Assembly (NCBI GenBank): GCA_963965975.1
Contig: OZ014411.1
Span: 26,522,249-26,586,248, forward strand
Origin: Xestospongia bergquistia
Lineage: Eukaryota; Porifera; Demospongiae; Haplosclerida; Petrosiidae
Direction: 5' to 3'
Length of the DNA stretch: 64,000 nt
Under the pieces are notes generated by a model. It was given only the letters and a program-made list of their open reading frames with translations, ran no database searches and was not told the origin of the DNA. The translations under genes and the position numbers were made by a program. Below are positions 1-64,000 of this stretch, one piece after another (the first letter of the stretch is position 1; each line of letters opens with the position of its first letter).

Positions 1-755
1 TAACTGTTATGTGTTAGTATACATTATGTGGGTAGATGTACTGACTACTCTGATTATCAAAGGGATTAAAGGAAGTACCTACAGGTTTAGTACATAGTCC
101 ATACTTTATAGAAATATGTCCAATAGTATATCAAAACATGTACATAGTTTTCATGTACAATTGATAATATACATAGTAACACTGTGACACATGTACATAC
201 ATGACATTGTATCCATGTACATTACCATGGTAACCATAGATTACAATACAATGTATCAATTGGACAGTAACTGTGTACTTAGCTACATGGATACATCGTA
301 TTGATGTACATTACCATGGTAACCATTACTGTAACATAGTAATTATTACTAGTTATAATGATGACTGTAGTGATAATATTATAACAAATTGTGTTACATA
401 TGTATCTATGTAATTTGTCAATTTGTTTTTGGAAACTTTCTTTATTTAAGTTTACTTATCAAAAGTTTTGATCCTTTTTTCTGTTATGGAGATCATAAAG
501 ATGAAGGATAAAGAAGAATAATGAGTCTTGTTCATTAGATGTTGTTTATATTCATGTACCCAGTCTTGATGAAACTAGGAAGACCTATGTACTCCATATA
601 ATTTTAAGGTTTTGTATTTATTTAATCATTGTGTAAGAAAATAAATAAAATATCATTTTAATAAATACACTACTTGTAAAGGTTTGATATGGTACACTAT
701 AGTTTCATATCATGTCATCATGTAGCTAGTGGTATATCTACTTCAAATTCATAGA
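1..755. other. AT-rich sequence without recognised gene
   Basis: No coding exon, RNA gene or known element was recognised here. Several short stretches recur, notably the pair around 206-250 and 290-325, both containing TACATTACCATGGTAACCAT, and many ACATGT palindromes that are common all over this genome segment. Confidence 0.5.
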
Positions 756-3355
756 TAGATAATGTCTATGGATCACATACATACATGTACAATCCCTCAT
801 GTATCAGTTACAGGATGTCATGTGTATTATGTCTTCCATAGATACAATACATCCATTGAAGTAGTTAAACCACTAGGGACATCTTGTATAAGTAATTATA
901 CCACAGGATACATAATGGAATGTATATGTGTATTATGTCATTGATGGACACAATGTATCAATTGAAGTAGTTAAATCACTGAGGACACTTTGTATAAGTA
1001 ATTATATCACAAGATACATGATAAAATGTATATGTATATTAAGTTATCTATGGATCCATGGAAATAGCTATATCACTAGGTACATGTTGAAATTAGTTAC
1101 ATGAGAGATAGAAACCACGTGTGTACCATGTCATCCACAGACAAGTTGGAAGCAGCTATATCATGATGGGATTCCACATGTTTACAAAACATGTGTATAC
1201 AATGACATGTATATCCATACACAACCATACTGTGTATCATTGGATTATAAAGGGACATTATATCTAACCTGTGGTACTACTGGATATGGATGACTTTATA
1301 ACATATAGTTAATGTTTAGGATTTTATGGGTGAGGATCAGTTTAATATACAACAAAGTATGAACTTCTTACCTGACCTATAGACACTATTGTGATATCAA
1401 TTATATTAGGACTATTAAGAAAGAGCTGACTGGTAGTCCTTGAATATACCAGATACAGGCTACGTGGTCCCTATACTTGTATAATCTGTACATATTAGTC
1501 CATTATACTTATGGTCATCTTTAATGTATTTAAATTATTTCTTATATCCAAGTCTACATATCTAATTCATACAAGACTTGGAGTATGTTAGGTTTATATA
1601 TGTAGTGTAACCACATATAAGTCTAACATTTAAAATATACAGTTACCTCCTTAGTTATGTTATGTTTACTATTATTATAGACTATATATGTTTAACAATT
1701 TAAAATTTAGATAACATATCTATAATTATCTTTTAGTGATGATTATTAACCCTCTCCAGTCACTGAGTGGGCAAGGGTTATAGTACTTTCCTTGTATGTG
1801 CGTGTGTGTGTTTGCGTGCGTTCAAAAGCATAAGTAATATGGCAGAGATTATCATTCCCATAAATAATATTCTAGTATAATTTTGACCACCACATCTGTT
1901 TGTACCAACCATGATGATGTGATGATTATCTCAAATTATAAAGATTTTGACTTTGATAATCATTAATAATTGTTACGAATTTATTAATTTGTGTGCATGA
2001 ATTAGAAAGTACACTTGACAATAATTGTGATTACAGATTACAGTCTAGCAGTGATATAGGTATTTACATTCAGCTGCAAATATACAAGGTGTAATCAGTA
2101 TAATCACATGTCCTTTCATGCATCATTTCATAAATAAACATCAGCAGATGCTAACACAAGCAACATGTACTTGTTCCATGTACTACTTACAAAGGCTACT
2201 GTAATTGCTGTAATCACTTGTGATTACTGCAATTACTTTGTCTGATTATAATTATGATTACTGATTACATTATTTCTGGAAAGTTGATTATGATTGAGAT
2301 TACAGCATAAAATGTAATTGATTGTAATAGATTATGATTGTAATCGGTCCCAACCCTGCTCAATAGAAAAGCCAATGAGTCTGTCTACAATGTTAGTTCT
2401 TAAAATGGCTACTTAAAGATGACCTACTCACTTTCAAGTGTCACAGAAACAATTATAGTATTCAGTTACTAAACAGTCAGAACTATTTTAATCATTCAAT
2501 TTCTTTTATTTGTATGCTTGAGCACACCATACTTTAATGTTGTTGAAATTTAATTTTCTTTGAACAAAAGAGTAATCTTCTTCACCAAGCAAAAATAGCA
2601 TTTTAGATTCTTCTCCAGTGTATATTGTATCTGACATTTTAATTCCTCATGGTTTATATGTGAGGTAGTACCAATGGTTAATGCTTACATAATTTTATAT
2701 CATAGCTGTACAGTTCAAGTTATAGGGATTCCATGCTTATAAGTTACTTAAAACAGTATTTAAGTTTAAGTAACCTTATAACAATGATATATTAAAAGAA
2801 TAAGGTGTGTCTTAAAGAAGCTTATTTTAAGCACTTTCACAGTGAACCATTTTTTAACAACCTAACATCTTAATGTACTGACTGCTAGTGTCTCACAGGC
2901 TATTATCATTAAATGACACACAATATGATTTACCAGCTGTTAGTTATAGCTAGTCTATAGTACTATTATCATGTTCACTATCTAGTGCTGTTATATTAGG
3001 GTCATGTAAATACTTAATCTGGGACAGGTGTGGTCCTTAAATGTTCAAATTCACTATGTGAAAACATGGACCAATGGGAAAAGTATTTCTGAAATCATCA
3101 GAACTAACTGGTAACCATAGTAGGGATGACATCCACTACTGCTCTTGGCCTGTCATTTGTACCATTAAGAGATTGGGTGGGAGTTTAATCTAGGTATAGA
3201 GGCTTTGCTCTTAACTGTTTTATTGACACACATTCTTTTAATGGATTTCCTTTCAGCTGCTTTTTCAGTTTTTACAATGTACCCTCACATCCTCAGAATT
3301 GAAGCTAAATTATTTACATTATACTCTGTTACCATACTAGCTATGTTCTGATCTA
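756..3355 (+). repeat. Segmental duplication block A, copy 1
   Basis: This block is repeated nearly base for base at 7991-10606 (offset 7235 at the left edge), and in shortened form at 12084-12840 and 15748-16336. Substitutions and small indels are sparse between copies 1 and 2. A 60-codon ATG frame at 762-944 has the same protein in copies 1, 2 and 3, but it has no homology that I recognise and is followed by a diverged second copy of itself (about 950-1045), so it reads as repeat DNA and not a gene. The stretch 2190-2355 is rich in alternating TGATTAC/GTAATC words and ends in GGTCCCAACCCTG, which resembles an inverted-repeat end of a hAT-like non-autonomous element; the other end was not found. 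Confidence 0.85.
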
Positions 3356-3449
3356 TCAGCTAACTATTAATATCTGTCTTTCATATAGTAGTTACTGACA
3401 TTTCTTTATAGTATCTTTTACCTCTTGAAGAGAATCTGTTCCCTTTACA

Positions 3450-3767
3450 TCACTTGGTGTTATCTCTCCAACTCATCCCTGTGTTTGTGGAAAGTTTCTT
3501 CCACATGTACACCTTTGTTAAAATGATATTGGTTATACTCCTATAGAATTCTATAAGTTTAAATTTTCTGAGAACCCGCTCTGTAGCTTTGTCGTTTAAG
3601 TTTGTAAACTGCTTATTGATTACCTTCTTGAATGAATTTATAACTTGTAGCTGAGTATTAAACTGTGCTTGAGTAACAGGAGTGCTTTGAATAACTAGAG
3701 GGTCAGGAGTAGTTATGTCTTCAGCCATTTCAAAAACACACACAACAAGTAGTAATAGTATTTCCAA
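3450..3767 (-). CDS. Hypothetical 105-codon ORF, unrecognised
   Basis: An open frame on the minus strand lies in the part of the array that is unique to the first unit. The stretch from the internal Met (MAEDITTPDPLV) onward is hydrophilic, with a possible short coiled coil around NTQLQVINSFKKVINKQF. No family was recognised. It could be the 5' exon of the minus-strand gene family described at 4212-5580, but it lies downstream of that gene in the minus reading direction, so it more likely belongs to something else or is chance. Confidence 0.2.
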   Translation of the reverse strand: MEILLLLVVCVFEMAEDITTPDPLVIQSTPVTQAQFNTQLQVINSFKKVINKQFTNLNDKATERVLRKFKLIEFYRSITNIILTKVYMWKKLSTNTGMSWRDNTK

Positions 3768-4211
3768 AAATCAAGTAAGAACTCTGTTAAAGTAAGAACT
3801 GTGTATACACAGTAACACTCTGAAACACTAGTGTAAAACTCTACTGTACTGATTCATTTTTTGTCTATTATTGTTTAAGGATAGGTCAAATTCTGTTACC
3901 TGTTTGACAACAAGGATAGTTACCACTATACTGTAGATATAATGTTGTAGTACAGAGCATAATATCCAACACCTATCCTGACATTGATAGTTGACATGCC
4001 CTGAACCTATCCTCATCCAATCCTAGCCTTAAATTAAACAACAAATTAATTATATGTCAACAAATTAAAGTTAATTATATATTTTATATATTATAATACT
4101 GTTTTCTAGAACCTATATAGCTTTACATTTAAATAGAAAGTCAAGTTCAATCCCATTTTGGGACACTGTCTGGTTGATTTCATACCAAAAAAGGACCATT
4201 TACTCTCTTCA

Positions 4212-5580
4212 TTAGTTGCCCTTTTTTCTTGAGATGATCTCTTCTCTTTCTTTATCAATAATGTTTAGCAACTTTTCAAATTCAGAAGATCTCCAAGAGA
4301 GAGGCTTCAAGACCAAAATGTCTTCATCGTTTTCTTTATAACTCTCTTCACTTGACATAGTGTCAACTTGAAGTGCTTCAAACCAACGTTTGCAATGTGT
4401 TTTGTCATTGAAGTCCATTTTATTCAATATAGCCTATCTCTCCTCAAGTTTCTGTGTAGTAAAAACATGGATGTTTATAAGTAATAGGTACACATGCAAA
4501 ATAATATCATTGGACTAATTAAGATGTATATTGAATATATATATCACTTAAACACAATAAGACTTCATTTATAAAGTATATAATACAATTTATATGTAAT
4601 AGCTAGTTATGTATTATAAAAACCACATACTCTGGTTTTTCTTTCATGTCTCCTTCTTCTTATGACATTATCTGAGGCTTTACCTCTTCTCAGGGCTGAC
4701 ACTGCTTCACACTTATTGCAATAAAAACGATATGCAGCACCTAGAAATAAATGTATATACTGTAAAACTCCAATTATGTAACTATGATAACTGCTTGTAA
4801 GATAGTGTATTGACTGATATACAGCTGGTTGTATTGTCTCTTATCATACTGATAGAATAGTTGTACAACAAATACATGTATAACAGCTTGTATAGTATAT
4901 TACATAGAAAAGTATGCAAACAGCAAAAAGAGCTAATATATATATATATAGTACAATCAACCATATGACAAGTAAAAATTATATGTAGAATAAACAGATG
5001 ATTCAAGTCACAGATAATAACATACCAGAGATATCCTCAGTTGAGAATTCTACATTTAGTGCCTTCACTTCTTTCAACAAAACATCAAGAACTTTATTAT
5101 TTTCAATGCAATTGTAAGTTTTGCTAACAAGACAAAGGGTAAAATATTAAAGAAAGAAGACAAAACTAACCCATTGCCAATTAGCCAATCATCAAAGGAC
5201 TCGTCTTCATTTAAAAGGATGTTGTAAACTCGTTTTGTCTCTCGCTATTTAAGGCAAAGTGATATATATATAAATCAATAAAAGGAAGGTTTTTACAACT
5301 TACACTAACAGCTTTGGGTACTTCTTTAGCCTTCTTCACAGATTTTAAATTCTTCTGTCCAGTAAAGCAACTGGATTCAAAGGATTGTATCTTTTCTTTT
5401 ATAATGGGAATTTCTGTCTCTTACAAATCTATTTGTGTTATGACGGCAGTTATAGTTCAGTGTTTTTCTTTAACTGTTCAAGTATCATGTGCATTGGTTC
5501 TTGAATGTCTGCTGGTAATAGCTGATAAGGCTGCACTCTTCGTCTAGATATGAGAGGAGTGTTAGCACTGTTGGCATGGT
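4212..5580 (-). pseudogene. Multi-exon gene of unrecognised repeat-borne family, copy 1
   Basis: Reading the minus strand, separate exons bounded by AG and GT can be followed: about 5579-5320 (frame disturbed inside), 5246-5173 (RETKRVYNILLNEDESFDDW, then IGNG), 5126-5028 (KTYNCIENNKVLDVLLKEVK and on), 4740-4632 (AAYRFYCNKCEAVSALRRGK, basic) and 4427-4212 (ending EEIISRKKGN, stop). The last exon contains an acidic stretch, TMSSEESYKENDED, followed by LKPLSWRSSEFEKLL. The same exon order and the same acidic-then-PLxWRS pattern occur in the minus-strand gene at 17728-19135, so the two are paralogues. The family is not one I can name; its repetition beside mobile DNA suggests that it is carried by a transposon. 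The frame in the first exon does not stay open, so this copy is probably dead. Confidence 0.45.
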
Positions 5581-5896
5581 TTTCTTTATCTAAATAGAGG
5601 AAATAATAGCATCACACTAATACAGTAATTATCACTCAACAGCAAAAATCTTGAACCTCAATTATTGAAGCGTTTTCTCTATCATAACTTTGTAACCTCA
5701 TTGAATCCACCTGAATTATTCAATTCAGAATTAATGCCACTATTCAGTAAGCTCAATCCCAGAAAAGTTGTCTCTTGTCTTCAATCACTTTAGTCAGATG
5801 GTGATAATTCAGGCAAGTACTCACTTCCAAGAGCTTACACACTTGAAGTCTTGGACTACAGGCATTCACTTTACCTTCAAACTATTTATGTAAATT

Positions 5897-6080
5897 CAGC
5901 TTTGAAGATGAAGTTGTGTCACACATATTGATAGCAGTTTGCTCATGGTATCTTCCTCATTCAAAGGTGGCAAAATGTGGTAAACCAGTACAGCTGTGGT
6001 GCACCAAGAAGTTTGAGCATCCTGATTGCTATTGCTTCATTCCTATTAACCAACATCACACATTTTCTTCTATAGGATAG
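5897..6080 (+). pseudogene. Fragment of repeat-borne protein C-terminus, copy 1
   Basis: The frame here matches the longer open frame at 10607-10984 (motifs FEDEVV, VAKCGKPVQLWC, FEHPDCYCFIPINQHH). It is one of three copies in the duplicated C blocks. Sequence downstream (6076-6400) is also shared with 6870-7240 and 10985-11310, including the near-inverted pair GAACTATCCT and AGGATAGTTC around 6104-6150. Confidence 0.5.
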
Positions 6081-6424
6081 TTGAAGGAAAGGTTCATGAT
6101 GACTGAACTATCCTACATGTAACCAATAGAATAAATAGTCAGGATAGTTCACCTTTCTTCTGGTGAAATTATGCTCGAAGGGATACACTTATAAATATAC
6201 TGACTACAGGAAGTGATGTCATGCTAAATGCATTCCTTTTGGAGCTTAATTATTGTCTAATTAACAACAGAAATTACATAAGTCAAGTCTACATATTATT
6301 ACATAACATTACATAATATATTAGGTACAGTAATATCATTTGGACAAGTTTTCTTATGTTAGTTGGTATGTTTTGTAGATGTTATAGGTTTGTCACTTAA
6401 GTTTAATTAATTTACTATTTAATC

Positions 6425-7240
6425 ATTTTGCTTTGATTAGTTTCAGCTTTGAAGATGAAGTTGTGTCACACATATTGATAGCAGTTTGCTCATGGTATCT
6501 TCCCCATTCAAAAGTGGCAAAATGTGGTAAACCAGTATAGCTGTGGTGCGCTAAGAAGTTTGAGCATCCTGATTATTATTGCTTCATTCCTATTAACTTT
6601 ATAAAGCAACGCTGTGCTTATTCTAAAATATTTACTGATGGCAAATGTTTTCTTCAAGTCATACCACTTATTGAATAGTATATTTACTATATATGTGATT
6701 ATGTTATTCACGTAAATTTGAAATGTTAATTTGCTCAACATTTACTAATTATCTCTCACATATCCTTCCAACATAAATGTCAGGTATCCTCAAACGTTTA
6801 TGTAACTCCTCATTGGTGGTACTTTTGGCACATTATAGATGACAAATTGTTGAACTATCAGTTTCTAACCAACATCACACATTTTCTTCTATAGGATAGT
6901 TGAAGGAAATGTTCATGATGACTGAACTATCCTGCATGTAACCAATAGAATAAATTCTCAGGATAGTTCACCTTTCTTCTGGTGAAATTATGCTCGAAGG
7001 GATACACTTATAAATATATTGACTACAGGAAGTGATGTCATGCTAAATGCATTCCTTTTGGAGCTTAAATATTGTCTAATTAACAACAGAAATTACATAA
7101 GTCAAGTCTACATATTATTACATAACATTACATAATATATTAGGTACAGTAATATCATTTGGAAAAGTTTTCTTATGTTAGTTGGTATGTTTTGTAGATG
7201 TTATAGGTTTGTCACTTAAGTTTAATTAATTTACTACTAA
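6425..7240 (+). repeat. Block C, second copy, with an inserted segment
   Basis: Bases 6443-6596 repeat 5897-6050, and 6869-7240 repeat 6044-6410. Between them lies a segment of about 272 bp (6597-6868) that is missing from the other two copies (near 6050 and near 10954), where the same flanks are joined directly. Block C occurs a third time at about 10790-11310. Confidence 0.8.
6597..6868. other. Insertion of about 272 bp relative to two empty paralogous sites
   Basis: Both other C copies read straight through CCTATTAACCAACATCACAC, whereas here unrelated sequence separates CCTATTAAC from CAACATCACAC. The segment ends in TTTCTAAC, so a duplicated TAAC may flank it. No terminal inverted repeat or coding potential was recognised. 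Confidence 0.6.
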
Positions 7241-7990
7241 GGTCTTCTTTAGATATAGTAATAGATCCATTCAAATAGACTAGAATAGAACTACCTGTAC
7301 ATGTATATGTACTCTTCACTGTAAACTTTAAGATAATAGAATTATAAATAACTTTGTATCATCATTGATAACATTAAGATTATTGTAAATTGACCTCACA
7401 TTGTTTGTATTCAAGATAATATGTAAACATTTCCATATTATTTGAGAGTTATAACACTATAATATAGAGATGTATAAAATATAGATCAAACTTTTAATAA
7501 TTATATTACTTTGACTGACTAGCCAATGACTTTTAGCAATACAGTATTTGACAATGAGAGATGTGAATCATGTACATATATGACTCTTTGTTCATTATAG
7601 TTTGTTCATGATATATACTTTGTTAAATAAAGTTTTAACTCTTAGCATATAAGTATTACCACAATATTGTAATGTGGCTTTATATAATACATGGACTAAT
7701 TGGGTTTATATTTCAATACTGTTTCTTAACAGTGGATAGGTTCCCAGGTTCAATATCATATATATAACATTTGATCAACTTACTTTGTACATGGACTATA
7801 TAGAGTTCTGTTAATTGTAGTTTACAAATTCTACATGTTATCCTGTATTAGTCTTGCAAGGCCAAACCCTTTGCTTAGAGAGGAAGAGTCTGGTCTACCA
7901 TGCGTACAGTTGTTGAAAAGGAATTTCATTAACTATGTAATATTATATAACTGTGGTTTGTAATCATTGCATATTAATTAAACATCAAAT
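7240..7990 (+). repeat. Block D, copy 1
   Basis: This stretch is repeated at about 11325-12083 (offset about 4085-4093) with few differences. No gene is recognised. It joins block C to the next block A, so that C-D-A forms the tandem unit of the array. Confidence 0.8.
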
Positions 7991-10606
7991 TAGATAATGT
8001 CTATGGATCACATACATACATGTACAATCCCTCATGTATCAGTTACAGGATGTCATGTGTATTATGTCTTCCATAGATACAATACATCCATTGAAGTAGT
8101 TAAACCACTAGGGACATCTTGTATAAGTAATTATACCACAGGATACATAATGGAATGTATATGTGTATTATGTCATTAATGGACACAATGTATCAATTGA
8201 AGTAGTTAAATCACTGAGGACACTTTGTATAAGTAATTATATCACAAGATACATGATAAAATGTATATGTATATCAAGTTATCTATGAATCCATGGAAAT
8301 AGCTATACCACTAGGTACATGTTGAAATAGGTTACATGAAAGATAGAAACCACGTGTGTACCATGTCATCCATGGACAAGTTGGAAGCAGTTATATCATG
8401 ATGGGATGCCACATGTTTACAAAACATGTGTATACAATGACATGTATATCCATACACAACCATACTGTGTATCATTGGATTATAAAGGGACATTATATCT
8501 AACCTGTGGTACTACTGGATATGGATGACTTTATAACATATAGTTAATGTTTAGGGTTTTATAGGTGAGGATCAGTTTAATATACAACAAAGTATGAACT
8601 TCTTACCTGACCTATAGACACTATTGTGATATCAATTATATTAGGACTATTAAAAAAGAGCTGACTGGTAGTCCTTGAATATACCAGATACAGGCTACAT
8701 GGTCCCTATACTTGTATAATCTGTACATATTAGTCCATTATACTTATGGTCATCTTTAATGTATTTAAATTATTTTCTTATATCCAAGTCTACATATCTA
8801 ATTCATACAAGACTTGAAGTATGTCAGGTTTATATATGTAGTGTAACCACATATAAGTCTAACATTTAAAATATACAGTTACCTCCTTAGTTATGTTATG
8901 TTTACTATTATTATAGACTATATATGTTTAACAATTTAAAATTTAGATAACATATCTATAATTATCTTTTAGTGATGATTATTAACCCTCTCCAGTCACT
9001 GAGTAGGCAAGAGTTATAGTACTTTCCTTGTGTGTGTGTATGTGTTTGCGTGCGTTCAAAAGCATAAGTAATATGGCAGAGGTTATCATTCCCATAAATA
9101 ATAATATTCTAGTATAATTTTGACCACCACATCTGTTTGTACCAACCATGATGATGTGATGATTGTCTCAAATTATAAAGATTGTGACTTTGATAATCAT
9201 TAATAATTGTTACGAATTTAGTAATTTGTGTGCATGAATTAGAAAGTACACTTGACAATAATTGTGATTACAGATTACAGTCTAGCAATGACAGTATATA
9301 TAGGTATTTACATTCAGCTGTAAATATACAAGGTGTAATCAGTATAATCACATGTCCTTTCATGCATCATTTCATAAATAAACATCAGCAGATGCTAACA
9401 CAAGCAACATGTACTTGTTCCATGTACTACTTACAAAGGCTACTGTAATTGCTGTAATCACTTGTGATTACAGCAATTACTTTGTCTGATTATAATTATG
9501 ATTACTGATTACATTATTTCTGGAAAGTTGATTATGATTGAGATTACAGCATAAAATGTAATTGATTGTAATCGATTATGATTGTAATCGGTCCCAACCC
9601 TGCTCAATAGAAAAGCCAGTGAGTCTGTCTACAATGTTAGTTCTTAAAATGGCTACTTAAAGATGACCTACTCACTTTCAAGTGTCACAAAAACAATTGT
9701 AGTATTCAGTTACTAAACAGTCAGAACTATTTTAATCATTCAATTTCTTTTATTTGTATGCTTGAGTAGACCATACTTTAATGTTGTCGAAATTTAATTT
9801 TCTTTGAACAAAGAGTAATCTTCTTCACCAAGCAAAAAGAGCATTTTAGATTCTTCTCCAGTGTATATTGTATCTGACATTTTAATTCCTCATAGTTTAT
9901 ATGTGAGGTAGTACCAATGGTTAATGCTTACATAATTTTATATCATAGCTGTGTAGTTCAAGTTATAGGGATTCCAGGCTTATAAGTTACTTAAAACAGT
10001 ATTGAAGTTTAAGTAACTTTATAACAATGATATATTAAAAGAATAAGGTGTGTCTTAAAGAAGCTTATTTTAAGCACTTTCACAGTGAACCATTTGTTAA
10101 CAACCTAACATCTTAATATACTGACTGCTAGTGTCTCACAGGCTATTATCATTAAATGGCACACAATATGATTTAGCAGCTGTTAGTTATAGCTAGTCTA
10201 TAGTACTATTACCATGTTCACTATCTAGTGCTGTTATATTAGGGTCATGTAAATAGTTAATCTGGGACAGGTGTGGTACTTAAATGTTCAAATTCACTAT
10301 GTGAAAACATGGACCAATGGGAAAAGTATTTCTGAAATCATCAGAACTAACTGGTAACCATAGTAGGGATGACATCCACTACTGCTCTTGGCCTGTCATT
10401 TGTACCATTAAGAGATTGGGTGGGGGTTTAATCTAGGCGTAGAGGCTTTGCTCTTAACTGTTTTATTGGCACACATTCTTTTAATGAATTTCCTTTCAGC
10501 TGCTTTTTCAGTTTTTACAATGTACCTTATATCCTCAGAATTGAAGCTAAATTATTTACTTTATACTCTGTTACCATACTAGCTATGTTCTGATCTATCA
10601 GCTAAC
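7991..10606 (+). repeat. Segmental duplication block A, copy 2
   Basis: Near-identical to 756-3355. At its right edge the two copies part company after TATCAGCTAACT: copy 1 runs into a 2.5-kb unique region (block B), copy 2 into the open frame at 10607-10984. Confidence 0.85.
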
Positions 10607-10984
10607 TGACCAAAATACTTATCTGCTACTCTTAATGGAAAGTGCTTTCTTGCTACTGGAAAAGGTTCCATCCCATGTGTTGCTTTAGCTCATTGGGATA
10701 TAGCAGGTTTTGGACCCTTTCCCACTCCTTTGTATAACACATGGGAATGTAATAGTACCTTTTGTCCTGTTAAAATTCATCATTTTGTTTTGATTAGTTT
10801 CAGCTTTGAAGATGAAGTTGTGTCGCTCATATTGATAGCAGTTTGCTCATGGTATCTTCTCCATTCAAAAGTGGCAAAATGTGGTAAACCAGTACAGCTG
10901 TGGTGTGCTAAGAAGTTTGAGCATCCTGATTGCTATTGCTTCATTCCTATTAACCAACATCACACATTTTCTTCTATAGGATAG
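10607..10984 (+). pseudogene. C-terminal fragment of repeat-borne protein, longest copy
   Basis: An open frame of about 125 codons starts mid-protein (PKYLSATLNGKCFLATGKGS) and runs to a TAG stop. It contains CVALAHWDIAGFGPFPTP, a WECNSTFCPV pair of cysteines, CGKPVQLWC and CYCFIPI. There is no plausible start codon for a complete protein, so it looks like the last part of a larger one. From memory it is reminiscent of C-terminal regions of large repeat-encoded proteins in invertebrates (a KPxxVW...FIPI pattern), but I cannot name the family. Two shorter copies sit at 5897-6080 and 6443-6596. Confidence 0.4.
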
Positions 10985-11309
10985 TTGAAGGAAATGTTCA
11001 TGATGACTGAACTATCCTGCATGTAACCAATAGAATAAATTCTCAGGATAGTTCACCTTTCTTCTGGTGAAATTATGCTCGAAGGGATACACTTATAAAT
11101 ATACTGACTACAGGAAGTGATGTCATGTTAAATGCATTCCTTTTGGAGTTTAATTATTGTCTAATTAACAACAGAAATTACATAAGTCAAGTGTACATAT
11201 TATTACATAACATTACATAATATATTAGGTACAGTAATATCATTTGGACAAGTTTTCTTATGTTAGTTGGTATGTTTTGTAGATGTTATAGGTTTGTCAC
11301 TTAAGTTTA

Positions 11310-12083
11310 ATTAATTTACTAATAAGGTCTTCTTTAGATATAGTAATAGATCCATTCAAATAGACTAGAATAGTACTACCTGTACATGTATATGTACTCT
11401 TCACTGTAAACTTTAAGATAATAGAATTATAAATAACTTTGTATCATCATTGATAACATTAAGATTATTGTAAATTGACCTCACATTGTTTGTATTCAAG
11501 ATAATATGTAAACATTTCCATATTATTTGAGTGTTATAACACTATAATATAGAGATATATAAAATATAGATCAAACTTTTAATAATTATATTACTTTGAC
11601 TGACTAGCCAATGACTTTTAGCAATACAGTATTTGACAATGAGAGATGTGAATCATGTACATATATGACTCTTTGTTCATTATAGTTTGTTCATGATATA
11701 TACTTTGTTTAATAAAGTTTTAACTCTTAGCATATAAGTATTACCACAATATTGTGATGTGGCTTTATATAATACATGGACTAATTGGGTTTATATTTCA
11801 ATACTGTTTCTTAACAGTGGACAGGTTCCCAGGTTCAATATCATATGTATAACATTTGATCAACTTAGAATTATACTTTGTACATGGACTATATAGAGTT
11901 CTGTTAATTGTAGTTTACAAATTCTACATGTTATCATGTATTAGTCTTGGAAGGCTAGACCCTTTGCTTAGAGAGGAAGAGTCTGGTCTACCATGCGTAC
12001 AGTTGTTGAAAAGGAATTTCATTAACTATGTAATATTATATAACTGTGGTTTGTAATCATTACATATTAATTAAACATCAAAT
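11310..12083 (+). repeat. Block D, copy 2
   Basis: Repeats 7240-7990 with scattered single-base differences and small indels. Confidence 0.8.
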
Positions 12084-12840
12084 TAGATAATGTCTATGGA
12101 TCACATACATACATGTACAATCCCTCATGTATCAGTTACAGGATGTCATGTGTATTATGTCTTCCATAGATACAATACATCCATTGAAGTAGTTAAACCA
12201 CTAGGGACATCTTGTATAAGTAATTATACCACAGGATACATAATGGAATGTATATGTGTATTATGTCATTAATGGACACAATGTATCAATTGAAGTAGTT
12301 AAATCACTGAGGACACTTTGTATAAGTAATTATATCACAAGATACATGATAAAATGTATATGTATATCAAGTTATCTATGAATCCATGGAAATAGCTATA
12401 CCACTAGGTATATGTTGAAATAGGTTACATGAAAGATAGAAACCACGTGTGTACCATGTCATCCATGGACAATTTAGAAGCAGCTATATCATGATGGGAT
12501 GCCACATGTTTACAAAACATGTGTATACAATGACATGTGTAATTCATATCTAATTCATACAAGACTTGGAGTATGTTAGGTTTATATATGTAGTGTAACC
12601 ACATATAAGTCTAACATTTAAAATATACAGTTACCTCCTTAGTCATGTTATGTTTACTATTATTATAGACTATATATGTTTAACAATTTAAAATTTAGAT
12701 AACATATCTATAATTATCTTTTAGTGATGATTATTAACCCTCTCTAGTCACTGAGTAGGCATGAGTTATAGTACTTGCTTTGTGTGTATGTGTGTCTGTT
12801 CCAAAAGCACAGACAATATGGCAGAGGTTATCATTTCTAA
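12084..12840 (+). repeat. Block A, copy 3 (internally deleted, truncated)
   Basis: The copy follows 756-1205 closely, then jumps at about 12535 to sequence corresponding to about 1558 of copy 1, and ends after about 300 more bases near GGCAGAGGTTATCATT. The array stops here. Confidence 0.75.
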
Positions 12841-13770
12841 ATGTTACTATGTGTATATTATGTAATTTTCTACATTTTAAATGTGGGAATTTTCCTAAAA
12901 ATGATTTGTTTTCAAATTATGACAGTTTGCTTACTTAATTCTGATGTGATGTTTGTGTCCACTCCTACTTGAGGAATAATAATTATAATAATTATTATTT
13001 TATGATCATGTGATCATGAAAGTACATGTGTTAGACACTTGTTACAAATACCTTGTATCTTAGCAAAAAAGAGTCTTAAGAACTGTCACAACTTTGTTGA
13101 TGTCACACTCATCATTATAGGCAAACATTGCCACACCTATAGTTTTTGAAATACACCATTATAATTATAATCAAAATGTTCTCAGTCCCAGTATGACAAA
13201 TTAATATTTCTATAATTTAGCTACTACTGCAATGAGGGTTCTGTACTTTAGTTCTTTTTATTAGTCTAGAAATGACAAGTTTACAATTCCTTTTTTCCAC
13301 ATAATTATTGGAAAAATAAATTATTCATACAGTCCAGTTCAATCTAGTCCACTGTTAACATACTCCCTACATATTAGTAGTATACTATATTAACAATAAG
13401 ATATAATCATATACTGAAGTATTAATACATAGTAGCTCTATAGTCATATTTTATGTAAACATAAATAAACCAGTTAATTGTTAGTTATAATTGAACTGAA
13501 TACTGTGTTAAATCTAAGATCATCTCTATAAACTCTTATATAGTCACATTGTCTCAGATATAGTTCAGTTAATATTGTATATTAAGTAATGTACTATCAT
13601 AATATATCTTGTATTAAGTATTAATGTATTGTTCTTATGTTATCAACATAACTTTATAGTCTCAGTTATGATATCACATTAGCTATATGATTAATGGATT
13701 ATTGTCATGTGTGTAATATAGTAGTAATTGAGTAGTAAGTAAATAACATTATCTTCTATTATTAATTTAG
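12841..13770. other. Intron or intergenic sequence, nothing recognised
   Basis: AT-rich sequence lacking repeats shared with the array or recognisable exons; it ends in the acceptor ATTAATTTAG of the first ankyrin exon. Confidence 0.5.
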
Positions 13771-13875
13771 GGCCAACAGACTCCTCTACATGCAGCACTT
13801 ATTTACAGTCCACAACCACAACATATAATACAAGTACTATTAGAGGCTGGTGCCAATCCAAACTCAACTGATATG
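13771..13875 (+). CDS. Ankyrin repeat exon 1 (of those visible)
   Basis: Phase-0 exon of 35 codons between ATTAATTTAG and GTAAGTG. It reads as one ankyrin repeat, with the TPLHAAL core and LLEAGANPNSTD end typical of the repeat's two helices and beta-hairpin. It begins mid-array, so further ankyrin exons are expected upstream of the window. Confidence 0.85.
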
Positions 13876-16800
13876 GTAAGTGTTAGATAGTAATGAATAC
13901 TGTTTTACTGGATTATATAATATTATATAAAACAGTTAATTAAGTAATAGATCAATATATTTAGTTATTATAATGATGATGATTACTTTTGGTTTTACTC
14001 TAAATGCTTTGTATAAATTTGATAACTCCACCCTCTTTATGATTAAGTAATAACATGTACACTTGACTATAGTACCTTCTCTTATATTGTGTAAAGTGTC
14101 TATTTGTCTCTTTATGTATAAGAAATGTTTTAAAACATCATTTATTGAACATGGCCATGTACAGGAAACATTTTGAAATACTCTTAAAAAGCAGCTGTCA
14201 ACAGCATCTGCATTTTCATTATGCTTTTTAGAGGTACCTTATCAAGTCATATAATATTATATAAAACAGTTAATTAAGTAATAGATCAATATATTTAGTT
14301 ATTATAATGATGATGATTACTTTTGGTTTTACTCTAAATGCTTTGTATAAATTTGATAACTCCACCCTCTTCATGATTAAGTAATAACATGTACACTTGA
14401 CTATAGTACCTTCTCTTATATTATGGAAAGTGTCTATTTATCTCTTTATGTATGAGAAAACATCATTCATTGAACATGGCCATGTACAGGAAACATTTTG
14501 AGATGCTCTTAAAAAGCAGCTGTCAACAGCATCTGCATTTTCATTATGCTTTTTAGAGGTACCTTATCAAGTCAAGAGTTAGAGAAAAGGTTTTTTGTGT
14601 GCATTAATTAGAAAGTACACTTGTTTTTGTTTGCCTAAAAATTTGGAGGGTGTACTCCAACTCTTTTAACAACCTTAAAGTGACATATCTTGAGCTATCA
14701 GGTATTACTTTAACTATGAGCTCACCCACATAATCAGGTATTATTTAACCACAAAGTAAAATTTGCTACTTTGATACCTGTGTCATTGGAAGAGTTGAAA
14801 GTCTATTTTGGCTTAATAGTCTGATGAGTATTATACACCTACCATTGATTATTGGAAAATGTCCTTTTCTAAATTATTCTCCTGTTTGAGATCAAATCAC
14901 TCGTGACTGTTTCTCTGTAATTAGTGATATCTATATATTTTTTAATAAACTTCTCACTCTTCAATCCTTGTTAAAAATGGTATTTATGTGCCTGTTAGAT
15001 CCCACAGGAAATTGGATTTCCTGAGACTTTAAATATAATGATACTAGAGGCTTAGATATGAGAGAAGACAATGAGATGTTACAATCTAAAATATCACTCA
15101 ATTTAACTGTAGCATGGCAGCAGGACACAAAAGTTGTCACTGCTTGTGTTACCAATACCCAAACTTAAAAGTGCAAAGAAAACTAAAAACAGGGAAAAGG
15201 TTACTGTGATGTGTCCAGAGACAATTGCCTTATACAACTGACATGGTGTGTTTGGTATGAATTGCATAATTAACACCCTCTTTTCATTGATCACTAATTA
15301 AATTCTGACAAAACGAGTTTAGTATATACGTTCCCCAGGTGCTTCCTCTCTATAAGCGAAGGTGACATCAGACTAATCACTTATATCACTCTAGACACAG
15401 TATAAGCTGTGGTTTATCACTATGTAATAGTGGTATTAATAAATATACTTATACTTCTGTAAAAAATAGATGTTATGCTATTGTTTTCAAGTATGCCTTT
15501 TTATCTAGCTTCATTTACCAGAATTATTTACTAGAACTATCAAATATCATAAACAAAAATCAATACTCTTCACTTTCATTAAAGTCAAAGTCTGTAATAC
15601 AAGTGTCAAAACTATCAGTTTGTTTATTACATCCTTACTACCCACTTTAAAAGTTGTTTAGTGTGTTTTTGAGTTGTCATCTCTAGATCTACTCTAGCAC
15701 CATGTTGAAGCTACCGTTATTTCTTATTATAGAGGTTGCACCTTCCATAATTAATAATTGTTACGAATTTATTAATTTGTGTGCATGAATTAGAATACAT
15801 ATATATTACAATTACAGATTACAGTCTAGCAGTGACAGTATAATATAGGTATTTACATTCAGCTGCAAATATACAAGGTGTAATCAGTATAATCACATGT
15901 CCTTTCATGCATCATTTCATAAATAAACATCAGCAGATGCTAACACAAGCAACATGTACTTGTTCCATGTACTACTTACAAAGGCTACTGTAATTGCTGT
16001 AATCACTTGTGATTACAGCAATTACTTTGTCTGATTATAATTATGATTACTGATTACATTATTTCTGGAAAGTCGATTACGATTGAGATTACAGCAAAAA
16101 ATGTAATTGATTGTAATTGATTATGATTGTATTCGGTCCCAACCCTGCTCAATAGAAAAGCCAGTAGTGAGTCTGTCTACAATGTTAGTTCTTAAAATGG
16201 CTACTTAAAGATGACCTACTCACTTTCAAGTGTCACAGAAACAATTATAGTATTCAGTTACTAAACAGTCAGAACTATTTTAATCATTCAATGTTGTATG
16301 CTTGAGCACACCATACTTTAATGTTGTTGAAATTTGGCCACAGGAAACATTTTGAAATGCTCTTAAAAAGGCAGCATCTGCCTTTTAGTTTGCATTTTAG
16401 AAAAATGCACTAAAACAACAACAATAATTATGAGTTTCTATGTTTATCACTACATCTACTGATACACTTCAAACAATATGATAAATAAAATGTAGTACAT
16501 AACAGACTTTTTCTTACATCTCCAGTCAGTTTCTTTGAAATCAGATGATATCTTTACATAGTAGATAACTTTCTCCACCAGGTACTGAGTCATATGATAA
16601 ACTGTAATGTGATCTACCTGTTATCACTCATTTACAATCCTCACTGTTGATGCAGTGTTGACGAAGCTATGGTACTATATAAGAGAAGATCATCTCTAAA
16701 GCAGTACATGCCCTTAAAACTTGTTAAACAAAGGATAAAGATATAGGTACATGTGGATACCATAAATGGCTATGTGTCTGAATGTCATTTTTACATAGCT

Positions 16801-19800
16801 AAAGAGATAGTGACTAAGGAGGGACTAGGTGAGAGAGTAGTAAACGATCTGACCAGAAAGCTAGCAGGCAATAATTACAAGAACTATCACATTTACTGTG
16901 ATATTTTTTACAAGCTTCTCACTCTTTCAATCCTGTTAAAAGATGGTATTTATGTGCCTGTTAGACCCCACAGGAAAGGATTTCCTGAGAGTTTAAATAT
17001 AATGTTGCTAGAGGCTTAGATGTTGTAACCTAGCTGAGGTATCACAACTATAATATTATATAAAAAGATAACCAACAATGAACTACAGACTATGAACAAA
17101 ATACAACAATGACAATTGAGCAAACAGACATACTATGTTGTATGGGTTCACACCACAAAATACATATTAATAATGTCCAAAGTTCATCACATTCCTCCCC
17201 AACACTAAGGGGGCATAAAATCAACAGGTCTGGAGTTCTGACAAGAATGATGTAACAGTTGAGCTTTCTGCTGTGATGCCGAGGTTGATGGTGCTGATAA
17301 CACTTCAGGTTGATTAACAATAGGATCTGTAAGAAAACTAGAAAATAGTCAATCATCATAGTTATCAGGTTACTAACTATCTTGTTGACTGTCAGAGTCA
17401 TGATGGTACCTCAAATGATTGATTTGATGGCAGAAGATATTACCCGATGGGTCTTGAACTTGATACAACAATGGTCCTGCCACCTGAGTAACACCATACA
17501 TGAAGTAATACAGAATACAGATCTGTAGATCCAATGATATGTTTCAACATTTCAATTGTAATATTGTTATCTCAACTGTTCATAACAAATAATTGCAGAT
17601 ATCTACATACCCTTTGTATACAGACCATTCAACATACTAACATATGTTGTTTCAGTATAACACTCTGTATAATACAAAAAAAATTCTGCAATTCACAGAA
17701 TAAAGCTTAACACTAACCTGTATATTTCTAATTGACAATAATCATAATATTAATTAATGTCAGAAACATTTCAATATTAGAAGAGTAAAGAGTCATCAAC
17801 ATCAGAAGAGATATTTGAGTCCTCATAATGTTAGCTCCTACATCAGGAATAATATTTCCATTATTAGGGATATCACTTATATCATGGATATCCACATCGT
17901 CATTTAAAGATATAGGTGTCTGAATGTCTTTCAAAAATGGCTTGGGACAATTGCTTGGAGGTGGGTGTTTAGAGGGTGAGGCTACAAGCCTTTCCTTTGA
18001 TTTTATCCAAGGTGATTGCTTCTTTTGTTGGTGCCTTTCATCAAGCTTTCTCATAAATTTTGTTAAAGCTATAATATAGAATGTATCAATAATCAGTAAG
18101 TATGTTATTTACCTTCACTTCTCCAGGGTAATGGATGAAGTGCTATAGCTCCATCTCTGTCATTTTCATCTGTCATGAAGTCAGCTGTAATAATCTCCCA
18201 AACTGACTTCTCCTTTTCAAAATTAAAAATATTGACTACCAACACCAGTTACATTGCTTACTTGATGACGTCTACTACACTTTAATCTTTTTTTTTTCTT
18301 ATTCTCATTTTACCACCTCCAAAGTTCTTCCAATGGCAGTACTCTCACGATCACTATGTTTACTTGACTCAAAATGATGATGAATAGCACCTATAATGTG
18401 AACTATTGGTAACTCTTGTATTGCTGGTGAATTTACTTACGATGGATCAGATGATCTTTATATTGAAATGATGAAAGTTCTGCTTTAATAGCATCAAAAA
18501 TTGCTCTGTTTGTTTTGCTGTCAGCCCTATGGAAAGAAGCATAAACCATGCACACATAAATGAGGACAAATGCTTACCATTCTGAAAAATTAAATGATTC
18601 ATCAAGAGACGCATATCATGATTTCACCCTTTGCTGTATAACAAAGTATATTAAATATAACACTTGTGCTTTAAACTTTAAATATTTATAACAGCAGGTT
18701 AGATGTAAAAGCTTTTATACATACAATTACTTTATGTTCATACCAATAATTCTATGAGGATTTTTTTGGATACCTTTTTGCTCCACTTGAGCTACTCATG
18801 TTACTTCCAATGTCATCAATAATATTTTCAATTGAAGAAAGTTTATCTCCTAACAACTTTATTGGAATGTTTTGGTCTTCTTGATATTTAGTGATCTTGG
18901 TGAGCTGCATTTCCCAACCAAAAATCTTCATTAATATCTTTTCTAAAAGTTGATCCTGTTGAGTAGTGTTTTCAGCTGTTTTGGTAGATCTAGAGCTAGA
19001 TAGAAGACAGAATAATTGCTTGTGGATCTGATAGAACTCTAAATACTTTTGTCCAGATCTTTTTCTTGATGGTGTACTGCCAGTAACTGCTTCTACAATT
19101 ATAGAAAAAGAGAAATCGTCCTGACACGCTGTCAATTATTTTCACGCCTACTAATCATTTTGCCACTAATCACACCTTCTAACCAACTAATCAGAGACAT
19201 TGGACTCAACAAATAATAAATCTTTTTTTCACATTTAACAATAAAATCATCTTTGCTACTACATTCATCTAATGACAAATGTTCTGTTGAAGATGTTCCT
19301 TTTGTCATTCTTCTTCAGTTGTTTTTTCTGTAAATGCCTTTTTTATGTTCCTTTTACTTTCTTCTTTTATATTCAGGTGGTGAGATCCCATCTTTATAAA
19401 GATAAAATAATATACAATATATCTAAATTGGAACAAAGTTATGATTACAGCTAAATTACATGTCAAGAAATGTAATTAATTCCTCAGCTTTACACTGACT
19501 AATCTCATACACTTCTATTTGAAATAGGTATATGTTATCACTCATGTACAGAAAGTATATGGATGATATGTCAGTGATAAAGTCATGAGTCATAACCTAT
19601 ATAATTACATGAATATACACTAACTAACATAGTCATACATTATCACTCAGAAGGTACATGAGTATACATCAATTATAATTATACATCAGTCATGAGTCAT
19701 CACCCATATAATTACATGAATATACAATAACTAATATAGTCTAATGTCATCACCCACATAATTACATGGATGTACACAGGGTGTCATGCCATTTTGTCTA

Positions 19801-22800
19801 ACAAAATGGACTTTTGTCCCATATTGTCTAATAGTGTCTAATAGTGTAAAAGGTCTAAGATAAGTGGATTAAGGTCAGTAAAGGTGATGGAATTCTAAAA
19901 AGGCTTTGATGTCTTTAAAGATAGAGTACTTAAGAGGAGCCATTTCATACATACAACAAATTGAATCAATGGAGTTCAAGTTGTACATCCATCAAGCAAG
20001 TGATAGCAATTGTCTTTGTTCCCACAGCTTTTGTCAGGTTAGTTTGGAGTGGATTACAAAAGAATTCTCCAGACTTTAACAACAAGGAGAGTTTTGTTCA
20101 TTATTTTGAAAGTACATGGATAGACGACAACTTTCTTATTCGTTCATGGAATGTTTATACACAAGAGGGTCCTCGCACTAATAACAATGCTGAAGGATGG
20201 CATAGTAAAATGAAGAAACTTGCTGGGAATTCACACGCAAACATTTACGAGGCAGTCTGAACAAGCTGCAACAGAACTCAGTTTAATGCAGCTGGCTGCA
20301 GGAGGGCTTCCAAGAATACATAAACCACGAGAACAGACTGAAAACTATTAAGGAAAAGCACGAAGCAGGAGATTATACATTACAAGAACTTCTTATGGCG
20401 CATAGCCATTGGGTATCTTTGTAATTACTGTTATTTAAATCCATTTAGTTTTTAGACACAATGGGACAGCTGTACATTTTGTTAGATGAAATGGATATAA
20501 ACTGTACACAAACTAACATAGTCTAATGTCATCATCATCCACATAATTACATGGATGTACACAAACTAACATAGTCTAATGTCATCATCCATATAATTAC
20601 ATGGATATACACAAAGTAATATAGTCGTACATCATCACTCAGATGAGTATACTTCAGCATGAGCTAACAAAATAAATCTACTACATAATTGGACATCTTT
20701 AATAGATACCAGTTAAACCAAAACAGACAATATTGATACAATAAAGAAACAAACATGTACATTTCCTTTTAGGGCTATCATTTACAGATCAAAATGATAA
20801 CTATATTTACCTCGTGGTTTGTGACCTGCAATCTGTGCACTTCTAATCACATGAATCTTCAATTTCACTTTCGATAACGCCAAAAGAATCCACGTACAGT
20901 GTGTTGTAGAATATTGTACAACAATTCTGTATTCAAATCTGCATAAGGTTAGCTTACAGATATCGTTTATTATGCGGAGTCTGTATTTCGCTGAGTCTGT
21001 ATATCGGACTGCATATGACTCATATCATGACTTTGGATAACATAGAATACAGCAATAATTTGTGTAGTGACAGTCATGGGGATCCATTTAAGATTTCCCC
21101 TAAATCCACAAGCATACAGTCTATCTCCAACTTTAAATGTGCAAGCTCTGTCAAACAGTTTAATCATTTTGTCTTGGTTCTGAGACATCTTTTTAATAAT
21201 GTCAGGATGAATTAGATCAAATCAAGTACGAACTTTCCTTCCCATCATTAGTTCAGAAGGTGATATCCCTGTACTTGTCTGAGGCATGATTTGATAGTTG
21301 GAGAGAAAGGTAGCAATTCTATCTTGTATACTACCCTCTAACTTACTAATTCCCTGTTTAAAAGTTTGAACTGGACGCTCAGCCAACCCCATTGGAAGAT
21401 GGGTGGGTACAGTGAAGTGAGGGTATGTTTGATTCCATTCTGGTCCATAAAACATTTGAATTCCTGGCTAGTAAAACCAGGGCCATCAGAGACAATTAGA
21501 TCTGGGATTCCGTGTACAGCAAAGTTTCTTTTAGTTTCTTAATAGTTGTTCTAGATGATGTAGAATTAACAATATGAGCCTCTATCCATTTTGAACGTGC
21601 ACCAATTAGAATAAATTTAGAAGTGGATGACGTCCAGCCTTGTTCATCAAGTTTACAGACCCCAGACAATAGTGGATCCCTATCTGTCCAAACTTTGCTG
21701 CATAAAAAGTGCAAAGAAAACCAAAAAGAGGGAAATGGTTACTGTGATATGTTCAGGGACAATAACCTTATACAATAAGTACATGGGTGGTGTTGATTGT
21801 AATGATCAACTACATCAGTGCTATCACATTGTCTAAAATCACACAAACAATATTTTTACTTGATGTGGTTTTCTTCAATTTTGCTGTTACTGTACCAGGA
21901 AGCAAAGAAGTAGGAAGTCAACATCTCTTTCAACTAAAAAGTTCAGGCCAGCACATTTTCCTATGATGGGATATGGTAAACAATATCGTTATTATTATTA
22001 TTGTTCACAATACAAACACATTTGTAAAGACACAAAATGGTATTGTGAAGATTGTAATGTATATCTATGTGATAATGGCAAGACTGAAGACTGTTTTTAT
22101 CCACCATAATCTCTGTGCCATCTTGTAGTGCTAACAAAACTTATGACTTTCGTTAAAAGACAACCTACACCAATCATTTAATATGAACTATAATAATGAC
22201 AATGACAACTTATAGTACAATCAATGTTCAGTATTACAATATCAGTACATACATGTACATAAAATGTATTATAACAAGCTTTTAATGTAACCGCTTATTT
22301 CTTATAGTAGGACATTATTATGAATGAAAAGGCACTCTAAACAAAGGTTAAACACGTCTCACATACAAACATATGAATTAAATATTTTATATCTTGCTCA
22401 CCAGTTACGAAGGGTTGATATACAGTCCAAATCTTCCCAGAAACATTCTTCTTCCCTTTGGACACCAATTTACAGTAATTTTAGAATCAAAAACAGTCAA
22501 ACAGCTCACAAAACACTCAAGAGAACAGCACGTACTTTAGCTTTAGTCCTCCAAGAAAATTTAATTTCGTCCTCACGTAATCACACCCACGTATTAATAT
22601 CCCATATAAAGAACTATTTGATCACTTTATTTATACGTATTAATGTCTTTTTGTTAGTTATTTCTAATGGGCATTATCAATAAAGTCCGTATTTAATAAT
22701 ATTTCACTGATCATAGAACATTAGGTTTAGTGTTATTGGTTTAATTTAACCAGGTTTATGCTTTTATATAGTATACAGGAGTAATTGATCCTTGAAGTTA

Positions 22801-25800
22801 GGGTCCAATATAATGATAAATTGAAGTATTACAAAAACCCACTTAATTCAAATACATTGATTGATATGGTCAATTATCAATTAAAACATGAAAAGTCTTT
22901 TATTAGGATTTTGATCATTTTATACTTTTTTATAAATATTGATTAATATTACATTGAGTATAATTATCACTGGATACCTGTGTACCCTTGACACACCCTG
23001 GATCAGTCCTTAGTGATCGTAATCTGTCAGTATAGGTTTTGTAACAAGATGGAGATCTCCATGGTATTTATAAACTGAGTGCTGATATCATGAGGTTTAT
23101 AAATGCTATAGAAACCTTAAATTTGTTATAATTATAACTAACTGACTTCTGTTAAGTATCAACAGTATCATAGTAACTTGTTTATATAGTAATGCTAATA
23201 CTATAAAAGATCTTACTGTATGAGACATAATAGAACAATCTAATAAGACAACTGGTAATTGAAAGCAAACTTTTAATGATTTGTGAATCTCAAGTAAATT
23301 TCTGTGACCCACTTTTTACTGTCACCACCATAAGATAGAATTTGAAAGTAGAGTTATGTGGTTTGGTGAACTTAGTAACCACTTGGGCCCATTTTCTATA
23401 TGACCTTTGGAATAACCAAACATGTTTTATGTATTTTTAGTATTGGTTTGGTGTTAAAGTTTTTGTCTTGCTTGGCAGTATATAACAGAATATTTCATGA
23501 TTGACGAGTCTGTCTCATATTTTGAGAGAGCATATTTAGTAGGGAATTTCCCTATAGATGGATGTTTACAACACAGATGGTCCAAGAGCAAACAATCATG
23601 TTGAAGGATGGCATAGTTGTCTTAAGTTGTTAAGAAAGTACATCCTAACATTTACAATGTGTTGAGGTATTCCAAAAGGAACACGCTGCAACTGAATTCT
23701 CATTACTTCAAAGTTAGTAGGAGTGCCTCCACCTTGTTGTACGAAAAGGTCAATTCTTTGAGACTGTAAAGTTAATAAACTAAAAGAAAGGTTTACCAAT
23801 AACAGTATATGTTAGGCTGAATATGTTACAGACATGTCCATTCGTACAGATCGTTGACTTAAACTTTACATATTATTATTATTATACTTACTAATGTACT
23901 ATATATAATTATCGACTATTACTGTAAATAGCTAATTTCATTGTTAATATTAGTTTGGAGAGCATTAAATAGAATAAGCTAATAATAGGTGAAACATACA
24001 AATTATGCTTTTAGTAGGTATAAATGGAGTAAGCAATCCTTCTAAACAAGCTTTTACTGTTTAATTTTTGAATTTATTAATTAATAAATTCAAAAATTAC
24101 ATGTATATCACAGATAAAGTGTTATCATCAGTTCAATCTATCTGATATTTTATCTGTTTTCATTAATTAAAGTTACCAAAATATTGAGTCAGTTAGTAGT
24201 ATTAGCAATCAAAGCCTGTAAGATTGACCATACCCTTATGAATAATTAATTTATTAATAAGAATATTTTGAGCTGAAATTTTCACAATGTCTTATAATCC
24301 TATCACAACTTCTTTGTTCCACTATCTCTACTTTAATTCTGGTTGTTTAATATTTGTATATGAAGTTAGTAAATATCCTTTATAATGACAACATTATAAA
24401 TACAAGTATTAGGTACCATAACATGTACTTTACAAAATTACATATTTGTCTCATTTAATACTACATCAGTGCTTTAGTATTTGTTAGAGAATCACTTTAT
24501 ACACTCAAGACAATTGAACCAGATTATAGATGTAGCTATTGTTAATAATGACTGTTCTTTTATTTCAATCTTGTTATATACTAGTATTGTTTACTAACAT
24601 ATACAGTAATTGAGACTGTATTGTTAATTTTATTCTCTTACATCCAGATCAATGAAACTCCATTGCATTGGGCAGCATATAAAGGTCATCATGATAGTGC
24701 TGATACTTTACTTAAATCTAGAGCACATGTTGATGCTATTAATAAGGTCAGTATATACTATAATGTAAACTTATTATAGTTATAAACTGGTTATTACACA
24801 TACCTTCATATTTTCAAAAGTATATAATAAATTCATACTTTCTTGTTTGTTTTAAATGACAAAAACATATACATATAAGTTATAATTTGATGATAATGAT
24901 TATGATCAGAAAACATTCATATCCTGAAAAGTCAACCTTCATATCAATTTCCTTTCTACTTAAATATATCCATCAGTATCTTTTATGACACTAGTAATAT
25001 TATATTAACAAAATTAAACATGATAATAATGACAAATTACACTGGATAATGTCCCATTACAAAAATGACTATCTTTTATAAAATTCAATTCTCCACATTA
25101 ATGCTAGATACATATACAATAGTTGTAGAATTAATCATTTTATATCACATGATATCTATATTTGTATGTCCATTGACTTTGTTTATTCTTTTGTCTATAT
25201 ATGACAATTAAATATTATAATTAATGTAATAACTGCATACTTTAAATGCTGACATACAATAGGAATCAATGACTTTAATTAATTGTGACCACAACTATAA
25301 TGGATGTTACCTTCAAGTTTTGAAACTAGCTTTTTCCTGATCTATTAATTAAGTTTTATTTCTAGCATTTTACTTTATAGTTACTTCAATTGTTTCATTT
25401 AATTATTTTTACAGTAGTCAGTATCTTCCAAACAATTATAGGACAATATTTCTTAATTATAATCTTTTTAGGTATGTGTTAATTATATAACTGTGTTTGT
25501 TTGTTTGTTTTACATAACAACTAACAGCATTGAGTAAATTAAACTAAATACTTTAACTTCAGATACATTATGTCAGCCAATAAATTTAACTTGTCTCTAC
25601 GTCAAGTGCTACAACAATAGATATGACTGACAATGATTTAAAACTTCTAGTACATAATATAATTGTTATAGTGGAATCTCCTTGATCTGAATTCAAAGGT
25701 TTTTAATTGTTAATAAGTGCAACTTTATTTTAGCTTAACTTTTAAATAAAAGATACCTCTGTAATCAGGACACTTTAAACTGGTCCCAATTTATTTGTTT

Positions 25801-28800
25801 AGATAAGAAAAGTTTCACTTTAAATATTTTATTATAGCAAGACCCCTCCAAGGGGACACTTCAGTCTGAAATTTGAATATTCATACTATTTTGGACATTT
25901 GTTTAGACCCAAGACTCATAATAACTACTACAATAGTAACTGATCCCCTGAAATACACCCCCCACTGTTACATAATTAGGACAGTTTGATAAACTGTTAT
26001 ATCTCTTATTAAACACAAATGAAAACAACTCAATACTAGCACAGAACTGAATTAAGGACAACTATACAATTGCTTAAATATCCAATGAATACTTACAAGT
26101 ATAAGTCCAAAGTATACAATTAATACAATAGTCCAAAGTACATAATCAATACAGTTTATTACAATTTCTCCCCTCCTTAATCAAAGAACTCGTCAGCAAA
26201 ACGTTGAGGGGGTCTCCTCACTCTTGAGGGATAACGAGGACCTGTACTGATTCGAAGTTCCGACCCTTGTCTTGAATCAGAAGACTCAACTTGTGGATTG
26301 GACTGAAGAGTCATTTCTAATTCTGGAATATTATCTGACATACGAACTCGAATTTGATTTTGATGTCGTTTAACGATCATGGTTGAGTTTTGCAATCGAA
26401 CTCCAAAAACAACTCTACCAATCTGTTTCACTATGACTCCAGGTATCCATTTAACTTTACTGCCCTGTGAGAAATTCCAAATGTACACATCATCTCCTCT
26501 TGAGAATTTTCGCTCTTTAGCAGATCTATCAAAATACTTCTTTTGTTTGTCTTGTTTCTTGAGAACTTTCTCCTGTACATTAGAATGTAGTAAATCAAAT
26601 CTACTGCTTAACTGTCATCCAAACATTAGGTCTGCCGGAGATTGACCTGTAGTACTATGTGGAGTTATTCTATAAGAAAACAAAAATTGAGCTAATTTTG
26701 TATCTATTGCACCACTTGCTATCTTTTTCATCCCCTTCTTGAATGTTTGTACCATTCGCTCTACCAGTCTATTAGACTGCGGATGATAAGGAGCTGTCTT
26801 GATGTGTTGAATACCATTAGCTTTCAAAAAATCTTCAAATTCCTGACTTGTAAAACATGTCCCATTATCTGATACTAGAGTACGAGGCAATCCATAACGA
26901 GTAAACATTGTTCTCGTAACATTTGAATAGTTGCTGTAGAGGTTGTAGACGACGTTTTCATGATCTCTACCCACTTGGAGTGTGCATCTGTCACTATAAA
27001 AAACATAGAATTCATGAAGGGACCAGCATAATCCACATGCACTCTGCCCCAGGGTCTAGTTGGCCATGTCCATGGTTCTAATGATGCCATTGCAGGATTT
27101 GATTGCTTTTCCTGACACTTTGCACATTCTTTGACCAACTTCTCAATATCCTTTGTCAAACCAGGCCACCAAAAATACATTCTTGCCAAACTCTTCATTC
27201 GATTCACTCCTGGGTGTCCCTGATGTAACTCTGCTAACATTTGTTGTCTACCTTGAGATGGGATCAGAACTCTAGAACCATAAATAATGCATCCATTTAA
27301 TGTTGACAACTCCAATTTATGCTCTCTGAATGATTTCAAGTCTACTGAACAATGTTCTGGCCATCCAAACTGAACATACCTGTATACTCTGGCTAATAAA
27401 GGATCTTTCTGTGTCCACTCTTTTACAGTTTCTGCCATGATTGGCATTGTGTCCATGGCTTCCATTAACTTCACCAATTCGGTTGGTACTGGTTCTTCTA
27501 CCTCTACATTCTCAGTAGGAAGTCGACTCAATGCGTCTGCGTTGCTATCCTTATGAGTAGGCCGAAAGGCCATCGTATATTCATAGTTAGTCAGGATCAA
27601 TGCCCATCGTTGTATTCTACCAGCTGCTTGTACTGGAACTGGCTGCTTCTCATTGAACAAGGACTTCAGAGACAAATTATCAGTGTACATTAAGAACTTG
27701 TGTCCAAATAGGTATGAATAAAACTTTTTTACTGCAAAAAAATGCAGGCCAGACCCTCTTTTTCAAGTTGTGAATAGTGTTTTTCAGATTCTGTTAAGGT
27801 CCGTGAAACATAACCTATTGGTTTCTCTGAACCATCTGTCATATGGTGAGCGAGAACTGCACCAATCCCGTACATAGAGGTGTCACATGACAAAATTAAT
27901 GGAAGAGATGGATCGAAATGAACCAGTAAATTTAATGATGTAAGGAGTTTCTTTGATTCTTGAAAAGCTGACTCTTCTTCTTCTGACCATCTCCATTGAG
28001 TGTTCTTCTGGAGCAACCTATAGAGAGAAAAGAGATGTTTTGAGATATTAGGCAGGAATCTACCATAATATGTCAAAAGACCCAGATAAGCTTTTAATTG
28101 GGTGAGATTTTTGGGAGGAGGAGCTTCCAGAATTGTGCCAACTTTATCTTGTGTTGGGTGTAATCCCTGAGAGTCGATAATATGTCCAAGATATGACACA
28201 GACTTTGCCATGAATACACATTTTTCTCTTTTCAACAACATCCCCACATCCTCGATTCGCTTCAATACTGTCTCTAGTGATTTCAAATGTTCCTCATCAT
28301 TCTTTCCAGTAATAAGAACATCATCTATATATACAATCACTCCCGGAATATTCTGAAGTAGACTTTCCATAACTCTTTGAAAAATGGCCGGGGCTGATGC
28401 AATACCAAATGGTAGTCTCCTATATCGGGAATAACCCCTTGTGTGTGTTAATCACCGTATACTGCTTGGAGACTTCATCAAGTTCCAATTGCTGATATGC
28501 TTGGCTCATGTCCAACTTCGAAAACAGCTTGCCTCCACTGAGTGTGGCAAAGAGATCCTCAATTCTTGGAATCGGATGACGGTCTAACTTTGACACTGAA
28601 TTTAATGTGACCTTGAAATCACCACAAATTCTGACACTACCATCTGACTTCAAAACTGATACAATGGGTGATGCCCATTCTGAAAACTGTATTGGTTCTA
28701 AAATACCCAATGACATCAATCTGTCCAGTTCTTTTTCAATCTTTTCTTTTATAGCATATGCAACTGGGCGAGCTTTCATAAATTTTGGTACAGCCTCTTG

Positions 28801-31800
28801 CTCGACATGTATTTTTGCATTATATCCTCTGAGATGTCCCAGACCTTTTCCAAAAACATTCTGATGTTTTGCTAAAATATTCTGCAATTTGTCATTACCG
28901 ACCATGTGAATACTCTTCCAATCAATCCGTATATATTGAAGCCAGTTACGACCAAACAAGTTTGGACCGTTTCCTTTGATGACTAATAATGGTAGAATAG
29001 CACCCTCTTCCTTATATTTAACTTCCACACTACAGCTACCCAATGGCTGTATCTTCTCTCCTGTATAAGTCCTGAGAATTGTTGTCATCTTTTGCAATTT
29101 CTTCTTGGAATATAATTTAGACCATGTGGCCTCTGAGATCCATGACACTGACGCTCCAGTATCCAGCTCCATGTTCACTAGCTTCTCCTCAATGTATACC
29201 TCCAGTTCTATTGCATCCTCACTCTTGCCTGAATGTTTTATAAATTCTTCAAGGTCAAGTCCCTCCCATGTTCTTGCAATTATGTCAACTGTCTGACTGG
29301 TCGTGGCCTGTGGTTTCGTCTGCTTAGATTTCTCTGGCCCAGCAGGGAGTCTATCAGACCTTGGGGGACCACTTCTACACACCCGTCTGTATGTGGCCAG
29401 TCTTACCACAAGTCAGGCACTTCACATGTCGAAATCTGCAACGATCTGGAGTATGGCCGCTATTTCCGCAACGGTAACAGTTCGTGGTAGTAACTTTGTA
29501 TACCTCTGTCGGTTTTTGTACAGGGGTTTGTAGCTCTGTCACGTTCTTCCTTACACTTTCCATGCCCACAGCAATATCCAATGCTGAATCCAAGGTGAGT
29601 GTCTTCTCTGCCAACAGTCGTCGTTGAATGTTTTCGTCATTAATGCCACATACTATTCGATCTCTCAATAAGTCATTCAATGATGCACCAAATTTGCAAT
29701 ACCGAGCTAGAGAACGTAGTTCAGCCACAAATGTGCTCACAGCTTCCCCTTCGTGCCTAATTCTCGTGTGGAAGCTGTAGCGTTCCACAATATCTGACAG
29801 TGCCGGGTTATAGTGTTCGGTTAAGAGCGTCACTAGCTCTTCATAACTCTTCTCTCCAGGTTTCTGAGGGCTCTCCAGGTCAAGAGCTTGTAAGGTGCTG
29901 GTCCAATTGCTGATAAAAGAACAGAACGCTTTTTGTCTACGAAGTGTCTACTCGACCGGTACCGGTTCGCATAATCAAAACCTTAAACAACCGGTTCCGG
30001 TAGACCTGGGACTGTAAATAGAGCCGGGTAGTGGCCACACCCATTACCGACGATGATATACAAAGAATCTACCGACGAGTTATAACTCGAAAACAATAGA
30101 TCATTGTTGCAATGTTGTGTAAATTAACAATGTGTATTTTAACAAATAATGTAGTTGAAGGTGCAGTTATTTCTTGTAACAGTCTCTACAGAACCAGTGC
30201 TTTGCCTTTGGATTTTGTTTTAGCCCAACACATTTCATGTGATACCAACTAAGGCAATGATCACAAACAATAGCAGGGAACTCATTTAGGTCATGCTGGC
30301 AAGTCTTGCAAGTATAAACTGAATTTTTCTTCTTCCTGGTTACCACATTCTGAACAAGAATCCAAGCATCGTTAGAGAAGTAATGACGGACAAGATTAAT
30401 GTTGACATTCTCATCCAAAACAGCGTCTGGAAGCTTCTCAGGTAATACTTCTACACTTGTTTCTTCAATCAGATTTTTGGGGTACTTCATTACAGCAGTC
30501 ACTTCTTCTTTGTCAACGAACCACCCCAAAATAACTGCAACGATAATAGTCAGCACTAACAAAAGGCCAAAAATAAGTACCTTCTTCTTTTAATGATGTA
30601 TGTAATTTCAAGAATGGAAGAACTTTGTCACACTTTCATCTTTTAGGAAGGCCAATAACAGTGCTCTCATGCCCTTTAGGTCTTCCTCTTTTGCGAATTA
30701 TTGGAGGAAGTGATATATCTAAATAAATTAAAATAAATAAATACTACATGTTGTACAACTTATACCTTTAAGGGATACTTGCTCCTTCTGAATCCTTGCA
30801 TCTAGGTCAGGAATAGAGATCTGGTGTATTTTGATTCAGCAAGACAAATCTGGGAAATGGTTTGGTTAATCCCTAAACATACAATACAATACAAAACACA
30901 TTATAGAGCATTACATACACTTTTTAAAGCTGTTGCTGTTATTCTTCTGTTTGTGGTTTTTCCTTTACAAAGATTTTACACATCAAATCAAAAGATGTAC
31001 TGCTTACCTGCCATATTAGTTGAGGAGCCTAATGGTGGCAAAACATCTAATGTACATGTAGCTAATAAAACTATAAAACTGGTAAATAAATGACTGTTGC
31101 TCTACCTCTTGAATGACATGTATGATCCACTTCCATCATACTGCTTTCTTCCTCCTGTGCAGTAGCTAAGATACACACTAAAGATTAACATATTCAGTAA
31201 TACGTTGCCAATACTTTGTTCCAATTGCCCTTCATTTTCACCAGTACTTGTTGTCAATGGTGAATTTGAATTATGATTCAACGGCCCAATCACACTAGTA
31301 CCAACCGATGTTTGTGCATTTCCATCTTCTAATGTTAATGCAAATGTACATTGTGTTACAGTATATACAATTCTATACATTATTCATTGTTATTGTTAAT
31401 TATTGTTCCTATATATTAATACTTATTTTCATTACTGTTATTCATTATCATTATTATTATGTAATCATTGCACTAGTGAGTGAAACTCCATGCTTTAACA
31501 ACATATTAAAAATGTAGCTTAACTGAAATATGGCATATTATACATGAAACTAACCTAGTACATTAAATTTCTCCCCATTCTCCCAGACAGCAATTATTCT
31601 CTTCAGAAGATCACACCGAGAAGTGAACATCTCACCAGTACTTTCAGAAGCAAGAGAAGCTAGTGTTGTAATGATCTTTGAAACATGGCGAAATTTGTCT
31701 GCCTATTCAATACAATTATCATTGTCAATACATACCAACATACATGTATATACTTGAGACATTGGGCGTTTCGAAGATACAGGTAAGTCAGATATAGTAA

Positions 31801-34800
31801 CTGCAGGAGAATCATTCTCAACTGTGACAGAGCTGCTACTTCGAAAGATGCGTTGATTTTCTTTGTAATATTTAAAAGACCATCGTACGTCACACAGCTC
31901 TTCTGCAAAAAGATCTACCTCCAGTCTCTTTCTAAGTGCAAATATGTGCTTGCAGGGTAACTTCATGGATATCCATGACATACAAGTGCAGCTTGTGGTA
32001 GAAACATTGAGTAGACTTCACTCGAAGTAACTTCGTAGTATTCGTGACCATCTTTCAAGGTACTTGTGATATTTACTTTATCTTTCAGGTCTATTTGCTT
32101 TTTCACAAACTTAAAAGCATACTCTGTCAAGTGGTCAATGTATTTTACAATGTTTTCTTCATTAGTGGAATGGTATGTCACAGGGACTTTTTGGGCTACA
32201 AGAGCAGCCTTGTGGTCACGCTCTGATCTAAGAACTCGAACGATTAAAAAAAAATTCTGAATAAATGCTTCCAGTGACGAGTATCTGGACACAACGGACT
32301 TCAACTTATCATTTAGACTTTCTAAACGATTATTGTTGTGTTAAGAAAATTCCCAGAGTTGTACTTCATCCCCATAGTCCATAGTTCCCTGATTGGGTGC
32401 CAGTTGCTATTAAAGTACTCTAAAACAGTGGAAGGTACGGAATCACAAAAACGTGAGTATATCTCTTGGTACTTCTCTACTGAAGTGGAGTAAGCTAATT
32501 GTTGTAGTAGTTCCAATGACATATTCCGCTGCCCAGCAGTAATCCCCATCTTCTCAGTTGTAATTTCACGCCGGAAGCTTCTGAAAGTATGAAAGAGGCA
32601 AATCTGTAATGTTGCAGATGGAAAACAACAGGCTAAAACATCTCTTTGGCTCAAATCTTATCGCCCATGAGCACACAAATTGATTTCCAGTTGGAATTTC
32701 CTTCTTAAAGAAATCGATCATATGAGACATGGATTCTTCTGTCTCCTCCAGCATTAGAAACACTGCAGCTATTTCACTTAGCCCGTTTCCATCTTCTACT
32801 AGTAAAATATAGACAGGGAAGCGTAACTCGAGAAGCTTATAAGTAGCATCGATGCAGACAAATTCTGGATATGCGGCAAATATGTCCTTCATTTCCTGAT
32901 CCTGGAAATAAATACCTTTCAGTACTCTCGAATCATTCATTACTATTTCTACACAAGCACCTATAAGTAGTGTTAAAACATCACCATAATACATATAAGT
33001 TAAGTGAATGCATGACACTTACCATAAGTATCAGTAAGTTTCTCAACAGATGCTTCTAAATTGTTTTGAGTACTTTTGTTTTGCAAGGAACTTTGTAAAT
33101 TGGTTATGTCCTTCAAAGTAACAGCTTTTCTTGTTTCTTGAGAGAGCTTATGTTGTAGAATCTTCTTGTTAGCTTTTACATTCAAGAAATTCTTTGCTCC
33201 TTTCTTCTCGGAATCGCTTAGTTTTCTTTGACGAGGAAGATGCTTAAATAATTGCTGAAACGACAATATTATTAACTGAATTACAATACTCACGCTGTCT
33301 TACCTTATTGATTGCATGGGTGTGGTCCTCTATTATTTTTTCAAAATTAATCTTTGACCATCCTCAGATGCACGAAAAGAAACTAATGCCGGACTCATTA
33401 GCTCTTGGTTCAAAATTGGGGGAGCTATCGCTCAAAATCGCACTCACTGCATCGTCCCTCGTTTCAGCCATTGAGATTGCACGTGGAGGGTGTGGCCACC
33501 ACCCGGCTTTCTATTTACAGCCCCAGGTCTACCGGAACCGGTTGTTTAAGGTTTTGATTATGCGAACCGGTACCGGTCGAGTAGACTTCGTTCCACATAC
33601 TGGTCCCACGGCTCCAGCATAGCATCAAATTCTCGTAGTCTTCCCAGAACACCTGCCATCTCACCCTCGTCGCCAAATGTTATATCTCTTATTAAACACA
33701 AATGAAAACAACTCAATACTAGCACAGAACTGAATTAAGGACAACTATACAATTGCTTAAATATCCAATGAATACTTACAAGTACAAGTCCAAAGTACAC
33801 AATTAATACACTAGTCCAAAGTACATAATCAATACAGTTTATTACATAACAAAAGCAATACTTTTATAAAACTTTGAAAGAGTGAAAACATTGTTCAATT
33901 ATTTTAAGTATGATATTAACAATTGCTACAAATTCATTTGTAGTAAGAATATTCAGGTATTATTAATATCAACACACACATTTTAGCTAAACTATTCGTT
34001 ATAGCAGTTACACTGGATTACTTCTCAGTTTATAAAGAATCATGTCATACAACAAGTACCATATACAGGTTCATCTGTTGGAGTAACTTTAACTTTCTTC
34101 AGACAAGTACACTTTCATCAATTTTTAGAAAACATTTTGAAGAATGTATCTTGACTACTAGAGCTGGTAGATTACTTAGTAACAGTTACAACTTGAGAGT
34201 TCATGTCTCCAATTAGTTGTGGAAGTAAACAGATATATATGTCAACCTTCCCACCAACACAACCAACACTTCATACAACTAATTAGTACCATTACCTGTA
34301 TATAATGTCTGGATAAATTCTCTCTTTATTACTTCAAATGTCAGTGGTCCTCCATGTATATTGTCACACTCTGCAAGGAAACATTCTAAGGTTGGGAAAT
34401 TGATTTGAGTTTTAGATTTGCAAGTGCTTCTTGAGCATATTTGATATATAAGTTATTCACCAATTCTCTATAATGAATAAGTTCATCTTAAGCATCTATT
34501 ACTCTTTAGTAAAACTAATAAAGTATAAACACCTTCACAATCATGATAAAACATACACGAGATCTTCGAAATTGAGATTGTACATACTTACCAGCTATTA
34601 ATAGTCCTGAGAATATGAGAGTTTAATTTTGTTATTGCAGGAGCATAAATGTAAGAAAGACATATAATAACAAGAGTTGTCATTAAAAGCAATCTAAAAT
34701 AAACAACTACATGGAAACATCTTCTCATGAAAGGAAGTGGTAGAGTATAGGTATGTTTTGTGATTGCTCATTTTTGACATTTGACTCATGATAACATGAT

Positions 34801-37800
34801 GAGCTGATTTCTTACCATCCAGAAAAGAGGAAAGGGGCTACAGAGAATTGGCATATTTACTGAATCTTCTTTTTTATGTTTTCCTTTGTATTTGATACAT
34901 CTTCTGATGAGTACCATTTACACACTATGCTGTTAAATTGCTTTAAATAATAAAGTCCCTTACTGATTGCTAAATAAGATATGTTTGGATTAGTAAACAA
35001 TGAGAGGCAAATATTAAGATTCAGTGGTGTGGGTTACTGATTATCAAGAAATACTCCAAACTCTCATATTTGCCCCATATCAATTCAATATTTAGTGAGA
35101 CCAACCCTTAGCTTAATGTACTGCCAATATTATAAATATTATAACATGGACATTGTTCATACCACTTATGTTATATGCATCTTGAGTGTCAGCATCCAAT
35201 TTTTTTTAACCTCACTCTCAAAATATTTGTCACTGCTATTTGTATAGTTTTCTTTCAGTGAAGATATGTAATGAAAAAAGGTCTTTAAATGAGTTAGAAA
35301 GTTTGTGTAAATAGTATCTAGCAACTAGTGTTCTTGTAATTATGTAAATTTAGGTATTCATATTATAGTCTTTGTATTTAGGGTAAGATAATTACTCTAC
35401 TACAAATATATTAAATGATCAATTTGATGTTAATCCTCTTAGTTGTTGTGTTTATATTCTAAGGGTTGATACCATCATCTAAATATTAAAGATATTGCTA
35501 ATTAAAACAAGTTCTAGTGAAAACAAATTTAAAAGAGCTGTACATATGTTACACTTGAATCAATTGGTTTTATAACAATAACAATTTAATCTATTATTAG
35601 TATCTACCCTCATTATCATTGTATATGTGATTACTGAATCAGTTGAAATATAAGAAAGAATGTGACAAGTACTTTTCAATAAGAAAATATTACTGCAAAA
35701 ATAAAATATTGAAAATATTAAAATGTTATATTAGTTGAATAACTTTATATTCATTAAGATATTGTCAGACTGTAAGACTTGAGTCTCCTGTATTGACTAA
35801 TAAGACAGTGACTGCTTGAGTATCATTGTGTGCTCAATTTCACATGATATATATAATTAGTCTTTCTTTCAATATAATATCATTGATTGTTAATATTTTA
35901 ATGTTATCATTAGTTACCAATGTTACTAAATTAGGACCGGAATTTAAAAAATCATTGCAATATAGAATTTGTTTGCTATTATTAATAATGATCAGTTAAT
36001 TGCATATCTCAATTTCTGAAACGTCTTGTCATTGTTTGTTTTTTATTTAACAAGTGACTTACATGTAACAACATTGAAATATTATGTTGTTTTTCTTTAG
36101 AGTGACTCTTAATACTTTTATTTACATATTGTAGTACTATATGACAAGTCTTGTATCAATTAGGACATGTTTATTTATGTATACATCTCAAGTATATAGT
36201 AATAATATATCATTTCTGTTAGTTTCATTACTTTTACAATATAAAGCTTTATCTCAAATTCTGTTTCTTTATATAGTTTGGCGATTCTCCTCTACATTGG
36301 GCTTGCAGAGGCGGTCATGTCAATTTTGTCAAGCTCTTACTCTCTTATGGTGCAGATCCATCAATAATAAATAATGATGGAAAAACTCCTGCTGAGGAGG
36401 TCGAAGCTGATAATGTTAACAGACAAATAATATTGGAAGCTCTACAAAATGCAAAACAAGGTATATAGATTGTTTATATTTATATTATGTGATGATAACT
36501 ATCAATTGTTATGTTAATATCATAAAGAGTTATTATTGACAAAATACATTAAAACATTGTTTAATTCACTATATTATAATATGATGATACATATAATTTA
36601 TGTGTACTCCTCTGTTGAAAGGTAATGAGTATGTTTATGAGAAATATTATTCCTATAACATGATAATTCATTTTCAATAACTATATACTAAGATAAATGA
36701 TGAATTAGAACTAGACATAAAACAACAATAACAATGACTGTTGACCAGAATGCTATGACAACTGTCAACTCACACTCTCTAATTATCAAAATTAATATTC
36801 TAAGCATAATTTGGAGACATACACTAAAGCCTTTTATCAATTATAAGATATGGTTATGATTTTTGTAGCAATTACACAGAATTCATTGTTTATACTATGT
36901 ACATAGGTGAGATGTCAACAATATAATGAAGTTCTCATTGTATATAAAACATATCTCTTAATGTACAAACAGACATTGTAATTGGTTGATTATAGACTAC
37001 TATGTTTTTTGCTTCATTGACTATTTATATCAGCAAGTAACTCAGACTCCTCTACAATATGTTTGTAGATAGTATTAGCCAGCTTGTTGTATATCAAGTA
37101 TTGATTCTAAGAATAATTTGGAGACAAGTATTAAAAGCTTTTTATCAGTTATAAGTCACAGTTATCATTGTAACAATCACACAGAATAGCTAACCTTTTT
37201 AAACAATGTTTCTGTAACATGGAAACAGTTTACCATGTATGTGACCTTGTCTGCCATAGAGCTAACACCATATTATCTGAAAAGACATTAAATTCTGTCA
37301 ATATTTCCATTACAACAATTAGTTGGTCTATATTCATTGCTATAGTCTTATTGTTAGAGCAATGTTACTCATCATTATAACTTAATATATTAAATTATTA
37401 ATGAATTGTGTTCAGTTTACATCACTTTTTTATTGTTGTATAATATTGATATAGAATTCCACAAGTATACACAGCTCTTATTTGATTTGTTCATAGTTTG
37501 TTTTACATAGTTAGATGGAATTATTAGGCTTTGTATTAGGCATTATCAGATATCATTAATAACTTTATACTTCATTTATAATGATTCTCTTAGAAAATAA
37601 ACAGTGTGACCTAAATCAATAACAATGGAATTACAAAAATTATGACTACTTTTTGTATTCAATTTACTAATGACATATACTAGTATTATGGGAAATAAAT
37701 TTAATAGAAGGACCAGTATGTTTATTGTCTTTATTTATACTTCTTTCTTTTCAATAGATTATTCCGGTGTTTTACATAAAGCACTCAAGGAAGGCCATGT

Positions 37801-40800
37801 CAAAGCAAAGTGGTCAAAACTTGCTACATCAGGAGCACCTGCAACTGGAAAGTCTTCAATTATAAAACTTATCTTAGATGAACCTCCTCCAGAAGAACAC
37901 CATAGTACTTTAGCAGTCACTGCACCAGAAATAAGGAGGGTTGGTACAACTGGTTTTATAGCTGGAGGTGAACCAGACAATTCTTCTAATCCAATATGGA
38001 ATAAAGTAAACCCACACTCAGTCAAACAAATGATAGCCAAACAAATAAAACATGGAGTTGATTCTTCTCCAAAAACATCTGCAACAAAAAGTGGAGGTGA
38101 TAGTGAATCTTCATCCTCATCTGACGATGACGGAATACTATCTGGTACTACAAAGGACATGTTACAGTTAAAAGATGTGCCTATTTCACTACAACAATCA
38201 ACACCTAAGCTTGTATCTCCTGCTACTAGTGAAATTGTTAAAATCTTGCCAACTGTAGAGAAGTCTCCTGAACTCTATCAGTCACACTGGGTTTACGTTG
38301 TAGATTCAGGTGGTCAAGCAGCCTTCTTAGACATAGCTCCTGCATTGCTACGACATAACCCAGTTAGCATACTCACCCTAAAATTAAATGAGAAGCTTGG
38401 AGATAGGCCCAAATTTTATTTTAGCTTTAAAGGTGAGTTGATTGGAGAGCCAGTGGAACGCCAGATCACCAACATGCAACTTCTTGAATCATCGTTTCGT
38501 TCACTAGTGTCAACCGATCAACCTCATTTGCGTAATATCCATATCAGATGTTCTTATGACAAGCCTTCCCTTCTGGTTCTTGGTACATTCTATGATAAAG
38601 TGGATGAGTGCAAAGAAGAGACTTTAGATCAGAAAAATGCAGCTCTGTGGTCAACTTTAAGCAAATTCCGTGATGTGAGGCTCAATTATAGTGATGGTAA
38701 AAAGAAAGTTATTTTTCCTATTAACACAATTGCCCGTGGTGAGCCCGAACAAGAAATGGCTAAGTTTATTCGTAATGTTGTTTGCCAGTCTTACATTGAA
38801 GCTATCATACCAGCTCGATGGTTCTTGTTTAATCTGGATCTAGAAGAGTTTCAAAAAAAGAATGGGTCAATGGTTGTAAGCAAAGTACAGTGTTTGAGGA
38901 TTGGAGAAGCACTAATGATGGAGCCTATAGATGTTGACTCAGCACTCATGTACTACCATGATCTGACAGTTTTCTTGTATTTCCCTAAAGTCCTCCCTAA
39001 TGTAGTGTTCTTACACCCACAACCACTATTCGATAAGTTGTCTGAGTTAATTAGTATTTCTTTTGCTGATGCTGTTGACCATTTAAGGAAAATGAATATT
39101 ATTCTACCTGCTGATGCCCACGATCAACTTAAGAGTGAAGGTACCTTTACACGAGATATTTTAGATTGTCTCTCAGAGGGATTTATTGCAGAGTTTACAG
39201 CTGATGATTTTTTAAGATTAATGGCAGATATTTTTATTATTGCACCTCTACCAGAAAAGGGAAAATTTTTTCTTCCCAGTGTCCTCCCAACGTTAGATAA
39301 CTTAGAGAAGATTAGAGGTCCATTCTTAAGAAACACGGACCCTCTGGTTTTGACCTGGGAAATGAAACCACTCCCTCAAGGTGTCTTTCCTGCTCTTGTT
39401 GTTAATCTCCTTAAGCGACAAATCTCACCAAGTTTCGATCTCTATCGTCCCATTGAATTAAGTGAAGAATCTCTACAATATCGTAATGCTATCCAACTAG
39501 CATGTCTTGACCTAGGAGGTGCAATTCTCTTAGTAGATGCCATTTATTGGCTGGAAATATATTATTCTGGGCTTTCTACAAGGTGCTCTGCTATTTGTTG
39601 TTCTGTTATGGAGGGTATTAATGCAGTTGTGAAGAAATTCCAGTATAAGCCAATTCTATCAATTCCTCAGGAACGCTTTCTCTGCTCAATTTGTCCTCCT
39701 CCAAGAAATCATCTTTGTCGTCCAGATGAAGACAAGGAAACGCTTACTTGCTGTCGAGATGGCAGGTCACTAGTGCCAATTGATTGTATACGACAGTACC
39801 CTTGGATTGATTGTGTATCTACAAAAGACATTAAATTACAAGGTAATTAAAAATTGATATACTTGTTTGGTATAGTCTATAGGATGATGTATACAGCTAT
39901 GTATAAAGTATAATGTAAAAACACTGTTTGAATAGATGTATAAGAAAGTGTTAATTATATTAATGGTTAGATAATAGTACATAAGCTTTGAAAATTGTTG
40001 TTATAAACAAACTACAGTGACTTGTGTTATACTGTACCAGCTTTCAAGTGAAAGGTCACACTCGTTACTAGCTCCCTTCTTTTTTCAAGGATATGGAATA
40101 ATTTATCTAATGCAGAATGAATTGTCTGTCATAAAAAGTGCTTATTGCTTGTTCTTGTGTTAAGTATATCAACAATCACTTTGGACCAGTTTTAAGTCCT
40201 CTGAGCATAATATTGTAGGATAGGTCAATATTATAATATTTCCAAATAATCATTATTGAGTCTTTTTATGGCTAGTAAAAGATCAGAAAGTGTTTCTAAA
40301 ATGAAGAACAGGTACTACTATCTAAATAGACAAACTCTTCTTTCTTCTCCACTAGCAAGCTATCGCATGAAGCAACATTATGTGGTTGCCTAATTGTAGT
40401 TCAGTACAGGACTTGCGCATTTGTCATGTGTAGTCACTCTAACCTTGAACAGGTTCTTGTTATTATCATTTTACCACTGTTATCTGATACTACTATCAGT
40501 ACAGTGACTATCACTTTAGTCTGGCACTATGGAATAAAAAATGTAAAAAAGGATATAAATAAGTATGATAAAATTGTTTTTAAGAAAATAAAAGCAACAT
40601 ACAAACTGTAAGGATAGCATTACCAAAAAGTGTAGAAACAAAATACATTGATTAATGTACAAATCAATTCAAAAATATTATAAGTAGCCAATCCTTTTAA
40701 GACAAGAATGATTGTTAGCTACAATTTGACTGTTAAAAAGTTGATATTTTGAGAAGTGTATATGGAGATGAAAGCATGTAACACTAATTGTAATTAACTA

Positions 40801-41647
40801 TTGCTATATGGGTTTGTCCATTCATTTCTACCGTCTTTCTATATTTTTGGCATTTCTATTCTGACATTGTCTTACATTTTGTTAAAATGAGATTTATGAT
40901 ACTAGCAACTTTTAATAGATAGATTGAGGACTTGTACTAACACATGATAACCACATTGACATATATAATTATATATACATGTAATATACAAAATCATTTA
41001 AACTTTAAAGTTATGAAATAGTGACATTATTACAAAATATGATTTTTATTATAGACATTGCTCAATTACTGAAGAAAGAACCCAATCTCACTGATCTCCT
41101 TACTCTGTTAGCTGATATTGAATATGAATGGCACAACATTGGTATTGCGCTTGAAGTCAAACAAAGTGTTTTAGAGAGTTGTGACAGAAGCAGTAAAGAT
41201 GATCGCTACAAGCTTTTTAAAGTTATCAAAACTTGGACAACTAGCATGATTAGTGAAGTTACATGGCAAGCTATCATTGCTGCAGTCGAGAGCCCTATTG
41301 TCAATCATAAGTCAACTGCAGTTAAGATGCGTATGTTCTTAGCAAAACCTGAGGTGCGTATTAAGTATGAACAGATGAGTGACGTCAGCCAAACATCTAA
41401 TCATGAGGTGGATCCTAAACATGAAGATGCGACTGATGTTGTCCAAACGTCTGAACATGAGGTACATCTTGAACATGAATGTACAACTAACATTGACCTA
41501 ATGTCTGAACATGAAGTGCGTCCTAAGCATGAAGATGTGACTTTCATCATCCAAACGTCCAGCCAAGGGGAGCGACCTCAATCAGCACGCATGAGTGATG
41601 TCGACCAAACATCTGCACCAACTAAGAAGAAATGTCAAATCTTATAA
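13771..41647 (+). CDS. Ankyrin-Roc-COR-death domain protein with CaaX box (5' part outside window)
   Basis: Five exons with matching phases can be joined: 13771-13875, 24648-24746, 36277-36460, 37758-39842 and 41055-41647. They give 1,021 codons of open frame plus a missing N-terminus to the left. Order: ankyrin repeats, P-loop GTPase, COR-like region, death domain, acidic/His-rich tail, CaaX box. The combination ankyrin + ROCO GTPase + death domain is that of animal DAPK1 without the kinase, so a signalling scaffold or switch in cell death or innate defence is likely; this is inferred from domains. The terminal KKKCQIL predicts prenylation and membrane attachment. The first two introns are about 10.8 and 11.5 kb and are filled with mobile elements, in contrast with the short introns of VPS18 and ABCB8. 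A kinase domain could still lie upstream. Confidence 0.8.
13916..14577 (+). repeat. Tandem duplication, two units of about 333 bp
   Basis: Bases 13916-14248 and 14249-14577 are near-identical, both beginning ATAATATTATATAAAACAGT and ending ACCTTATCAAGTCA. The unit lies wholly in the intron after the ankyrin exon. A short part of it (ACAGGAAACATTTTGAAAT onward) recurs at 16340-16395. Confidence 0.85.
14905..15275 (+). mobile_element. piggyBac-type DNA transposon relic 1
   Basis: Short stretches in shifting frames match the piggyBac relics at 16652-17022 and 21700-22109: first the region equivalent to LLKDGIYVPVRPHRKGFPES, then a part equivalent to VTVICSGTITLYNKYMGGVD. Frameshifts and stops throughout show that it cannot encode transposase. 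It carries the middle of the transposase gene between the second and third catalytic aspartates. Confidence 0.65.
15748..16336 (+). repeat. Block A fragment, copy 4
   Basis: Matches about 1962-2550 of block A, with a small deletion near the left end and scattered substitutions. It shows that a piece of the array sequence also exists outside the array, so the block includes a dispersed repeat. Confidence 0.75.
16652..17022 (+). mobile_element. piggyBac-type DNA transposon relic 2
   Basis: The frame reads VDEAMVLYKRRSSLKQYMPL, then after an in-frame TAG where the family has Trp, DTINGYVSECHFYIAKE, GLGERVVNDLTRKLAG, YHIYCDIFYKLLTLS and LLKDGIYVPVRPHRKGFPES. The family's first catalytic Asp (in VDEAM) and the second (in CDIFY) are both present. 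It ends at a stop after LNIMLLEA, which is where relic 1 also has a stop. No terminal inverted repeats were identified. The piece is a truncated, inactive copy. Confidence 0.8.
17041..17510 (-). mobile_element. LTR retrotransposon fragment (3' end with probable LTR)
   Basis: On the minus strand, 17510-17380 encodes a segment resembling the extreme C-terminal end of Ty3/Gypsy-type Pol (LLYQVQDPSG, HQINHLRYHH). It is followed by a purine-rich tract and then TGTGATGAAC at about 17192, as expected for a polypurine tract and the start of a 3' LTR running to about 17045. Only this end is present; it is a broken, older copy. Confidence 0.5.
17728..19135 (-). CDS. Multi-exon gene of unrecognised repeat-borne family, copy 2
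   Basis: Minus-strand exons can be followed with plausible acceptors and donors: 19135-about 18770 (starts MTACQDDFSFSIIVEAVTGS, has a leucine-rich coiled-coil-like stretch), 18531-18442 (ADSKTNRAIFDAIKAELSSF), 18391-about 18320 (AIHHHFESSKHSDRESTAIG), 18215-18113 (FMTDENDRDGAIALHPLPWR) and 18070-17728 (FMRKLDERHQQKKQSPWIKS, then a Pro-rich and acidic tail). The acidic segment before PLPWRS and the exon order match the broken copy at 4212-5580. No catalytic motif is visible and function is unknown. It lies in the intron of the ankyrin gene, on the opposite strand, among transposon relics. Confidence 0.5.
19540..20640 (+). repeat. Minisatellite interrupted by a MULE element
   Basis: Units of roughly 50-57 bp with the core TCATCACCCATATAATTACA and TGTACACAAACTAACATAGT run from about 19540 to 19778 and resume at 20503-20640. 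The interruption is the 724-bp element at 19779-20502. Confidence 0.75.
19779..20502 (+). mobile_element. MULE DNA transposon remnant with 8-bp target duplication
   Basis: The element is flanked by TGTACACA on both sides (19771-19778 and 20503-20510). Its ends are imperfect inverted repeats of about 40 bp sharing TCTAACAAAATG. Inside, 19961-20260 encodes FVPTAFVRLVWSGLQ and GPRTNNNAEGWHSKMKKL, typical of the C-terminal part of MULE-type transposases; the frame then breaks, and another frame ends in LQELLMAHSHWVSL. The catalytic core is missing, so it is a non-autonomous deletion derivative. Confidence 0.8.
20511..20950. other. Intronic sequence after the MULE
   Basis: The first 130 bases belong to the minisatellite; the rest has no recognised feature. 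Confidence 0.4.
20950..21700 (-). mobile_element. Ty3/Gypsy-type LTR retrotransposon fragment
   Basis: Minus-strand frames match Pol: a stretch between RNase H and integrase near 21700-21600, integrase core pieces (SKWIEAHIV), the integrase region MGLAERPVQTFKQG, and the C-terminal part (FKVGDRLYACGF). No LTR was found at either end. It is an old fragment, broken several times, and abuts the piggyBac relic at 21700. Confidence 0.7.
21700..22109 (+). mobile_element. piggyBac-type DNA transposon relic 3 (C-terminal end)
   Basis: Contains VTVICSGTITLYNKYMGGVD then CNDQL, the family's third catalytic Asp motif, and after frame changes a cysteine-rich tail, CSQYKHICKDTKWYCEDC followed by NVYLCDNG and a stop after CFYPP. 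That tail corresponds to the family's C-terminal zinc-binding domain. Together the three relics cover most of the transposase, but each is separately dead. Confidence 0.8.
22110..23550. other. Intronic sequence, nothing recognised
   Basis: A 119-codon open frame at 22324-22683 has no recognisable similarity or splice context and is treated as chance. Confidence 0.4.
23555..23790 (+). mobile_element. MULE transposase relic
   Basis: The plus strand reads DVYNTDGPRANNHVEGWHSC followed by LKLLRK, then after a frame change NIYNVLRYSKRNTLQL, parallel to the fragment at 20150-20260. It is a second, unrelated insertion of the same superfamily. Ends were not identified. Confidence 0.65.
23800..24647. 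other. Intronic sequence with a short perfect palindrome
   Basis: A palindrome TTTTTGAATTTATTAATTAA and its reverse lies at about 24065-24098. Nothing else was recognised; the stretch ends in the acceptor TTACATCCAG. Confidence 0.5.
24648..24746 (+). CDS. Ankyrin repeat exon 2
   Basis: Phase-0 exon of 33 codons, exactly one ankyrin repeat (TPLHWAAYKGHHDSADTLL, HVDAIN), between TACATCCAG and GTCAGT. The one-repeat-per-exon layout and phase 0 match the exon at 13771. Confidence 0.9.
24747..25994. other. Intronic sequence left of the LTR element
   Basis: No recognised feature apart from TTTG-rich simple sequence near 25495. Confidence 0.5.
25995..26163 (-). repeat. 3' LTR of the Gypsy-type element
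   Basis: 169 bp; in element orientation it starts TGTAATAAACTG and ends AGATATAACA, with canonical TG and CA ends. Same length as the LTR at 33678-33846, about 98% identical. Confidence 0.92.
30167..30810 (-). pseudogene. AT-hook and PHD finger region of the MULE
   Basis: Minus-strand exons: IPDLDARIQKEQVSLK (about 30825-30770), then a basic AT-hook-like motif RKRGRPKGHESTVIGLPKR (about 30700-30645) followed by a stop codon in the same frame, and a long frame at 30562-30167 with YPKNLIEETSVEVLPEKLPD and a C-terminal PHD finger. The finger has CKTC, CDHC, WYHMKC and WFCRDC, the C4-H-C3 spacing of PHD domains. Most likely this is the C-terminal part of the transposase polyprotein, used for chromatin or DNA targeting; a separate accessory gene is possible. 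Confidence 0.65.
31575..33293 (-). pseudogene. MULE transposase with SWIM zinc finger (ZSWIM1/3-like)
   Basis: On the minus strand: an N-terminal basic region (RQRKLSDSEKKGAKNF, 33260-33010), the transposase core (FVCIDATYKLLELRFPVYIL, DGNGLSEIAAVFLMLEET), then SQRDVLACCFPSATLQICLF (32650), a downstream all-helical part, SNWHPIRELWTMGMKYN, and the SWIM finger whose recognisable end is SMKLPCKHIFALR (31975). A further exon (ADKFRHVSKIITTLASLASE) lies near 31710-31570. The order matches animal ZSWIM1/ZSWIM3, domesticated from MULE transposases. The frame changes at least twice around 32640-32690, between PTG/WKSICVLMGDK and LSQRDVL, so this copy looks inactive unless sequence errors are involved. 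The gene has short introns, e.g. around 31980 and 33000. Confidence 0.8.
33678..33846 (-). repeat. 5' LTR of the Gypsy-type element
   Basis: 169 bp, partner of 25995-26163. In element orientation it is followed directly by TTTGGCGACGAGG, the place for the primer binding site, and then by the start of the Gag region. Confidence 0.92.
33847..36276. other. Intronic sequence right of the LTR element
   Basis: AT-rich, without recognised exon or repeat. It ends in the acceptor TTTCTTTATATAG of the third ankyrin exon. Confidence 0.5.
36277..36460 (+). CDS. Ankyrin repeat exon 3
   Basis: Exon of 184 bases entering in phase 0 and leaving in phase 1 (CAA G, then GTATAT). It encodes one full repeat (SPLHWACRGGHVNFVKLLLS, GADPSIIN) and the start of a capping repeat (DGKTPAEEVEADN, then IILEALQNAKQ), so this is the end of the ankyrin array. 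Confidence 0.9.
36461..37757. other. Intron before the GTPase exon
   Basis: No element recognised. Two segments resemble each other, around 36780-36860 and 37105-37180 (both with AATAATTTGGAGACA-like words), suggesting a local duplication. Confidence 0.4.
37758..39842 (+). CDS. Roc-like GTPase plus COR-like region exon
   Basis: One 2,085-base exon, in phase 1 and out phase 1, after the acceptor TTCAATAG. It starts DYSGVLHKALKEGHVKAKW, then a Walker A loop GAPATGKSS (about 37832). A Ser/Asp/Glu-rich insert follows (SESSSSSDDDG, about 38100-38135). The G3 switch motif is DSGGQ (about 38303), and GTFYDKVDE (about 38584) stands where a G4 motif would be; no NKxD is seen. From about 38740 on the sequence is COR-like: IPARWFLFNLDLEEFQ, a helical stretch, LTVFLYFPKVLPNVVFLHPQ and PLFDKLSELI, patterns seen in ROCO proteins. 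Near the end, CSICPP, C, CC and C residues (39688-39825) may bind metal. The ATG at 37670 lies upstream of the acceptor and is not used in this model. Confidence 0.88.
39843..41054. other. Intron before the death-domain exon
   Basis: Parts of it are duplicated downstream: 40300-40345 resembles 42580-42640, and 40825-40890 resembles 44060-44140. No coding exon recognised; the 61-codon frame at 40426 is not supported. Confidence 0.5.
41055..41647 (+). CDS. Death domain, tail repeats and CaaX exon
   Basis: Last exon after the acceptor TTTTTATTATAG, phase 1, ending in TAA. The first 100 residues are a death domain: LADIEYEWHNIGIALEVKQ, then CDRSSKDDRYKLFKVIKTW, and VTWQAIIAAVESPIV. The tail carries about four diverged repeats of some 20 residues with QTS, EHEV and KHED words (QTSNHEVDPKHEDATDVV, QTSEHEVHLEHE). 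It ends KKKCQIL, a basic patch plus a CaaX box (Cys, two mostly aliphatic residues, Leu), as in Rho/Ras-type GTPases where Leu at the end favours geranylgeranylation. A diverged copy of this exon at 44225-44455 also ends in a CaaX box. Confidence 0.87.
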
Positions 41648-42240
41648 GCATTTTTCGTTATTCCTGGCATTTTTACATAGCTACATATACTATATTATAA
41701 TAATTATTTTTGCAATAAACTTTATTAGTTCTCTTTGATATTGATTACATTATGATTTCTGTGTTTTAAAGGATTTTTCTTATCTTAATTTTATTTTTAT
41801 ACTATTGTAGTTAATCTAAATAATGGTTTATTTGCTATTTGACAATTTTTTAGCGTTTATTTTTGAAGGAGTGCTTTTAAAAACAAGTATGATTTATATT
41901 TGAAATCTTATCCAGTATCATTTACTACAGCTGTATACATAAATAACCAAACTCATGGACATGTCCTATGTCATACTAAAAAGTGTACAGTAATCCCTTT
42001 ATATTTATTATAGTTTACAAGAACATAATATAAAGTGTTAGTGTCACAGTTTATATATATATATATATAGGCTATATGTCTCTCATTGTAAGTATGTTAT
42101 AAGACAACAGAGACAACAAAATGATTTCATAATTCACTACATGTATATATGACACCATTAGCTGGTTATTGCTAATGTACATGTCACTACCAGCATTGAT
42201 CTTGATGTACATTAGATTGATGTATATGTAGTCCTTGTAT
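41648..42240. other. 3' flank of the ankyrin-Roc gene
   Basis: AATAAA is present at 41715, about 70 bases after the stop, and may be the polyadenylation signal. A short (AT)n run lies at about 42052-42070. Confidence 0.5.
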
Positions 42241-42892
42241 ATTATATATTGTGTATGTCCTCATTTGTACTATGATTGTAGTATGTAACAGCAAAATATG
42301 TCAGCGATATCTTCTTATTAGATATTTTTGCTGCTATATATACAACTTGACTTAAGCTATGATGTACATATACATCTATATATATGTGTGTTACATATAT
42401 AGTAGATAAAATAAAACCATACAACTAATACATTAGGAAATTATCACATCACATGTTTTATAAGGTATACATAACTGCATTATTGCTAGCTTGTGTACTA
42501 TATAGGAACCATAAATTGTATATTTTAATTAGTTTAGTTTATTATTAAGTCTTGTTATGACTATACATTAGAAAGTGGTTCTAAAATGAAGAATAGGCAC
42601 TACCTAATTATAAACAGACAAACTCTTTTCTTTCTCCTCCAAGTTCTACTTGATCAATTTATGACATACACTAACACATGATAACCACATAGACATACAT
42701 TATATGTACAACTGATATCTTTTTATTTGATATTGCTGCTATATATACTCTTTGACTTAAGTTATGGTGTACATATACATCTATATATGTGTGTGTGTGT
42801 GTTATATAGTAGATAAAATAACTAGAACATCTACAATCAGACACACAATATGTACATAAATAATGAAAGCATGCATCAAATACAAGTACATT

Positions 42893-44012
42893 ATACATAT
42901 TATACATGTACATTATACACATTATACATGTACATTGTACACATTATACATGTACATTATACACATTATACATGTACATTGTACACATTATACATGTACA
43001 TTATACACATTATACATGTACATTATACACATTATACATGTACATTGTACACATTATACATGTACATTGTACACATTATACATGTATATTATACACATTA
43101 TACATGTACATTATACACATTATACATGTACATTATACATATTATACATGTACATTATACATGTACATTATACACATTATACATGTACATTATACACATT
43201 ATACATGTACATTGTACACATTATACATGTATATTATACACATTATACATGTACATTATACACATTATACATGTACATTATACACATTATACACATTATA
43301 CATGTACATTATACACATTATACATGTACATTGTACACATTATACATGTACATTATACATGTACATTATACACATTATACATGTACATTATACACATTAT
43401 ACATGTACATTGTACACATTATACATGTATATTATACACATTATACATGTACATTATACATATTATACATGTACATTATACACATTATACATGTACATTA
43501 TACATATTATACATGTACATTATACACATTATACTCATTATACATGTATATTGTACACATTATACATGTACATTATACATATTATACATGTACATTATAC
43601 ACATTATACATGTACATTATACATATTATACATGTACATTATACACATTATACTCATTATACATGTATATTGTACACATTATACATGTACATTATACATA
43701 TTATACATGTACATTATACACATTATACATGTACATTATACATATTATACATGTACATTATACACATTATACATGTACATTATACACATTATACATGTAC
43801 ATTATACATATTATACATGTACATTATACACATTATACTCATTATACATGTATATTGTACACATTATACATGTACATTATACACATTATACATGTACATT
43901 ATACACATTATACATGTACATTATACATATTATACATGTACATTATACACATTATACATGTACATTATACATATTATACATGTACATTATACACATTATA
44001 CTCATTATACTA
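42893..44012 (+). repeat. Minisatellite, about 50 units of 22 bp
   Basis: The unit is ACATTATACACATTATACATGT with variants (TTGTACAC for TTATACAC, TATTATAC). Some units are shortened. Because 22 is not a multiple of three and the unit has no stop in any plus frame, all three plus frames stay open for more than 1.1 kb, giving long Tyr/His/Ile-rich reading frames that have no sign of being genes. Confidence 0.95.
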
Positions 44013-44224
44013 TATTATGCTCATACTAAAAAGTGTACAGTATTCCTTTATTATTATTTGTTCATTCATTCCTACGTTATTTCTATATTTTTTGACATTT
44101 AATTTCCTTTCTTATATTGCCTTTCATTTTCTTAAAATGCATGGAATGAAGCATTCTTGTAAAGTCTACTTGATAAATTTATGACATCCAATAAGACATG
44201 ATAACCACATTGACATACATTATA

Positions 44225-44455
44225 TGCACAAGCTCTATAAAGTGATTAAAAGTTGGACCACTACTATGACTACAGAGTACAGACATTACCTGGGATACCA
44301 TTATTGCTGCTTTGGAAGGTCCTATTGTCAAGCACAAAGCAACAGCAGCTAAGATACGAATGTTTTTAGCAAAACCTGAGGTGTTTTTGAAATACAAATG
44401 TAAGAAAGATTTTATCACCAAATCCACTTCTTCCAATAAATGTAACCTTTTGTAA
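44225..44455 (+). pseudogene. Diverged copy of the death-domain exon, frameshifted, CaaX kept
   Basis: The frame KLYKVIKSWTTTMTTE matches the death domain of the exon at 41055 (KLFKVIKTWTTSMISE). After a small indel, another frame continues TWDTIIAALEGPIVKHKATA and KIRMFLAKPEVFLKYK, ending KCNLL and TAA. The long acidic/His tail repeats are absent. The 5' half of the exon is missing and replaced by repeat DNA. It is probably a dead partial duplicate, but the new C-terminus is again basic plus CaaX. Confidence 0.7.
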
Positions 44456-45253
44456 GATGTTTTGTTTTGCTTTTATGTCAACTTTTAACAAGTATCTTGA
44501 TCTCTAAAAAACAATGTCTACAATTGTACTACAGAACATCATGATAATTTGATTTAGTGCAGTACATACCTTTTATTGTGTGCATACATTGAGATCAGTT
44601 GCTTTATATTAGCTGTGTGATATTAATATTTTATTGTAAGCTATTATTGTTACATATCAGTAGAATCCAATTAAAACCCTAAAACATAATGAATTAATTT
44701 ACATGATCAATAGTAATCATGACTAGACTAAATCTTAAAGTGTTATATTAAAGTAGTTACTATATGTAGACATGTTATGAGCTATGTATACAACATGTAG
44801 ACTGTACTATGTATCAGATACTCAAAACATTGGTCATTGATTACTACAAAGTAATATAGAAATCTCAATATATTATGTGCTATTCCTGTTCTTTTCAGTA
44901 TTGTCAAAAAATGGACTTTATTACTTGTATCCTATAGAAGTTGAGGATAGACATTCCGATTTCTATTTCCTTGCGCATCCTTCGTCAAAATTAATCATTG
45001 ACCATTTAAAATTATTATTTGGTTTCCGTATAAATAGAGAGCACTTCCGTCTTAGATAATATATGCAGAGCGCTCAAATAATATTTCTTCATTATATATT
45101 CATAGTTGAAGATAGCCTCACATTCCTGGGCCTAACTTTAATACAGCGTAGACACGCACTCAAATTATGAATAATACAGTTAATTGTTAGCAGTTTTAAT
45201 ATGTAAATATCAAATATTTTAGTTACTTCCATGAGTCAAATACTTTATCAAGA
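44456..45253. other. Intergenic region between the ankyrin-Roc gene and VPS18
   Basis: A 60-codon plus frame at 44877-45059 is not recognised. The 3' UTR of VPS18 presumably lies at the right-hand end. Confidence 0.4.
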
Positions 45254-52843
<7,590 letters not shown>

Positions 52844-53111
52844 GTTCCTAAGTTCTACAATAGATGGTTCCACCCCCAACGGGCCACCAGCAAGTAGCTA
52901 CGCCCACAAATTATGCACGTGGGGTTTATGGGTGTGGTGGTAAACCCACGAGAATCCTGAAGTCCTGCAAACTTCACTTCGTTAGTAATATTTGTTTGTG
53001 GTTACTGTGGTATCTCAGAAGAACTAAACTAAAAGTACTTCTTCCAAACATTACTAGTTGTGATACAATTTTATACTACAATATACTGATGACAATACCA
53101 TCGTGTGTGCA
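52844..53111. promoter_or_regulatory. Divergent promoter region of VPS18 and ABCB8
   Basis: Only 268 bases separate the two start codons on opposite strands. The stretch contains a G+C-richer core (52865-52950) with GGTGTGGT-like words and no obvious TATA box on either side. Both genes must start transcription in it or nearby. A plus frame at 52864-53115 overlaps this region but is not needed for either gene. Confidence 0.65.
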
Positions 53112-56100
53112 ATGACCTCATTAATTCTTAAAGAGATAGTAAAAATGAGAACTTACTTTAAACTGGGAGGAGTTTATTCTTTGAAGTATTCATCTACATT
53201 TATATCATGGAGAAGTGTATCAAAGTCATATATAGCTAGAATTGTATCTAACAACACAGCTCGTTTCACTATAATCAAATATAGTCACTCTTTCATTTTT
53301 AAATCTGGGACTTTTAGACAAATACTTCGACCATCTTTATTTGCTGTACCCTTTGGTATTGCAGTTGGTCGTCATGGTAACTATATTGCAAAATGTCGTA
53401 TAAAGAGTACTCAATCATCTCGACTTAGTCCAATCAGATCATCACAGGAGTCACATAATACAATTAATTTTAACTGGAGTCTATTATGGGAGATTATAGC
53501 ACCTGATATTATTATATTAATACTGGCAGCTGCTGTAAGTTATAACTATATGTTATATTCTGTTATAATATATTAATATTCTGTTTTATTTTATTATATA
53601 AAGTATTATATTATTATATGTATATATTAATATTATCAAAGTATTTTAATTGATTTATTATAATTACATGTACATGTAATCAATGTTATATTGTATGTAG
53701 TTGAAGTAATTAATATTTAACTATAATCTCTAAACTTAATATTCATAATTAATATTAACTAATCAAAATTAATTATACATTTTCTCTTATAATTATAGAG
53801 TGCTGTTGTGGTAGCATTCCTTAATGTACAACTACCTCTTACATTAGGACAATTAATAAATGTTGTCTCATCTTTACAACCTGGTAAAGAGGTTCAACAA
53901 TATCTAGGAGAACTAGTTCAACCAGGACTAAAATTAGCAGGTTACTAATTATAAATATCACGTATTATTTAAAATGTTAATAAACAATTTATCACCATCT
54001 AAAACTACTCACAGTATAACATTTTATATACATCTCATAGTGAGTACATGTACATGTATGTGTGTGTACATGTACTATGATCACATAGTGAATACATGTA
54101 CATATACATGTACATGTATATGACATATATGTACATGTACTGGTAGTTATTACTATTAAGTTAGAAGGTCATAGTTAATAATCACTTGTACTATATTCCA
54201 AATTAAATGGTCCAATCAAATTTAAGTATTCAAATATTTCTCTACATATGATGTAACTAACATGTACATGTATAAGTATGACATTAGAGTTCTTTCCACT
54301 TAATGGTATAGTCTGTGGTCAATACTATATACAATGTACATTATCTATAATATTAATGATTATATCAATACTATTAGTTCATATTATTAATTCCTCCTTA
54401 TAATAAACTATAATATATTATTATTATTATTAGTTTATTAGTATATTATATTATATTTTACTTTTTAGGTATTTATTGTCTTCAAAGTATTTTTATATTT
54501 AGTTATATTACCTTATTGTCTGTTGTGGGTGAAAACTGTGCTATTAGAATGAGGACACGCCTCTTTCAATGTCTTCTTGAACAAGACATTAGTTTCTTTG
54601 ATAAACACAAAACTGGAGAGTTAGTTAACAGGTAAGTAGGTAATTATTAAGATATACATTATAATAGATATAATAAATATTGTACTATATAGCAGAAATT
54701 TTCTGGTTAGAAGTATTTTGATAAGGACTAATTTATGAATTTGACATGTTTGCAAATTTTACTGTGACTATCATTAATTATCTAAATATAATTTTCCATT
54801 TTATTGTACATGTAATACAATAGTTAGTAAATAATGAAGTAATATCTCTATATGTCTCCTCTTTAGATTATCAGGTGATGTTCAAGACTTTAAAAGTTCA
54901 TTTAAATTAGTTATTAGTCAAGGACTTAAGAGTATTACACAAACTATAGGATGTACTATATCTCTATTTATTATATCTCCTCAAGTAAGTCTATTAGTAT
55001 ATTAGATACTATCATCATATCTTATGTAATAATAGTTTAATAATATGTATAAATAGATGTTTATGTAAAGATTATTAATATGTTATGTAGCTTGTCTCTA
55101 TAACCTTATATTCCATAATGATCATGATATATTTACATAATATAATCTACTACCTATACAGTATAAATATGTATTGTGACTTTACTTTTCTATAGATGAC
55201 TGCTCTAGTGGGTGTGGTAGTACCAGTAATGATAATTATAGGTACTATTATTGGAAGTGGATTAAGACAATGGTCAAGAGAGGCTCAATCTCAAGTTAGT
55301 ATACAAGTATAATCAGTATCATTTTTATACTATCATTAAAATTAATCTCATGTATTATATAAATATTCCATGTACATGTATATATATCTCTCACTAGGTA
55401 GCATTATCTACAGCTGTAGCAGATGAAGCATTAGGTAATATTAGAACTGTTAGAGCATTTGCAATGGAAGACAAAGAACTGAGGTACAATTATTATAACC
55501 TTACTGAATCACAATAACTAATACAATACATAGTACATGTATAACACATGTCAATCACATGTGATACATTCATACATGTATTATAAATGTACATGTGGTT
55601 AAAGTACATGTAGTGATATACCACATGTCAATCACATGTACACATATATAATACATACATAGAATGTACATACATGTTATGTACAAGTCTATTTTGTCAA
55701 TACAAACATAATATCTAATATAATATATAATCTTATACACATAGTTTGTATATCTCCTTAATTCTTTCTTTCTTTAGTCTTTATCAACAAGAATTAGAAC
55801 AAGCTAGATGGTTTAATCAAAAATTGGGATATGGTATTGCTGGATTTCAAGGACTTACTAACTTAGCTATTAATGGTATACTAACATGTAATGTACATGT
55901 ACTATATAGTATGATATTACATATAACAATGAACATTAAAGTATTCTAATGTTCTATTTATATCTACAAGTACATGTACATATACTGTACTATACTATGT
56001 TAATGATATATATGGTATATTATAATATGGTAGTATAGAACAGGTACTATATATAAAGTAGGTAATTATATGTACATCTTATGACATTACAGATATATAT

Positions 56101-59100
56101 TATATTATTATAATGATTTAATAAATATAATAATTTATATTATAGGTATGGTATTACTAGTTATTACACATGGTGGTCTATTATTAGCAACCAATCAAAT
56201 CACTCCTGGTGCTCTAATGTCTTTTCTTGTTACAACTCAGACTATTCAAAGAAGTTTAGCTAACTTATCAGTTTTATTTGGACAAATAGTTCGTGGAATG
56301 ACAGCTGGTAGTCGTGTCTTTGAGGTAAGTACAGTACATGTACATGTTTAATACTTCATACATAATAAACAATAGTCTATTTACAATATATTTTATCATG
56401 AACATAAATATTATATATTACTATGTTCATTATTGTCTTACTTTCTTTCTCCTCTATATTAACTAAAGTATATTCAGTTAGTACATAATATACCAGTATC
56501 TGATGGACATGTTATACCATCTAATGAACTTATTGGTAAAGTTGAGTTTAGAAATATCACCTTTTCATATCCATCTAGACCAGATCAGGTAATACTAAAT
56601 ATCATAATGATACATGTACATGTAATGGTCGCATGTAGTAATGTAATTACATGTACATGTAAAGAAATAATTTATAATTATTTTTATATTCTTATTTAAT
56701 ATTAATGTAGGTAGTACTTAATGATTTTAGTCTTAATTTACCACCTGGTCAGGTCACAGCACTTTGTGGACTCTCAGGAGCTGGTCAGTTATTAATAAAC
56801 TCATATAATTAATATTACTAAATATCAAATTATTTTAAAGTAGTACTTTACACTTTTCTACATTGTTATAATGTACATATAATACATTATATTATATTAT
56901 TATAATTAATAATTATATATAGTAAAGATATGTTATAATAATAAGTTATAATACATTATGTTATATTATTATACTTAATAATTATATATAGTAAAGATAT
57001 GTTATAATAATAAGTTATAATACATTATGTTATATTATTATACTTAATAATTATATATAGTAAAGATATGTTATAATAATAAGTTATAATACATTATGTT
57101 ATATTATTATACTTAATAATTATATATAGTAAAGATATGTTATAATAATAAGTTATAATACATTATGTTATATTATTATACTTAATAATTATATATAGTA
57201 AAGATATGTTATAATAATAAGTTATAATACATTATGTTATATTATTATACTTAATAATTATATATAGTAAAGATATGTTATAATACATTATGTTATATTA
57301 TTATACTTAATAATTATATATAGTAAAGATATGTTATAATAATAAGTTATAATACATTATGTTATATTATTATACTTAATAATTATATATAGTAAAGATA
57401 TGTTATAATAATAAGTTATAATACATTATGTTATATTATTATACTTAATAATTATATATAGTAAAGATATGTTATAATAATAAGTTATAATACATTATAT
57501 TATATTATTATAGGGAAATCAACAGTTGCTGCTCTTTTAGAAAGATTCTATGATCCTGATATTGGTAGTATCTATATTGATGGATGGTAAACTAATTAAT
57601 ATAATAGTTATTACATTATTAATATAACTAGTGTTATTAAAATAATCATTATACATTAACTATATAATATACAATTATACTATAATATATTAAATATAAT
57701 TATATATGTATTTTGACTTTATATAGTGACCTTTGTACTCTTGATCCTTGTTGGATTAGAGGATCTGTTATTGGATATATAAATCAAGAACCAGTTCTAT
57801 TTGCTACTAGTATTATGGAAAATATACGTTATGGTCGACCATCTGCCTCAGATGAAGAGGTAAGTCACTACATGTATATAATAACTTATAGTATTAATAA
57901 ATTTGTTATATTATGAGTCTATAATGACAAAAGAAGGGTAAGAGAGGAGTATGACACTCCAATGAAAATAACATGACTGGTCTCCTTTTCTCACAGTAGA
58001 CACTATTATTTCTGCATAATACTTTACTTTGTCATTAATAAGATACATAAAGTATGAACTAAAGACTTCAGATTTATAAACATCTTTACTTTATCATTAG
58101 ATAGAGACCTCACGTTTCTTATTAATATCAAAGAAAATTATTTATAAATTGTCTAAATGATATTTAATTTAGGTTTATGAAGCTGCTAAGTTAGCCAATG
58201 CTGATAACTTTATATGTGAATTTCCTGCTGGATATAAGACTATAGTTGGTGAGAGAGGAGTCACATTATCTGGTGGACAAAAACAAAGGTATCTATTAAT
58301 ATATCATAAATTATTACATCTGTTATTAAAATAAAATAAAATATATTAATTTAATTTAAGTTAATAATAGACATTTATTGTTGTTTATTAAATCTTTCAT
58401 TTATTCTCTTTTTTTAGAGTTGCTATAGCTAGAGCTTTATTAAAAGATCCTTTAATATTAATATTAGATGAAGCTACTAGTGCACTTGATACACAGTCTG
58501 AGAAAATGGTACAAGAAGCATTAGATCAAGTATCACATGGTCAGTAACTATATGTACATAATATAAGAATATATACTATAACAACTAATGGAAGTACATA
58601 TGTAATAGAGATATTATGACCATACTTGTGTTGATAGTTTATAATATATGCTAAATATTAAGTTATAATATAATAGAAACAACCAAAGATAGAACTCTGT
58701 TTACTATACATATTGTGGTATTATATAATAATCAAGTCCTTAAGATTTGATCATTTGAGTATATTAGGATGATTTTTACAATAACAGTCTTATTCTTTAT
58801 AAAGTAATATTTTAATTGTCATTCTTGTTGTCTATATTGTAGGTCGTACTGTTCTTATTATTGCTCATAGACTTAGTACAATTCAAGATGCTGATAACAT
58901 AGCTGTTATACATGAAGGGAAACTAAAAGAGGTCAATTAGTAACATTATACTATTGATATAAACTTATCAATTAAGACATTACCTTACAATAATTAACAC
59001 TAACAATCATTCCTGTTTTTATATTGTTTCTCTATTCATGATATCTTTTCTCTTACCTTTAGACTGGTACTCATTCTACATTATTAAATAAAAGAGGTCT

Positions 59101-59143
59101 TTATTATGAACTAGTTAGAAGACAAACTCTTATAGATAATTAG
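53112..59143 (+). CDS. ABCB8: ABCB8, mitochondrial ABC half-transporter
   Basis: Sixteen exons, all phases agree: 53112-53534, 53799-53940, 54469-54631, 54867-54984, 55196-55294, 55398-55483, 55778-55875, 56146-56324, 56469-56588, 56711-56783, 57514-57586, 57727-57859, 58173-58288, 58418-58539, 58843-58931, 59063-59143. They give 704 residues (human ABCB8: 735). The first about 120 residues are basic and Ser-rich, fitting a mitochondrial presequence. The transmembrane domain follows, with strong identity to ABCB8 in [18 protein letters not shown] and [19 protein letters not shown]. The nucleotide-binding domain has Walker A SGAGKST, Q-loop INQEPVLFA, signature LSGGQKQR, Walker [14 protein letters not shown] and H-loop IIAHRLS. 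ABCB8 works as a dimer in the inner membrane, linked to mitochondrial iron export and the mitoKATP channel. The first ATG in frame (53112) was chosen. Confidence 0.93.
55510..55705 (-). repeat. Dispersed repeat in ABCB8 intron 6, inverted copy at 62775
   Basis: About 195 bases are the near-exact reverse complement of 62775-62968. Contains repeated ACATGTCAATCACATGT words. Few differences, so recent. Confidence 0.85.
56870..57510 (+). repeat. ABCB8: 69-bp tandem array ending at the ABCB8 exon 11 acceptor
   Basis: AGTAAAGATATGTTATAAT recurs at 56921, 56990, 57059, 57128, 57197, 57266, 57322, 57391 and 57460; the period is 69 bp except one unit shortened by 13. The unit word TTATATTATTATACTT is nearly the acceptor sequence TTATATTATTATAG of exon 11, which carries Walker A. 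The array thus looks like an amplified acceptor region. Confidence 0.92.
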
Positions 59144-59665
59144 TAACATAATATATTATGGAGTATAGTTTTATTATTATTTGGAAGTTTTGATCAGTAA
59201 CAAATAATCATAGTTTTTTGTATTAGTACAAGTTATGTCAACTATAATAGTACATTGAGTGCTATATGATTTTTCCAGCCAGACACACCCTTTTCTATAG
59301 AAAAGTCTCTGCAAGCAATTGTGCTTTATATTATAATTTATCATTTACATTCAAGACATACTTATATCAACACTATAGTGGTTTACTATAATGTATCACC
59401 TTGTTATAAAACTTGTCCACTTAAACTAAGTACCTCCCCCTTCAAATGTTGTGATAGTTAAGAGCATCAATTAATATTGTATACAAACAGTTCTTTGAAT
59501 GAGAAGTCTCACTCCATCTCTTTTCTTGTGTTAACATCTTTAATTATTAGTTATATTCATGTAATAATTTTTAATATTATTTTAATTAACATAGATAACA
59601 ATCAATAACTCTAAACAGATAATATACATTAATATATTATAGTATTGTAAATAAAGTAACAAAAA
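59144..59665. other. Convergent 3' ends of ABCB8 and the death-domain gene
   Basis: Holds both 3' UTRs. AATAAA-like signals on the plus strand are not clear; TTTATT (AATAAA on minus) at 59650 follows the stop of the minus gene. Confidence 0.4.
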
Positions 59666-60629
59666 TCATAGTTTGTATGTAAATTTAGCAGATCCTACTT
59701 CTAATATAACTTCATTAATTTTAGCATCTTTTAAAGAAGTAGGAAAAGGCTCAAGAGCTTGACGAACAGTAGTCATACAAGTTTGTGGTAACTGGAAATA
59801 CAATGATACTGGATTAGTAGACCATCCCATAAATTGTGTAATATATGGGAAACTATCAAAACAAAACAATGACTTCAAGGTTGTCTTAATATCAGTCACA
59901 ACAGCAAATGTGAGACCAGAGAAACCAGGTTGAAAAACACATCGAACAAGAAAAAGGCTACGAATTCTTTTAATCTTTCGTACAAATGGCTTGCTCAATG
60001 TTCTCTTGTCATAGTATCTATTGATAGCTGTTCTGACTGGCTTAATTTTATCTAAAACTTTTAACAAGTGTACTAGAAAGTCTATATCATAACTTGAAAT
60101 ATAACTGTGAAGGATAAGAGATACAAAAATACCATAATATAATAATATGTTTACTCTCTACTTCATCATGGATATATTACAATACAGACTTAAGACTATA
60201 ATTTGATATATATAATAAATTAATAGTAACACTCTGACCTGTGGGGCGTGGTTTTTGATTAGAGGATGGATTTACATAATACTTTTCAATACGATCTGCT
60301 AACTCTGTTTCCATTACGATATATCGAAGAACATGTACTAAAGCTGACCATGAAGGAGGAGGGTCTCTTGTCTCTAACCAAAGACGTATGGCTTCCACAA
60401 CACCTATTTTTGGATTCTTACTGTATTTCTCACGTACTTTAACCAGTGCATTATGATCTACATTAAGAGCTTCAAAACACTCAAACCAGACACCTTGAAG
60501 TGGTTCTCTTAATTCTAAAAATAAAAGCTCAAATGTGATAGGTCTGGGAATAAATACAGCACCTGTTATGATTGAACAAAGAGTGAAATCATTGAAATAA
60601 AGAGGAATCTTCTTACCTTGAGGATCCAT
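59666..60629 (-). CDS. Death-domain protein, small, unrecognised C-terminus
   Basis: Three exons: 60629-60617 (MDPQ plus one base), 60562-60239, and 60072-59666, phase 1 at both joins; 247 residues. The first intron is 54 bases, starting GTAAGA; without splicing the frame also stays open, so an intron-retaining isoform is possible. Exon 2 holds a death-fold: FECFEALNVDHNALVKVREK, then VVEAIRLWLETRDPPPSW and ALVHVLRYIVMETELADRIE, with the Trp positions typical of death domains. The C-terminal 135 residues (SLYFQLPQTCMTTVRQALEP and others) match nothing I recognise; they may be an adaptor domain. It is divergent from a plus-strand gene and convergent with ABCB8. Death domains also occur in the ankyrin-Roc gene nearby, but the two are not close copies. 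Confidence 0.75.
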
Positions 60630-60898
60630 TGATTCTAGATCATGTAGGTGTGTTCTTTAATAGACTGTATTACCATACTGATATTATACTTAATTAATGA
60701 ATGTCTTTGTTAGTTGTGAGGGTGGGGCTAAAATTCAGTGGGCGTGAACAGTAACAGTTCTCTGTGGGAGTGCAGACAATCTAAAGACGCAAGCTGCCTT
60801 TCATAGCTTTAGTTGATCGCTTGACGTAAACAGTACAGTTGTGAAACGAGAGAAATACACAGTGTAATATCTATGGTTTACTAGCACAGTTTGTACAG
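60630..60898. promoter_or_regulatory. Probable divergent promoter region
   Basis: Lies between the start of the minus-strand death-domain gene and the possible first exon at 60899. It is richer in G+C (GGGTGGGGCT, CAGTGGGCGTG) than the surroundings, as is the VPS18/ABCB8 promoter region, and of the same length. Confidence 0.45.
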
Positions 60899-61924
60899 AT
60901 GCGAGCAGCCATTGTAGTCAATTACAAGAGAGTTCATAGTGAGTTCATTATTCTCATTAATATAATTATCATTCTATTGTATTAATAAACTGAAATATTA
61001 CATTTTGTAATCAGGTAAGTTCTATACATCAACTAAACTCAGTTTAATAATAGGGACTTCCTATATATCACAGTATAAGGTAGTCTAACTGGTTATATCC
61101 TTGATTTACTGTGTTAATATGTTAATATAACTAGTGTTATCATATATAGTAGTAGAACAGTCATTTGTTAGTTATTGAAGACAGATAAATCATAGAGGTC
61201 TTGTACCAATATTTATTATGACACACCCACATTTACCATGTTAGAAGTATTCTTGTCCTCATCACCTCATTTACTTACATTAATATCAGCTATTAATGTT
61301 AATACAATATATGTCATAGATATAATAATAATATTAGATATATCTATTATTGTTAACATAAATAACATTATACTAATCTAACATTGTCATCCCTTCACTT
61401 AGAGAGGAAGGGTCTGTGACAAGTATGTACAAGACTTATAAATACAGATAGAGATAGAGCACATATTAAGAGTTAAAAATACAAAATATCAGTTACTTGT
61501 TGTAGTGATGATCTTTAAAATAGAATTACAGACCAACTAGTGCTACCTTATGTCATATATTGCTTTAGGACAGTGTTTTGAGCAGTCTTAAGGAGCCTAC
61601 AACAATTTTACAGGGCAGTATAATTCCTATATGTACTTGTCCCTAGATAATTCCTCTGTAAGAGAAAGGACATCAGTACCAAACTAACATTATACTAGTT
61701 ATAACTAGTACATTAGATATAATAATAGTTATTATAATTATATAATAACTATTATTATCTTAAATATATTTATATTATGTTAATAAGTACCATTGAGTCA
61801 CTATTACTGTATAATAGTAATAGAGTAATAGTTGACATAGTTAGTATATTATCACTTTACTATAATATTATTACTTTATCTACAGATAATACATTATAGT
61901 AACATGTCCTCAAAAGATGAACTA
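60899..61924 (+). CDS. Possible 5' exons of an unidentified plus-strand gene
   Basis: Two candidate pieces. An ATG frame at 60899 (MRAAIVVNYKRVH) runs to a possible donor at 60939 (GTGAGT); an alternative, better donor is TCAG|GTAAGT at 61015. A later exon, 61886-61924, has a good acceptor (TTATCTACAG), an ATG at 61904 (MSSKDEL) and a good donor GTAAGT. The first piece could be 5' UTR and the second the true coding start. The rest of the gene would be right of 64000. Confidence 0.35.
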
Positions 61925-62039
61925 GTAAGTCAATAATCATTCTATTACTATATATTGTAAGTTCTATAAAAATTGTCCACATTTTTTTAACTGCCCAATT
62001 TTAAAGATAAAATTGAGGAATTGTTTCATGTGAAAATTT

Positions 62040-62760
62040 TGGATGAAATTATAGAGCATTGCCTTGATATAATTTGGTATTGAGTTTGTTAATCTTGCTG
62101 TGTGTGGGCGCATAGCGAGGGTTACTGTAGTCTGTCAGTTTGTCTGTGTGTCTAGTACCCTGGGCAAATGGTTTTGAACTGCTTTAACTCAGTAAATAAG
62201 GCATTGGTAGCCACCAAACTATAGTGGGTGGTAGCAAAACTTCTGTATGTCTTAATAATACTGCCAAAAGGAGTGTCAAATGAACAAAAAGCTTTAAAAG
62301 TCTTAAAAACCTTTGAAAAAAAGCACAGCTTTCAGTGAAGACTTGAGAATTCTATAAAAACCTCCTGCATATAGCTTATGATATTTTCCAACTTTTTAAA
62401 AGTAAGCATTTTTGCAAAAATACTTCTTTGGAAAGTTATGACAGTTTTACTAACTTTTGGCAGTTATCGTTGTCGATACATTGAGCGCGAACTAAAAATA
62501 CTAGCACCATAGCTGTCATTGGAGAATCACTAACTTTTACTAAGAAGTTGAAAAGTATTGGACCTTTTGTCAATTAGAGTGTAAAGTACCCAGTAGATGC
62601 ACTAAAAGGCAAAGCTTTTTTCCCTTTTATTGAAGGGAAATGCTGAGTCATCACTAATCATCTTGCGCATCACATGAGATTACGTCACTTGAGGAGGCTA
62701 AAAAGAATAAAGAAAGTCTCTGGATAAGACCATAGCGAGGTTAAGCACTTTAGTGCATTT
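62040..62760. other. Unidentified block with higher G+C, flanked by a direct repeat
   Basis: Vocabulary differs from surrounding intron (CGTTGTCGATACATTGAGCG, GGGTGGTAGC). CATAGCGAGG occurs at 62111 and again at 62731. No coding frame. It may be a dispersed non-autonomous element. Confidence 0.35.
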
Positions 62761-62774
62761 CATTATGTTTGTAT

Positions 62775-62968
62775 TGACAAAACAGTTTGGACAAAATAGA
62801 CTTGTACATGACATTTATGTACATTCTATGTATGTATTATATATGTGTACATGTGATTGACATGTGGTATATCACTACATGTACTTTAACCACATGTACA
62901 TGTATAATACATGTATGAATATACCACATGTGATTGACATGTGTTATACATGTACTATATATTGTATT
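62775..62968 (+). repeat. Dispersed repeat, inverted partner of 55510-55705
   Basis: Begins near TTGTATTGACAAAACAG and ends TATATTGTATTA. Reverse-complement identity with the ABCB8 intron 6 copy is close to complete. It abuts the MITE at 62970. Confidence 0.85.
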
Positions 62969-62969
62969 A

Positions 62970-63370
62970 CCGTATAGCGGGTATTATTATTGGTGGCTTA
63001 AATATTTGACGGTTTGCCATCAAATTAAGCAAATTTAAATTTGGCGATTTATTAAAATAATTGTTGTAATTAAAGGTGGGTGGAACGATGGGTGGTACTG
63101 CGTGTACTATATAACGCCACGTGAACTCTTGTGAAAGTAGATCGATGGATACTTATGAGATTTTCGTGATAAGTATGTGCACTGTTCTTCATTAGGCAGG
63201 ACAGTTCTCTTCGTGAAATACCTAAGTAATGCCATTTACTTAGCGGCTAGCAGATGGGGATCACATGCAGGGAGGCGTGAAAAATTATTGACGGTTTTTG
63301 ATTTGACGATTTTGTTGCAGACTGTCAATACGCCAAATTAAATTTGCCGCCAATAATACCCACTATACGG
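62970..63370. mobile_element. Tc1/mariner-type MITE with TA target duplication
   Basis: 401 bp bounded by TA on both sides (62968-62969, 63371-63372). Terminal inverted repeats: CCGTATAGCGGGTATTATTA on the left, with CCGTATAGTGGGTATTATTG as the reverse complement on the right, then GGTGGC/GCGGC and a subterminal TTTGACGG motif in both halves. No transposase inside. The TA duplication and long repeats fit a non-autonomous Tc1/mariner element. Confidence 0.88.
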
Positions 63371-63372
63371 TA

Positions 63373-63946
63373 GTTATTGTGATTATATTAAAATATAATA
63401 AAAAGCTATTTTGTCTAAATACTTCTAAAATAATTAGTTATTTAAATTATTAGATCACAAATTTTTTAGGAAATTTATAGTGTGTCTTCAAATATTTTAT
63501 TGACATCTATAACTATGTAGTTATGGTGTCCTACTATTTTCATTCTAATTTTTTAATCTTGTTTTGTCTAACAAGATATACTACTATCTACTTTAAGTGT
63601 ACTATTAATAGTATATACTAATTTTAGTGACTTAAGTGACTAGTATATTAATTGTAAATTTTCAAGTTTAGACTAAAAACTATTTCATGAGTAATATTAA
63701 GCTTAAAAAATGTGATTGGAATATGTTAAGTTTAAATGTTTTAAAGTCATTATGATTACTACAAAAGTAGAAGTTTTATAGATATAGAAATATAGATATT
63801 TTATATAGATTAGTTTTACGTAGAAAGGTGTGTTTTCACATGATGTATCCTTACAGTACATTACCATTTTAATTAACTATTTCTGGTTTGGTTATACACA
63901 TATACTGAGTATATTCATTCAATAATAATAATAATGAAATAATTAT

Positions 63947-63986
<40 letters not shown>

Positions 63987-64000
63987 GTGTGAACATACTT
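63373..64000. other. AT-rich sequence and (AAT)n microsatellite
   Basis: Nothing recognised up to 63920; from about 63921 to 63986 a run of AAT units with one inversion in the middle. Confidence 0.6.

Follow-up and report, generated by a model that had tools for sequence, protein, structure and literature searches.

A ROCO-type GTPase gene that joins ankyrin repeats to a death domain and ends in a candidate prenylation box, in the sponge Xestospongia bergquistia

We propose that a gene on contig C1 of the sponge Xestospongia bergquistia encodes a ROCO-type GTPase in which ankyrin repeats, Roc-COR and a death domain (DD) are followed by a flexible tail and a C-terminal CaaX box; this box would be prenylated, with the DD end held at a membrane, a reading to which we give a probability of about 0.6. 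The gene lies in the window, by which we mean the whole 64,000-nucleotide stretch that was analyzed (C1:26522249-26586248), and the genome searched comprises 146,460,797 bases in 21 contigs. In this explanation, the exon structure, the Roc-COR and DD homology and the placement of the CaaX-ended DD exons in one clade were computed; what we infer beyond them is transcription, splicing, prenylation, membrane location and a mechanism of dimerization and recruitment, the last being taken from ROCO and death-domain biology.

Five exons on the + strand (Table 1) join into a product of 1,021 residues, which runs from three ankyrin repeats through Roc-COR and the DD to a repeat tail and ends in KKKCQIL, followed by a stop. 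The borders of the five exons are AG/GT, their phases match and there is no frame break in the joined model: the joins A-B and B-C are in phase 0, with the ankyrin repeats in a 33-residue register, and the joins of exon C to the GTPase exon and of the GTPase exon to the DD exon are in phase 1. The window yielded no first exon for the gene, and the model starts at ankyrin exon A. The first-pass annotation, which had been made from the letters of the DNA, listed ankyrin repeats, GTPase motifs, a COR-like region, a DD and a terminal KKKCQIL in one phase-consistent gene; all of these elements were recovered at their places, and KKKCQIL does end the last exon, with an AATAAA behind it.

Table 1. 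Features of the gene model and of the DNA behind it, in window positions.
Feature	Position	Strand	Basis or remark
Ankyrin exon A	13771..13875	+	35 residues, phase 0 to 0; PF00023 at 13777-13872, 0.0045, 17.7 against a cut-off of 21.1 bits (below); 33-residue register with exon B
Ankyrin exon B	24648..24746	+	33 residues, phase 0 to 0; PF00023 at 24654-24746, 1.2e-5, over cut-off; AG/GT
Ankyrin exon C	36277..36460	+	Phase 0 to 1; PF00023 at 36280-36375, 2.7e-8, over cut-off
Roc-COR exon	37758..39842	+	2,085 nt, phase 1 to 1; paralog alignment, COR-A in paralogs, alignment with L072
G1 / Walker A GAPATGKSS	37832..37858	+	Sequence; alignment of 30 paralogs
G3 DSGGQ	38303..38317	+	Invariant in 30/30 paralogs
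G4-like TFYDK	38585..38599	+	T and D invariant in 30/30 paralogs; G4 by alignment with THGDK of L072
COR-A region, approximate	38806..39290	+	Placed from the COR-A match of paralog L030 and the paralog alignment
Terminal exon DD-a: death domain, tail, CaaX, stop	41055..41647	+	
Death domain as aligned in family alignment A3	41057..41383	+	PF00531 in relatives; hhalign
Hydrophilic tail, imperfect repeat of about 18 residues, Lys patch at end	41384..41632	+	Translation read by eye
CaaX box CQIL	41633..41644	+	Followed by stop TAA, 41645-41647
AATAAA	41714..41719	+	66 nt past the DD-a stop
Degraded second DD exon (DD-b)	44227..44455	+	tblastn pieces 44227-44277 and 44276-44452; also C1:26566518-26566694; stop TAA 44453-44455

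The gene belongs to a large family. The Roc-COR exon has at least 66 matches at no fewer than 64 genomic places (two of them split), and this count is a lower bound, with 64 of 623 first-look candidates scored; 59 of the 66 matches cover at least 680 of the 701 residues, and only 1 of these 59 has an internal stop. Nine of the places cluster at C1:26.49-27.15 Mb, and in each of the nine the Roc-COR exon is preceded by an exon C homolog and followed by a DD exon, both on its own strand; in the 27.06-Mb copy this DD is truncated. Because this order of exons is kept in 9/9 copies, it is disfavored that the GTPase exon and the DD exon belong to different genes, and the earlier assignment of both to one gene is supported. 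The cluster also holds an extra exon C-like place at 27072197, and exon A-like exons occur at ten other places in C1:26.45-27.15 Mb. In the 30 aligned paralogs, a phase-1 acceptor and, after the same region, a GT donor were read by eye from the listing. At L056, L059, L060, L066 and L016, two consecutive DD exons stand behind one Roc-COR exon, and these may be alternative last exons.

The GTPase motifs GAPATGKSS, DSGGQ and TFYDK all lie inside the Roc-COR exon. The P-loop Gly, Lys and Ser, the whole of DSGGQ and the T and D of TFYDK are invariant across the 30 aligned paralogs, and in the same alignment a long Ser/Asp-rich insert separates G1 from G3. By itself the window exon is too diverged for a Pfam match: neither Roc nor COR was matched at E<=1. 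A profile of the exon (A1) matched no ROCO protein in the PDB, and no Pfam Roc match was obtained across the 30 paralogs. Since these direct searches gave no Roc, we took a route through L072, an exon of another family in the same genome, which matches Pfam Roc at 2.9e-11 and COR-A at 1.2e-13, has a Pfam death domain (6.4e-10) 1.6 kb further on, and in the PDB is closest to LRRK1 (0.00022), with bacterial Roco 3dpu at 0.00072. In BLASTP the window exon and L072 align at 3e-22 (single comparison; 24% over 586 positions), and the alignment runs from before the P-loop to beyond COR-A. When profile A1 was compared with the pair of L072 and L071, the latter an LRR-Roc-COR exon matching LRRK2 at 1.7e-92, hhalign gave 98% for the part from G3 onward. 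The Roc GTPase is thus recognized through L072 together with the invariant motifs. The COR-like region is COR-A by Pfam in the paralogs, the window copy alone being without a match: PF16095 is found at E<=1 in 12/30 paralogs (best 3.7e-9), and when the genome was scanned, paralog exons scored above the cut-off, such as C11:6428402-6428884 with 40.6 against 35.3 bits. Judged by its sequence, the window gene is a predicted ROCO-type gene in which COR follows Roc, as seen through the paralogs and L072. In 12 pairwise comparisons of whole Roc-COR exons within the C1 cluster, dN/dS is 0.12-0.30, which indicates purifying selection. The single-sequence AlphaFold model of this exon was unusable (mean pLDDT 31.8).

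The gene had been called DAPK1-like at first pass. The layout of ankyrin repeats, Roc-COR and DD bears this out, and kinship with DAPK1 does not follow: the Roc-COR part is diverged, and no kinase was matched by Pfam at E<=1 on the + strand of window positions 1-37,742, where the three frames gave nothing beyond the three ankyrin exons. With no kinase upstream in the window, "DAPK1-like" therefore describes the layout only, and we set the kinship aside. A true DAPK1-type protein, with a kinase before the ankyrin repeats, Roc-COR and DD, would share its domain order with the DAPK1 group as presented in the cited passages of PMC6337361; it is nevertheless highly improbable in view of the missing kinase match, and also because the 5.8 kb upstream of a paralog on C9, searched with an ankyrin query (not Pfam), yielded ankyrin exons and because a caspase-like exon replaces exon C in a paralog on C12. 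From the DAPK1 group the window gene differs in its CaaX tail and in having no kinase found in the window, the likeness being one of domain order. The intron that separates ankyrin exon B from exon C contains, on the - strand, retrotransposon-like ORFs at 26177-29947 (reverse transcriptase, integrase and zinc-knuckle, by eye) and transposase-like ORFs at 31703-33299 (SWIM-like zinc motif, by eye).

The C12 paralog is L069. Its caspase-domain exon (L069:4631-5518, C12:5526030-5526917; PF00656, 3.7e-23) lies directly before the Roc-COR exon, and arrays on C11 and C12 hold 31 places that match it with an identity of at least 52%. Judged by eye, the catalytic residues His and Cys seem to be lost in this copy (SGG, IDINRR), and L069 would therefore be a pseudocaspase-ROCO-death-domain fusion. 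Ahead of the caspase-like region, weak CAP-Gly-like matches below the Pfam cut-off, divided between two exons, were noted at L069:3311-3586 and 4631-4740 (0.11 and 0.03). From L069:2401 onward there is a possible first exon, MGQRQSKQDQ, followed by a GT donor; we take this start to resemble an N-myristoylation signal, which would be a second possible membrane anchor in the family.

The DD was likewise recognized through relatives. The window DD exon alone gave no Pfam match, and PF00531 was found at E<=1 in 9/25 aligned DDs of the family (best 1.1e-5); compared with nine DDs of this genome, the family DD reached 91% in hhalign. These results agree with the death domain that had been read from the sequence. 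Against the PDB, the only matches up to E=5 were to four FADD chains, all weak (E 0.63-0.8), and single-sequence AlphaFold gave an all-helical but unusable model (mean pLDDT 47.7). The genome as a whole is rich in death-domain and ROCO exons, with at least 150 DD matches and at least 146 COR-A matches (150 of 171 COR-A candidates scored).

We then consider the C-terminal end of these DD exons. A strict CaaX end, C.[VIL][LM], closes 5 of the 38 family DD-exon tails: CQIL in the window (26.56 Mb) and in the 26.49- and 26.61-Mb copies, CNLL at 26.50 Mb and CKLM at 26.72 Mb. The 38 tails are those of the loci in hand, exons with a broken frame or cut at the end of a locus having been left out beforehand. 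In 60 single-base shuffles of the window DNA, 34 of 22,943 ORFs ended in the strict pattern, and the CaaX ends in the family tails exceed this chance rate. Real ORF ends of the window and the fetched loci gave 17/2,680, a rate above the shuffles from a set that overlaps itself and includes the family tails. A looser pattern (38/2,680 real and 161/22,943 shuffled ORFs) was set aside for the strict one. Among the nine genes of the C1 cluster, the motif stands directly behind Roc-COR and DD in four, and four have no CaaX in the exon read. All three tetrapeptides have Cys at -4, an aliphatic a2 and an accepted X at the extreme C-terminus, by the rules in the cited passages of PMC1175975, in which the first "a" is tolerant, the second is aliphatic, Leu or Met suits GGTase-I and the linker is hydrophilic. 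Human farnesyltransferase was the main enzyme prenylating CQLL and CKVL when both were studied in a yeast system, with CQLL about half by GGTase-I; the passages of PMC11152559 that report this do not name CQIL, CNLL or CKLM. Homology to prenyltransferase beta-subunits gave eleven matches at three places in the genome.

In a DD tree of 25 rows, the five CaaX exons group with the 27.08-Mb exon in a single clade, whose support of 92/93 is too low for the program to give it a star. Where the other members have Cys, the tail of the 27.08-Mb exon has KRKKY and a stop, which appears to be one loss of CaaX, and the history of the clade would most simply be one gain and one loss. Within the clade, DD-a has a long tail ending in CQIL and DD-b a short tail ending in CNLL or CKLM; the two DDs are about two thirds identical, and the tails, both CaaX-ended, could not be aligned by eye. 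A DD-b query reached the tail end at four places, all in the C1 cluster, among the best 150 of 965 candidates. In the window, DD-b has lost its first half and its frame is broken, and CNLL still ends both this exon and the degraded DD-b of the 26.61-Mb copy. The CaaX exon is separated from this degraded window DD-b by a long low-complexity repeat, open in three frames (42860-44150).

Among the recent DD-a copies, dN/dS was 0.88, 0.85 and 1.25 for the DD part and 0.42, 0.69 and 2.18 for the tail, and against the 27.08-Mb copy it was 0.6, 2.55 and 1.7, all on few changes; DD-a in these copies is thus evolving in a near-neutral, relaxed or diversifying manner, as far as so few changes tell. The values are 0.23 for DD-b between 26.50 and 26.72 Mb and 0.17 for DD-a against DD-b. 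The window and 27.08-Mb DD-a exons (41055-41455; L013/L042) are 90% identical over 407 nt and their Roc-COR exons have a dS of 0.50; the DD-a exon was therefore probably passed between loci, by exon exchange or gene conversion. This exchange, together with the near-neutral change, is what speaks most against a strict role of DD-a, and it is also what points most to a mobile terminal cassette.

Such evidence bears on whether the CaaX box is used. The gene could be an ordinary soluble ankyrin-Roc-COR-DD gene whose CQIL end is present and does not serve for prenylation, as is suggested by the absence of the motif from 33/38 family tails, by its loss in one member of the clade, by the near-neutral DD-a and by the strict CaaX at 17 of the 2,680 real ORF ends, family tails included. 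We regard this as unlikely, if worth keeping in mind, since the three mutually unalignable tails (CQIL, CNLL and CKLM) all retain Cys, an aliphatic residue and Leu or Met, the Cys being preceded by basic residues in CQIL and CKLM and by one Lys in CNLL. In addition, the last 20 codons carry no amino-acid difference in the three CQIL copies, although no pair differs by more than one silent change, which is too few for a test.

It is also conceivable that DD-a is decaying, or is one of several alternative last exons, and that the main product ends elsewhere. DD-b behind DD-a has a compatible phase-1 acceptor and is intact at C1:26500229, several paralogs have two DD exons in a row, and near-neutral change in DD-a would fit as well. 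This possibility appears quite small, because the three CQIL copies have an open DD-a frame, as does the 27.08-Mb copy as far as its earlier stop, because the window's second DD is frame-shifted and missing its first half, and because AATAAA follows the DD-a stop at 66 nt in all three CQIL copies; at four other exon ends checked, AATAAA is absent within 200 nt. Even so, a product that used DD-b of the 26.49-Mb copy would likewise end in CaaX.

Returning to the prenylated, membrane-held ROCO protein that we favor, we suggest a plausible mechanism. The ankyrin repeats would bind a partner and thereby sense it. Roc-COR would switch with the bound nucleotide and dimerize under the control of GTP, by analogy with the studied ROCO proteins in the cited passages of PMC6337361. 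The DD would recruit death-fold partners, and a prenyl group on CQIL would hold the DD end at the membrane; geranylgeranyl is most likely because X is Leu, and farnesyl is possible. GTP-dependent dimerization would then gather death domains at the membrane, where signaling would start. That such a platform would be permanently at a membrane, as the first-pass annotation had it, is an inference, the CaaX box being present in 4 of the 9 cluster genes.

How this compares with known proteins may be summarized as follows. With LRRK1, LRRK2 and bacterial Roco the window gene shares Roc followed by COR, but it is strongly diverged, has the long Ser/Asp-rich insert between G1 and G3 and ends in a DD and CaaX, and neither LRR nor kinase was found for it in the window. 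The cited part of PMC6337361 describes Rab proteins as the route by which LRRK2, the best studied ROCO protein, gets to membranes. The joining of ROCO to a death domain is not new, because ROCO genes of the placozoan Trichoplax, which carry LRR, TPR, CARD and death domains in the account of PMC11378527, already combine Roc-COR with death-fold domains; the passage there makes no mention of CaaX or of the presence or absence of a kinase. The new element would be the CaaX box: as far as titles and the starts of abstracts in the open-access literature go, we found no ROCO protein with one. The nearest analogy in working would be GBP1, GBP2 and GBP5, immune GTPases with a C-terminal CaaX according to the cited passages of PMC2998424, of which GBP1 recruits caspase-4 on the bacterial membrane in the passage taken from PMC13372814. 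Guanylate-binding proteins are another GTPase family, and the analogy is functional only.

If our reading is true, a ROCO protein that carries a prenylation signal of its own beside the DD would be a self-anchoring death platform, with a logic comparable to that of the CaaX-bearing guanylate-binding proteins. More tentatively, and at somewhat less than even odds, the CaaX-ended DD exons may be a lipid-anchor cassette that duplication of exons and gene conversion have carried through the ankyrin-ROCO tandem array of an immune-like receptor family that is expanding. Copies that share one GTPase platform could then switch between soluble and membrane-anchored death signaling through the gain or loss of one tetrapeptide or through alternative last exons.
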